Shown here piece by piece: positions 1-64,000 of a stretch of DNA of 64,000 nucleotides. How positions within the stretch are numbered: the first letter of the stretch is position 1; each line of letters starts with the position of its first letter. The notes beneath the pieces were generated by a model, which was not told the DNA's origin, did no database searches, and was given only the letters and a program-made list of their open reading frames with translations. A program made the position numbers and the translations under genes. The stretch is taken from the NCBI GenBank assembly GCA_015179125.1, contig WHVA01000044.1, forward strand, positions 124,001-188,000, given 5' to 3'. This stretch comes from Gautieria morchelliformis. Taxonomy: Eukaryota > Basidiomycota > Agaricomycetes > Gomphales > Gomphaceae.

Positions 1-618
1 TCTTATGATTTATGCCGACTGGAAGTTTAACTACTATAGTGTGGAGCGAAATGAGATGTGATTTTCACTACTCGTTTATGGTACATGAAGCTAGGTATTG
101 ATCAGTTATTGGTAGTGCTTGGCGGTCAAGAAGTTTGTGGAGTAGTACTAAGAGAAAGGTGGAATGGGGGGAGCGGCGCATAGTCGTCGATAGGGGTGTC
201 GACGCGCATTGTACAAGTTGGGCTGGGCATGGAGTGTAAAATAGGATAAGGGAACGATCTTTTGGAGATGGATAGGGGAAGTGGTCTGGCTATGGGCAGG
301 GTCGGCTTGACATGTCGCGTCCCTTGATTGGGTCACATGATTATGGGGTGCGCGCCATCTGGGTCAGGCTCGGCACTCTTGGAAAGGGTTTCTGGGGTGT
401 TCTAGACTACGGTAACATGTGTTGTGTGTTCCTGTGATGTCAGAACAGTCGGGGGCTAGAATTGGGTTGGGTCGAGTGGGCATGTGATAGTCCGGCGATC
501 TCAGGCATGAGTCCTCGTAGTGTATATGCGTTAGGAGGATTTATCGACCTGTCGTTTCTGATGTGGATTTGTGTTGTTATGATTAATGTATTGATGTCGT
601 ATTTCCTCGATACTTTCA
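1..618. other. No gene recognised
   Basis: Only short open frames without recognisable motifs are present. Homology to the family-A retrotransposon starts at about 619, so this is flanking DNA or an unrecognised decayed repeat. Confidence 0.5.
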
Positions 619-1729
619 ACAGAACTCCCAGAGTCTCATGGCTACAACGCAATTATGAATGTCATGGACTCGGTAAGCAAGGTGTCCCACTTCATTCCGA
701 TGCACACGACGATCACAGCCCTTGGAGCCGCCCGCCTGTTCCTTGCGCATGTCTGGAAGTTGCATGGGCTCCTGAAGCAAGTCGTTTCTGACTGAGGTCC
801 ACAGTTTGTCACGGAACTGACTCAGGAGCTCTACCGCCTGCTCGGCATGATGCTGGCTGCCACCACAGCATACCATCCACAGGGTGACGGACAGACAGAA
901 CAGGTCAATCAGGAGCTGGAGCAATATCTCCGCCTCTTTGTCAATGAGAGGCAGGATGACTGGGACGAGTTACTTCCACTGGCGGAATTCTAATACAAAA
1001 ACCATGTACATTCGGCCACACAACAGACTCCCTTCATGCTCGACTCTGGATGACACCCGCGGATGGGCTTTGAACCACGCCAGGCAGAGTCCCGACTCGA
1101 GACAGTCAATGAGTTCCGAGAGCGCATGGACTCCACCCTTTTGGAAGCCAAGTCTGCCCTTGCGAAGGCCAAGAATGACATGGCAAGGTACTACAACCAA
1201 CGGCAGGTTCCTGCCCCAGAGTACCAAGTTGGAGACAAGGTGTATCTAGATGCAAGTGACATCCGCACCACACGCCCTTCGCAGGAGCTTGCCCACCGCT
1301 ACCTTGGGCCCTTCACAGTGATGCAGAGGGTTGGATGGAACACGTACCACCTCCGACTTCCAGGCTCCATGTCCCGCCTACAACCCATCTTCAATGTAGT
1401 GAAGTTGCTCCCTGCACTTGAGGACCCAATTCCAGGGCGGAAGGCTCGTCCGCCACCTCCACCAGAAATTGTAGATGGGGAAGAGCACTATGTGGTGGAA
1501 TGGATCCTGGACAGCCGGTTTGTGTGAGGACAACTCCAATTCCTCATGAAATGGGAAGGGTATGGGTATGAGGAGGATTCGTGGGTCCCGGAGCAAGATG
1601 TGTCTGCTCCGGACAAACTCCACGAGTTCTATAGGACACACCCTGGTGCCCCTCGCTGAATCCGCTTGCTGGCCTTTCAATCCCTCATTTCCCGTGCTTC
1701 GAGGACGCAGCACGTTAGAGGGGGGGTGA
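619..1729 (+). pseudogene. Decayed chromovirus integrase and chromodomain fragment (family A, copy A0)
   Basis: This is the 3' part of a Ty3/gypsy pol gene: integrase from just after the first catalytic Asp region, the GPY/F-like module and the chromodomain. It aligns by eye with the near-intact pol on the minus strand at 26210-29557. Visible blocks are SD-stop-GPQF (second catalytic Asp), QGDGQTEQVNQ (catalytic Glu), HRYLGPF and the chromodomain EEHYVVEWILDSRF. The frame is broken by TGA codons at 793-795, 1051-1053, 1525-1527 and 1657-1659; each aligns with CGA (Arg) in the intact copy. A purine tract leads into the LTR start at 1730. It lacks everything 5' of integrase and cannot act on its own. 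Confidence 0.88.
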
Positions 1730-3077
1730 TGTCAGGGGACACCCTGTTTTCAATTTACAGTTAGGAGGGTGTTTGGAATTACTATAATATCAGATGTTTA
1801 CTAATAAAAGTGATGTTCCCATAAAACTCCATCTTTAAATAATGATATCTTTTCTGAAACTATTCCATCATTAAAAAGAAATTCTGGGAAATAGTTCTCC
1901 ATGTTACATGCTAAACAATTAAAGGTCATTTAATAGAATCCATTGTATATGATTTCCTTCTGTTTATAGATATCTGTTAATACTTTTGTTGGTACTCCAT
2001 TTTTTAAAAACTAAATTGCAGTTCTTTCCATGTAAAATATGTAAGATATTATTGGAGATTTTTCATGCTACAACCTTCCTAATTAAGCAAACCCTCCCAG
2101 GTATTCTTAGTATGTTGAATCAAATAGAAATATAATCTAGTTAACTCACCCATCCCGAGGTAACACATATGTATTTAAAGGTGTCAATGGCATACACGTG
2201 TATGAAATGTACTATCTAAGGGAGTCTACCTTTTAAAATTCTTAAAGTTCTAACTCACCACAGTGCTTCATAATCTATTCATCTCTTAAAAGATGCTTTG
2301 TTTCATGATGTACAAATAAGTTTTAAATGTAAACCGTCGTCTGAATCAAGAAAGTCAGCATGAAATATCATCGTCAAGTGAGCCAGCTTACCAGATGACA
2401 CAGGCCTATCCCCTAGGGAAACCCACCAGTAAAATGGGATGTTTTGTGATTCGCGCCATGCAGCAAGCATCTGAGCTTGTCGTGAACGCATCATACAACT
2501 ATTTTCAACTAGATGGACACTGGTGATGGCGACCCTTGAGTTAGGCCACATAGATAAGGTCTTAGTTGAGTAAAGAGGAAAAAAAAAGTGTCAATGACTG
2601 CACCCAAGCTAGCCATTCTCTGCATCGCCCTGTCACTCACTGCTCTACATCCTCGCCTGGGCAAATGAAGATGGGGAGGGGGGGGGAGGGGGGGACTCTG
2701 AGCCTCAGCGGCCTTGCCTAGATAAGGAGATTGTTAGAACAATCCCATGCTATCTTCTCATACATTCAGCCCTATCATCATTGAGCTAAAGATTAGCCAT
2801 ATAGGAGTGTACTGCATCATTATTGACATCATATTTTGACCCTAACTCCTAGTACCATCATATTCCCCTGTTATTCACTCCTATTTCCCACTGCTTAAAT
2901 ACTTGGACTATACACACAAATAAAATACGATTTTATGCCCTTTTTCCTTGCCAGCTTCGAGTCATAAGCTCTCCTGGATTATTCTCATTTTTTCATCACC
3001 TTCAGCTTTAGAACCTCGAGTTATAGGCTCAAACTCAAATTCCATTACTTATAAAAGCTACCAACACTTGACACCAG
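1461..3077 (+). repeat. Left arm of a 1.6 kb inverted duplication
   Basis: Position p in this arm pairs with position 6254-p in 3177-4793, so each arm is 1617 bp. I noticed only a couple of mismatches, for example in the G-run near 2680 and the T-run near 2990. The arm contains the family-A chromodomain tail and LTR stub (1461-1762) and about 1.3 kb of AT-rich sequence with no convincing gene. A mirrored 82-codon open frame at 2303-2551 (minus) and 3703-3951 (plus) has no recognisable domain and is probably chance. Confidence 0.95.
1730..1762 (+). repeat. Stub of family-A LTR
   Basis: TGTCAGGGGACACCCTGTTTTC followed by a stretch with two mismatches matches the first ~33 bases of the family-A LTR (read on the minus strand from 26209). 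Homology then stops abruptly at AGGAGGGTGTTTGG. Confidence 0.75.
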
Positions 3078-3176
3078 TGCAAGCGTGCGCTGACAGCGCC
3101 GGGTACCAGCGCATGCCTGCGCTGACAATGCCAGGTACCAGTGCACGCCTGCACTGACAGCGCCGGTACCAGCGTG
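3078..3176. repeat. Minisatellite spacer at the centre of the palindrome
   Basis: The 99 bp between the arms is about three imperfect copies of a 31-32 bp GC-rich unit of the type GGTACCAGYGCRYGCCTGC followed by RCTGACARYGCC. The repeat runs slightly into both arm ends. KpnI-like GGTACC occurs three times. Confidence 0.85.
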
Positions 3177-4793
3177 CTGGTGTCAAGTGTTGGTAGCTTT
3201 TATAAGTAATGGAATTTGAGTTTGAGCCTATAACTCGAGGTTCTAAAGCTGAAGGTGATGAAGAAATGAGAATAATCCAGGAGAGCTTATGACTCGAAGC
3301 TGGCAAGGAAAAAGGGCATAAAATCGTATTTTATTTGTGTGTATAGTCCAAGTATTTAAGCAGTGGGAAATAGGAGTGAATAACAGGGGAATATGATGGT
3401 ACTAGGAGTTAGGGTCAAAATATGATGTCAATAATGATGCAGTACACTCCTATATGGCTAATCTTTAGCTCAATGATGATAGGGCTGAATGTATGAGAAG
3501 ATAGCATGGGATTGTTCTAACAATCTCCTTATCTAGGCAAGGCCGCTGAGGCTCAGAGTCCCCCCCCCCCCCCCCCTCCCCATCTTCATTTGCCCAGGCG
3601 AGGATGTAGAGCAGTGAGTGACAGGGCGATGCAGAGAATGGCTAGCTTGGGTGCAGTCATTGACACTTTTTTTTTCCTCTTTACTCAACTAAGACCTTAT
3701 CTATGTGGCCTAACTCAAGGGTCGCCATCACCAGTGTCCATCTAGTTGAAAATAGTTGTATGATGCGTTCACGACAAGCTCAGATGCTTGCTGCATGGCG
3801 CGAATCACAAAACATCCCATTTTACTGGTGGGTTTCCCTAGGGGATAGGCCTGTGTCATCTGGTAAGCTGGCTCACTTGACGATGATATTTCATGCTGAC
3901 TTTCTTGATTCAGACGACGGTTTACATTTAAAACTTATTTGTACATCATGAAACAAAGCATCTTTTAAGAGATGAATAGATTATGAAGCACTGTGGTGAG
4001 TTAGAACTTTAAGAATTTTAAAAGGTAGACTCCCTTAGATAGTACATTTCATACACGTGTATGCCATTGACACCTTTAAATACATATGTGTTACCTCGGG
4101 ATGGGTGAGTTAACTAGATTATATTTCTATTTGATTCAACATACTAAGAATACCTGGGAGGGTTTGCTTAATTAGGAAGGTTGTAGCATGAAAAATCTCC
4201 AATAATATCTTACATATTTTACATGGAAAGAACTGCAATTTAGTTTTTAAAAAATGGAGTACCAACAAAAGTATTAACAGATATCTATAAACAGAAGGAA
4301 ATCATATACAATGGATTCTATTAAATGACCTTTAATTGTTTAGCATGTAACATGGAGAACTATTTCCCAGAATTTCTTTTTAATGATGGAATAGTTTCAG
4401 AAAAGATATCATTATTTAAAGATGGAGTTTTATGGGAACATCACTTTTATTAGTAAACATCTGATATTATAGTAATTCCAAACACCCTCCTAACTGTAAA
4501 TTGAAAACAGGGTGTCCCCTGACATCACCCCCCCTCTAACGTGCTGCGTCCTCGAAGCACGGGAAATGAGGGATTGAAAGGCCAGCAAGCGGATTCAGCG
4601 AGGGGCACCAGGGTGTGTCCTATAGAACTCGTGGAGTTTGTCCGGAGCAGACACATCTTGCTCCGGGACCCACGAATCCTCCTCATACCCATACCCTTCC
4701 CATTTCATGAGGAATTGGAGTTGTCCTCACACAAACCGGCTGTCCAGGATCCATTCCACCACATAGTGCTCTTCCCCATCTACAATTTCTGGT
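3177..4793 (-). repeat. Right arm of the 1.6 kb inverted duplication
   Basis: Reverse complement of 1461-3077. It therefore carries a second, inverted copy of the family-A LTR stub (about 4492-4524) and chromodomain tail (4525-4793). Near identity of the arms indicates a recent event, or an assembly or library fold-back. Confidence 0.95.
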
Positions 4794-5126
4794 TGGAAGC
4801 CAAGTCTGCCCTTGCGAAGGCCAAGAATGACATGGCAAGGTACTACAACCAATGGCAGGTTCCTGCCCCAGAGTACCAAGTTGGAGACAAGGTGTATCTA
4901 GATGCAAGTGACATCCGCACCACACGCCCTTCGCAGGAGCTTGCCCACCGCTACCTTGGGCCCTTCACAGTGATGCAGAGGGTTGGATGGAACACGTACC
5001 ACCTCCGACTTCCAGGCTCCATGTCCCGCCTACAACCCATCTTCAATGTAGTGAAGTTGCTCCCTGCACTTGAGGACCCAATTCCAGGGCGGAAGGCTCG
5101 TCCGCCACCTCAGGGTGGAGTCCATG
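4794..5126 (+). repeat. Flipped 320 bp block at the outer end of the right arm
   Basis: 4794 to about 5111 is a direct, not inverted, copy of about 1142-1459 (integrase tail, from LEAKSALAKAKND to the proline run). The next 15 bases (5112-5126, agggtggagtccatg) are again inverted relative to 1127-1141. So the right arm really extends to 5126, but its last ~320 bp have been flipped in place. A chimeric open frame crosses the joint (4541-5188) but is not a real gene. Confidence 0.85.
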
Positions 5127-5422
5127 ATTTGAGAGTATGTAGGAAATGTATGTGCTTGATAGAAGATATGCAGATTTATATGCATTGAGATGAATGGATA
5201 TGAAATTTGTGAGTTCAATTGACTGGTTTGTTACTGTACACCCAGCAGCTATTTAACTAATGTGTAGAGTGAGCAACGATGGAAAAGGTGTTACCGGCAC
5301 AAGTGGATGTGTATGCGAGGCTCGGGTTATGGAGGTTAAAGTGCCGGCTGCTGCAGTGGGTATGTATCTTATCTATCAAATGGGAAGCAATGTATGGTTT
5401 GGGTATCAGAAATTAGGAATCT
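5127..5422. other. Unassigned DNA 5' of the Helitron frame
   Basis: No gene motif and no recognisable A|TC Helitron 5' terminus. It may hold more of the truncated element or flanking DNA. Confidence 0.4.
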
Positions 5423-8400
5423 GTGTGTGAAAATAAATCAGGCTGGGATTGGGACATTCCACGGATAGACCAAGCTCTTCCACAACAAGGCCAGGAGGAG
5501 GAGGAGGAGGAGGACCCTTCAAGTGACAGGCGTGTGACCATGTCAAAATACTATCGTTATCGTCTTTTTCCAAGAGAGGGGGAAGCTGAAACTCTCTTCC
5601 TGGATGGCAAGCTCTTTCAGCAATACATTGTGGATGCTTGGGCAGCGACTGAACAGCAGAAGCTAAATTGGATCAAATACCATCAACATGAGCTGCGGGC
5701 TGAGGTCTACAATCAGATGATTGATACATTTGGACCTGAGGACAATCAGGCCAATCCAGCTAACTTGGGACAAAAGGTCATCTTGCCTGCTACATTTACT
5801 GGGAGTGCCAGGGATATGAACGAGAATTTTCAAAATTCAATGGCAATCACTAGGAAGCATGGTCAAGCAGATGTCTTTGTGACAACGACAGCAAACCCCC
5901 AGTGGAAGGAAATCAAAGATGCTCTCAAGCCAGGCCAGACTCCCAGTGATCATCCTGACTTGGTTGCAAGGGTTTTTCATCTCAAGAAGGAGCAATTGAT
6001 CAAATGTATCATGAAGGATGGTATCCTTGGTCGCACAGTGGAACGTGTCCATGTGATCGAATTCCAGAAGCGGGGGCTCCCTCATATGCACCTTCTTATA
6101 TGGTTTAAAGAGGAGGATAAGATCAGGACACCAGAGGCTGTGGACTCTTTGGTTTGGGCTGTCTTTCCTGATCAGCAAGAGCATCCACGGCTCTACAAAT
6201 TAGTTTGTGATCTAATGACTCATGGCCCCTGTGGACAAGCACGTCCTCAGGCTTCTTGCATGACAGAGGGGAAGTGTTCTAAACATTTCCCAAAGGAATT
6301 TCGTGAGGTGACATCTGTCACTGAAGATGGCTATCCACAGTATCGCCGTCCTAATGATGGCAGACAGCATAATGTCAGAGGCAACATCATGGACAACCGC
6401 GATGTGGTTCCCTATTGTCCCACCCTCCTCTTGGAATTTGAATGCCATATTAATGTGGAACCCACTTTCAATGTGCACTCTATCAAGTACATTCACAAGT
6501 ATATGTACAAGGGGCCTGACAGGACCACAATGACCATTAATAAGGAGAGGGATGAGGTTAAACAGTACCTCGATGCACGCTATGTCAGCTCACATGAAGG
6601 TGCTTGGAGACTGCTGGAATATAAAATGCATGTTCAGGTCCCTGCTGTTATGGCACTTCCAGTCCATTTGCCAGGCCAACACAATGTGATATTTGATCCT
6701 CATATGGATCCAGGCATGGCTTTGCAGAGGGCAGAGGATGCTAAGACCATGCTCATGGGCTATTTTGAAACCAATGACAGATATCCTCAGGCACGTGAAC
6801 TACTCTATGTGGAATTTCCTGAGCACTATGTCTGGAAAAAGCAAGCCAAGTGGTGGCAACCTCGCCAGCGGGGTTTCAGTCTCGGTCGCCTTCATTTTGC
6901 GAGTCCAGCCTCTGGAGAACGCTTTTACTTGCGAACCCTCCTTACAGTGGTCAGAGGAGCAACGTCATTTGAGGAGCTTAGATCATTTGATGGTGTCCTT
7001 TGTCCTACTTACAAGGCTGCATGCCTGGCGAGGGGCCTGTTAGAAGATGATTTGGAGTGGACACAGTGTCTTCAGGAGGCTGCACATATACAAACAGGTT
7101 TCCAGCTCAGGAGGTTATTTGTCACTATTCTCCTTAGGTGTAACCCTGCTCAGCCTGCTCAAATCTGGGAGGAGTTTTGGGAGCGTATTTGTGATGACCT
7201 GGAGTATCAGCTTCAAAATAGGCATGGCATTCACCATCCTACCAATGATCAAATCTATGACTTTGGTCTCTTTCTCATTGACAAGATCATACGTCAGGGG
7301 GGGGAAGTCTCTGGATGAGTTCCCAGATATGCCACAGATAATGGGCCACTGGGAGGGATTGGTAGGGAACCGTTGGATAGCTGAGCAGCGGGACTATGAC
7401 CCAGCTACAGAGCTGGAAAAAGCGGCCACCAATATTGACAAGCTTAATGCGGAACAGAGGCGTGTCCATGATGAGATCCTCCATTCAGCCATAAATGGAG
7501 AGGGTCTTCTGTTCTTTGTCAATGGCCCTGGTGGTACAGGCAAAACTTTTACCTGGAACACCCTGGCTCATTCTATCAGAGGAAGGGGTCTTATTGTCCT
7601 ATGCATTGCATCTTCAGGAATTGCAGCATTGCTTCTGATTGGGGGCAGAACCTCACATGCTATGCTCAAGATTCCAATTCTGATTCATGAGGGTTCTCTA
7701 TGTGACATCAAAAGAGGCTCACCACTGGCAGAACTTCTCAAGCAGGTCCATTTGATCATATGGGATGAGGTGCCTATGCAGCATCGTCATGTAGTTGAAG
7801 CTGTCGACTGAACCTGCAGGGATGTCCTAGAGCGTCCAGATCGTCCATTTGGTGGTATTACTGTGGCTTGGGGTGGGGATTTCCAGCAAACTCTGCCTGT
7901 CGTTCCTCGAGGTAACAAGGAGGAGATTGTGGGTGCTTCTATCCAAAGGTCTCCTTTGTGGCATCATGTCAAGGTCCTCCATCTTACTCAAAATATGCGG
8001 GTCGACCCTCATGATCCCCAGAGTGAACAATTTGCTCAGTGGCTCTCTGATGTTGGTCAGGGAAAGGATCTCCCTTTGGACAATTCACTGACACTTCCTC
8101 AGCACATGATCTGTGGACCACAGGTCTCAGATCTCATTGCAGCTATCTATCCTAACATTGGTACTGGGGGGCACTCCAAGACAAATACTTTTTGGAACGT
8201 GCCATCCTTTGCCCTCACAATATGGAAATGGATGAGATTAATGCTGAGGTGCTCAATGTATTCCCTGGGGATGAGCGTCTCTATCCCAGTGCAGACTCAG
8301 TCAAAGGAAATGAAGATGACAATGTGTATCCTGTGGAGTATCTTAACTCACTCAACATGGGTGGGCTTCCTCCATCTCAACTCAGGCTTAAACCTGGAGT

Positions 8401-8817
8401 GGTACTCATGCTTCTTCAGAATATGGACCTTGGTCGTGGACTCTGGAATGGCACGAGGTTGCGTCTCATCAATATGACCAACAGGGTACTCTTTGTGAGG
8501 ATCATTTCGGGACCATTTGCAGGAGAGACTGCATTTATCCCTAGGATGACAGTGACACCCACCTCAGACCAATTGCCATTTGAGCTCCAGCGTCGCCAGT
8601 TTCCTGTCAGGCTGGCCTTTGCCATGATTATCAACAAGTCTCAAGGGCAGTCTCTTGGCACGGTAGGCATAGCCCTGCGATACGTGGTATTTTCACATGG
8701 ACAGTTGTATGTTGCAGTGTCAAGAGGCACTAATTGGAACAGAGTCCATATTCTTTTAGGGGAGGGGAACAAAACTTCTAATATTGTATACAAAGAAGTG
8801 TTGCTGAATCCTGATTA
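5423..8817 (+). pseudogene. Helitron RepHel transposase (rolling-circle Rep plus PIF1-type helicase), broken
   Basis: Three overlapping frames together form one RepHel protein. The first (5423-7318) contains the Helitron-like N domain (KLFQQYIVDAWAA near residue 63), the HUH metal site (LPHMHLLIW, about residue 221) and the tyrosine block YIHKYMYKG (about residue 356). The second (to 7811) has the PIF1 helicase Walker A NGPGGTGKT and Walker B LIIWDEVP. The last frames carry WGGDFQQTLP, the block LERAILCPHN and the C-terminal motif INKSQGQSL. Breaks: a frameshift in a run of eight G near 7299-7306, a TGA at 7809-7811 (context fits a former CGA Arg), and a frameshift at a G6 run at 8166-8171. 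Two of the three breaks are at homopolymers, so sequencing error cannot be excluded. The 5423 start is only the open-frame limit (GTG). Confidence 0.92.
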
Positions 8818-8915
8818 AATATGTATTTCCATTTGTATTTAATGTATGTAGTTGCATTTCACCAAATAATTCTTTGATTCTATTAACTACCCATGTGCAA
8901 TGTTAACCCTAAATA

Positions 8916-8946
8916 ACCCGGTGCGAAGCATGGGTCTATTGGCTAG
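8916..8946 (+). repeat. Helitron 3' terminal hairpin and CTAG end
   Basis: ACCCgGTGC-gaa-GCATGGGT forms a stem with one bulge and one wobble pair. It is followed by CTATTGG and the terminal CTAG, then T. This is the standard 3' signal for rolling-circle transposition termination. Confidence 0.8.
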
Positions 8947-10876
8947 TGAATTGTATAAGAACTGCCAGTGTTATGTAAGTAAATGTCTTGAGTCGAGAGA
9001 TGTAATAATATGTTAAGTGGCAAAGATTTACCATGGGGTTGGAAGCATGCCTGTGGAGGGCCTGCAAGGGAAGTTGTAAGCATGCACAAAAGCCATGAAG
9101 TCAGGCAAAGATGTTTCACAATGGTAGGGTCACTATGACCATCTAATATAGCTACAGAGCAGGCCTGAGTGTAACAGCAAGTCCTGTTATGATACCCCAT
9201 TTACGACATTAATGATATCACCAAGGCTCGTACCCAAGTTACATACAAATATCCCCGAACCCCCGACTCGCGTACACACGACACCGAGCCAATACACCTT
9301 CGATCACGCGTACAAGGCACGCCAAGCGAATCGTCATCATATTGAATGCGTCGATCACATCAATCTCGATCGACAGACTGACCCGAGACACTGATCCCCG
9401 CTTAGACACCAATTCAATTGGGATCAAGGTACATATGCATCCAATCGTCCCTGACCGGACTCGACCGCTGCTCCACAATTCCCCCTCTCACATCACGCAC
9501 ATGTCTCTCCACACCATCGTCTTATGTACAAATAATCCTTAGCATTCCCTTGTCATATTCATTCGATAGCTCGCTCCAGTCTATACTCCACATCCCCCTA
9601 TATCCCTGCGTCACATGCCACACGTACCGCATCGACGCCGAGCCCTTTCCAGTAGTTAAGTAGTACAAACAGATGTAACAATTATACACGAATAACATTA
9701 GCTTCACCTCTCCACCGTCTCAAAGTTCCCGATCGAAGTAGTTTCTATAATACAAGCAGTCCCCTCAGCACTCAAACGTCTACTCGATTCAGCTCCACTT
9801 GAAGCTTGAATCAATTCCCAACTCCAAATACAAATCCATTTAGAATAACTCTTATCAAGTCCCTTATTAATGAAAGTCATCACCGCTGCCGTGAGGAAGG
9901 AAATGTGAAAAAAAAGATGCACTGACTGTATGATTGTATGGTGGAGTGCTGTTCAGTCTTCAAGAGACACTGAGGCACTTTTATAGGTTGTATCCTTCCT
10001 GTCCCCATGTGATATTGTGCCTAACTACAAGTTGGAAGTAGGCACTGGACTAGGGTTGTGACCATAATGGTTATAATTTAATCATACCTGGATTATCATG
10101 AATTATTATAGTTAGATTATGGGTCGGGCCATATTTGTGCTTGATTGTTTATGTTAGGTTATCATTATATTACCCGGCAATTATAATACACAGCTATGTC
10201 TATTATCATTTCTACATATCATTTTGCACTACTAAGTTCAACCTATATGTACCATAGCTGGGGTTACTAGCATTCTTTTGACTATCAGGCATCTTTCCAA
10301 ACTTACTATCACTAGGTGCAAGTCACTGTTTGTTTACCATAAACCACAGCAACAAATAGTGAAAAAAGAGCAAATCTGGTAATAATTTGAAACTATGGCA
10401 AATGGTGAAGAATCCTTCCTTTTTTTTTCCATCATCAGAAACTGTCCCCTTCTGAAAAGAGATGTCACTATATCTCTGCCACACCTGGCTCAACCACTTG
10501 CCCAGTTACGAGCCTCAGACAACCCTACCTACTGGACCCCAGGCCAGCCAAGTCACCTCTCTTTGTAGGACATGATGGCCTGCCCCTCCTCAGGGCTGAT
10601 CCATCACTAAAAGTGCACATTGGTGGCATCACATGGTATATTTCACCAGCATGTGCCAGACTCTTGATGGATGGTCATACCTCACCATCCAACCCCATGA
10701 TGGGGCCACAGGGCCACCCACACTCAGGATACCAGTGGGATCGCAACCCTGCCGGCATCCTGGATGTGAATTGCCTTCCTAGGGCTCCCTGGTCAGCATA
10801 ATGGCTCAACAACGTCAAATAATTGCCAGGCATGGTCCAGAGGTGCTAACTTGAAGATAGCTTGAAGTTAGCTTGC
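8947..10876. other. 1.9 kb without recognisable genes
   Basis: Open frames here are short, overlap on both strands and have no motifs. The region is moderately AT-rich with no LTR-like TG...CA unit repeated elsewhere in the window. It ends at the TSD (cttgc, 10872-10876) of element D. Confidence 0.5.
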
Positions 10877-11427
10877 TGTAAGGACCCAGCCTTTGGCGGG
10901 TTACTTACTGGTATAACCTTTCTTCCAAGCCGAGCCTTGTGATACTCGTGCCTGAGTACTGGTGATTCTAATCCTGCGCCTGAGCCCGAGCCTGAGCTAG
11001 AGCTCATATCCGACCTTGGCCCCATGCCCGAATCCCCTTAGTTACTGATTCCGCTCCACCACGCATCATTCGTATATTACCTCGCCCTGACCTCGCCCTG
11101 ACCTTCCCCTGCATTTGCTCGCCCCTGACTCATACCCTCGCTCGTATATAAACCCCCCTTGTATGCATTCCTACTCCTCAGTCTGAAAATCAACTATCGT
11201 ATACTTTGATCCCTAGTTAGTTTCGAAGCCTCGCCTCTTAAGCCAAACCTTGCCTCTTATTCATTTGCCTATGAAGTTGGGACTCATGTGTAGGGTTGGC
11301 GCAGCACATGAGCTGAAGCCTAGTCCCTCTCCGACTTCCCTATCAGAACCTTGTCCCGTAACCTCGGACCGTACCACGGGTTTCACCACCGAGCTTGGTC
11401 AACCTTACGAAGGATCCTATCGTAACA
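10877..11427 (+). repeat. 5' LTR of element D
   Basis: Starts TGTAAGGACCC and ends TATCGTAACA. It carries a TATA box (TATATAAA, 11145-11152) expected to drive the sense transcript. Confidence 0.93.
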
Positions 11428-11439
11428 GTATTTTCAGAC

Positions 11440-12122
11440 TGTTACGACTGTTCATTTCCGACTTCCGACCCTCAGTTCCGCCACACCTTCCGCCCCTGCG
11501 ATATTTCCGCAACACATTCCGCCCCTCCAATATTTCCGACATTCCGCCCCTTGTACATTTCCCTTGTTCTTTCAACTCTATTACTCGGACCCACCGGACC
11601 CACCTCACCCTTCATCAAGACCACATATCTGGTCACCCTTGTAGTTCGTTGTCAGATATGTTTTCCCGACCCCTTGTTCTTTGCCATTGTTCTACCTTAC
11701 CCTGAACCCCCCTTGTAGTCCCATTGTTCCCAATAGTTAGTTCCCACGCATTGTCTACTCGACTTCCGCTTCCCCCGGAATTTGCTTAGTACCATATCAT
11801 TACCTGTTGTCTCAGCTCTTTGTATAAAAGCCTGTCATGTATGTCTCTTATTCTGCAATCAGATAATCGCCTTCGATACTTGATTTCCTTCACTCCATCT
11901 CCTGTTCTTAGCACAGCGAGTCTAGCAAGATCTCAGTCTCTCCGCTTTCTGCCTTCTGCCCCAGTTCCGACTCAAGTTCCGACCAAACCTTTGGTTCAGT
12001 ACTTTCTGCCTTCCGACTCAATTCCGAAATACTTAGGACGATAGTTCATTGGGGGCGCAACCTATAAGTTGAAGCCGCTGTCCTTTCCAGTTCCGACTTA
12101 GCGGAAATCTCGATACATAACA
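11440..12122 (+). repeat. 5' LTR of element C
   Basis: TGTTACGACTG to GATACATAACA. A TATA box (TATAAAAG, 11823-11830) is present. The rest is rich in TTCCG/TTCCGAC motifs, typical of this family. Confidence 0.93.
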
Positions 12123-12452
12123 GTATTATCTGATTCCCACCCGATAACTATCACTATGCCTCCTCGTACCACAGCTACTTCAGCTCCAGCAGGAGCTGTC
12201 GAAGCTCTCTCTTATTTTGGCAGTCTTAGATCCGCAGCACCAAGACACGCAGAACCCTCCGGCAGCTCTCGTGCCGACGATGAGCTCTCCGATGCTTTTC
12301 CGCAACGATTTGAAGAAGTTCCCGACGCTAATCCCGACGACAATCCCGACTATGACGGGAATTCGACGAGTAGCAGCGGTGAACAAACAGCAGCGTCATT
12401 CCGACGCCCAGCTCCTCCACCACCACCTCCACCAGGACCACCTCCAGGCGGC

Positions 12453-15424
12453 TGTTTTGGAACCCTTCAAGACTTTGGTGTTATTGCTAACACTTCAATC
12501 TATCAGAACGTGTCGTTTACGAGACTCAAAGAATATTAAACAATGCTGCAGCACAACTCCGGAAATAATTTAATATTTGTACCTTGGTTGCAATCCGCGT
12601 AAAACTAGTCCAAGTTAATACAGATGGAAGGCAATACGTTTCTTAGCAGCACTGAACAATAAACTAAAAGAATGTAGGTTCAAGGACACTATCGGGGTCC
12701 AAGCGTATTCCAAAATATAAAGGAATGTACTTAGCAGGCGAGTTTATAAATGGACTGCCCTGATAATCTACCAGCGCACAGCAATAAAACGAGGGATGAA
12801 CGGGTTTTAGAAGTGACTTGTGAAAGTCTCTAATCAGGAAAATCGACTGATCAGATCGTCTCGGGTATTGGAGTGCGAATGGCAAGACTATCAATTGACA
12901 GACTCACTCTGTATAATTACACCTGGAGGATTAGTCTAGGTGGCTAAGCAGAAAAGTATCTACTTAACAAGGAATTAGACACTAAAGTAAGTGAATAACC
13001 CTAGCTGGGATTAGCAGCTTAGTAAGATGCAAGTCACACGAGGTCACATGGTAGAAGATGTTAGATTGCTAGAATGATGATCAAGGAGGTCAGAATGGCC
13101 TCCTTTTATATTGTAAAATACACAGGATTACGTAAAATGGGGTTCTTCTATCTATTAGGCGAGTGATGTCATAAGTAAATATTTCCACTGCTGAAACACA
13201 CCCTCGTAACTATTGTGGTGTGTTTGTGCAAAGAAATTGGAAATAGATAGCCAATCACCTTCCCTGGTTTGCACAGCCTTACACAGCCTTTCACAGCCTT
13301 GCACAGCCCTGCACAGCCCTACACAGCCCTACACAGCCGCTATGACATCAAGGGGCCTATTTGGTGTCGTAGCATTGCGTTTGGAGGATCCATTCATCCA
13401 ATAGGCTTTATCAAACCTGCACCCTAGTTTTGGCTTTGTACATCTTTGTGTGACTTTGTACGCAGCCTTGCACAGCCATGGTTGCTATGATGCAAGTCAT
13501 GTGCCAGCTGGGTTTGAATTGCACAGGCTTGTGTAAGCGGTAGAGGACACATTCAGACTCATGTCATGATTTGTTTATTCTGCGAATCATCCCTCAGCAC
13601 ATGGCGAATGACTTCCCGAACCAGCGAATATCTTGCCAAAATATTCATCGCCATACTGGTTTCGCATTCGCTATTCACATCATTCCTGCCAGCACGCCAG
13701 ACCCACATGCTCAGGATGCATTCGGATAGTGTCAGTTGCAGCCTCCATGCAGGTTGGACTCAATGGGACTCGCACCACTGCAGCGCAGGACGAATTAGCT
13801 TCACTGAAGTTTTCACTACACAGTTGTCATGACACATTCATTTCTTGTATCAAGCTATCCCTGTTTTCCCTTTCACCACTTTTCCATGTTCGCTCGGCTT
13901 CGCTCCATTCACTCCTTGCCCCATTCACTATTCGCCACATTCGCCAACTGGCCATTTGCTACTTGCATCATTTGCCAGTAGCCATGCCATCAAACACGAT
14001 CGACATCCTTTACCTGGATTATTGGTTCATCACTGGTCCTATCATGAATTGCAAGGAGGTGCAGGCTGTCATGACTCATTTATTTCTTGTACCCAGCTAT
14101 CCCTGTTGCCCCTTTCACCACTCTTCCATGTTCGCGTGTCTTCGCTCCATTCACTCCTCGCTCCATTCGCTATTCGCCACATTCGCCATATGACCATTCG
14201 CTACTTGCATCATTCGCCAGCAGGCACGCCATCAAAACACAATCGACATCCTTTACCTGGGTTGATGGTTCATCACTGGTCCCATCATCTTCTCAACTCA
14301 ACCCCCTTTGGGTGTTCCTATGTCCAGAATGCATTCGCGGGGCATCCTACCCGTAGGTCATGTGGGACCAACCCAGCAGATGAAGAGTCCATGCAGGGTG
14401 GTGTATATGCAGGTCCCAAGGCGTGTTTTCGTACATAGGGGCCTTCGCCTTCTTTCCTCTCCGTCGTTTCATGTTCGCACCCCTCTTCCATTCTATTGGA
14501 TGTCTATTTCATCTATTATGTATCCTGACCGCACACCCCTATCCAACCCTGACTCCAGACGGCCTCTTTCCTATTCGCTAGCACCATATGCGCATTCGGT
14601 ATAAGTAGTCTACATTCGCATGTATATTCTCCAGTTTAATTATCATACGTCCATCTTGTGCAAACTTGACCTCGCTTTGATCGTCGTCTTGAGCCTTCTC
14701 CTGTAGATTTCTATCTTCGACCAGAAGAGGACTTAGGCATCACTGGTGAGTTCTCATACTTCATCTTTGTTACCTTAGCCTTCGAGTTATTTTCTGTGCT
14801 GTCAGTGAAGGGCTCCGAAGGAGTGCCTTCGCCGGCGAAAGGATTGTCGCCACTTAGACAACCTTTCTGTGACACCTTGCACGTTACATCGTCAAGTGCC
14901 ATGGGCTATTTCACTATGACTGTAGATCAGGGCGAATTCCTTTCGAGTAACCCTCTTACTTCTTAACCCTTACCTCTTCAGTACTGTTCGCTGGGCGATT
15001 CGCTAGATTGCACACGCTATTCGGGCATTCGCCACTAACATGCGATATTAACGCCTATAATCCAATCTTGACAACTCAGTGGCTGAGTTTGAGTGAGCCA
15101 AGGTACCGGAGTTGTAGGTGCTTGAGTGCCTGCAACTCCGAGTTTACGGTTCGTGGGAAGCTCCGGTCGGAGTTTGAAACTGAGCGGCTGTGGCAGAGTT
15201 GTGGACGTGCGTGGGCTCGTAACTCTGCCTGACAGAATAAGGAGCTTTTGAGCCAGGGAAGCCAAGTTAAATGGCGAGAAAATAAGAGGAAATTCATGGG
15301 ATATTTGACTAGAGTTCTCCCAAATAGCCACATGTATTAGCTACTATCAGCTGGGAAAAAAGGGTTTTAAAGCGATTTTAATCCTTTTTTCATGAGGCTT
15401 TTCATTAGCAACGGTTCCCACACA
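12453..15424 (+). mobile_element. Solo LTR E1 inside gag of element C (itself carrying solo LTR X2)
   Basis: Begins TGTTTTGGAACCC and ends GGTTCCCACACA, with TSD gcggc at 12448-12452 and 15425-15429. Without X2 and its duplication it is 1455 bp, close to solo LTR E2 (1380 bp), which shares the TGTTTTGGAACCC start. No coding domain is seen inside, so it is an LTR left by recombination. The segment 13206-13350 has a run of cacagcc(c/t)t(a/g/t)-type short repeats. Confidence 0.88.
13562..15073 (-). mobile_element. Solo LTR X2, nested in E1
   Basis: TGTCATGATTTG to CCAATCTTGACA, 1512 bp, TSD actca (13557-13561 and 15074-15078). Read on the minus strand it matches solo LTR X1 (58972-60246), starting TGTCAAGATTGG. 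A 63-codon minus-strand open frame (14711-14902) has a clear counterpart in X1. Confidence 0.87.
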
Positions 15425-16544
15425 GCGGCCCACCCGGCGGTCCCCCAGGCGGTCCTCCCGGCGGTCCTCCACCTCCAATTCCACCCCAGATTCCTGCCAA
15501 CCCAGTTCCACCCGCGCCAGTTCCGGATCTTGCACAAGCCATCGCCATGCTAGCCGGACAACTCCAGCGCCCGGCCCAAGCACCACCACGCCCCCAGACA
15601 AAGGTCCGCGAACCAGATCAGTTCGACAGTTCTGACCCCAAGAAGCTCCAGCCATTTCTGGTCCAGCTTCAACTCAATTTCCGTGATTGTCCCGACGCCT
15701 TTCCCGATGACGAATGAAAGGTCAATTACGCCCTTTCCTATCTCCGAGGCACGGCTCTCTACTACTTCGAACCCGCCCTCATGGATCCGTTCGCTCTCGT
15801 CGACTGGGCCGACGATTACCACAATTTCGTTTCCAAACTCCGCAGCAACTTCGGACCATTTGATATGGAAGCCGATGCGGAAAATGAACTCGATAAGCTT
15901 CGCATGAAAGACACTCATAAGATAGCTAAATATATCGTCACGTTTCAGCAGCTCGCTCCTCGAGTCCAATGGGGAGAAGCCGCACTCCGACGCCAGTTTT
16001 ACATGGGCCTGCCATCCCGGATCAAGGATGAAATTGCCCGCGTCGGAAAACCCGCCACCCTTACCGACCTCCGAAACCTCGCCCAATCCATCGATTCGCG
16101 CTACTGGGAAAGACACTCTGAGATTGCTCGCGAAACTTCCGCCCAGAGCAAGAACGACAAGTCTTCCGACAAGAAGTCTGATAAAGACAAGAAGAAGACT
16201 AATTCTGGAAACAACAACTCCGGAAACAACAACAGCAACAACAGTTCCGGATCCAACTCCGGCAACCGGAACAACAACAACTCCACCCCTCGCAATAACC
16301 AGGCCTCTGGTTCCAACACCAACGCCCGGAAGAGCACTCCGGACCTTTCCGACAAACTTGGGAAGGACGGAAAACTAACCCCTGTAGAACGCCAGCGTCG
16401 CATGGACAACAACCTTTGCCTTTTCTGCGGCAAAGGCAGTCACGTCGCTCGCCACTGCACTCGAGCTTCCGCCTCCGCTGCTAAGGCCAAGGGCCGCGCA
16501 GCAAAGACGGAAGAGAAATCCGAAGCGGCTCCCACTGCGGATTC

Positions 16545-16551
16545 AAAAAAA
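16545..16551 (+). promoter_or_regulatory. Putative -1 ribosomal frameshift site, A AAA AAA, gag to pol of C
   Basis: Seven A in the gag register A-AAA-AAA directly before the gag TAG. Shifting -1 opens the frame that runs into the protease motif ALVDSGSTHC. The heptamer is kept in copy C2 (63101-63107). Confidence 0.7.
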
Positions 16552-19500
16552 TAGTCAGCAGTCCTCTGGCCTCCGCACGAGCTGAGGGCTGTGTTGACCC
16601 CATTCGTGCGACAAACGAGGTTAAACTCAACGCATCCGCTCTTTCGTCCTCCGACTCCCTTTCCGTTCCGATCACTTCTGACACCATTTCCGCACCCCCG
16701 TTCACAGCACTGGTCGACTCCGGTTCGACTCATTGTTTCCTTGATTCCGACTTTGTTTGAAACACAAACTTTCAACCCGCAACATTCCGACAATTCCGCT
16801 CCGCCTTTTCGACGGCTCTTCCAACACGGGAATTTCCCAAGTTGTGGATCTGTCTATCCATTTCGCTACTGGGGACAACCATGAAGTTACGTTTTACGTT
16901 ACTCCGCTAGATGCTAGCTGTTCCGTTGTACTAGGACACAATTGGCTCACCCGATATAATCCGTCGATTAACTGGGCATTGGGTCAAATACAGTTCCGTA
17001 CCCCGGATCAACTTCCGTCTATTCCAATGTCGTCCGCAAAGATGGCTCAGGCCTCTTCTGCAACTCCGCTCGTGGACTCAGTTCCGCACTCCGGTCCCGC
17101 TTTAGCACCTCCGTCCCTCGAAGCTCCTCAAATTGCGCTCGTCTCCGCCACCGCTTTCCGCGTATTGCAACGGCAAGAGGATACGACCGTTTTCCAGCTT
17201 CACCTTTCCGATTCGGCTTCAGTCAAGGCTCGTTCCGCCTCGACTTCCGCTCCGGTTGACATGAGCTCAGTTCCGGAAGAATATTGTGACTTCCCGGACG
17301 TGTTCATAAAGCCAAAGCCGACAAACCTCCTGAACATCGACCTTACGATTTGAAGATAGATTTGGAAGAAGGAGCATCTCCGCCCCTTGGACCGATCTAC
17401 TCCCTTTCGCAAAGTGAACTCCAAACTCTCCGCGAGTTCGTCGATGAACATCTCAACATGGGCTTTATCCGCCCTTCGCTGTCTCCGCACGGCACTCTGG
17501 TCCTTTTCATCAAGAAGAAGGATGGATCTCTCTGCCTATGCGTCGATTTCCGCGCCCTCAATGCCCTCACGAAGAAGGACAAATATCCGCTTCCGCGAAT
17601 TTCCGGCCTACTCGACACTCCTCGCAGGGCGAAGATCTACACCAAAATTGACCTCCGGCACACTTATCACCTTGTCCGCATCAGGGAAGGTGACGAGTGG
17701 AAAACCACTTTCCGCACCCGCTACGGTGCTTTTGAGTGGGTTGTCATGCCTTTCGGTCTAACCAATGCTCCCGCCGCTTTTCAGCGATTCATGAACGACG
17801 TATTTTCCGACCTCCTCGACGTATGTGTCCTAGTCTACATTGACGACATCCTCATCTATTCCGACACACCGGAAAAACATCGGGAACATGTCCGTGAAGT
17901 ACTCCGCCGTCTCCGCAAACACCATCTCTACGCAAAAGCAGAGAAATGTGAATGGCATCACGACATGGTCGAATACCTCGGCTACATCCTCTCTCCAACA
18001 GGTCTTACCATGGCAGAGGACAAAGTCAAGGCAATTCAAGAATGGCCGGAACTCCGACGTGTTAAGGATGTACAGTCTTTCCTTGGCTTCGCCAACTTTT
18101 ACCGGCGTTTCATTTATAATTTTTCCGATATTACTGTTCTGCTCACGCGTCTCACCAGGAAGGGTGCCCCATGGAATTTCACTCCGGAATGCCGTTCCGC
18201 ATTTGAAGCCCTCAAATCAGCCTTCACTACAGCTCCCATACTCGGTTTCTGGATTCCTGATGCCCAACTTGTACTCGAAACCGATGCTTCCGACTACGCG
18301 CTAGCCGCCATTCTTTCCATCATTTCACCCGACGACGGAGAAATTCATCCGATCGCCTTTCATTCCCGCACCTTTTCCGCCCCGGAACTCAACTACGACA
18401 TCCACGATAAGGAACTACTTGCGATTTTCGAAGCCTTCAAAATTTGGAGACACTACCTCGAAGGTCCAACCTATCTGATCGACGTTGTAACGGATCATAA
18501 GAACCTTGAGTATTTTGCCACTACCAAGATTTTGACTCGCCGTCAAGTCCGCTGGTCTGAATACCTCTCACAGTTCAACATGGTGATCCGCTTCCGCCCC
18601 GGAAAGCTCGGAGCAAAACCCGACGCGCTCACTAGACGTTGGGACGTCTACCCAAAAGAGGGAAGTAGCGACTATGCCAGCGTTAATCCGCACAATTTCC
18701 GCCCAGTATTCTCTACTGAGCAAATGGCATCATCCCTGCGTGCCACAGCATTGCAGTTTCCGCTACTCCGTGCCTCAATCATTATGGACACCAAGTCTCT
18801 CCATTCCGACATCTGTTCCACACTTCGTTCCGACCCCATCTCCGCAGCCCACCTCGATGACCCCACCAGTCCTGGATGGTCCCTCGATTCCGACGGATTT
18901 CTCCGGTACAAGTCCCGGATTTACGTTCCGGATACCAACGATCTACGACTTTGCGTGCTCCAGCAAAGCCACGATCATCTGCTCTCAGGACACCAAGGCC
19001 AGAACAAAACCCTCGACATAATCCGACGTACCTATACTTGGCCCTTCTCCGCACGATGGTCCAAGACTACTGCAAGTCATGCACCACCTGTATGCGAGCC
19101 AAGCCTCAACGTCACAAACCCTACGGCCTCCTGAAGCAACTTCCGATCCCGGAACAACCGTGGAATTCGATATCCATGGATTTCATTGAGAAACTTCCTA
19201 AGTCATCTGGCTATGATACCATTCTAGTGATCGTTGACCACCTCACAAAGCAGTCCATCTTTATTCCAACCTACGACACCATCACTTCCGCCCAACTCGC
19301 ACAACTCTTCGTACTCCACGTCTTTTCCAAGCACGGAATCCTCTCCCATGTCACTTCCGACCGTGGTTCCGAATTCGTGTCCTCCTTTTTCCACACGCTC
19401 GGCAAGGCTCTCGACATGAAACTCCACTTCACTTCCAGTTATCATCCCGAAGGAGACGGACAAACGGAACGTACTAATCAGACTCTTGAGCAGTATCTCC

Positions 19501-20253
19501 GCATCTATTGCAACTACCAACACAGCAATTGGTCCGACCTTCTTCCGCTCGGGGAATTTGCCTACAACAATGCGCCTTCCGCTACCACCGGAATTTCACC
19601 CTTTTACGCCAACAAGGGCTACCACCCGAATCTCGCCATCCACCCCGAACGCGACCTCGCCTCTGCAAGAGCCCGAGATTTCGTTGTGGAACTTGACGAC
19701 CTTCACCAGCACCTCCGAGAGAACATTACCGCTGCCCAGAAGAGATACCAAACTTCCGCCGATCGGAAACGACTTCCGCAACCGGCATTTGAGATAGGTG
19801 ACAAAGTCTTTGTCAAAGCTGAAAACTTCCGCACTACTCGCCCCTCGAAGAAGCTCTCTGAGAAATACCTTGGCCCTTATGAGATCATCGCTAAGGCCGG
19901 CAGTCGTTCTTTCACCCTCAGACTTCCTGACAATATGCGCGCAGTACACCCGGTATTCCATGTCTCCATGCTTGAGCCCACAGTTCCGAATACAATTCCG
20001 AATCGAGAACAACCTCCGCCTCCGCCAGTCGTCATCGACGGAGAACCGGAAATGAGATCTCGGAAATTCTCAACTCCAAGCTCGACAGACGATACCGCTG
20101 CCAACTCCAATACCTAGTCAAGTGGGCAGGCTATGAAAACACCAATGAAGGGACCTCTTGGATTTCCGCCACGGAACTAGACCACGCCTCTGACATCGTC
20201 ACTGATTTCCACAAGTCCTATCCTGATAAGCCCGGCCCCATTTCCGCGCCCTA
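16552..20253 (+). pseudogene. pol: pol of element C: protease, RT, RNase H, integrase, chromodomain
   Basis: The -1 frame after gag gives an aspartic protease (ALVDSGSTHCFLD near 16708; GHNWLTRYNPSINW at about 16940). RT follows with FRTRYGAFEWVVMPFGL and catalytic YIDD (residues 163-166 of the 17350-19134 frame). RNase H has LETDASDYALAA and VVTDHKNLEYF. Integrase has a zinc-finger block ending CKSCTTC and an intact DDE set (SMDFIEKLP, TSDRGSEF, GDGQTERTNQ), then the GPY/F-like SEKYLGPYEI and a chromodomain ending TDFHKSYPDKPG at the TAG 20251-20253. Single-base deletions break the frame near 16758, 17306 and 20052 (seen against C2 or domain expectation), and a one-base frame change lies near 19045. 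All catalytic residues are present, so decay is recent. Confidence 0.93.
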
Positions 20254-20382
20254 GTCATTTCCGACCTCATTTCCGATGCCCATTGATTCTTACAGTTCTC
20301 AAGTCAGTTGTCAAAATCCGATTAATTTTCCGATACTCTATTCTCCGACATTTCAAGAAATTATCTACAAGTCTTTCGACAC
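20254..20382. other. Gap between pol and the antisense gene of C
   Basis: 130 bp between two convergent genes; no clear terminator was recognised. Confidence 0.4.
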
Positions 20383-21621
20383 CTAATCCTCCCTCATCGT
20401 TTCCCCCTCACCCTCGTTCTCCGCTCCCGGACCTTCTTCCGCATGGCCTATTTCCACGTTGGCCAACTCTGTCTCCACCCTTGTTCCCACCCCATTCTCC
20501 TGCTCCTCCATTTGCAACCCCATTTGGTCCCGGAACAAATCGTTCCGCCACCGGAACTCCCGCTTCAGTTGCTCCAAAACTGTCGACAGTACAGTCATCT
20601 GATTCTGAAACGACAACACCTGATGTCGTTGGACTTCCGCCATTTCCAGCAGAATGTTCCGGATTCCACGTTGTGTTTTCCGGATACCCCTCAACGACTC
20701 GGCGATATCGAGCAAGGGCGACGCCATGGTGAAGCGATTAAGCACCGCTGTTTCCACCTGCCCAGTCACCGGAAAGCCTTCCGCGGCCCTTTTCCCGCTC
20801 GGTCCTGGTTTTGACTTAGGGGTTTCAGGCCCCTCGGTCTCGACCTTTCGCCTTTTCCGCTCCACCCTCGCGGAACATCCGTCCACGACGCATCGCCTCT
20901 TCTTGTCGCGGCACCGTTCACAGGCGGTTTCCCGCGGATTTTCCGACCATATGCATTTGAGCCCCTTCACCTCGCATGTGTCGCAGGGGGCCTTTTCTTC
21001 TTCCCCGTCCCTCGTCTTCCGTTTCTGGGTTGCGGGGTTCTCCGGTCCTAACTCCCGAAGGTGGATGATGCGGGCCATCTTGTTCTTCCTGGCCTGTTGG
21101 AATTCGTCCGCCCTCATTTTCCGATCCGCCACAAGGTTCAGCACAGGAACTACTTCCTGTTGCTTCCCCTTCCCCTCAGGGGATGGCGTGCTTTCCACGG
21201 TGTCTTCCGATTCCGGTTCGGAATCAGATTCGACAATTATTTTCTGCCAAGTTCTTCTGTCAGCACCAGAACTAAGCACATGATGTCTCCGACTCACCCA
21301 GGATTGTCCCGCCTTCTCCGCCGCGGCCTTGTCTTCCGCAGCTTTTTTGGCCGCGTCCCGTTTCCGCTGTTCTTCGCGGACATGCGACTCCTCCTCGCGA
21401 CGTTTACGGTCATGCTCCTCCTTCTCCTTCCGCTCCTGTTCCCGACGCTCCTGTTCCTTGCGCTCTTTCTCCTTGCGCTCCTCCTCCAGACGCTCCCTCT
21501 CTTTCCGTGCGGCTTCCTCGGCCTCGCGCTTTTCAGCCAGTTCCTTCTGCGCAAGCAGGTCAGCAAAATGCTGCTTCATCTCAGCGCTGGTCATTTTGGA
21601 GAAGTCGACTGGAGTGCTCAT
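20383..21621 (-). CDS. Antisense Zn(II)2Cys6 / coiled-coil protein of element C
   Basis: Intact 412-codon frame on the strand opposite to gag-pol, filling the space between pol and the 3' LTR. I chose the ATG at 21621 (MSTPVDFSKMT); the frame is open 24 codons further up without an ATG. Residues about 25-105 are a very long Glu/Lys/Arg heptad region (coiled coil). Residues 213-244 (20890-20985) read C-X2-C-X6-C-X10-C-X2-C-X6-C, the exact Zn2Cys6 (GAL4-type) spacing, followed by a basic RKRRK nuclear-localisation-like patch. The rest is a Gln/Leu-rich probable second coiled coil and an acidic tail. Known Zn2Cys6 proteins are fungal DNA-binding transcription factors; a role in element or LTR regulation is inference. 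Element C's gag and pol are broken while this frame is open. Transcription would start in or near the 3' LTR (21743). Confidence 0.8.
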   Translation of the reverse strand: MSTPVDFSKMTSAEMKQHFADLLAQKELAEKREAEEAARKERERLEEERKEKERKEQERREQERKEKEEHDRKRREEESHVREEQRKRDAAKKAAEDKAAAEKAGQSWVSRRHHVLSSGADRRTWQKIIVESDSEPESEDTVESTPSPEGKGKQQEVVPVLNLVADRKMRADEFQQARKNKMARIIHLRELGPENPATQKRKTRDGEEEKAPCDTCEVKGLKCIWSENPRETACERCRDKKRRCVVDGCSARVERKRRKVETEGPETPKSKPGPSGKRAAEGFPVTGQVETAVLNRFTMASPLLDIAESLRGIRKTQRGIRNILLEMAEVQRHQVLSFQNQMTVLSTVLEQLKREFRWRNDLFRDQMGLQMEEQENGVGTRVETELANVEIGHAEEGPGAENEGEGETMRED

Positions 21622-21742
21622 GGTGTATAAAAAGAAGACGGGTCTTGTTTCCCGCCTATCTTTTGAACTCCGACGTGTTTGTTCACAGGTCACGTGATTC
21701 CGACTTGTGGTCTCGCAGGGCTCGACCTTAGAAGGGAGATAC

Positions 21743-22425
21743 TGTTACGACCGTTCATTTCTGACTTCCGACCCTCAGTTCCGCCACACCTTCCGCCCCT
21801 CCGATATTTCCGCAACACATTCCGCCCCTCCGTTATTTCTGACATTCCGCCCCTTGTACATTTCCCTTGTTCTTTCAACTCTATTACTCGGACCCACCGG
21901 ACCCACCTCACCCTTCATCAAGACCACATATCCGGTCACCCTTGTAGTTTGTTGTCAGATATGTTTTCCCGACCCCTTGTTCTTTGCCATTGTTCTACCT
22001 TACCCTGAACCCCCCTTGTAGGCCTATTGTTCCCAATAGTTAGTTCCCACGCATTGTCTACTTGACTTCCACTTCCCCCGGAATTTGCTTAGTACCATAT
22101 CATTACCTGTTGTCTCAGCTCTTTGTATAAAAGCCTGTCATGTATGTCTCTTATTCTGCAATCAGATAATCACCTTCGATACTTGATTTCCTTCGCTCCA
22201 TCTCCTGTTCTTAGCACAGCGAGTCTAGCAAGATCTCAGTCTCTCCACTTTCTGCCTTCCGCCTCAGTTCCGACTCAAGTTCCGACCAAACCTTTGGTTC
22301 AGTACTTTCCGCCTTCCGACTCAATTCTGAAATACTTAGGATGATAGTTCATTGGGGGCGCAACCTATAAGTTGAAGCCGCTGTCCTTTCCAGTTCCGAC
22401 TTAGCGGAAATCTCGATACGTAACA
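21743..22425 (+). repeat. 3' LTR of element C
   Basis: TGTTACGACCG to GATACGTAACA, 683 bp, same length as the 5' LTR. TATA box at 22126-22133. Differences from the 5' LTR are mostly C/T or G/A transitions. Confidence 0.94.
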
Positions 22426-22462
22426 CAGACTGCTTACACCCTACGTATCCCTTTTCTTCACT

Positions 22463-23687
22463 ATGTCCACGAAAACTCGTTACCGCACCCTTTGGGGTAT
22501 CTCAGAACAATGACATTTCTCGGAAGCCCCCGACGATTCACCACCGTCCCGGGGATACCCCTTGCAGACCCCGCCAAGGCTAGTAACAAAGGCAAAGGTA
22601 GGGCTGACCCCGGTGACCCTTCAGGTGATCTAGGTGATAGCTCTGGAGGTTCTGACAATGACCGGGACCTCCCCAACCTGCCACCCGAGGACAATGAGCT
22701 AATGCGTCAAGTATTCATCAAGCTCACAAAACCTCGTGAGTCCGAAGCACAAGCCAAGGTCAAGGAACCAGATAGTTACGACAGTACTGACCAGGCCAAG
22801 CTTCGCACCTTCTTCCTCCAATGCATACTCAACTTCTCAGACCGCCCCTCAGCCTTCAAAACTGGGGCCTCAAAGGTACAGTATGCTATCTCTTACCTGT
22901 CTGGTTCGGCGCTACAGTACTTTGAACCGGCGATCCTCGGCGAGGTCCAACCCGAGCCAGATTGGCTCGAGGACTGGGACAGCTTCAAGGCCGAGCTTGA
23001 GCTCAACTTCGGCCCATACGACAACGCTGCCCAAGCTGAGATTGACCTCGAGAAGATCGTTATGAAAGAGCATCACAAGGCCATGCGATTCTTTATCGAC
23101 TTCGCCCGAGCTTTGACTCGGACTCAGTGGAACGACTCGGACTCAGTGGAATGACGCGGCCCTCTGACACTTTGCCTACAAGGGCTTGGCGAAACCAATC
23201 AAGGGCGATTTGCTTCACTTGCCTCGATTCCGCAGCCTCGCCGAGCTTAGGAACTTCACGCTGGAATGCGACAGCCGTTACTGGGAGCATCAGGAATATG
23301 ACGCTATGATCAATGGTCGTAGCTCCCAGCCGGCGCACCGCTAATATGTCCAGCAGCAATGCCACTAACAACAATCAGTCTGCCAGCAGGTCCAATAACG
23401 ACAAGAACCGCAACAAGACCAACAACCACAGCAAGGGTTCCAACAACAGCTCTTCGAACAACAAGAGCCAGCCCGACATATCAAGCAAGCTCGGGAAGGA
23501 CAGTAAACTACTTCCCGAGGAACGCCAACGTTGGGTCAACCAGGGCCTTTGCCTGGTTTGCGGCACCAAAGGCCACATCATCAAGGACTGCCTGAAGAAG
23601 AAGTCTACCAATGGTAGCGGTTCTAAAGGTCGGGCAGCGAAGACCCCGAATGAGGGGACTTCGACCTCCATTAGAAAAAATAGGTAG
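22463..23687 (+). pseudogene. gag: gag of element D
   Basis: The first ATG after the leader is 22463 but that frame stops quickly; the long frame is open from about 22492. It has an acidic Gly/Asp/Ser stretch, a capsid block (YAISYLSGSALQYFEPAIL, WLEDWDSFKAELELNFGPYD), and in a later frame an Asn/Ser-rich linker and the CCHC knuckle CLVCGTKGHIIKDC. A 19 bp tandem duplication (about 23116-23153, gactcggactcagtggaa plus one base, twice) shifts the frame and ends it at 23152-23154. A further TGA (context CTC TGA CAC) sits where family members have Arg. It is homologous to the element C gag. Confidence 0.88.
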
Positions 23688-25741
23688 CAACCTCGGAACC
23701 ACACAATCTGAGGATTGTGGTAACCTCACCCGTGTGCTCACACTCAGTGCCGCTTCTCATTCATTGTCCAAGGATTCCCTTAATGTAAACATAACCTCCC
23801 CTTCGCTTCCCGACGTCTCTTTTGTTGCATTAGTTGACTGCGGGTCTTCCGTTTGTTTTATTGAAGACAGATTTGGCCAGAAGTACTCTATGCCTGCTCA
23901 TCCTGTCTCTCCTATACCCTTGAAACTATTTGACGGTAGTACTAACACTACCATTACCCAAGCTCTAGACCTCTGTATCTGCGTTCCGACTGGCAAGCAA
24001 CAATGGGTTACCTTCTATGTAACCTTGCTCGACTCAAGTTGCTCAGTGGTACTTGGCCACAACTGGCTCACCCGCTACAATCCGTCGATTGACTGGGTAT
24101 TGGGCAGTATTACTTTCAAGGCCATCGATTTGACTACGACTCCGGCAACCGCGGCGACTTCAGCCTGCTCAGCTTCGGCTACGACATCGACTTCGGCTAC
24201 GGCATCTTCACCTCCACCTTCGATGACTAATAATGACGTGGCAGCGGGTGTTGAAGGGATGAGTGAGGAATGCAAGTCGGAGTGACTGAAGGGTTAAAAG
24301 TGGCATCACATGATTAGACTAGTCCTTTGTTTGTATGACTGGCTACAGTGCACCATAAGCGCCAAGCGCTTCGAGCACTCTAATTGATTAACTCACTCCT
24401 CACTCCACCTTCGACCTCGCCTCAGAACTCACCTCCGAAGTTGCAAGCACCCCTCGTGTCCCTAATCAATGCACTGGCTTTCATGTGCGCATCCAGATTA
24501 GAAGGGTCCGAAGTGTTTCAGCTCAATCTGGCTTCGCCTGAGCTTGTCTCCCAAGGAGCAACATCAGGAGGAAGCTCTCCCAAGCATTCTGAGAACGTTA
24601 AGAAACATGTTCCTGAAGTATATCACAAATTTGCAGATGTGTTTAGCAAAGCATGTGCTGACACTCTAGCTCCCCACTGACCCCACAATATCAAAATCAA
24701 CCTTGAAGAAGGGACTTCACCACTTATTGGCCCCATCTACTCTCTTTCAGTTTCTGAACTCAAAGCACTTCGGGAGTTCATCGACGAGCACTTGAACATC
24801 GGTGTCATCTGACCTTCACGCTCGCCTCATGGCGCACCAGTATTGTTTGTTCGCAAAAAAGATGGCTCACTTTGGTTGTGTGTCGACTTCCAAGGTTTAA
24901 ACAAGATCTCAAAAAAAGATCAGTATCCATTGCCATTGATTGCTGACTTACTTGATGCACCAAAGAATGCTCGCATCTAGATGAAGACTGACCTTTGTCA
25001 TGCTTACCACCTCGTATGGGTGGCCGAGGGTGACGAATGGAAAACCGCCTTCAGGACTCGCTATGGATCCTTTGAATGGTTGGTTATGCCATTTGGTCTT
25101 ACTAACGGCCCTGCTGCTTTCCAGAGATTCATGAATGAGATCTTCGCCGACCTTCTGGATGTTTGTGTGGTGGTATACTTGGATGACATTCTAATCTATT
25201 CCAGTGACCCCTCCAAACATGTTGAACATGTCAAGGAAGTCTTGCGATGACTTCGACTCAACAACCTCTTCACCAAAGAGGACAAATGCGAGTTTCATCA
25301 CAATTCGGTTGAATTCCTCGGCTACATACTCTCTCCTGAGGGCCTCACTATGGCGGACGACAAGGTAAAGGTCATTCAAGACTGGCCTGAACCTTGCAAA
25401 GTTCGCGACATCCAATCTTTCCTCGGTTTCGCCAATTTCTACTGACATTTCATTCACAACTACTCAGACATCACCATTCCTCTCACCCAACTTACCCACA
25501 AGGGTACCCCTTGGAACTTTTCCGAGGATTGTTGAAAAGCCTTCAACTTGTTGAAAAAGTGATTCACCACTGCTCCTATGCTTACCCACTGGATTCCTTG
25601 AGACTGATGCTTCAGATTATGCCTTAGCGGCAATCTTATCATTATGAACCTCGGAAGGCGAATTCATCCCGTCACCTTTCACTCCCGCACATTCACCTCT
25701 ACCGAGCTCAACTACGATGTTCACGACAAGGAGCTCCTAGC
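23688..25741 (+). pseudogene. pol: pol of element D, 5' part (protease and RT, start of RNase H)
   Basis: Protease: ALVDCGSSVCFIEDRF and GHNWLTRYNPSIDW (frame 23611-24285). [36 protein letters not shown] and catalytic YLDD (about 25175). RNase H reaches YDVHDKELLA, where element A is inserted at 25742. Stops at 24810-24812, 25248-25250, 25443-25445 and others are TGA at positions where relatives have Arg. The coding continues at 31952 after the 5 bp duplication. Confidence 0.9.
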
Positions 25742-26209
25742 TGTAAGGGCAACCCTGGCTAGTCGTGGAGATCACACTACCACACAACTGACAAGGGGAA
25801 ATCCAAAGTATGTATAAATGAACAGAGCATACAAGAGAGGGGGTTCTCACCTGACAAGGGGAAATCCAAAGAGAAAAGTCTAAGGACCCCCAATGTCAGC
25901 GAGCCCGTATTATACTACGCTGCGCAACCAGGGACAACGCTTGGCACCCGCCATCAACCCTGCATCCCCCTGACCCTTGATCGACCCTTGATGCCACCTA
26001 TTATGCGAGTCGCTTGATTTCCGACACTGTTCCGGGGCGGAAGTTGGAAATCGGAGTGGAACTGGCAAGGCGAACGGAACTGGTGGAAGTTCTCCCAGAA
26101 GCGGAATCGTTCCCGAAAGCGGATGCGGAGATGGAATCGGAACCGGAAGCGGAGTCGGAACTGGGTGTGGTGTCGGAACTGGAAATGGAAAACAGGGTGT
26201 CCCCTGACA
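25742..26209 (-). repeat. 3' LTR of element A
   Basis: Minus-strand TGTCAGGGGACACC to GGTTGCCCTTACA. The pol stop codon (26210-26212) abuts the LTR, and the G-rich end of pol (GAGGGGGGTGA) doubles as the polypurine tract. Confidence 0.95.
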
Positions 26210-29200
26210 TCACCCCCCTCTAGCGTGCTGCGTCCTCGAAGCGCGGGACACAAGGGATTGAAATGCCAGCGAGCGGATTCGGCGAGGGGCACCTGGATGT
26301 GTCCTGTAGAACTCCCGGAGTTTGTCAGGAGCGGAAACATCTTGCTCTGGGACCCACGAATTCTCCTCGTACCCATACCCTTCCCATTTCACGAGGAATT
26401 GGAGTCGTCCTCGCACAAACCGGCTGTCCAGGATCCGTTCTACCACGTAGTGCTCTTCCCCATCTACAATTTCTGGCGGAGGTGGCGGATGAGCCTTCCG
26501 ACGTGGAATTGGGTCCTCAAGCATAGGGAGTAACTTCACCACGTTGAAGACGGGGTGGAGGCGGGACATGGACATCGGAAGTCGGAGGCGGTATGCATTC
26601 CGTCCAACCCTCCGCGTCACTGTGAAGGGCCCAAGGTAGCGGTGGGCAAGCTTCTGCGAAGGGCGTGTGGTGCGGATGTCACTTGCATCTAGGTACACCT
26701 TGTCTCCAACTTGGTACTCTGGGGCAGGAACCCGGCGTCGGTTGTAGTACCTTGCCATGTCATCCTTGGCCTTTGCAAGGGCCGACTTGGCTTCCGAAAG
26801 GGTGGAGTCCATGCGGTCTCGGAACTCATTGACCGTCTCGAGTCGGGAGTCAGCCTGGCGTGGTTCGAAGCCCATCCGCGGGTGTCGTCCGGAGTCAAGC
26901 ATGAAGGGAGTCTGTTGCGTGGCGGAATGGACATGGTTGTTGTATTGGAATTCCGCCAGCGGAAGTAACTCATCCCAGTCATCCTGCCTCTCATTGACAA
27001 AGAGGCGGAGATATTGCTCCAACTCCTGATTGACCCGTTCCGTCTGTCCGTCGCCCTGCGGATGGTACGCTGTGGTGGTAGCCAGCTTTATGCCGAGCAG
27101 GCGGTAGAGCTCCCGAGTCAGTTCCGCGACAAACTGCGGACCTCGGTCGGAAACGACTTGCTTCGGGAGCCCATGCAACTTCCAGACATGTGCAAGGAAC
27201 AGGCGGGCCGCTCCGAGGGCTGTGATCGTCGTGTGCGTCGGAATGAAGTGGGACACCTTGCTCACCGAATCCACGACGTTCATGATCGCATCGTAGCCAT
27301 GAGACTCTGGGAGTTCAACGATGAAGTCGACACTGATGGTGTCCCAGCGGGATTCGGGAATCGGGAGCGGAACAAGTTCTCCGACGGGCGGACGTCGTTG
27401 CGCTTTGGTTCGGAGACAAAGGTCACACGTCTTCACATACTGTCCGATGTAGCGGGACATCTGAGGCCACCAGTAATTCCGAGCCACTAACTCCAGCGTC
27501 TTCCACCTGCCAGCATGCCCAGCGACCCGTGTGTCATGGTGCTGGGACACGATGCGACGGCGGAGGTCCACCCCACCCGGAACATAGACCTTGCCTCTGA
27601 AGTGGAGCAGTCCATCACGTTCCGACCATTCCGCTGCCCGTACAGACCGTGAGTGCCCCTTCCGGAGTTCCTCCACTGCCTTCACCACCGACTCCTCCTT
27701 CTCTCCATTCCGGTACTGCCTCCGGATATCCTGGAGCATTTCCGCTTCCGCCCCAACTGCAGTTACTCCTTCTAGGGCACGGATTGCAAAGAGACTTGGG
27801 CGGAGCAGTGTCATATCCGCGTTGTCTCCACTTCCGCTTCCGTGATCCGCGCGGCGGGATAGGGCATTGGGCTTGCCCATGGTGCGGCCGGGGCGGTGGT
27901 GGAGCATGAAGTCAAACCGGGACAGGTGTAGGGACCACCGTGCTTGTCGTCGGTTCAGCTTCTTAGCCATGCGGAAATACTCGAGGTTCTTGTGGTCTGT
28001 CCAGATCTCAAAAGGGCATAGAGCACCCTCGAGGAAGTGTCGCCACTCCTCCAGCGCTCGGATGATTGCCAGCATCTCCTTGTCATGGATCTCATAGTTC
28101 CGCTCGACCGGACTAAGGCTCTTAGAGAAGAAGGCAATCGGATGCCACCCCCCACCATCTTCCGATGACTGCTGTGACAAGACCGCTCCGGTAGCTGCGT
28201 CGGAAGAATCCGCCTCGACTCGATAAGGGCGAGAGTCGTCGGGAAAGATCAGGACCGGGGCGGAAGTGATCAGCTCCTTGAGTTTGTCAAAGGAAGTCTG
28301 TTCCGGCTCTCCCCACCGCCATCCAACCTCCTTCTTGGTGAGGTCGAAGAGGGCACGGGCGTGGCAGGAGAAGTCCTTGATGAACCGCCGGTAGAAATTG
28401 ACAAACCCAATGAAGGACTGGACCTCCTTCTTGTTTCGCGGCGCGGGCCAATCCGATACACCGGAAACTTTGACTGGGTCCATTTCCACCTTTCCTTCCG
28501 ACACAATCACCCCAAGATACTCTATCCGCGTCCGCTCAAATTCGCACTTTTCCGGCTTGAGACACAGGTTGTACTCCCGGAGCCGTTCCAGCACTCTCCG
28601 CACGACTTCCCGATGTTCGGACATTGTTTTCGTGAAAATGAGGATGTCATCGAGGTAGACGCAGACAACCCCTTCTGCTATCATGTCACGGAAAATGTCA
28701 TTCATCATCGTCTGGAATGTGGCGGGACTGTTGGTGAGGCCAAAGAACATGACCTGTGGCTCAAAGAGTCCTCGATTGGTGCGGAATGCGGCCTTCCACT
28801 CGTCTCCCTCCCGGATCCGGACATTGTTGAAGCCCCAGCGGACATCCAGCTTAGTGAAGTACCTTGCCCCGCGGAGTTGTGTGATCAGTTCGGAAATGAG
28901 TGGAATGGGGTACCGGTTCTTGATCGTGATCGCATTCAAGGTCCGGTAGTCCTGCACAAGTCTGAGCGAGCCATCCTTCTTCTTGATGAAGAACACCGGA
29001 GATGCCATGGGTGATTTGGAGGGGTGGATCCTCCCTGTACGGAGGTTTTCCGCAAGGAACGCATCGAGCTCTACCTGCTCCTTGGGTGACAGCGGGTAGA
29101 CCTTGCAGTTGGTGGGCTTTGACCCAGGCTCCAACTCGATGGCGTGGTCCCACAGCTTCCGTGGAGGCAGGGTATCAAACGACTCCTTGGAAAAGACGTC

Positions 29201-29557
29201 CTCGAACTCTCGCAGGTACTCCGGAATTTCCGCCTCTACTCTATCATGCCTCTTGGAGGCTTCAGCAAGGCGTTGCGAAATATTTCCGGTGGCGCGGATG
29301 TGTTCCGCTTCCGGCGGAAGGTTTACGTACAGCAAGCGCTCCCCTTCCGCCAGAATGTCTTCCGGGCCGAGTCGGATGACGTCGGAATCAGAATCGGAAT
29401 CGGAAGTGGGATCCGGTTCAAATTCCGCTTCCGAGTCTTCTTCTGCAAGCAGTGGATGGGGGCCAGAACGACATGTCTGTATGAGCCGTTCAGTCTTCCG
29501 CTGCTCCTGGCGCTCCTTCCGCAGTTCCGACCTGCACACGTGACACTTGGCTGGACA
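26210..29557 (-). CDS. pol: RT-RNase H-integrase-chromodomain polyprotein of element A
   Basis: Open for about 1115 codons from just after the TGA at 29558-29560; it is the in-frame continuation of the protease frame, not a separate gene (position 29539 is only a GTG). Residue numbers from 29539: RT about 180-340 with FFGLTNSPATFQTMMND and YLDD (295-298); RNase H with VEADSSDAATGAVLSQ and IHDKEMLAIIRALEEWRHF (440-510); integrase zinc finger H668, H675, C705, C708; DDE D738, D798 (VVSDRGPQF), E834 (GDGQTERVNQ); GPY/F-like RYLGPFTV (968-975); chromodomain 1030-1080 (EEHYVVERILDSRF, LVKWEGYGYEENSW). All catalytic residues are present. The chromodomain should target integration through histone marks, as known for chromoviruses. 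Confidence 0.95.
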   Translation of the reverse strand, partial: CPAKCHVCRSELRKERQEQRKTERLIQTCRSGPHPLLAEEDSEAEFEPDPTSDSDSDSDVIRLGPEDILAEGERLLYVNLPPEAEHIRATGNISQRLAEASKRHDRVEAEIPEYLREFEDVFSKESFDTLPPRKLWDHAIELEPGSKPTNCKVYPLSPKEQVELDAFLAENLRTGRIHPSKSPMASPVFFIKKKDGSLRLVQDYRTLNAITIKNRYPIPLISELITQLRGARYFTKLDVRWGFNNVRIREGDEWKAAFRTNRGLFEPQVMFFGLTNSPATFQTMMNDIFRDMIAEGVVCVYLDDILIFTKTMSEHREVVRRVLERLREYNLCLKPEKCEFERTRIEYLGVIVSEGKVEMDPVKVSGVSDWPAPRNKKEVQSFIGFVNFYRRFIKDFSCHARALFDLTKKEVGWRWGEPEQTSFDKLKELITSAPVLIFPDDSRPYRVEADSSDAATGAVLSQQSSEDGGGWHPIAFFSKSLSPVERNYEIHDKEMLAIIRALEEWRHFLEGALCPFEIWTDHKNLEYFRMAKKLNRRQARWSLHLSRFDFMLHHRPGRTMGKPNALSRRADHGSGSGDNADMTLLRPSLFAIRALEGVTAVGAEAEMLQDIRRQYRNGEKEESVVKAVEELRKGHSRSVRAAEWSERDGLLHFRGKVYVPGGVDLRRRIVSQHHDTRVAGHAGRWKTLELVARNYWWPQMSRYIGQYVKTCDLCLRTKAQRRPPVGELVPLPIPESRWDTISVDFIVELPESHGYDAIMNVVDSVSKVSHFIPTHTTITALGAARLFLAHVWKLHGLPKQVVSDRGPQFVAELTRELYRLLGIKLATTTAYHPQGDGQTERVNQELEQYLRLFVNERQDDWDELLPLAEFQYNNHVHSATQQTPFMLDSGRHPRMGFEPRQADSRLETVNEFRDRMDSTLSEAKSALAKAKDDMARYYNRRRVPAPEYQVGDKVYLDASDIRTTRPSQKLAHRYLGPFTVTRRVGRNAYRLRLPMSMSRLHPVFNVVKLLPMLEDPIPRRKAHPPPPPEIVDGEEHYVVERILDSRFVRGRLQFLVKWEGYGYEENSWVPEQDVSAPDKLREFYRTHPGAPRRIRSLAFQSLVSRASRTQHARGG

Positions 29558-30145
29558 TCAACTCATCAGTACCTTCCGAGTCTGCCAATTGATCTCCGGG
29601 TTGTGCTCCTGAAGCCAGGTAAACCCGAGGATGATGTCCTGCTTCCCCAGGCTGGTGACTGCAAAGGAAGTGCGTTCTGAGTGTCCATCGTAGCGGAGAA
29701 TCGTGTCTACTATCTCCGTGATGGACCCTGCCTCATTGGGGCTTCCATCCACATTGAACACCGGGATTGCACGTTGCAACTTCCGCGTGGTCAGTCGGTT
29801 CCGTTCCACATAGTCCCGGTCCATAAACTGACCAGTGGCCCCGCAATCGACAAGGGCGGGTCCGGATTTGACTTCCGCCGTATCTGTCGTCTGGATCTCC
29901 ACCTTAATGACTAGTGACTTGGGGCCAGGGGTGGCAGCAACAACATAGCGCTTCGGAAGGCGTCTCTCCCAAGGGCGGATGCGGGATGGATGGGGTGTCA
30001 GATTTGGTTTTTGTGTGACTTTATCCGGTGGGTCTGTACGAAGTGAGGGGAGTGGGGGCTTTTCATTCTCTACTTCGAGACAGGCAAACCGGTTATGTAC
30101 AGGCAGCAGGGGCACACATCTCACCCGCTGCGTGTCACAAAATCC
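29558..30145 (-). CDS. Protease segment of element A (retropepsin-like), reached by -1 frameshift
   Basis: Open in the -1 frame relative to gag, overlapping the gag end. Core motif ALVDCGATGQFMD (DCGAT variant of the aspartic protease site) and the C-terminal block DIILGFTWLQEHNPEINW. It stops at TGA 29558-29560 after KVLMS. The next codons read CPAKCHVCRSE in the same frame and lead straight into pol, so the TGA most simply replaces a codon (CGA Arg fits the context). Copy A3 (42179-42628) retains the same protease region. Confidence 0.85.
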   Translation of the reverse strand, partial: GFCDTQRVRCVPLLPVHNRFACLEVENEKPPLPSLRTDPPDKVTQKPNLTPHPSRIRPWERRLPKRYVVAATPGPKSLVIKVEIQTTDTAEVKSGPALVDCGATGQFMDRDYVERNRLTTRKLQRAIPVFNVDGSPNEAGSITEIVDTILRYDGHSERTSFAVTSLGKQDIILGFTWLQEHNPEINWQTRKVLMS

Positions 30146-31296
30146 GATGCATCTTCCGCTTCCGGTAGACCATGTTCCGCATTTTCGGAAAGCTCTTCCG
30201 CAGTGGGCACTCCGTTTATGTCTGCAAGCGCGAGGAACTCTGGAAGGATCTCGAGTTTCTCCTCTGTGGTCATAAGCCGGATATCAAAGGCTTGGGGGCA
30301 CTCGCGAGCGTAGTGGCCTGGTTGTCGGCAGCGGAAGCAGGTGATAGTTCCGTGGCCTTTTCCGCGCATGCGGTCAACATCCATCGGGGCAGGGCCACTC
30401 TTCGAGGGAGGAGGGCTATGGTTCCTAATAGGAGCAGGCGGAGCAAGCATCGGAAATAATTTCCGTGTGGGAATGAATGCGCTTCCGGGTTTGGGCACAG
30501 GTTGAGTAGGACGAGCGGAACTGCGTGTCGTGTTCCGACTCGTCTCCACGAAGGCCTCATTTGCCTCCCTGTTCCGAGAAACCTTCTGCGCAGCTTGGTA
30601 CCACCCTTCCGGGTCATCAAAATCCGGAGCTCCATCCCCAAGCAGCGCAACTTGGTTCTGGAGCGTCGGATCAAGTCCTCGTCGGAATTTGATGACGATC
30701 GTCTTGTCGTCGTCATATTCCGCAAGGTCGATGAGCTCCTGGAAGCGATCGATGTAGTCATCGACCGGATCTTTGGCCTGGTACCAGCTCGTCCCCTCGA
30801 GCTTCGTAAGGGCTGTGAGCTGCTCATTTTTCGGGCAGAACTGGTCGGAAAATGTTTTCTTGAAGGCGTCCCAGTCCCGGAAGTAGTTCCCCTTGCCCTT
30901 TGCTTCATGTCGGATCACCTTGTTTGCAAAACGGGCTGCGCGGTCCGATTTGAAAAAGGACAACGTCCAGTGAATCCGAGCCTGGTCGTTCGGAAAGAGG
31001 TCTCCGACAATTGCGAAGTAGATGCTGCATGTGTTGAAGAATGCGCGTCCCTTCTCCCGATCTCCGTCAAAGTCCGCCGGAGTTGCGGGTTTGACCTTTG
31101 CTAACTTCGCGGACATCCTCTTTTCCACTAGTTCCGCTTTTCCGAAATCCGGATCATCCAGCATTTCATTTCCACCACCTTGTGGAATATCTAACTTAGC
31201 CAAAATCGCTTGTAAGGCTGTTTCAATCGCGTCGGTCTTCATCCGGTTCCGCGTCAATTCCTCCTCCATATTCCGAAGACGATCGTCCGGATCCAT
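30121..31296 (-). CDS. gag: gag of element A (capsid and CCHC nucleocapsid)
   Basis: Intact. First ATG in frame is 31296 (MDPDDRLRNMEEEL), giving 391 codons; the frame is open to 31494 but without ATG. A capsid region (KGRAFFNTCSIYFAIVG, FRDWDAFKKTFSDQF, FQELIDLAEY) is followed by a linker and the zinc knuckle CFRCRQPGHYARECP. The C-terminal ASDFVTRSG overlaps the protease frame. Gag packages the RNA and forms the particle. Confidence 0.93.
   Translation of the reverse strand: MDPDDRLRNMEEELTRNRMKTDAIETALQAILAKLDIPQGGGNEMLDDPDFGKAELVEKRMSAKLAKVKPATPADFDGDREKGRAFFNTCSIYFAIVGDLFPNDQARIHWTLSFFKSDRAARFANKVIRHEAKGKGNYFRDWDAFKKTFSDQFCPKNEQLTALTKLEGTSWYQAKDPVDDYIDRFQELIDLAEYDDDKTIVIKFRRGLDPTLQNQVALLGDGAPDFDDPEGWYQAAQKVSRNREANEAFVETSRNTTRSSARPTQPVPKPGSAFIPTRKLFPMLAPPAPIRNHSPPPSKSGPAPMDVDRMRGKGHGTITCFRCRQPGHYARECPQAFDIRLMTTEEKLEILPEFLALADINGVPTAEELSENAEHGLPEAEDASDFVTRSG
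30139..30145 (-). promoter_or_regulatory. Putative -1 frameshift site G GAT TTT at gag/pro junction of A
   Basis: Minus-strand GGATTTT in gag register G-GAT-TTT, six codons before the gag stop. The -1 frame is open through here into protease. GGATTTA works in a known retroviral pro-pol shift (MMTV), so the heptamer is credible. It is kept in copy A3 (42643-42649). Confidence 0.6.
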
Positions 31297-31483
31297 GTTG
31301 GAAGGAGAAATATGGGACGGGATTTCCGGGGTTGGGAGCTCGACGTAAGAAGAGGGGCTGTCGTACGCTGTATGTGCGGAAGAGGTTGCGATCTCCGAGT
31401 CGCTGTCTCCGATTCCGAACGCACCTATGGCGAATGCAACGCACAGTACGACCGCCGGTCCTCTAGGGGAGAGACTTTTCTGC

Positions 31484-31951
31484 TGTAAGGGCAACCCTGG
31501 CTAGTCGTGGAGATCACACTACCACACAACTGACAAGTGGAAATCCAAAGTATGTATAAATGAACAGAGCATACAAGAGAGGGGGTTCTCACCTGACAAG
31601 GGGAAATCCAAAGAGAAAAGTCTAAGGACCCCCAATGTCAGCGAGCCCGTATTATACTACGCTGCGCAACCAGGGACAACGCTTGGCACCCGCCATCAAC
31701 CCTGCATCCCCCTGACCCTTGATCGACCCTTGATGCCACCTATTATGCGAGTCGCTTGATTTCCGACACTGTTCCGGGGCGGAAGTCGGAAATCGGAGTG
31801 GAACTGGCAAGGCGAACGGAACTGGTGGAAGTTCTCCCAGAAGCGGAATCGTTCCCGAAAGCGGATGCGGAGATGGAATCGGAACCGGAAGCGGAGTCGG
31901 AACTGGGTGTGGTGTCGGAACTGGAAATGGAAAACAGGGTGTCCCCTGACA
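31484..31951 (-). repeat. 5' LTR of element A
   Basis: 468 bp; two differences from 25742-26209. Adjacent TSD ctagc at 31952-31956. Confidence 0.95.
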
Positions 31952-33780
31952 CTAGCTATCTTTGAAGCTTTTCAACGCTGGTGACACTACCTCAAGGGTT
32001 CTGGCGACCCTGTCGACGTTATCACCGATCATAAGAACCTCGAATACTTTCAACAACAAAGCTCTTAACCCATTGACAAGCTCGGTGGTCAGAATACCTC
32101 TCCCAATTCAACCTCGCCATCCATTTCCGACCTGGTCGCCTCAGAACGAAGCCTGACTATCTCACTAGACGATGGTATGTCTACCTTAAAGAGGGGAATA
32201 GCGACTATGCCACCATAAACCCACAGAACCTATGGCCAGTGTTTACTCAACACCAGCTGGCATCGTCCCTTAGAGCTACTAACCTCGCTCCCGTCGTACT
32301 CCGAGCTGCTTCGCTGCTTGATACCGAGCAGATCCGAGCCGACATACTAGCGAACCTCCCCTCCGACCCCATAGCCAAGTCACACCTCAGCTTAGTTGAT
32401 GACCTGAGGTGGACCACAGACTCCAAGGGCTTTCTCAAGCTTGACAACCGAACCTATGTTCCAGCGGCAGACGACCTTCAACTTCGCATCCTGCAATACA
32501 AGCACGACCACATTCTCTCGGGACACTTCGGCATCAACAAGACCTTGGAACTGATCAGATGAGACTACACTTGGCCAGGGATTAGATCCTTTGTCAAGGA
32601 GTATTGCAAGACTTGCACCACTTGCATGCGAAGCAAGCCGCAACGTCACAAGCCCTATGGTCTCCTGAAACAACTCCCCATTCCCGAGAAGCCTTGGAAT
32701 TCCATCTCTATGGATTTCATTGAGCAGCTCCCACCTTCATCCGAGTTCACCTCCATACTAGTGATTGTTGACCGCTTCACTAAGCAGGTTATCTTCATTC
32801 CAACCACAGACAAGATAACCTTGCAAGGGCTTGCCCACCTCTTTGTCCTCCATGTCTTTTCCAAGCATAGAGTACCCTCACATGTCACCTTGGACAGGGG
32901 TTCCGAGTTTGTGTCACACTTCTGGCGTTCTATAGGGAAAGTGTTGGACATGCGGTTGCATTTCACCTCGGGATATCATCCCAAGGGTGACGGTCAGACC
33001 GAGCGTGCTAACCAGACCTTGGAACAGTACCTCAGGATTTACTGCAACTATCAGCAGTCCAACTGGGCTTCGCTCCTTCCCCTAGCCGAGTTCGCTTACA
33101 ACAATGCGCCTAGTGCAACCACTGGTATATCCCCATTCTTTGCTAACAAGGGTTACCAACCGAACCTCGCGGTTCACCCCGAGTGTGACCTCGCCTCGGC
33201 ACAAGCTCGAGACTTCATGGTGGACCTGGACGAGCTTCACCAAGAACTTCGCCACGCCATCCTCGAGGCTCAAAAGACCTACCAAGCCTCGGCCGATGTT
33301 CGTCGCAAGCCCGCCCCTCATTTCCATGTAGGCTCCCTTGCCTTTGTAAAGGCACAGTGCTTCAGAACAACTCGGCCCACTAAGAAGCTGGCCGAGATGT
33401 TTTTGGGTCCTTTTGAGATCATTTCCCAAGAGGGTACTCACTCCTTCACCCTTCGACTTCCAGAACACATGTATTCAGTCCATCCAGTATTCCATGTATC
33501 GATGCTTGAACCCGCCTCGCCCAACACCATCCCGAACTGAGTTCAGCCTCCTCCGCCCCCAGTCATCATTGACGGCAAGCCCAAGTTCGAAGTCTCGGAA
33601 ATCCTCAACTCCAAGATCGATAATAGACGAAAGAGCTGCAAGCTACTCTATCTTGTTGGGTGGACTGGTTACGAGTGTACCGACGAAGAAACCTCGTGGA
33701 TCCTCGCTTCTGAGCTTGATCATGCCTTGGAGCTGGTCACTGACTTCCACGAGTCTTATCCGGGCAAGCCGGGACCTTTG
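31952..33780 (+). pseudogene. pol: pol of element D, 3' part (RNase H, integrase, chromodomain)
   Basis: Resumes as ATC TTT GAA GC (IFEAF) directly after the duplicated ctagc. It then has VDVITDHKNLEYF, the zinc-finger region (HDHILSGHFGINKTLELI, CKTCTTC), DDE blocks SMDFIEQLP, LDRGSEF and GDGQTERANQ, a KKLAEMFLGPFEI module and a chromodomain (KFEVSEILNSKI, LVGWTGYE). TGA stops at 32560-32562 and 33538-33540 lie where Arg is expected. The second Asp is intact but SDRG has become LDRG. Solo LTR R1 interrupts the last codons (…KPGPL). Confidence 0.92.
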
Positions 33781-34269
33781 TGTTAGCAACTAGGGGCTAT
33801 GGAAGGGAAGGTTCGGTAGAGTTCTCAGAAAGCTAGAATCAAATACACTCTCTCAGTGAATTTATTGTCACTGATTTATTAATACAGTACCTAGAATCAA
33901 ATACACTACATGATTTTCAGTCAACATGTTATGTAAATATGAAAGATATTACTCGCCTCTCTCAGTGAATTTATTGTCACTGAGAGAGGAGAACAATCCT
34001 GTCTCAGAAGGCATATACATGCACCCGGCCCTTTAGCGCCCAAGAGCTCGCGCGTCCAAGTCATTTCAAACTCCGCTGGGTGCAGCCGCCTGTGAAAATA
34101 GAAATAAAAAAGTGGAATGGAGAGATAGGGAGTGACTGGAAATTTTCGAAAATAAGCAGAGAAATGGATGCATGGTACAAGAACAATGTGAGAAACAATT
34201 GGAAACACCACACAATAAATTGAACATATTATGCTTGATTTTGGTGCAGGAGCATAAATGCACCCAACA
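33781..34269 (-). mobile_element. Solo LTR R1
   Basis: TGTTAGCAAC to GCACCCAACA, 489 bp, TSD ctttg (33776-33780 and 34270-34274). The same family occurs at 38041-38529 (opposite orientation) and 61830-62326. It contains a hairpin-forming pair of ctctcagtgaatttattgtcactgag-like motifs. No coding sequence. Confidence 0.9.
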
Positions 34270-34487
34270 CTTTGACTGCTCTATGATCATTTCCTTGTTT
34301 AACCCCCATGACCCCCAGTAGTTAGATAACAAAAACAATCCTTGCAATCGAACAACAAACAAAAAGAAAAGAAAAACACCAAGAAATTCCATTATCCCCT
34401 TAGTTAGTTTACTCCAACATCCTCATATCTTCCCCCTCGCTTCCCTCGCTATTCCCACCCAACTCCTCCTCATTACTACTACTACTT

Positions 34488-36934
34488 CACTCCACTAGAC
34501 CCCCATGTCCCCCATAGCTCGCCAAATCCCTCGCCGCCTGCATCCACTTCAGATAGTTCCGCCACCTCCTTATCCTCATGAATTCCATGTCCGCCCTGGT
34601 CATTGTTTTGGAACCCGTTGAACTAAACGTAAAACTGTGGTGTTAAACACAATTCTAAACTTCAATCAGAGATTTGACTTTACAAGCACACGCAAGCTTC
34701 GAAACTATTTTAATGGAGAACCCAATTAAGAAATTATACTCCGGTGAACAATCAGAATCAGTATTGGTACAGGAAGTGTAGCAATAGAGATTTAACTGAA
34801 CACGTGTAGTTCTCAGATTGTGCAATACTTTGTGAGGTCAAAGAATGTTATTAGGCGTCCAAGGGTCCAGATACTTCAAGGGGGAAAGCTACCTAGAGTC
34901 TTAGGACCACGGGTTGAGTGAATTAAAGACAACAATAATCCCCAAGACGTGAAAAGATAGTTCTGCGCTTGAACTCTTCCTCAGTTCAAGTATGTCACTA
35001 TTCTTGTGGCTTTTCTGGTTTTCCAACTCAACAAACGTAGGATATTAACTCACTTACCCTGAGTTAGGTTAATATCTGCGTTGATTGATCAAGAAAGATC
35101 AATTACTCAAAAGGCTATTAACCCACTTAACTCAGAGTTAAGCTAATAATCTATTGCGTGAATTGAATAACTAATAACCAAGTCTATTAGATCACTGCTC
35201 AGAGTGGCATCTAATGGTACAGGATTACTAATCAGTTACTCTTAGTAATGTTGCTGTTCGCAGCGCGATTATTCAGAGCCTGCTGCAATTAAAATAGAGC
35301 ACTCTTGTACTACTCAGAGCCAATCAGAGTTGCTGCAATCTTAGACTGTAGCCAAGTCAGTGAGCCAGTACTTCGGTACAAGGCTGTGTTGAAGTCACAC
35401 TTCAGTTACTCAAGGTATGAGTGGTTTGGGTGAAAGATGATTGATTGCTTCACTGCTAAAACTGCAGGCTATTTATACTGCATCTATCTAGCTTATGTAA
35501 CTAGTGCTAGGAACCTTGTAGAGGCTTCTACTACTGTGAAGAACCTTGTGGAAGCTTAGAGAAGCTCCAGGAAAGGTTTGGAAACTATTGGAAGGCTGTG
35601 GAAGGTTCTATTGCTATATTGGGTTAAAGTCACAGTTCTGTGACAGTAAAGCTAAGAGTATGTAAGAAAATCCCACGCTCATGTGATTATCATGTGATGA
35701 AGGAAAGTCATGTGACTGCAGATAATCAGGTGACTTTGAGGTCAGGTGATTGTCAGGTGACTGTGGATGATCAGGTGACTTTGAGCTGTTTTGAGGTCAT
35801 GTGATAGTCATGTGACCGTGGGGAATTCTTAGCTAAACTATCAAGAGATTGTTGTACCTTGTGGACCCAATGTGAGTGTAGCATAGAAATATTAATACAA
35901 CCTTTCTTGAGGACATTTGAAACTAATTAACTACCTAGTAAATGTTCATAAATAGGTAGCTACTTTGTGGATGATCCCTAACAGTCATCCTATCATTCGC
36001 CGCCCTAAACTCCCCCAACAACTCACAAACCCTCTCCCCAACCTCGCCAACCTTCTGTCCCACATCCCTCACCACCGCTATCAACTCCCTCATCTCGGCA
36101 CTTCGCTCCGACCTTTTGGTTTTCTTGTCCTTCTTCGCCCTCCGACCTTCCTCGACCTCAGTTTCCTTTCCCTCACTCTGCCTCCTCACCTCCTCAACCT
36201 CGCTCCCCTCAGCCTCCTTTCCCTTCTCCTCACTCAACCTCGCTGCCATCCGCTCCACTCTTGCCTCCAAGTTTCGCTTGACCCAATCGCTTGAGTCATC
36301 GTTGTTTTCAACATCGTCCCGAACCTTGGTCCCTTTCTTCAGCCTCGGTCCATCCTCGCTGTCCTCGCTCCTGGCCCGCTTCCTGCCCGCCTCACTCGCC
36401 TGGCCTTTCCCTGGGTTCGCCTTGCTGCGATGACCATGGGCTATACTACAGCCCAAAGATCGTGTCCTGAACCATACACAGGCACCCTGGTCGGCGAGGC
36501 CGAAGTCGAGGCTAATGGCCCGAAGGCACGTATAGTCGCGCTCTTCGCAGCGCGTGCACCTTGCCTCGGCCTTGGTCGCGAGTTGCCACTCATGAGGTCC
36601 TCCATCGGCAAGCTTGTACCTGTATAGGGACAAGTTGGTGGGCTGGTACAAGAACAGCATGCGTTTATACTACACAAGTCAGCAGCGTCCATGACGAGAC
36701 TACGACGGTACTCACCTTCTTGCCTTTTGGCCCTTCCTGCCACGGCTCCCGCATATCTATGGCCCCCGCATCCTCAATGGGCCATGGGACCATCTCGGGT
36801 TGAACCTCGGGCATAACCTCTCCCGAGGGACCATCCTCCTCAGATAGCAGGGTCTGGTCGAACGGGTTACTCACACTAGTTTCGTCGATAGCAGAGTTGA
36901 ATAGTGGTTGAGGGTGCACCACATTCGTTGGCAC
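34488..36934 (-). pseudogene. Antisense Zn2Cys6-like gene of element D, spliced and interrupted by solo LTR E2
   Basis: Lies between pol and 3' LTR of D on the opposite strand. Exon 1 (36934 to 36716) encodes an acidic leader (FDQTLLSEEDGPSGEV, AGAIDMREPWQEGPKGKK). A GT-AG intron of 46 bp (36670-36715, GTGAGT...TGTGTAG) follows. Exon 2 starts YKRMLFLYQPT and has C-X2-C-X6-C-X15-C-X2-F-X6-C at 36448-36558: five of the six zinc-cluster Cys, the fifth changed to Phe. Then come a basic/acidic linker, SSDWVKRNLEARVERM and a Glu/Lys coiled coil. E2 (34604-35983) splits the C-terminus; beyond it the frame continues (RRWRNYLKWMQAARDLA) to a TGA near 34488. The start codon is unclear (GTG where B2 has ATG). 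Copy B2 is at 40108. Confidence 0.78.
34604..35983 (+). mobile_element. Solo LTR E2
   Basis: TGTTTTGGAACCCG to GATCCCTAACA, 1380 bp, TSD gtcat (34599-34603 and 35984-35988). Shares its start and many internal blocks with E3 (38965-39371) and, more distantly, E1. The segment 35695-35830 has short tandem gtcatgtgac / gtcaggtgac motifs. Confidence 0.9.
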
Positions 36935-37080
36935 TTGGGTTTGCTGCCTCCTACCCAGCCTTTTATCTAACCTCAGCTACGATTTAAGCTTCGCCTTTCC
37001 GGCTACTTAACATCGGGCCAGGATCTAGATTCAAGGATAGGTGAACCTTGTTCATATTACGGCGTCAAGGGTCTTGGCCA

Positions 37081-37095
37081 TAAGGGGGGGGATAC
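37081..37095 (+). promoter_or_regulatory. Polypurine tract of element D
   Basis: taaggggggggatac immediately before the 3' LTR; the homologous tract in copy B2 (39935 onward, minus strand) is kept. It primes plus-strand DNA synthesis. Confidence 0.75.
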
Positions 37096-37642
37096 TGTAA
37101 GGACCCGGCCTTTGGCTGGTTACTTACCGGTATAACCTTTCTTCTCAGCCGAGCCTTGTGATACTCATGCCCGAGTACTGGTGATTCTAATCCTGCGCCT
37201 GAGCCCGAGCCCGAGCTAGAGCTCATATCCGACCTTGACCTCATCCCTGAATCCCCTTAGTTACTGATTCCGCTCCACCACGCATCATTCGTATATTACC
37301 TCACCCTGACCTCGCCCTGACCTTCCCCCACATTTGCTTGCCCCTGACTTGTACCCTCGCTCGTATATAAACCCCCTTGTATGCATTCCTACTCCTCAGT
37401 CTGAAAATCAACTAGCGTATACTTTGATCCCTAGTAAGTGTCTAAGCCTCACCTCTTAAGCCAAACCTTGCCTCTTATTCGTTTGCCTACGAAGTTGGGA
37501 CTCGTGCGTAGGGTCGGCGCAGCACATGAGCTGAAGCCTAGTCCCTCTCCGACTCTATCAGAACCTTGCCCCGTAACCTCGGACCATACCCTGGGTTTTG
37601 CCCCCGAACTCGGTCAACCTTACGAAGGATCGTATCGTAACA
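37096..37642 (+). repeat. 3' LTR of element D
   Basis: TGTAAGGACCCGG to TATCGTAACA, 547 bp, TATATAAA at 37364-37371, followed by TSD cttgc. Confidence 0.93.
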
Positions 37643-37647
37643 CTTGC

Positions 37648-38040
37648 CTTGATTATAGATTGAGTGTGACCACCACATGCCATGTCTATTCCTCCTGGTA
37701 CTAGCTGAGTCAGAGAATGTCTGGGCCAGTGGCACCATGCAATTGTCCAGGCCATTCATTCCCTGTGCATAGTGCTAACTGCCCTGAAATTGTGTATCTC
37801 GATAACTCACAATCACAGAGGCAACAGTTCAAGCAGGACAGCACCCTCAGCAAACACATGGGGTGTTGTCCAGAACACATTGAGGCTAATAAACACACAC
37901 ACAGGTGACAGAGGCTCAAAAGCACAAGTGTGTCCACCAGAGTCGGCCTGAGCACACTGCTGCTACTGAGGGTGCTGTCCCCAGCCCTTCCTGCCTTACA
38001 AAGCAAATTGGCGCAGGGGTGCCACTGTGGCCCATGCTAC
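37648..38040. other. Unassigned DNA right of element D
   Basis: No gene motif. Together with the sequence left of 10877 this is the pre-insertion site of D. Confidence 0.5.
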
Positions 38041-38529
38041 TGTTGGGTGCATACAAGCTCCTGCACCAAAATCAAGCATAATATATACGATTTATTGTAT
38101 GGTGTTTCAATCTCTTCTCACATTGTTCTTGTACCATGCATCCATTTCTCTGGTTATTTTCGAAATTTTCCAGTCACTCCCTACCTCTCCATTTCATTTC
38201 GTTATCTCTATTTTCACAAGCGGCTGCACCCAGCGGAGTTTGAAATGACTTCCGACGCGCGAGCTCTTGGGCGCTAAAGGGCCGGGTGCACGTATATGCT
38301 TTCTGAGACAGGATAGTGCTCCTCTCTCAGTGACAATAAAGTCACTGAGACAGGTGAGTAGTATTCTTTATAATTTCATAGCATGTTGACTGAAAATCAT
38401 GTAGTGAATTTGATTCTAGGTATTGTATTAATATAACAGTGACAATAAATTCACTGAGAGAGTGGATTTGATTCTAGCTTTCTAAGAGCGCTACCGAACC
38501 TTCCCTGCCATAACCCCATGTTGCTAACA
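38041..38529 (+). mobile_element. Solo LTR R3
   Basis: TGTTGGGTGC to GTTGCTAACA, 489 bp, inverted relative to R1, TSD gctac (38036-38040 and 38530-38534). Confidence 0.9.
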
Positions 38530-38616
38530 GCTACCACATGAGGATGAGATGGCACAAGCACATTTAGGGGGACCATGGCATGGTGCTGCTGGCATGATTG
38601 ACCATGACTTGGATGC

Positions 38617-38891
38617 TGTCAAGATTCTATTTTAGGTGTTAATATTGTGTATGAGTGAACACAGCGAATGCCTGAGTAGCCCTCTTACCTTCTAAACATT
38701 CACTGGCTTCATCCTATTCGCCGAATTACACCCTTCATTGCACAAGCTGTTTGGTGTAGCGTACAAGGTCTCATGGAAAGGTTGTCTAGTAGTAACAATC
38801 CTTTTGCTGGCAAAGGTGCTCCTTTGGAGCCCTTCGCCGACAGCACCGACAATGGTATGAAGGCTAAGGTAGTGAAGGTGAATGTATGTCC
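38617..38891 (+). mobile_element. Truncated LTR of family X (X3)
   Basis: Starts TGTCAAGATTCTATTTTAGG and follows solo LTR X1 (58972 onward) including GTGAACACAGCGAATGCCTGA, but ends after about 275 bp where a retrotransposon integrase fragment begins. Confidence 0.75.
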
Positions 38892-38964
38892 CTGATCACA
38901 ATGATATTCGCTTGGACATTCTTCGCTTGCTGCATGATCATCAGTTAGCAGGACACCCAGGATA
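38892..38964 (+). pseudogene. Short integrase zinc-finger fragment
   Basis: Reads DHNDIRLDILRLLHDHQLAGHPG, the His-containing half of a Ty3/gypsy integrase zinc finger. It is cut by LTR E3 at 38965. The parent family is unknown. Confidence 0.6.
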
Positions 38965-39371
38965 TGTTTTGGAACCCGTTGAACTAAACGTAAAACAGTG
39001 GTGTTAAACACAATTCTAAAGTTCAATCAGAGATTTGACTTTACAAGCACACACAAGCTTCGAAACTATTTTGATGGAGAACCCAATTAAGAGATTATAC
39101 TCCGGTGAACAATCAGAATCAGTATTTGTACAGGAAGTGTAGCAATAGAGATTTAACTGAACACATGGAGTTCTCAGATTGTGCAATACTTTGTGAGGTC
39201 AAAGAATTTTATTAGGCATCCAAGGGTCCAGATACTTTAAGGGGGAAAGCTACTTAGAGTCTTAGGACCATGGGTCGAGTGAATTAAAGACAACAATAAT
39301 CCCGAAGATGTGAAAAGATAGTTCTGTCCTTGAACTCTTCCTCAGTTCAAGTATATCACTATTCTCATGGC
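38965..39371 (+). mobile_element. Truncated LTR of family E (E3)
   Basis: About 407 bp very close to the start of E2 (TGTTTTGGAACCCGTTGAACT…), cut by the B2 LTR at 39372. Confidence 0.85.
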
Positions 39372-39934
39372 TGTTACGGTATGATCCGTCGTAAGGTTGA
39401 CCGAGGTCGGGGACGAAACCCGAGGCAAGGTCCGAGGTTACGGGGCGAGGTTTGCATGGGGAAGTCGGAGAGGGACTTGGCTTCAGCTTATGTGCTGCGC
39501 CAACCCTACGCACGAGTCCCAACTTCGGAGGCAAACGAATAAGAGGCGAGGTTTGGCTTAAGAGGCGAGGCTTAGAAACTAGCTAAGGATTGAAGGGATA
39601 CGATAGTTGATTTTCAGACTGAGGAGTAGGAATGCATACAAGGGGGGTTATATACGGGCGAGGGTGCGAGTCAGGGACGAACATATTAGTGGAGGTCAGG
39701 GCGAGGTCAGGAGGCCGAGGTCAGGGCGAGGTAATATACGAATGATGCGTGATGGAGCAGAATGAGTAACTAAGGGGATACAGGCATGGGATCAAGGTGG
39801 GATATGAGCTCAAGCTCGGGCTCGGGCTCGGGCGCAGGATAAGGATCATATGTACTCGGGCACGAATATCACAAGGCTCGGGCTCGGAAGAAGGTTCTAC
39901 CGGTAAGTAACTGGCCAAAGGCCGGGTTCTTACA
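39372..39934 (-). repeat. 3' LTR of a second B/D-family element (copy B2)
   Basis: Reverse complement of the element D LTR type: tgttacggtatgatcc to gggttcttaca, 563 bp. A C-rich tract at 39935-39950 is the polypurine tract in reverse. The internal part extends to the right. Confidence 0.87.
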
Positions 39935-40107
39935 GTATCCCCTCCTTATGGCTGAGACCCTCGAGGCCGTAATATGAACAAGGTTCACCTATCCTCGAAT
40001 CTAGATCCCGGCCCGATGTTAAGTAGCCGGAAAGGCGAAGCTTAAATCGTAGCGGAGGTTAGATAAAAGGGTGGGCAGGAGGCAGCAAACCCAAGTGCCA
40101 ACGAAAT

Positions 40108-40763
40108 ATGGTGCGCCCTCAAGCCCTCTTCGACTCAGCCGTCGACGAGAACAGTGCGAACAACGCGTTTGACCAGACACTACTGTCTGAGGAGAACGGA
40201 GCCTCGGGCGAGGTTATGCCCGAGGATCGACCCGAAGTTGGCGCATTGCCAATTGATGAGGCGGGGGCCATCGACATGCGGCAGCCGTGGCAAGAAGGGC
40301 CGAATGGCAAAAAGGTGAGTCGTTTGGTAGCCTCATATTTTGCTGTTCGCTGACTTGAGTAGTACAAGCGAATGCTCTTCGCTTACCACCCGACAGACTT
40401 GACCCTATACGGGTACAAGCTCTCTGACGGGGGTCCTCGAGCGTGGCAGCTCGGGGTGAAGCCCGAGGCGAGGTGCGTGCGCTGCGAAGAGCGTGATTAC
40501 ACGTGCCTTCACCAGGTGAGCCTCAACTTCGGCGTCGCCGACCAGGGGGCCTGCGTATGGTGCAGGACGCGGTCTTTAGGCTGTAGTATAGCCTTAGGTT
40601 GTTGCAGCAAGGCGACCCCTGGGAAATGTCAGGCGAGCGCAGTGGGGAGAAGCGCGCGAGGAGCAAGGATAGCGAGGACGGGCCGAGGCCGAGGAAGGAG
40701 GCCAAGGCTCGGGACGAGGTTGAGGAGGACGACGACTCAAGTGACTGGGTCAAGCGGAACTTG
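40108..40763 (+). pseudogene. Antisense Zn2Cys6 gene of copy B2 (truncated)
   Basis: Antisense to the B2 element. Exon 1 from ATG 40108 (MVRPQALFDSAVDEN) to 40314. The GT-AG intron 40315-40362 (GTGAGT…TTGAGTAG, 48 bp) sits at the same codon as in element D, after NGKK. Exon 2 starts YKRMLFAYHPTDL. The zinc cluster is complete here: C-X2-C-X6-C-X15-C-X2-C-X6-C at 40474-40584. The linker has a one-base frame change near 40640 relative to D, and the gene is cut after WVKRNL at about 40763, where element F sequence begins on the opposite strand. Intron conservation between two copies supports a real spliced gene. Confidence 0.78.
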
Positions 40764-41595
40764 CCTTTCCTATGCGCTTCCCATCCAGGAAGCTGCACCG
40801 GACCTTTCGGTCCATGCATTGTTGGCATGCAGTTTTCCTCCCGCATAATCACCGGGTTTGATGACGTCTGCATGCCTCGCAAGGTTCATGCTAAAAATAA
40901 ATAAATAAAAATCAGTCACAAACCAAACTGACCCGACCTGAGGACTCACCTCTTGCTCAGACTCCTCCTCGTCTGACTCCTCGGTCAAGTTCTGCTTCCA
41001 TGACCCCAAAGCTTTCGGCTTTACCTTAGCTGCATTTTGTTCAGCCACATGCTTCATGGCCAGTATCCGCACCTGTGCGGTTGCCGAATCCACTACGATC
41101 AGCTTGGGTGATGGGATATGGTAGTTCTGATCCACGTCGGCTTGTCGAATCGATTCAGCTTTAAGCATATCCAAAAGTCGTTTGCACTCACGTTTGAACA
41201 CCTGTCCCATGACTTCTGAGCCTGGTCGGCTTTCGCCTTCAAGGCCCGCTTCTCCACCTCTCACGCTTCCTTGGCTTTCGGTGCCTCCTCGGCTTGCCAC
41301 GCTTCTTCCGCTATCCACGCAGCTTCAGCCTGCGCCTTCCGTTCTGCTTTGGCTTTTTCGGCATCTTCCCGCCGCTTCTTCTCTGCAGCCTCTTTGCACT
41401 CCTGCGCAAGTCATCGCTTTTCCTGCAGCTCCTTCATCCACTCTACATTCACACTCAGCTTGCGCGAGCTCTGCATCGACCTCATCAACCTCATCGACCT
41501 CGCCGATGGGCTTTTCACATGCATCTGGCATGATCCGTGACTCTAATGATGGTGGGAGAAGACAAGAAGCAGAACACGAAACAAAGCTTATGTAA
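40764..41595 (-). pseudogene. Antisense coiled-coil / Zn2Cys6 gene of element F
   Basis: Third family with the same design. Minus strand, just inside the LTR at 41664: an acidic start (MPDACEKPIGEVDEVDEVD, 41531), a Glu/Lys/Ala coiled coil (AEKAKAERKAQAEAAWIAEE) with a frame change and stops, a KSW block, and an acidic stretch EESDEEESEQE. Then a GT-AG intron (40891-40949, 59 bp) and the cluster C-X2-C-X6-[TGA]-X7-C-X2-C-X6-C (40795-40881). The stop at 40849-40851 sits where the third Cys (TGC) is expected. The gene is joined to copy B2 at 40764. Confidence 0.7.
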
Positions 41596-41663
41596 CTACC
41601 CCAACCCGACGATCTCTGGGATCTTGCTTATGGCCTCATGGGTTCGGCCATAAGGGGAGGTAC

Positions 41664-42113
41664 TGTTACAATCTGTTCCCGAATCCGGACCGAAGCTGGG
41701 CTTCGGCTCTCCTTCGGGAACCTTGGGTTATTCTCAGCTTCCTTCAGGTTTCCCTTCGCACTTCCCATCACTCCTGATTCCCTTTCCTAGTTAGTTCCCC
41801 ATTTGCCTGACCCTTGTTTCCCTGATTGCTTGATCCGATCATGTTCTCTTCGCAACCCTGCATGCTACTTTACTATATAAACCTCCAGTCCATGTACAAT
41901 AGCTCCTCAGTTCAGATATCGAATTAGCTTATCGTACTTGAGACCCTCTGCTTGATATCGAAACCTGCATCTCAGCTTATAGCCGAGACCGCTCCTGAAA
42001 TTAGGGCGGAACATAGAGTGGGCGCAACCCAAGAGGTTGAAGCCAAGCCCTGCAACCCAAGACCCGAGTTTCGCCTGGTATAGCCTAACTGTAGTACAAA
42101 CACAACCTTAACA
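41664..42113 (+). repeat. 3' LTR of element F
   Basis: TGTTACAATCTG to CAACCTTAACA, 450 bp, preceded by the purine tract ggccataaggggaggtac. TATA-like ctatataaacc near 41875. No second copy of this LTR in the window. Confidence 0.75.
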
Positions 42114-43989
42114 TGTAGCCAGGTAAACCCAAGGATGATGTCTTGCTTCCCCAGGCTGGTGACTGCAAAGGAAGTACGTTATGAGTGTCCATCGTAGCGG
42201 AGAACCGTGTCCACTATCTCTGTGATGGACCCTGCCTCATTGGGGCTTCCATCCACATTGAACACCGGGATTGCACGTTGCAACTTCCGCATAGTCAGTC
42301 GGTTCCGTTCCACATAGTCCCGGTCTATAAACTGACCAGTGGCCCCGCAATCGACAAGGGCGGGTCTGGATTTGACTTCCGCCCTATCGGTCATCTGGAT
42401 CTCCACCGTAATGACTAGTGACTTGGGGCCAGGGGTGGAAGCAACAACATAGCGCTTCGGGAGGCATCTCTCCCAAGGGTGGATGCGGGATGGACAGGAT
42501 ATCGCATTCAGTTGTTGTGTGACTTTATCCGGTGGGTCTGGATGAAGTGAGGGGAGTGGGGGCTTTTCATTCTCTACTTCAAGACAGGAAAACCGGTTAT
42601 GTACAGGCAGCAGGGGCACACATCTCACCCGCTGTGCATCACAAAATCCGACGCATCTTCCACTTCCGATGTGCCATGTTCCACATTTTTGGAAATTTCT
42701 TCCGCAGTGGGAACTCTGATTATGTCCGCGAGTGTGAAGAACTCTGGAAGGAGCTCGAGCTTCTCCTCTGTGGTCATAAGCCGGATGTCAAAGGCTTGGG
42801 GGCACTCGCAGGCATAGTGGCCTGGCTGTCGGCATCGGAAGCAAGTGATGGTTCTGTTGCCTTTTCCGCGCATGCGGTCAACCTCCATCGGGGCAGCGCC
42901 ACTCTTTGAGGGAGGGGAGCTAGGGTTCCTAATAGGAGCAGGCGGAACAACCGTCGGAAATATTTTCTGTGTCAGATTGAATGCACCTCCAGGTGTTGGC
43001 ACAAGTGGAGTAGGATGAGCGGAACTGCATGTCATGTTCCAGTTTGTCTCCACAAAGGCCTCATTTGCTTCCCTGTTTCAGGAAACCCTTTGCACAGCTT
43101 GGTACCACCCTTCCGGGGGTGATCAAAATCCGGAGCTCCATCCACAAGCAGTGCCACTTGGTCCTGGAGTGTCGGATCAAGTCCTCATCAGAATTTGATG
43201 ACGATCATCTTGTCGTCGTCATACTCCGCAAGGTTGATGAGCTCCTGGAAGCGATCAATGTAGTAATCGACTGGATCCTTGGCCTGGCACCAGCTGGTCC
43301 CCTCGAGCTTTGTAAGGGCTGTGAGCTGCTCGTTTTTTGGGCAGAACTGGTCGCAAAATGTTTTCTCAAAGGCATCCCAGTCCCAGAAGTAGTCGCTCTT
43401 GCCCTTTGCTTCATGTCGGATCACCTTGTTTACAAAATGGGCTGCATGGTCCGACTTGAAAAAGGTCAATGCCCAGTGAATCCGAGCCTGGTCATTCAGA
43501 AAGAGGTCTCCGACAATTGTGAAGTAGATGCTGCATGTGTTGAAGAATGCATGTCCCTTCTCCTGATCTCCGTCAAAGTCCGCTGGAGTTGCAGGTTTGA
43601 CCTTTGCCAACCTTGCAGACATCCTCTCTTCCACTACTTCCACCTTTCTGAAATCCAACTCATCCTGCATTGCATTTCCACCACTTCGTGGAATATCTAA
43701 CTTAGCCAAAATTGTTTGTAAGGCTGTTTGAATTGCGTCGGTCTTCATCCAGTTCCACGTCAATTCCTCCTCCATATTCCGAAGACGATTGTCTGGATCC
43801 ATGTCAGAAGGAGAAATATGGGATGGGATTTCCGGTGTTAAGAGCTCGATGTAGGAAGAGGGGCTGTCATACGCCAGATGCACAGAAGAGGCTGCGATCT
43901 CCGAGTCGCTATCTTCAATTCCAAATGCACCTATGGCGAATGCAACGCGCAGTATGACCGCCAGTCCTCTAGGGGAGAGACTTCTCTGC
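42114..43989 (-). pseudogene. gag and partial protease of a family-A fragment (A3)
   Basis: Colinear with element A gag-pro. Gag: 43883-43188 (capsid) and, after a two-base insertion near 43118, 43053-42625 with CCHC knuckle CFRCRQPGHYACECP. The GGATTTT shift site is kept (42643-42649). The protease frame 42628-42179 has ALVDCGATGQFID and ends at a TAA after RYDGHS; homology stops at 42114, where the F LTR begins. Many transitions versus A, so it is an old copy. Confidence 0.9.
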
Positions 43990-44243
43990 TGTAAGGGTCA
44001 ATCAAGGGTCAGGGAGCTCAGGGGGATACAGGGTTGATGGCAAGTTCCAAGTGTTGTCCTTGGCTGCGGAGCATAGTATAATACGGGCTCGCTGACAGTG
44101 GGGGTCCTTAGACTTTTCTCTTCAGATTTCCCCTTGTCAGGTGAGAATCCCCTCTCTTGTATACTCTGTTCATTTATACATATTTTGGATTTCCCCTTGT
44201 CAGTTGTGTGGTAGTGTGATCTCCACAACCAGATAGGGTTGCC
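43990..44243 (+). repeat. Scrambled 5' LTR of A3 (inverted segment)
   Basis: The first eight bases (TGTAAGGG) are in the expected orientation, then about 245 bp of the LTR is inverted: it runs from the reverse complement of the tgatcaacccttga region to the reverse complement of the LTR start (…agggttgcc at 44235-44243). The rest of the LTR is missing. Confidence 0.8.
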
Positions 44244-44493
44244 ATATGACCCACCAACTTAGCGAAAATTCTTGGGACCAGGTGTCATGTTACATGTAAT
44301 TTTTGTCCAACAGCACCAAATAGCTTATGCCATACAAATACTTGGTACTTGGCAGTACAGTATGCCTGTAAAGCAGTAGTTTTCCCTCCCACCACCAATG
44401 CCTTCCCCACTGTCTGGTTGCGGTGCTCTGCCAGGTCTCCTACCACCAACTCAGTCTAGCTCTGTCCACTCTGTGCTGTCTCCTGCCACCAAG

Positions 44494-47400
44494 TCAGTGT
44501 AATAGCTCTCTCCACCAGTCTGCACTGTCTCCTTCAAGACTCCTTGCTATGTTCTGTGTACCGGTGTGCTTCAAGCTCGATAGTGTATTTACCGTTGCAC
44601 CCTTCCTCCAGGTAGATTTAAAATATTGTTCAACAAGTCGCAAGGGTGGCTTTGAACCGGTCACATTCCCCATGTTATCTAGCACTGACTCACATGCGCT
44701 CCAGCATTGCCATAGCTTGTCAACTGTCTGCACTTGGTCCAGGGTCTTAGAAGGCTTCCACACATCCCAAAGGAGGCCAGGCTGACAAATTAGGCTGAAA
44801 ACATCAGCCCATCATACCGACTGCTGTCCTAGAATGGGCGGCCAGAGTGTGTTTGTACCACCTAAAGCCATGGGCTCAAATGTTAGGTGCTAGACTGATA
44901 CGAGGACTGGCAAGTACTTCTACCTGATGTGTGATATGCAGTTGCCGGTGGTAAAACAAGGTCAATTTGCGTCCGCATCCTAGGTTCGTCACGCCTGCTT
45001 GGCGATTGCAGAACAAAGGCTCGCAGTGTGCCATCCACTGCTGGATATACACCAGACTCGTCTCTATCCTCACACTCTGTCTGAGCCGTCTGCCCCGATA
45101 TCTGCTGAGGAAGAGGCAAAGGTGTTTCCAGGAATGGGTCCTCATTCCAATGGTTTGGCTTCAGCTTCATAAATGATGAACTGGTTGACTGGTGTGCTGC
45201 AGCTGCAGCACACACAAGTATTCAATTAAGTAGAGTTATGGCTTGCCAAGTGAAACCCTACCTGGACGGGCATAGCCCTCATTAGAATAACCCTTTGCTG
45301 GGGACAATACTGCTGTGCAACAGGCCAACAGTGTGCAAAATGAAGTAAGTTGAGCATTTGACTTAGCCAGCTCTGCATGTATTTCTTCTAAAGACATCTG
45401 CACTGCTTCATTCTGAATCCGTGAAAGGTCAAACGGGCTTGCTGCAAGTGTTGCCAGATCACAAGGGAAGGTTTCACACATCCATTTAACCACCTCCTCA
45501 CCTTGTAGTGCAGGTAACCAAAAGAGCGCTGACGTTGTGTTTACCTGATAAACAGCGGTGGCACACTACATGCATGGGAGGATGTTTATAAATGTCACAT
45601 ATATGTATATATAGCTTAGCTCATCTATATTTCATAAAATATATCAAAATTGAGGCAGTTGCCAGCACCTGTAAGGCATGCTTAATCCTAGCCCCAAAGT
45701 TCTTTCTCACAGTCTGCTGCTCCCCCAGGAAAGGGTGTATACCCCATTGTCTAAACATCAATAGTTACATATCTTTGTACTATACATGCATATTATTTTA
45801 AACATACCTTCTAATCAGATCTCTCAACCATATATAATAATATAGTACAGGTATTGTCCATACTTGTTTCTATATTCTGTGATTGTACATCTAACATGTT
45901 TCATATATACTTTTAATATATAGTCATCCACATCCTCTCTGAAATTGCTCTGTTATATCAATACACACCATGCTTTAGCACATACAACCATATTTTTAAA
46001 ATATCAGAACATTCAAAAAAATTTAGGATGTCCACAATATACAAGTTGCTCAAAATGATGGATTATGAATTTGGTTAGGGTTGATATTTTAAAAGATATC
46101 TAATATATCCTAGAAGAATATACATTGTTGTCAATGTGAGCATCCTCCATGGTGAGCCCAAATACAGTCATGGTTGGTCGGTGCGCTGTGTCTAATAGCC
46201 TACCTGAAAGAGGTATGGTCGAAGTGTGACAATCATGTCCCAGTAGTTACATGCCCCAGACAGGTTTTGTTTACCTTCACTGAGTGAAAAACAGGACAGT
46301 GATGTTGTCGCTCATCTATTACATACCATGGATACTTTCAAGCACTTCTTCGGCAATAGGGCATACCTGTCTTAGGAATGACTCTGGGACACATACATGT
46401 CACCAGATTGGATCATATGTCTCATGTGCTTTATATCTGTGACACCCAAGGATAGCCTGGTGTGTAGGTGTTTATATATGTCACACGAGACCAGCCAAAT
46501 TTCTCTGTATCTTGCTTCAGGACCCTACAAGAGCATTCTTCAACATAGATCCCACTTAGCTATATTTAGAGACAACATACGCCATCTTTTCTTGCAGGTA
46601 ACCAAGCAAATGTTGCGGAAGGTGTACGTTTATATTGCTCACGAAATTTGCTTTTTTGTAAGCTTGGCAGTAGAGGTTATATAGATTTGACTCGTTGTAG
46701 GGTGCAGTGGGTGAAGAACTGAACAAGATACATACCTGATTTGATCAACAAATTGTGAGTGCAAAGCATATCATTCAAATGGCTTGATCACCAACATTTC
46801 TCCAGCTTTTATTCACACTCCAGTCAATGTCAAGTTTTGTTGACAACTGATAGACGTCATGGAGATAGTGATGATAGAAGGCCATTGCTCCAAGCGGACA
46901 CTGGAGTGGGTCACGGTGAGCGATCCATGTTGAATACGATGTGTTGACTGTCTGAGGTCCAAAAATTGAATGATGTGAGCAAATTCAAGTGAGTGATGGC
47001 TACAAACTGTTTTCATGCCACGTTGCCCTGCCTTTTATTCGCTCTGTAACCCAAGTACGCATGGTACTGCAGTCTCATTGTTAGGATGCGGCCATGTAAA
47101 CGGCTGTAGTTCACAAAGCTTTAAAGCTCAGAGATCATCTCCACGGTTACCTGTCCCATTCTGGCATGTCCATGTGAGGTTACCGTTGATTACCCTGCGT
47201 ACTGCACAGACATTGAACACTTTATAGTAACTGAAGATTAATGACTTACACTCGCGGTGTTGCAAAAATGCAAGGCCAATTCCACAGAATGGGTCATCCG
47301 TAACATTCCCTAGAAAAGTATTTGCAACTATATCCAGGGCATCCTCACCGGGGATGAGACCTCTGAACAGGGCTGGAATGAAGCTGCAGATGTAGTCAAA

Positions 47401-49002
47401 CCATCTGGATACATACCTTCGAGCCCGTTCAAGTGCCTCATCCATTCGGTTTTTCACCGCATCATAAACTATAACAGTGGCGGCCGGACGCTTTGTAGCA
47501 AGTGTAGGATCATGTGCATGCTGTACCTTGCAGATATGCAACACGCCAAAAAACATCTTAATCTGTGACTAAACACCCAAGCTAGTGGTTGACAAAGTAA
47601 TTAAGCTGCAAACCACTTACAGCACCAATGAATGTTACCGGAAGCTCCTCTCCCTCCCGGTTTTGCTTCGGGCAAGTAGTGCACCAGTCAATAAATAACA
47701 GCAGCGAGTGCTCGTCAACAATGCAGTCTCGGATTTTGCCATCGGAGCATGCTCGCTTGCAAAACATCTGCTCGGGTCAGTAGTCAGAATGAGCCCATGC
47801 ACAGGGTGTGGAGATTACTACATTCCAAAACTTTAGTACAGACTTCTGTGCCTTGAGACCACCAGCATGACGACTGACTGCCTTCTGCACGCTGGACTGC
47901 CATTGTGCATATGTCGGCTTGGAAACAAACAAAACTAGCTATTTATGTGTTACGTATCGAGATTTCCGCTAAGTCGGAACTGGAAAGGACAGCGGCTTCA
48001 ACTTATAGGTTGCGCCCCCAATGAACTATCGTCCTAAGTATTTCGGAATTGAGTCGGAAGGCGGAAAGTACTGAACCAAAGGTTTGGTCGGAACTTGAGT
48101 CGGAACTGAGTCGGAGGGCGGAAGGCAGAGAGACTGAGATCTTGCTAGACTCGCTGTGCTAAGAACAGGAGATGGAGCGAAGGAAATCAAGTATCGAAGG
48201 TGATTATCTGATTGCAGAATAACAGACATACATGACAGGCTTTTATACAAAGAGCTGAGACAACAGGTAATGAGATGGTACTAAGCAAATTCCGGAGGAA
48301 GCGGAAATCGAGAAGACAATGTGTGGGAACTAACTATTGGGAACAATGGGCCTACAAGGGGGGTTCAGGGTAAGGTAAAACAATGGCAAAAAACAAGGGG
48401 TCGGGAAAACATATCTGACAACGAACTACAAGGATGACCGGATATGTGGTTTTGATGAACGATGAAACGGGTCCGGTGGGTCCGAGTAATAGAGTCGAAA
48501 GAACAAGGGAATAGAACAATAGGCCGAATGTCGGAAATGTTGGAGGGGCAGAACGTGTGGTGGAACTATCGGAGGGGCGGAACGTGTGGCGGAACTGAGG
48601 GTCGGAAGTCGGAAATGAACGGTCGTAACATTATGTCAAAATCAGCATAGATTACCAGCTATAGATCCATAGCTTACTGTCATCTTGTAAGTTGACCTCT
48701 TCCTCCTCCTCCTCATCCAGTCGATCCTCGTCATAGCCTAGGAGTTCCTCAACCGCCACCCCCTCAACTCCAAACTCACTCAAGAGAGCCTCTTCGGTCT
48801 TGCATGCCTCTTTCAGTCTGAGTGACGCTGAGAGCATTGCTTCGACTGGTGGTTTGTTCACCATAGGTATGCTTGAAGAGTGCGACTTTGGTGGGATGGT
48901 GATGGTTAAGAGAGTAGCGGCCGGCACTGAATCTGGGTACCTACACAGTGTATGAAAGACTGAGCACACTTGTAAATAGCATTGCACACACCAGTGGTTC
49001 AC
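44494..49002 (-). pseudogene. Crypton-like tyrosine recombinase (Ndc10-type core, GCR1-like C-terminus), decayed and spliced
   Basis: Successive minus-strand exons read like the fungal Ndc10/Crypton protein. N-terminal acidic exon (49002-48652, FGVEGVAVEELLGYDED); 47917-47822 (PTYAQWQSSVQKAVSRHAGG); 47767-47621 (SDGKIRDCIVDEHSLL); 47568-47417 (SQIKMFFGVLHICK, YDAVKNRMDEALERAR); 47362-47250; 47201 onward (INGNLTWTCQNGTGNRGDD); about 46960-46790 (CPLGAMAFYHHYLHDVYQL, NKSWRN); about 46700-46590 (LYNLYCQAYKKA, HLPQHLLGY); about 46500-46420 (FGWSRVTYINTYTPGYP, tyrosine region). Clean introns of 48-54 bp: 47768-47821, 47569-47620, 47363-47416, 47202-47249. C-terminal pieces are 45493-45236, 45215-44883 and a GCR1-like LWQCWSACESV…PPLRLVEQYFKSTWR (44763-44494). 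TGA at 47128-47130 and a TAA further on kill it; the HxxR Arg reads Gln. A solo C LTR sits between the first two exons. Confidence 0.85.
47948..48630 (-). mobile_element. Solo LTR of family C inside the Crypton gene
   Basis: 683 bp, tgttacgtatcgag to cggtcgtaaca, inverted relative to element C, TSD ttatg (47943-47947 and 48631-48635). It lies between the exon ending near 48656 and the exon starting at 47917, so probably in an intron; the exact splice phase across it is not resolved. Confidence 0.92.
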
Positions 49003-49146
49003 TAAACATTGCCATAGTTGCGACAGATTCTAGGTTTTCTTGAACGAGAGAGTCAGCTGTCGACATGCAGTCTGCAGGGGCTCCTTGCACTTAATGGAGT
49101 GGCTTTGAAAGCCATCAGGGTGCAAGATCTAGAGAGAGGGTGCTAT
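49003..49146. other. Short unassigned stretch upstream of the Crypton
   Basis: No motif seen; could hold the Crypton start or its promoter. Confidence 0.3.
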
Positions 49147-49627
49147 TGTAAGGGCAACCCTGGCTGGTTGTGGAGATCACACTACCACACAACTGACAAG
49201 GGGAAATCCAAAGTATGTATAAATGAACAGAGTATACAAGAGAGGGGGTTCTCACCTGACAAGGGGAAATCCAAAGAGAAAAGTCTAAAGACCCCCAATG
49301 TCAGTGAGCCCATATTATACTACACTCTGCAGCTAGGGACAACACTTGGCACTCGCCATCAACCCTGCATCCCCCTGACCTCCTGACCCTTGATCAACCC
49401 TTGATGCCACCTGTTACGCGACTCGCTTGACTTCCGACACTGTTCCAGAGCAGAAGTTGGGAAGTGGAGTGGAATTGGCACAGCGAACAGAACTTGTGGA
49501 TGGTCTCCCTGAAGCGGGATCATTTCCGAAAGTGGAAGCGGAGATGGAATCGGAACCGGAGTCGGAAATGGTGTCGGAACTTGGTGTGGTGTCGGAACTG
49601 GAAATGGAAACAGGGTGTCCCCTGACA
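49147..49627 (-). mobile_element. Solo LTR of family A (A4)
   Basis: tgtaagggcaacc to gtcccctgaca, 481 bp, TSD gctat (49142-49146 and 49628-49632). Confidence 0.93.
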
Positions 49628-49880
49628 GCTATATCCATGTACAGCTGGGCCTGGTAGATGTCCTTCGGACCCAGGCATCCCTCTACGCATCTCCGTGGGA
49701 GCAGTATAGCAGGAGTTGGTGTGAGTGCCGGGTCAACATGGGCTTTGTCAACCATCCTCCTTTGGAGTCTGCGAGGGCAAGGGAGGAAGAAACAGAGCAG
49801 GGTGGCACATGTTTCGACCTTGATTCAGGTCACCCAAAGGGTCACGACCATTTGTGACTGCTCCTAGAGATGTTGGGGGC

Positions 49881-51546
49881 GGTCACAGAGAGTGTCCAAG
49901 CTACTGGGAAAAGGTCTATGGACCTTGGACCATAGACCTTTGGACCTGGACCGCTATGGGTGCTGTCGCCAAGCTGGCAACAATAACTTGGTGGCATGTG
50001 ACCATTGAGATAAGCTAAGTGGTTAGACATGTCGTCCTTAGCTCACCTCATTAAAATATCACAAGAGTACCCTTTGCTGTGCCATCAGTTGCATGTATCA
50101 CACCTCCTACTTGTTATTCAGCTTGTTTAGCCTTGAAAGAATGGAAAGGTATAATTTCTTTCTCGATCAAATGATCATGAGGCGAAATAGCTCTCGATGT
50201 CATGAGCTCCAGCGCCAAGGTGCCACCCCATATAATATTCCTCGAGAGGAGCTCCTGGCTTAGCGCACTTGTAGTCAACTGCCAGTTCAATAGGTAATAG
50301 CAATTTCACATTAGTTTATTCAATGCCCGTGTATACCTATCCATGAATCTAACTCGAAGTGCAAAACAAGGAGGGCACTGTGGTGAGTGTGGGGCTCCGT
50401 CTGGACGCTCCCGCCGCTGACGGTCTTTCAGAGCGCAACATCTTTGGCAACATCTTTGGGGGCATGGCAAATTTTGATGTCTCCATCTCGTATGGCTCGC
50501 ACACCAGTGATGCATTCTGTGCTGCACTCTCTATGCCGCTCTCGCCCTCTCTTCACACCATGGGAAGGTTGTCTCTGTACAGGACAGAACACAACCTCTC
50601 ACATTTTTCAAGTTGCTGGGAAGCCCTGAAAGGTGCCAGGGCCACTATTAGCCAGGTATGCATGGGGCATGTGCGCCGTTGACTGAGTTTTTGGGCTGAC
50701 CTGTGGGGGATTGCAGCATTCATGCAGCTGTGGGATGCACAACGGAAATGTCAGTTGGGAGGCTATGGACACAAACCATTACTGACATGCCTTCATCTAG
50801 GAAGAGGCAATGAACACTATTCGATTATGCTAGCAGTTCATCTCCTATGAAGTGCTCACCAAAACGAAGAAGGACATCTATTGGACCAGCTCTAGTGATG
50901 ATGGTACCGATGCTGAGCAGATTCAATTCGAGCACGGAACGAGTGAGGTTGAAGAGGCTTTACCTCCATGTTCCGTGAAAGCTACAGATGAAGAAGATAT
51001 TTGCCCTCGTCATTACTCCATGCACAGACAGAAAGCACAGACCTCACTTGTGATCTCTGTGGACTCATCTTCATCGGAAGATCGATGACTCTTAGAACAC
51101 ACCCAGCTGCTGAAAATCATGTTGTCATCTCTGATGAGAGCGAATCCCAGCAGCCTTGTAAGAAGCATCGGCTTGTCAAAGGAAAGAGGCCCCAGGATCC
51201 AGAACTTGAAGCAGAGGATGAAGATGGAAATTTGATAGACGAGGTGGATGAAGATAGTTTGTGTCAGTCAAGATGGCGGTGGCTGCGGTGGGATAGGCTG
51301 CATGCTGTTGTGAAGGGACAAGAAAAAAAAATTTTGTGGCAGAACTATACAGTAGGTCTATTATTATTTACCGTTATTTTGTTTGGTTTCTTTACTTTGG
51401 TTATTTTGTTATTTATACTTATTCCAGATGTGGATATGGCGAGTGATTGCTGTGGGTGCATATGGTGTGGGTCTAGTCTATAGACCGAGGTCCATAGACC
51501 TTTCCCGGTAGCTCGGAAGTTCTGTGGTCACAGAAACGGTGTGACC
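49881..51546. mobile_element. Candidate DNA transposon with ~55 bp imperfect terminal inverted repeats
   Basis: The left end (ggtcacagagagtgtccaag, then ctactgggaaaaggtctatggacc) is mirrored on the right (ggtccatagacctttcccggtagctc, then ggaagttctgtggtcacag, 51489-51532). Both ends also contain a local palindrome built on GGTCTATGGACC / GGTCCATAGACC. About 1.67 kb lies between. I could not define a convincing target duplication and see no transposase core, so it may be a non-autonomous element. Confidence 0.6.
50852..51483 (+). other. Two overlapping open frames inside the TIR element
   Basis: 50852-51088 and 51001-51483 read acidic, low-complexity protein (SDESESQQPCKKHR, KGKRPQDPELEAEDEDGN, IDEVDEDSLCQSRWRWLRW). 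The second ends in a hydrophobic run. The SRWR-type block resembles repeated fungal proteins I have seen but cannot name. No function assigned; the frames may be pieces of one degraded gene. Confidence 0.35.
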
Positions 51547-52821
51547 CTCCGCGGCGGAACCTCAAGGGGGCCTCCCTGTTCCCAAGTCCGCTCACATATT
51601 AGCCTTCCGCGTCATCCGTTTCCGCGTCATCCGTTGGCGGAATCGGAGTGCGGGGATGCAATCTTTGATATCTTAATAACACCTAAAAAATTATTATTGT
51701 AATAATATTTGTGATGTTGTTGTTTGGCAGTTGCAGACAAATCCGGTGCGTGCTACTGACGCAGGTTTGACACCGAGTGGCCAAACCATAAACAGTAGCT
51801 GCGGCATTATATGTTTGATAGTGTATATAACACATTGAACTAAGGGAACACATCACTGGCGGATATCGGGCAGCGACCGAACGGCGGAACTTGTGACTGG
51901 ATGATGTCGGATGTCAAACGGCAAGAACTGCCCTTAAAACCTGTTAGTTTTGTCGCAACCCTCCGGCTGTGTAATGACTATTAAATGAGCAAATCAGGGC
52001 CCAGAGACGCGTTCAAGCAAGACGCGTAATCAGATATTAATAGATAGTAATAATATCAGTTGAACGCGCTCTGAACGTGTGTTGTCATTGCGCGATCACA
52101 GGCCACCACCTGCCTTCGACTTTTCCTTCCTGACCAGCGACCACCTCTCATCGAAAGTCGCCCATGATCCGTATGCGTGCGCGCGTGCAGAAACCGGATG
52201 TCGACTCCTCGACAATCTGGGTGTCCGGAGAGCATGCGGTTTTTGTACCTGTGTGAGGGTTAAGAACGGGTCGAAATAAGAATGGTGGCACTCACAACAA
52301 ACGATTGACATCCCGATACTCCGTCGCAAACGTGTGCGTCTGCGCACCGTCCACCATCGCGTGCGCTGGGGCACCGAATCGGCAGCACGATCAAGACACG
52401 CCCGGGCGTGACCTCCTGCGGCCCCGGGCACGCAGCTGCTCGCCATGCTCGACTACAGGGAGTGCGGCCCCGGCGCAGCACGCTCAGTGGGACACCCGCC
52501 GCCGAATGCAGACCTACAGTGCGCCCGCGGCGCATCGTGTCCTCAGCGCGGACACACTCTAGGTATAGCTCCCGGCTCCGGAATGCCAGTGCGGTGCGCG
52601 ACGATCAACGAAGCAGCGCGCCGCGCGCGGACGGCGACGGACGGTCATGGGAGCGGCGAGGGAGTTTGGGGGAGGGAGGGGAGGGGGAGGGATAAATATA
52701 CTGCGTCGTGCAGCCCCAGATTGGCCACCAGCACCGTGCGGGCTGAAAGCGGCGCACCTGTGTCTCACACAACGTGGTGTGGCCCCGAGCTGCGTCCCCA
52801 CCGGAAGGACATCTTGGTGTT
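51547..52821. other. 1.3 kb without recognisable genes
   Basis: Includes a 15 bp direct repeat (ttccgcgtcatccgt twice, about 51607-51637) and, from 52280, a GC-rich stretch with long open frames in several phases that look like composition effects rather than coding. Confidence 0.4.
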
Positions 52822-52874
52822 TTTTCACAGCGAAGAGCGGCTCCCGTTAGTAGCGCAAGAAGAGGTGAGCAAGG
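52822..52874 (+). repeat. 53 bp repeat, left copy (inverted at 56419-56471)
   Basis: ttttcacagcgaagagcggc through gaggtgagcaagg is matched in reverse complement at 56419-56471 with no mismatch that I see. The two copies bracket the APH-like gene. Confidence 0.85.
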
Positions 52875-53033
52875 TTTTCCCGCACGGGTGGCGGCCGAGA
52901 GCGGTCACGTGCGCGAGCCGCGGGATAGTCCGCGGGCGTCAAGGCGCCGCGGCACCAAAAGGCCGTAAATTTGGCGACATAAGGGTAGTACTCTTACCAC
53001 GCCATTAGATCCTCAAAGTTGACTCGAGTCGTG

Positions 53034-54333
53034 ATGCTCCCTCCTGCATGCGCTGAGTTCTTTGCCTCTACTTCGTCAGCGGAGCAGATATTGTCTTCTA
53101 ATCATATCTCCGTGATAGATGTTGTCACCGGCGGTTACAACACCGTGAACATCTGTGAGCTCAAAGTCACGGAGTGCCCTTCCTTTCGATTCATTTTGCG
53201 TGTACCCATTGACGATCCCGACTCTCATTCTATCCTACCACGCTGGCAGACTACCACAGCTGTAGGATGCATGCTCTATTGCCAACGCAATGTCCACGAT
53301 CTGGGCATACCAACGCCAGAGATCTATGCGTTCAACGCTTCTCTGGGCTCGGAGTTCATAGCAATGGAATATATTGACGGTGAGGGCTTGAGTGATGTGT
53401 GGATGGATCTGTCTTTGGAGGAAAAGGAGCACCTTATTGGGCAAGTCGCGGAGATCATGAGAAAAATGAGGTCTAGGAGATTCTCCGTCATCGGTGGGAT
53501 TTCTCCAGATGGCCTACCATCTCCCCTTGTCAGCAACGTTGACGCGTCTAATGGTAGGGTATGAACCGCTTTCCCCTTCACTTGATCAGAGCTGAAATTA
53601 AATGCGTAGGCCTTACTTGACCAGTTTGGATTGTACAACATCGGGCCGTTCGTCTCTCACGCTTTCTTCAATGAACCCGCTTCATTTTAATGCTTCCAGA
53701 TATGAGTCACTTCGTGAATGGGTATTGTCCTGCTTTGACCGCCAGATCCACTACTTTGACCAAATGCTTCACCATGAAGCTCTGAAACAATGGGAGAACC
53801 AGTTCAAGATGGAGATGAACGATTGGCTTGATTTATTGACCCCTGAGATCGTGCTTGAGAAGATAAAAGCCAAACGAGACGCGTTTATACAAGCCGATCG
53901 ACTTCCCTTTGATTCCAGTCATCCCTTCGTATTGGGGCATGGTGACTTCCATGGTCGGAACGTTCTCGTAAGGTACAACTGAGACGCGTAGATATCCTTG
54001 TTGTGGCTAATCGTAACTTGTCTACCCCTCAGCCGCACAAGCCCCCGCACCATAGTTGCAGTCATTGACTGGGACTTTGGTGGGTCCCAAGCACTGCCAT
54101 TGGTAGACGATGATTTCGAGGTCATCTCTGGTCCAGAAGATGAGAAAGAGGCACGAGAGCAGGAGTATTGGCGAAAGCGAATTGACGAGCTCATTGGCAA
54201 GTTACCGTTTGACTACGGGTTGACGCAGGCGTGGCATGCTATGACTTTGGTAACGCTGGAGAGGGAAGAACAGAAGCGGGTCGCAGGCGAATCAGAAAGG
54301 ATTGAGACTTCATTAGCCCCACCTGCAACTTGA
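53034..54333 (+). CDS. Aminoglycoside-phosphotransferase-like (APH/choline-kinase fold) protein, three exons, one frame break
   Basis: Start ATG 53034 (MLPPACAEFFAST); the open frame begins at 53019 without ATG. Exon 1 53034-53558, intron 53559-53609 (GTATGA…GCGTAG, 51 bp), exon 2 53610-53972, intron 53973-54032 (GTACAA…CCTCAG, 60 bp), exon 3 54033-54333; about 396 residues, normal for the fungal APH family. Motifs: N-lobe GGYNTVN and FILRVP (ATP-binding Lys replaced by Arg in this position), hinge FIAMEYIDGEGL, catalytic loop LGHGDFHGRNVLV (Brenner-like HGDxHxxN) and metal-binding VIDWDFGG. In exon 2 the frame shifts by one base at a T4 run (53685-53688): removing one T joins FFNEPASF to NASRYESL. 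This is either a new pseudogene or a homopolymer error. Such proteins are probable small-molecule kinases; the substrate is unknown. Confidence 0.85.
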
Positions 54334-54913
54334 GGTTACACGTACTGTGCAAACTTAGTACTCCCAGGCTAGCAAAGATATCCATCCAGTCCAACGGTAC
54401 AAAAGTAATAGACTAGAAAATGTTTACATTCCACTTCCTTGATTGTCCTCTCAGAATTCGTTCGCTCCGCACTAACCTCAGACGTCCTATCTTTGCAGTG
54501 AATGTCATTAATGAGCGAACCACTGACAAGGTGAGTGGACGTACAAATTTGGATTAAGGACAAAGACTGCACTTGTTGGGTACTCCTGTAGTGGTAGGCA
54601 GATAGTACACCTTTTTGTGAGTCTCACAAACGGCCATGCATGTTTGGCAGTACGAGCGAGAGGGATAGCTTTTCTTGCAGACCATACAATGATGAGTCTT
54701 GCTATATTGTCCCTTTGCCATCGTTACTGCCATACAAGGTCAAATTAATTCAATAAACAAGATGCATAAGTGGCGACTGACTGGGCTGTATATTCGGAGA
54801 CAGGTTACAAGCTGGCCATATCGCAATACTTACAGTTGTTATAAGTACTTTCCAGTGGACGAGGAAGGTTCTTTCACGTCAAGTTCACTGCCAGGGTTTA
54901 GTTGGTGTGCACA
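54334..54913. other. Intergenic, no gene seen
   Basis: No motif or long frame. It probably contains the 3' end of the APH-like transcript. Confidence 0.4.
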
Positions 54914-55143
54914 AATTAAAATCTGCAACGTCAAAGGTGAAAGATAAGGAATGTCAGGCGATGGCGAGCAGAATTAAGCGTACGAATGGGATGTCTGTGT
55001 CCCGTGGAACAAAGGTCTGCGAACATGATTCCATTCTTGCTAAGCGTTTTATTTGTGTTCTGGGCGGAAATGAACTTGATACGCACAAATAAGGCATACA
55101 TACACTCGCACTGGCAAGCTCGGACCCCTGAGCCCCGCGTCAG

Positions 55144-55149
<6 letters not shown>
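54914..55149 (+). repeat. Inverted repeat arm, left, next to a poly-A run
   Basis: Pairs with 56163-56398 (positions sum to 111312). The arm ends CGCGTCAGCAGC, then a run of about 30 A, where the right copy has CAAAAAACAAAACAAAAAC. Weaker similarity (acaggmattatttata) continues beyond the A-run. Confidence 0.88.
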
Positions 55150-55176
<27 letters not shown>

Positions 55177-55280
55177 CAGGAATTATTTATATGAACTGAT
55201 TCTCCAGGCGCCGAATGTACTGAGTTTCAGGGCCCCTGTTCCTCAGTGATCCAGTCACACCGGGCCAATTTCTACCACGC

Positions 55281-55712
55281 GTGCTCGTGCCCGAAACCGC
55301 CGTGCTCCTCATCCAAGACATGCGTCTTTCGACTAACGCAGACGCATTACGCGTGATGGACGGTAGCAAAAATTACGGTCTCGCCATGTTCCCTGAACAA
55401 GTACAAGGTGAAGAAGCAGCCGAAGTTGGCGAGCAACTCGCTAAGGAGAGGGCAAAGGAAAGTAGAAAGTTGCTAGAAGAGAGGGGGGAAGCAAACGCGG
55501 ATGTGGATGTGAAGCGACAGGTGGAACGAGAGCACAGACTGGCCAGGAAAGCGAAGGGATCGGATAAAGGCCACTCTGCTGCGAAAATAATGGGAAAGGG
55601 AACACGAAAGGCCAATACGTCCAGAAGTGAAACTGGACTTCGAGAGGAAGTGGAACACGTGTTGAGAAAGGGCACTAGAAAAGCATTCACCAAGACCCCG
55701 GATCCCCATTGA
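55281..55712 (+). CDS. Small charged hypothetical protein
   Basis: 143 codons between the two inverted arms. N-terminal half VLLIQDMRLSTNADALRVMD, then a Glu/Lys/Arg/Ala-rich likely helix (EEAAEVGEQLAKERAKES…) and Lys-rich repeats of KGTRKA. It recalls the charged antisense proteins of C and F but has no Cys cluster. May be a fragment of a decayed element; weak support. Confidence 0.3.
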   Translation: MLVPETAVLLIQDMRLSTNADALRVMDGSKNYGLAMFPEQVQGEEAAEVGEQLAKERAKESRKLLEERGEANADVDVKRQVEREHRLARKAKGSDKGHSAAKIMGKGTRKANTSRSETGLREEVEHVLRKGTRKAFTKTPDPH

Positions 55713-56162
55713 TGCAAAAGGCCAGAGACTGAGGGCAGCATGAGAAAGTGGTCAAAAGATTGTAACTCGGACGTCGGAGATATGGCAAATGATTCAACCC
55801 CAAGTGCAAACCTCGAGAAAATATGCGCAGGATGGCCCAAAGGTCCAATTTAGATGACTCGAGCGATACGGATCCTACCAGCAAGAAAGCTACCCCACAA
55901 CTGAAACAGGCGCCCAAGCAGTCAGGGGATCAAGGTGTTTGTGTAGCTCTTCAAGGCAAAAGAAAGGAATGACCAAGTCCAAGTCAGCAGCGTCCGATGC
56001 GGAAGGTAGTTCCCATCACGAGGAGTGGTTGGTTACTTGATTCATAACTTACTCGCAAGCCGTCCATGCCGCTCCAACAGTGCCCCAGAACACGATCTTT
56101 TATAATGGGCGCTAGCGCATACCTATAAATAATGCCTGTTTTTGGTGTTTTTGTTTTGTTTT

Positions 56163-56398
56163 TTGCTGCTGACGCGGGGCTCAGGGGTCCGAGCTTGCCA
56201 GTGCGAGTGTATGTATGCCTTATTTGTGCGTATCAAGTTCATTTCCGCCCAGAACACAAATAAAACGCTTAGCAAGAATGGAATCATGTTCGCAGACCTT
56301 TGTTCCACGGGACACAGACATCCCATTCGTACGCTTAATTCTGCTCGCCATCGCCTGACATTCCTTATCTTTCACCTTTGACGTGGCAGATTTTAATT
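56163..56398 (-). repeat. Inverted repeat arm, right
   Basis: Reverse complement of 54914-55149, nearly perfect. Confidence 0.88.
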
Positions 56399-56418
56399 TC
56401 CACCCACGTGCCGGAGAG

Positions 56419-56471
56419 CCTTGCTCACCTCTTCTTGCGCTACTAACGGGAGCCGCTCTTCGCTGTGAAAA
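56419..56471 (-). repeat. 53 bp repeat, right copy
   Basis: Reverse complement of 52822-52874. It abuts the probable end of a copia LTR at 56475. Confidence 0.85.
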
Positions 56472-56474
56472 CGA

Positions 56475-56795
56475 TGTCTAACTGTATGAGATAAATGTAG
56501 CGGTTATGCGCAGTAGCTAGATCCTAGAAGCTCAGCGAACAAGGCAGTTCACTGTATGTATTAGTACTGTACCTAGATACTAGAAGCTATCAATGTAGTG
56601 AGTACTTCTGTATCTAGACGTGGATAGAAAAGAGTACACACATCAGCGAAAAAGGCAGTTCACTGAGGTGCCGCTAACTAAGACGTTGTATTATATACGG
56701 CCTCGGGCATATGCCTGAGGCTGCTGACATGGAACAACCCTCTTCCCGACCTCCCCTCAACCCTGCATTCTAGCTTATCCCCAAGAACCCCAACA
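56475..56795 (-). repeat. Probable 3' LTR of the copia fragment
   Basis: On the minus strand starts TGTTGGGGTTCTTGG right after the purine tract AAGGGGGAG and contains GTATATAATAC (TATA-like, about 56686-56698). The left end at TGTCTAACTG (CAGTTAGACA on the minus strand) is a guess from the TG…CA rule. Confidence 0.55.
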
Positions 56796-58303
56796 CTCCC
56801 CCTTAAGCGGAACACATCCTTACCAGCGCGTTCAGGTGCTGCACCTTGTGCCGGGGTAGGGGTTTGGTGAACATGTCCGCCACATATCATCTGTAGGGAC
56901 ATAGTCGACCTGGATGAGCCTCCTGCAGATGGCATCCTGTATGAAATGGTAGCGAATGTCGATATGTTTGGTACGGGGATGGTACGCGTTGTTCTTCGTG
57001 ATGGAGATGGCAGAAACATTGTCTAAGTGAATGGTGATGGGTTCCTTGAGTGGTCACGCTATTTCCACGATAAAGGTTCAAATCCAAAGAGCCTCCTTTG
57101 CAGCATGCATTGCTGCGATGTACTCAGCTTCCGTCATTGACAGTGCGACGATGGGCTGCTTCTTCGAGCTCCAGGAGACCACTCCTCCGTCGATCGTGAA
57201 CACGTATCCTGAAATAGAATGTCTGTGTTCCTGCGAGGCCCAATCTGCGTCTGAGAACGCCTCTAGGCCCCGTCCTGTCCCTCCAATAATGAGACACGTT
57301 TCCTTCGTTCCCTTCAGGTAACAAAAGACTCTTTTTACCGCTTCCCAATGCGCCCTCCCTGGATTCTGCATGAATTGCGTAGGAAAGAGATGGCGAACGA
57401 TATGTCTGGGCGTGTGCCCAGCGCCGCATACATCAGGGAGCTGATGGCCTCCCTGTGGGGGACATTACACATGTCGTCGTATTGTCGAGGTGTGGATGGG
57501 GATTGCGATAAGGACAGTTTGTGGTGGGGATCGAGTGGCATGGTCAAGGGATTGGCGTCCTGTAGGCTGAACTGCTCGAGGATTCTCTTGATGTAAGCTC
57601 ACTGTGAGAGGGACAGCGTGTGTAGCTTACGGTCCCATTTGACTTCTATCTATAGTAACCAATGTAAATGCCCCATACCTTTGATCTTAAGGACGGTGCA
57701 CAGCTTGTCCTTGAATCTTCAGATCACGGCCTTCGAGTTACCGGCCATAGTGAGGTTGTTGACATCAACGGCGACGATGAGCGTGTCCTGGTTGGCGTAT
57801 CTGTGGAACACAGCGTGTTCCGCCTCACACCACGTGAAACCGAACGTGTACATAATTCCACATAACATGTCGTACCATTCCCTCCCTGACTGCTCTAACC
57901 CATAGATCACACGGTTAAGACGGCAGATGTAGTGCTCTCTTCATAGCCCTTGGGCTGACACATGCAAACCGTCTCTGTGATGGGCGCGTTGAGGTATGCG
58001 CCATCGATGTGGGTTTGTACCAGCTCCCAGTCATTCCTGACTGCTATGGCAGCTATGATGCGGATGGTGGACAGTTTGGTGGTGGGGGAAAATGTCTCGC
58101 TGTAATCAATCCCTTCGGTTTGGGAGAATCCCTGCGCGACGAGTCTGGTATTGTGTGCCACAACCTGACCGCTCGCGTCGCACTTGTAATGGAAAATAAG
58201 TCTACTCCCCACGATGCTCGTGCCGTCCAGCGGTTCCACCAGGTCCCATGTGCCTAGATCCGCGTGCTGGTGCAGCTCGCGCTTAATTGACGTGTCCCAC
58301 AGC
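56796..58303 (-). pseudogene. Ty1/copia pol fragment (RT and RNase H)
   Basis: Minus-strand pieces: RT start (58368-57907 frame: DLGTWDLVEPLDG, GFSQTEGIDYSETFSPT, DVxGAYLNA-type HIDGAYLNAP), RT palm (57910-57719: YGLEQSGREWYD, and VAVDVNNLTMAG where the family has a D-D pair, so the catalytic Asp pair is lost), and RNase H (57371-57078: AFSDADWASQEHRHSISGY, SMTEAEYIAAMHA). Then RTKHIDIRYHFIQDAI and VPTDDM up to the purine tract near 56797. Frames shift between pieces. The 5' part is cut by the family-A LTR at 58304. Confidence 0.9.
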
Positions 58304-58771
58304 TGTAAGGGCAACCCTGGCTGGTTGTGGAGATCACACTGCCACACAACTGACAAGGGGAAATCCAACGTATGTATAAATGAACAGAGTATACAAGAGA
58401 GGGATTCTCACCTGACAAGGGGAAATACAAAGAGCAAAGTCTAAGGACCCCCAATGTCAGCGAGCCCGTATTATACTATGCTGCGCAGCCAGGGACAACA
58501 CTTGGCACCCGCCATCAACCCTGCATCCTCCTGACCTCCCTGACCCTTGATCGACCCTTGATGCCACCTATTACGCAAGTCGCTTGATTTCCGACACTGT
58601 TCCGAGAGTGGAAGTCGGAAATTGGAGTGGAACTGGCAAGGCAAACAGAACTGGTGGAAGTTCTCCCAGAAGCGGAATCATTTCCGAAAGCGGAGGCGGA
58701 GATGGAATCGGAACTGGAAGCGAAATCGGAAATGGAGTAACTGGAAGTGGAAAACAGGGTGTCCCCTGACA
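58304..58771 (-). repeat. 3' LTR of family-A copy A5
   Basis: tgtaagggcaacc to gtcccctgaca, 468 bp; the purine tract and pol end follow at 58772. Confidence 0.93.
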
Positions 58772-60506
58772 TCACCCCCCTCTAGCCTGCTGCGTCCTTG
58801 AAGCACGGGACACGAGGGATTGAAATGCCAGCGAGCGGATTTGGCAAGGGGCACCGGGGTGTGTCCTATAGAACTCACAGAGTTTGTCTGGAGCAGAAAC
58901 ATCTTGCTCCGGGACCCACGAATTCTCCTCATACCCATACCCTTCCCATTTCACGAGGAATTGGAGTCGTCTGTCAAGATTGGTTTTCAGGCATTAATAT
59001 CGTGTATTAGTGAACACAGCGAATGCCTGAATAACTTGTGTGAATAAGTATGCCGTTCAGCGAATAGGTGAACCAATGGATGTTCACAAGGTAAGAGGGT
59101 TTGCCTAAATGGGGCTCACCCTATCTACAGTCGTAGCGAAATAGCCTGTGACTCTTGACGATGTAATGTGCAAGGTCTCACGGAAGGGCTGTCTAAGTCT
59201 CGACAATCCCTTCGCTGGCAAAGGTGCTCCTTCGGAGCCCTTCGCCAACAGCCCAGAAAATGGTTCGAAGGCTAAGGTAATGAAGATGAAGTATGAGAAC
59301 TCACCAGTGGTGCCTAAGTCCTTTGCTAGTCGAAGATGGGAATCTCCAAGAGAGGGCTTAAGATGATGACCATGACGAGGTCAAAGCTGCACAAGATGAA
59401 CGACGTATGATAATTGAACTGGGGAATATACATGTGAATGTAAACTACTTATATCGAATGCTCGTAAGGTATAAGCGAATAGGAAAGAGGCCATCACGAG
59501 TCAGGGTTGGATAGGGGTGTGCAGTCATGATACAACATAGATGGAATAAACATACAATAGAATGAGAGAAGAGGGAGAACATGAAACGACGGAGAGTGAA
59601 GGTGGCGAAGGCAGCTGTGTACGAAATCATGTCTTGGGGCCCGCATATACACTGCCCTGCACGGGTTCTTCACCTACTGGGTTGATCCCGCATGACCTAT
59701 GGAAGAGATGCCCTGCGAACACACTTTGACCATACGAACGCCCAATGGGGTTGGATTAAGAAGATGATGGGGTTAATGATGAACCATCATGCCGGGTGAA
59801 TGGTATCTATCGTATTTGATGGTGTGCCTGCTGGCGAATGATGCGAGCAGCGAATGATCGTTCGGCGAAATGCAAGGAAGGGCGAACAGAGGTGACATAG
59901 GGGAGGAGAGGTCGAGGTGGAGGGCGAAGCCGTGCGAATACTGAGGAGAAGTAGCGAAAGGGAAAATGGGGATACCAAGGTGCAGGAAATACACAGGTCA
60001 TGACAATCCAACTATCAGAACACCATCGGGAGAGGGTCGAGCAGAGGAGGTGGTAGACCCAGTGATGACTTGTCAAGTCAGTCCAAAGCCGTCGGTCATG
60101 TGTTTAACGGCGCGACGATGGTAATGGGTGCGAATCAGCGAACATCGGTTGCCGAACATGACAATGGCGATCGGAACGAACACGGAAATGGGGTGAGAAA
60201 TGGCAGGACAGAGCACCTGAGTATGAGGAATAAACGGGTCAGGACATCGTCCTCGCACAAACCGGCTGTCCAGGATCTGTTCCACCACATAGTGCTCTTC
60301 CCCATCTACAATTTCCGGTGGAGGTGGCAGACGAGCCTTCCGACCTGGAATTGGGTCCTTAAGTGTAGGGAGTAACTTCACCATGTTGAAGACGGGGTGG
60401 AGGCGGGACATGGACATCGGAAGTCGGAGGCGGTATGCATTCCGTCCAACCCTCCCCATCACTGTGAAGGGCCCAAGGTAGCGGTGGGCAAGCTTCTGCG
60501 AAGGGC
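58772..60506 (-). pseudogene. Integrase tail and chromodomain of A5, split by solo LTR X1
   Basis: 58772-58971 encodes the C-terminal MKWEGYGYEENSWVPEQD region; 60252-60506 continues with EEHYVVEQILDSRF, the proline linker and HRYLGPFTVMGRVG. The two parts join in register once X1 and one TSD are removed. It is cut at 60506 by element C2; the rest presumably lies beyond C2 outside the window. Confidence 0.9.
58972..60246 (+). mobile_element. Solo LTR X1
   Basis: TGTCAAGATTGG to GGGTCAGGACA, 1275 bp, TSD tcgtc (58967-58971 and 60247-60251). Contains the 59148-59366 open frame (MTLDDVMCKVSRKGCLSLDN), whose protein is clearly like the X2 frame at 14711-14902. Confidence 0.9.
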
Positions 60507-61159
60507 TGTTACGACCGTTCATTTCTGACTTCCGACCTTCGGTTTCGCAACACTTTCCGCCCCTCCGATATTTCTGACATTCCGCCCATTGTTCTATTCC
60601 CTTGTTCTTTTGACTCGATTACTCGGACCCACCGGACCTGCTTCATCGTTCATTAAAACCATATGTCCGGCCCTCCTTGTGTTTCATTGTCAGATATGTT
60701 TTCCTGACCCCTTGTTCTTTGCCATTGTTTTATCTTTCCCTGAACCCCCCTTGTAGTCCCATTGTTCCCAATTAGTTAGTTCCCACGCATTGTCTACTCG
60801 ACTTCCGCTTCCCCCGGAATTTGCTTAGTACTACCCCATTACCTGTTGTCTCAGCTCTTTGTATAAAAGCCTGTCATGTATGTCTGTTATTCTGCAATCA
60901 GATAATCACCTTCGATACTTGATTTCCTTCGCTCCATCTCCTGTTCTTAGCACAGAGAGTCTAGCAAAACCTCAGTCTCTCCGCCTTCCGTTTCCGCCTC
61001 AATTCCGCCCCAAGTTCCGACGAGTCTTCAGTTCAGTACATTCCACCTTCCGACCCATTTCCACAATACCTAGGACAATAGTTCATTGGGGGCACAACCT
61101 ACAAGTTGAAGCCGCTGTCCTTTCCAGTTCCAACTTAGCGGAAATCTCGATACGTAACA
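60507..61159 (+). repeat. 5' LTR of element C2
   Basis: TGTTACGACCG to GATACGTAACA, 653 bp, about 30 bp shorter than in C because of a deletion in the first 60 bases. TATAAAAG is kept. Confidence 0.92.
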
Positions 61160-61829
61160 GTATTATCTGATTCCCACCCGATAACTATCGCTATGCCTCC
61201 TCGTACCACAGCTACTTCAGCTCGAGCAGGAGCTGTCGAAGCTCTCTCTTATTTTGGCAGTCTTAGATCCGCAGCACCAAGACATGCGGAACCCTCCGGC
61301 AGCTCTCGTGCCGACGATGAGCTCTCCGATGCTATTCTGCAACGCTTCGAAGAAGTTCCCGATGCTAATCCCGACGACAATCCCGACTATGACGGAAACT
61401 CGACGAGAAGCAGTGGCGAACAAACAGCAGCATCATTCCGACGCCCAGCTCCACCACCACCACCTCTGCCAGGACCACCTCCAGGCGGCCCTCACGGCGG
61501 CCCACCCGGCGGTCCCCCAGGCGGTCCTCCACCTCCAATCCCACCTCAGATTCCTGCCAACCCAGTTCCGCCCGCGCCAGTTCCGGATCTTGCACAAGCC
61601 ATCGCCATGCTAGCTGGACAACTCCAGCGCCCGACCCAAGCACCACCACGCCCCAAGACCAAGGTCCGCGAACCAGGTCAGTTTGACGGTTCCGACCCCA
61701 AGAAGCTCCAGCCATTTCTGGTCCAGCTTCAGCTCAACTTCCGCGATCGTCCCGACGCATTTCCCGACGACGAACGAAAGGTCAATCACGCCCTTTCCTA
61801 TCTCCGAGGCACGGCTCTCGACTACTTCG

Positions 61830-62326
61830 TGTAGTAGACAGGAATTATAGGCAGTAGGTATGGACTTGTTGCTCAAAAGAATAGACTAGAAATTAATTCA
61901 CTCTCTCAGTGAATTTAGTTGTCACTGTAAATATATTATACTCTACCTAGAAATTAATTCACTACAGAGGATTTCTAGGTCAATAAATCGAAAGAACACT
62001 AGACTAATTTACTTGCCTCTCTCAGTGAATTTAGTTGTCACTGAGAGAAGGGGAAATCTGTCTCACTGTGCATGTACTACTACCCGGCCCTTTAGCGCCC
62101 AAGAGCTCGCGCGTCGAAGTCATTTCAGACTCCGCTGGGTGCAGCCGCTTGTGAAAGTAGAAATAACAAAATGAAATGGAGAGGTAGGGAGTGACTGGAA
62201 AATTTCGAAAATAATCAGAGAAATGGATGCATGGTACAAGAACAATGTGAGAAGAGGTTGGAAACCATACAATAAATCGAATATATTATGCTTGATTTTG
62301 GTGCAGGAGCATAAATGCACCCAACA
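61830..62326 (-). mobile_element. Solo LTR R2 in gag of C2
   Basis: TGTAGTAGAC to GCACCCAACA, 497 bp, TSD cttcg (61825-61829 and 62327-62331). Same family as R1 and R3. Confidence 0.92.
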
Positions 62327-63100
62327 CTTCGAACCTGCCCTCATGGATCCGTTTGCTTTCACCGACTGGGCCGACAATTACCACAACTTTGTTTCCGAAC
62401 TCCACAGCAACTTCAGACCATTTGATATGGAAGCCGACCCGGAAAATGAACTCGATAAGCTTCGTATGAAAGACACTCATAAGATAGCTAAATATATCGT
62501 CACATTCCAGCAGCTCGCTCCTCGAGTCCAATGGGGAGAAGCCGCACTCCGATGCCAGTTTTACATGGGCTTGCCATCCCAGATCAAGGATGAAATTGCC
62601 CGTGTCGGAAAACCTGCCACCCTTACCGACCTTCACAATTTAGCCCAATCCATCGATTCGCGCTACTGGGAAAGACACTCCGAGATTGCTCGCAAAACTT
62701 CCGCCCAGAGCAAGAGCGACAAGTCTTCTGACAAGAAGTCTGACAAATACAAGAAGAAGACTAATTCCGGAAACAACAACTCCAGAAACAACAACAACAA
62801 CAGTTCCGGATCCAACTCCAGCAACCGGAACAACAACTCCACCCCTCGCAATAACCAGGCCTCTGGTTCCAACACCAACGTCCGGAAGAGCACTCCGGAC
62901 CTTTCCGACAAACTTGGGAAGGACGGAAAACTAACCCCTGTAGAACGCCAGTGTCGCATGGACAACAACCTTTGCCTTTTCTGCGGCAAAGGTGGTCACG
63001 TCGCTCGCGATTACACTCGAGCTTCCGCCTCTGCTGCTAAGGCCAAGGGCCGTGTGGTGAAGATGGAAGAGAAATCCGAAGCGACTCCCGCTACGGATGC

Positions 63101-63107
63101 AAAAAAA
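63101..63107 (+). promoter_or_regulatory. Putative -1 frameshift site A AAA AAA in C2
   Basis: Same heptamer and register as in C, directly before the gag TAG. Confidence 0.65.
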
Positions 63108-63110
63108 TAG

Positions 63111-64000
63111 TCAGCAGTCCTCCAGCCTCCGCACGAGCAGAGGGCTGTGTTGACCCCATCCGTGCGACAAATGAGGTTAAACTCAACGCATCCGCTCTTT
63201 CGTCCTCCGACTCCCTCTCTGTTCCGCTCACTTCCGACACCATTTCCGCACCCCCGTTTACAGCATTGATCAACTCCAGTTCTACTCATTGTTGGCTTGA
63301 TTCCGACTTTGTTCTGAAACATAAACTTCCGACCCACAACATTCCAACAATTCCGCTCCGCCTTTTCGATGGGTCTTCCAACACGGCAATTTCCCAAGTC
63401 GTGGACCTGTCTATCCGTTTCGCTACTGGGGACAACCATGAAGTTACGTTTTACGTTACTCCGCTAGATGCTAGCTGTTCCATTGTACTAGGACACAATT
63501 GGCTCACCCGCTATAATCCACCGATTAACTGGGCATTGGGTCAAATACAGTTCCGTACCCCAGATCATCTTCTGTCTATTCCGACGTCGTCCGCAAAGAT
63601 GGCTCAGGCCTCTTCTGCAACTCTGCGCGTGGATTCAGTTCCTCACTCCGGTCCCGCTTTAGCACCTCCGTCCCTCGAAGCTCCTCGAATTGCGCTCGTT
63701 TCTGCCACCGCTTTCCGCGTATTGCAACGGCAAGAAGATACGACCGTTTTCCAGCTTCACCTTTCTGACTCGGATTCAGTCAAGGCTCATTCCGCCTCGA
63801 CTTCCGCTCCGGTCGACATGAGCTCAGTTCCAGAAGAATATCGTGACTTTCCGGATGTGTTCAATAAGGCCAAAGCCAATAAACCTGCTGAACATTGACC
63901 TTACGATCTGAAGATAGATTTGGAAGAAGGAGCATCTCCGCCCCTTGGACTGATCTACTCTCTTTCGCAAAGTGAACTCCAAACTCTCTGCAAGTTCGTC
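63111..64000 (+). pseudogene. pol: pol of element C2, start (protease, beginning of RT)
   Basis: In the -1 frame after gag. The protease site reads ALINSSSTHCWLD instead of ALVDSGSTHCFLD: catalytic Asp to Asn and Gly to Ser, both G-to-A changes, so the protease is dead. GHNWLTRYNPPINW follows. TGA at 63896-63898 where C has CGA (EHRPYDLKIDLEEG). RT begins LKIDLEEGASPPLG and runs off the window. Confidence 0.9.

Follow-up and report, generated by a model that had tools for sequence, protein, structure and literature searches.

Gypsy retrotransposons of Gautieria morchelliformis with conserved antisense genes for zinc-cluster-like proteins and family-specific DNA words

Two gypsy families of LTR retrotransposons (C and D) in the basidiomycete Gautieria morchelliformis carry, between pol and the 3′ LTR and on the strand opposite to gag-pol, a conserved gene for a predicted protein with a six-cysteine, zinc-cluster-like motif, and each family is enriched in a short CG-containing word of its own. 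The antisense frame is clearly under purifying selection. Taken together, the words and the genes suggest that these elements encode proteins that recognise, and then regulate or shield, their own DNA. The escape of retrotransposons from host silencing is a long-standing question; to our knowledge, word-reading anti-silencing proteins encoded by the elements themselves are known only from one plant DNA-transposon group. Coordinates refer to the window, i.e. the whole 64,000-nt stretch analysed (contig WHVA01000044.1, positions 124,001 to 188,000).

Element C is a complete Ty3/gypsy LTR retrotransposon (11440..22425, + strand), delimited by its LTR ends and by a 5-bp TSD, CAGAC, on both sides. 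Its LTRs (5′, 11440..12122; 3′, 21743..22425; both +) share 96.9% identity. The gag gene (Retrotrans_gag, zinc knuckle) lies at 15718..16554 (+), and pol (RT, RNase H, integrase and a Tf2-1-like SH3 domain, in two overlapping frames) occupies 17290..20117 (+). An insertion of 2.97 kb sits within the element. Between pol and the 3′ LTR lies the antisense accessory gene (20383..21621, −), a single open frame of 412 codons whose ATG, at 21621, is 121 bp from the 3′ LTR; in the window, two ORFs on the sense strand, 209 and 189 aa long, overlap it. The predicted protein comprises, in order, a charged N-terminal part, an acidic linker, a Zn2Cys6-like cluster, a basic stretch and a C-terminal part. 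The cluster (20890..20985, −) has the form CX2CX6C-X10-CX2CX6C (CDTCEVKGLKC-X10-CERCRDKKRRC).

The corresponding gene of D consists of an acidic exon 1 of approximately 69 codons (36716..36922, −), a putative intron (36670..36715, −; GTGAGT..GCTGA..AG) and exon 2 (35935..36669, −), with the 3′ LTR at 37096..37642 (+). The range originally predicted for this gene, 34488-36934, was too wide, as the exons fall within 35935-36922. The window copy is decayed: valine occupies the position of the start Met of other copies, and Cys5 of the cluster (36448..36558, −; X15 spacer) is replaced by Phe. B2, a member of D's family inverted within the window, has an exon 1 (40108..40314, +), a 48-nt putative intron (40315..40362, +) and an exon 2 (40363..40763, +) cut at 40763 by the junction with F; its cluster (40474-40584) retains six of six cysteines. 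F is a decayed third family. Its exon 1, comprising a charged part and an acidic stretch, is frameshifted (40938..41531, −), and a 47-nt putative intron (40891..40937, −; GT..TGACTGAT..AG) lies just upstream of a six-cysteine cluster with an X7 spacer (40795..40881, −), the third cysteine of which is a stop. Antisense six-cysteine genes beside the 3′ LTR had been predicted for C, B/D and F; they were found in all of these, and in further copies in the genome. The measured spacers fall within the anticipated 7-15 residues, and the two replaced cysteines expected in D and F are the fifth and the third, respectively.

Copy statistics were obtained from the 30 best-scoring of 103 matches to C and the 30 best-scoring of 155 matches to D; as these are the top-scoring matches, the sample is tilted towards well-kept copies. 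It is apparent that the aORF-3R layout, a conserved ORF antisense to gag-pol in the gap between pol and the 3′ LTR, occurs in most of these best 30 copies of each family. Among the best 30 C loci, five of the six cysteines are present in every locus and Cys6 in 28, and 18 antisense copies are free of in-frame stops. All six cysteines are present in the best 30 D loci, save for the Phe in the window copy alone, and the first 280 codons of exon 2 contain no stop in 22 of the 30. In the flanks examined, 29 of the 30 C loci have the LTR of C next to the antisense start codon, while opposite-strand pol was observed past the 3′-end of the antisense gene in 28/30 C, 29/30 D and 3/4 F loci. The D intron is 46-48 nt long, with a GTGAGT donor in 29 of 30 loci (GCGAGT in one), AG in all 30 and an internal GCTGA, read by eye, likewise in all 30; these conserved signals provide indirect support for an antisense transcript. 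The repetition of the six-cysteine pattern in copies elsewhere in the genome excludes a chance origin.

It had been proposed that dN/dS, given here as the ratio of medians, would lie below 1 in the antisense frame, and this was borne out. For C, values of 0.20 over the whole gene (30 loci, 429 of 435 pairs) and 0.07 over the zinc-cluster region (30 loci, 426 of 435 pairs) were obtained. The values for D were 0.22 for exon 1 (27 of 30 loci), 0.21 for exon 2 (30 loci) and 0.15 for the zinc-cluster region (30 loci). Disjoint pairs gave 0.24 for C (15 pairs, maximum 0.28) and 0.25 for D (14 pairs). Over whole genes the other frames yielded dN/dS of at least 1.10, with the exception of the mirror frame (0.36-0.39, whole genes/exons). 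Stops numbered 19 in the antisense frame of the 30 C copies vs 88-394 in the other frames, and 10 vs 119-482 in the 30 D copies. A chance ORF is ruled out by the dN/dS values and stop counts across copies.

The cysteines of C and D have the GAL4-type spacing of Zn(II)2Cys6 proteins (PF00172). Against the Pfam Zn_clus profile, for which the gathering score is 21 bits, the best scores were 17.8 bits for a C half-cluster and 16.5-16.6 bits for whole C proteins, all below the cut-off, and no match to this profile was obtained in loci L017, L021 and L061. When scanned singly, the half-clusters of the window copy of C fit the profile in swapped order; in D (L053) the second half-cluster alone fits, in its normal place. 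The profile search suggested in the original prediction therefore supports the assignment in part, through spacing and sub-threshold matches, and the antisense proteins are best described as putative zinc-cluster proteins. Protein database searches yielded no homologue beyond one N-terminal fragment among the matches listed, and a PDB sequence search with the antisense protein returned no match.

CGG-type triplets are the classic target of Zn2Cys6 proteins. Words were compared between the gypsy families C, D, F and E and a set of five Copia loci, eight host loci and one Helitron. CGGAA ranks first of all 5-mers in 30/30 C loci (median 5.0x), and CCTCG/CGAGG ranks first in 26/30 D loci (median 4.1x); C and D are thus each enriched in their own word, as in VANC-like systems. 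The words of F are weaker, CCGAG being first in two of four loci. No comparable excess was detected in any of the Copia or host loci or in the Helitron, and these controls rule out a genome-wide bias. Within C, CGGAA occurs 15.3 times per kb in gag-pol, 16.9 in the antisense gene and 20.5 in the 3′ LTR, vs 0.3 in the 2.97-kb insertion. The first 110 bp of the 5′ LTR hold eight CGGAA/TTCCG words, and the 3′ LTR holds 14.

The C pol contains 22 words vs 6.9 in synonymous-codon shuffles; gag is weakest (12 vs 5.4, z 3.5), and CGAGG in D exon 2 is uneven (z 2.7, 5.4 and 1.9 in three copies). An artefact of codon usage or amino-acid content is ruled out by the excess over these shuffles. Conservation across C copies was no more than moderately higher for CGGAA than for other CG words (0.73/0.62 in the LTR, 0.65/0.43 in the gene and 0.68/0.58 in pol); CGGAA is conserved about as well as same-composition words in the LTR and pol. 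That D retains few of C's words is weak evidence on its own, since most of the other CG words at sites with the same amino acid have gone too (9/52 to 16/69 kept).

Element E, a gypsy element with a chromodomain (25742..31951, −; TSD CTAGC), has no antisense gene. It carries CGGAA, the word of C, and word and gene are therefore not strictly coupled. Its pol contains 54 words vs 15.1 in synonymous shuffles, and the nine words of its LTR fall within 191 bp of the sense start. Two extra loci (L078 and L079) are copies of E, a high-copy family.

We lean slightly towards the explanation that self-encoded zinc-cluster proteins read the words of their own family and serve as LTR regulators or anti-silencing factors. 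The antisense transcript would most likely start in or near the 3′ LTR, would be spliced in D and F, and would encode a nuclear-type zinc-cluster protein. This protein would recognise a CG-containing word of its own family: CGGAA in C, CGAGG in D and, less clearly, a CGGGTT/CCGAG-like word in F. Such candidate sites crowd the beginning of the C LTR, beside the antisense gene, and are dispersed along both C and D elements. The protein may then coat its own element and either activate the LTRs or hold off host silencing, as does VANC of Arabidopsis; the gene-less family E may hitchhike on C's protein. The checks put forward with the original prediction came out largely in its favour, and its interpretation is supported in part: that these elements carry their own DNA-binding regulator seems likely to hold, with added support from the family words, its zinc-cluster component being argued from spacing and sub-threshold matches. 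A further proposal is possible but tentative: fungal gypsy elements may operate sequence-specific systems of self-recognition, in which the spliced antisense protein would read a family-private word. This word may have been written into the entire element, coding DNA included, by selection acting through synonymous changes, so as to mark it against silencing, and E would have evolved the word of C and be freeloading on C's protein.

Several other explanations bear on these data. An origin of the antisense ORF as a side effect of composition, or of coding on the sense strand, is barely credible. The sense ORFs overlapping the C gene and the dN/dS of the mirror frame would accord with this, but that frame has its third codon positions in common with the antisense frame, which itself has the fewest stops and the lowest dN/dS, and intron signals are legible on the antisense strand. 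These features refute a by-product as far as sequence can, and no sense-strand feature that would explain the open frame, an alternative raised originally, was found: the sense frames have more stops and higher dN/dS. We also regard as unlikely a negative regulator, akin to HBZ of HTLV-1, that acts at the LTR only and damps sense transcription or copy number, in which case the coding words would not be its sites. An LTR-only repressor has no need of coding sites, and the word densities of gag-pol and the antisense gene, near that of the 3′ LTR, count against it. In its favour are the CGGAA arrays in the opening 110 bp of C's LTR, a layout near that of hbz (antisense, 3′ LTR-driven, with a spliced form) and, in the available HBZ literature, a lowering of 5′ LTR expression.

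The words could instead stem from a process of mutation or composition that has nothing to do with the zinc-cluster proteins, which would then act otherwise; this is a rather doubtful reading. Every word contains CpG, a methylation target, E has the word without the gene, same-composition CG words are about as conserved in the LTR and pol, and the controls were Copia, Helitron and host loci, with C, D, E and F making up the gypsy set. Such a process is, however, hard to reconcile with different words in C and D within one genome, with loci of the control classes that lack them, with the excess over synonymous-codon shuffles, with a CpG o/e of 0.79-1.24 (no depletion) in C outside the insertion, or with the fact that C and E have just 4/22 and 3/18 word sites in common. 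A role at the RNA level, in which the word would be a packaging or Gag-binding signal in sense RNA and the antisense product, whether protein or transcript, would act on RNA, appears highly improbable. The strand bias of the C loci (TTCCG 1430 vs 389, sense strand the higher) and of the D loci would fit such a role, whereas E, whose sense strand is minus, leans mildly the opposite way (TTCCG 38 on the sense vs 57 on the other strand; one LTR plus the internal region).

In gypsy families of one fungus, a conserved protein of DNA-binding type occurs together with a private, dispersed word. The putative protein-word code can be tested directly with purified proteins, and family E provides a natural test case for hitchhiking. 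The synonymous signal suggests that the coding DNA of mobile elements can bear a second, family-wide message.

The antisense layout itself is already known. The original prediction knew of no description of the arrangement, but precedents exist; the comparisons drawn here rest on passages of PMC3248453, PMC7264820, PMC5735166, PMC10186651, PMC8365987, PMC11963269 and PMC10398659. In the plant elements Grande, RIRE2 and Retand, the gap between pol and the 3′ LTR holds a gene in antisense orientation; Retand with TRP28, together with Grande gene23, RIRE2 and PvRetro13, is among the closest known counterparts of C and D. The Retand antisense protein (TRP28) is likewise predicted to bind DNA. The Retand group differs in its protein domain and in its non-chromovirus plant lineage, and no dispersed target word is reported for it in those passages; the words 'intron' and 'zinc' are absent from the main text of the Retand paper. 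Boty-like elements of Botrytis cinerea are, judging from the title and citing passages, fungal LTR elements with an extra antisense gene, brtn, for which the citing passages mention no zinc cluster. For fungal LTR elements, neither Zn2Cys6 genes in antisense orientation nor dispersed family words were found described at the level of titles and abstract openings; the CGGAA and CGAGG family words in C and D loci are new here.

With GAL4-type proteins the antisense proteins have in common CX2CX6C-Xn-CX2CX6C and basic residues near the cluster; they differ in their sub-threshold Pfam scores and, in the window copy of C, in the swapped order of half-cluster matches. HBZ of HTLV-1 is, in the passages available, a nuclear factor acting on LTR transcription, encoded by an antisense gene that is driven by the 3′ LTR and has a spliced form. 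It resembles C and D in being antisense and on the 3′ LTR side, and resembles D in its spliced form, predicted in D from the intron signals; it differs in being a bZIP protein of a retrovirus, with no family-specific word array described in those passages. The VANDAL/VANC system of Arabidopsis is reported to combine an element-encoded protein with family-specific short words that differ between related families; an unrelated element, AT9TSD1, carries the VANC6 word as well and also shows hypomethylation, which the sharing of C's word by E may parallel. VANDAL elements are DNA transposons with the VANC protein family and words in noncoding tandem repeats, whereas C and D are LTR elements with zinc-cluster-like proteins and words inside coding DNA as well. 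By analogy, then, C and D may best be read as HBZ-like in layout and VANC-like in words.

Element C occupies positions 11440-22425 of the window, is bounded by TG..CA LTRs that are 96.9% identical, and is flanked at both ends by the 5-bp duplication CAGAC. Its gag and pol are situated on the plus strand; the antisense gene is a minus-strand ORF of 412 codons (20383-21621) that lies between the end of pol and the 3′ LTR, a gap of 121 bp separating its ATG from the LTR. The 5′ region of C contains a 2.97 kb insertion (12453-15424) with TG..CA ends and the duplication GCGGC. Enriched in words of its own (GCGAA, CGAAT) and containing a 222-bp tandem duplication, this insertion may represent a non-autonomous element or an LTR from another family. 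The 5′ part of a second C-family element (60543-64000), approximately 91-93% identical to C in pieces, continues past the window. Also observed were Helitron remnants (5423-8818; Helitron_like_N, PIF1 helicase and Pif1_2B) and, at 53019-53564, a weak similarity to the APH phosphotransferase family that scored below threshold.

The genome containing the window (122 Mb, 1113 contigs) was searched for copies of C, D and F, yielding at least 103 (1073 candidates, 101 scored), at least 155 (598 candidates, 150 scored) and at least 150 (279 candidates, 150 scored) matches, respectively. Copy analyses were performed on the best 30 C and best 30 D loci, sets biased toward well-kept copies, with 1.5-kb flanks where the contig permitted, and on four F loci. 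A C LTR adjoins the antisense ATG in 29 of the 30 C loci (the exception is L015). Opposite-strand pol adjoins the 3′ end of the antisense gene in 28/30 C loci (not L017 or L032), 29/30 D loci (not L039, the copy in the window) and 3/4 F loci (not L071).

The original prediction held that dN/dS would fall below 1 in the antisense frame across copies, and this was borne out. Pairwise NG86 values, expressed as ratios of medians for pairs with dS > 0.03 (all-pairs comparisons, in which the copy pairs are mutually dependent), were 0.20 for the whole C gene and 0.07 for its Zn region; for D they were 0.22 in exon 1 (27 of 30 loci, L039, L044 and L049 being excluded for short exons), 0.21 in exon 2 and 0.15 in the Zn region. 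Disjoint pairs gave 0.24 for C (15 pairs) and 0.25 for D (14 pairs). The third-position mirror frame gave 0.36-0.39 for whole genes or exons (0.18-0.49 for sub-regions), and the remaining four frames 1.10-2.17 (0.81-3.56). The ratio was lower among more diverged copies (C, 0.41 down to 0.18; D, 0.40-0.45 down to 0.23), the pattern expected of selection during the active life of the element followed by drift of the inserted copies. Many single-copy changes in C copies, e.g. L012 and L014 (read by eye, uncounted), replace Arg with Trp, Gln, His or Cys; they look like CpG decay, as expected if the genome's CpGs are methylated.

Splice signals predict introns in D and F. That of D, between exons 1 and 2, would be 46-48 nt long, with GTGAGT in 29/30 loci, AG in 30/30 and, as read by eye, GCTGA ahead of the 3′ site in 30/30; its length differs by 1-2 bases and the spliced phase is constant in the copies read. 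The predicted F intron (47 nt, GT-AG) lies directly ahead of the cluster. An intron readable only on the antisense strand is not lost when the sense RNA is reverse-transcribed; such an intron is therefore what an antisense gene of a retroelement would be expected to show.

Cys1-5 of the cluster are kept in all 30 C loci and Cys6 in 28; all six are kept in the 30 D loci, except for Cys5 to Phe in the window copy only. The cluster had been likened to the GAL4-type zinc cluster. Pfam Zn_clus matches were indeed obtained, but all fell under the 21-bit cut-off, and the Pfam scan gave no Zn_clus match in three open-frame copies (L017, L021 and L061). Separate scans of the two half-clusters of the window C aligned the first with profile positions 15-37 (17.8 bits) and the second with positions 1-13 (11.4 bits), an order opposite to that of GAL4; in a D copy (L053), only the second half matched, at positions 17-34, its usual place. 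Profile comparison gave E 6e-5 and a probability of 64% for C versus F, the F profile being built from four decayed rows only, and weaker values for C versus D (E 0.007, 5%) and D versus F (E 0.006, 6%). These sequence comparisons are consistent with, and do not prove, a common origin of the three clusters. Among the matches listed, the sole protein-database neighbour of the antisense proteins was a Gautieria morchelliformis gene model (P0001). P0001 opens with the N-terminal sequence of the C antisense protein, followed by a stretch that resembles a t-SNARE; it represents a fusion or else an artefact of annotation.

Word expectations were calculated from dinucleotides, and 5-mers were ranked over pooled and single loci. 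CGGAA/TTCCG was the top 5-mer of C (1819 observed versus 361 expected in 30 loci) and ranked first singly in all 30, with enrichments of 8.6-fold in the LTR, 4.1-fold in the antisense gene and 5.8-fold in pol; the C LTRs have six and eight CGGAA words within their first 110 bp. The D word, CGAGG/CCTCG (1325 versus 317), ranked first in 26/30 loci (AAAAA twice, CCTCA and CCGAG in the other four) and was enriched in the LTR part, exon 1 region, exon 2 and pol. The four F loci favoured CCGAG (first in two) and CGGGTT-like words, less clearly. No such word excess was observed in the controls: five Copia loci had CGGAA at 0.27-0.65-fold and CCTCG at 0.58-1.04-fold, eight host Zn_clus loci gave 0.58-1.53-fold and 0.87-1.54-fold, and one Helitron had 2 CGGAA versus 3 expected and 7 CGAGG versus 3. 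The density of CGGAA was 0.3 per kb in the insertion within C versus 15-20 in the C LTRs, gag-pol and antisense gene.

Element E (25742-31951) is flanked by the duplication CTAGC and is a gypsy element in its own right; it has a chromodomain, and its pol frame extends to its LTR, leaving no space in which an antisense gene could lie. The gypsy family of E is both very recent and high in copy number: a 296-aa stretch of E pol had 132 scored matches, listed at 99-100% identity, and the LTRs of E are 99.6% identical. This element and two further copies (L078, L079) carry the CGGAA word of C and no antisense gene. The commonest direct word spacing is 12 bp in C and 6 bp in E.

Against 1000 synonymous-codon shuffles per coding region, CGGAA counts were 22 versus 6.9 and 20 versus 6.0 in two C pol frames, 12 versus 5.4 in C gag, 21 versus 10.1 in the C antisense gene, 54 versus 15.1 in E pol and 27 versus 8.9 in E gag; in D integrase pieces (one or two stops each), CGAGG and CCGAG had z values of 2.1-5.2. 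Between C and D integrases (72-77% identity), no more than one of the 17-18 aligned C words is kept, and other CG words are likewise mostly lost (9/52 to 16/69 kept). C and E (44% identity) have 4/22 and 3/18 word sites in common, so most arose separately. The word-conservation signal between C copies is moderate.

Zn2Cys6 proteins classically bind CGG-type triplets, with which the family words loosely agree. By analogy, the favoured reading is that the antisense protein would be a self-recognising LTR regulator or an anti-silencing factor, in view of the antisense layout parallels and the VANC-like family-specific words; its weak points are the E word without a gene, the sub-threshold Pfam scores and the moderate word conservation. 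The antisense accessory genes of the plant elements Retand and Grande have the same layout as those of Gautieria, and Boty brtn and HTLV-1 HBZ resemble it. In the system of VANC, the anti-silencing protein of Arabidopsis VANDAL transposons, an unrelated element that shares a word is also affected, and related proteins use different words, as C and D have words that differ from each other.
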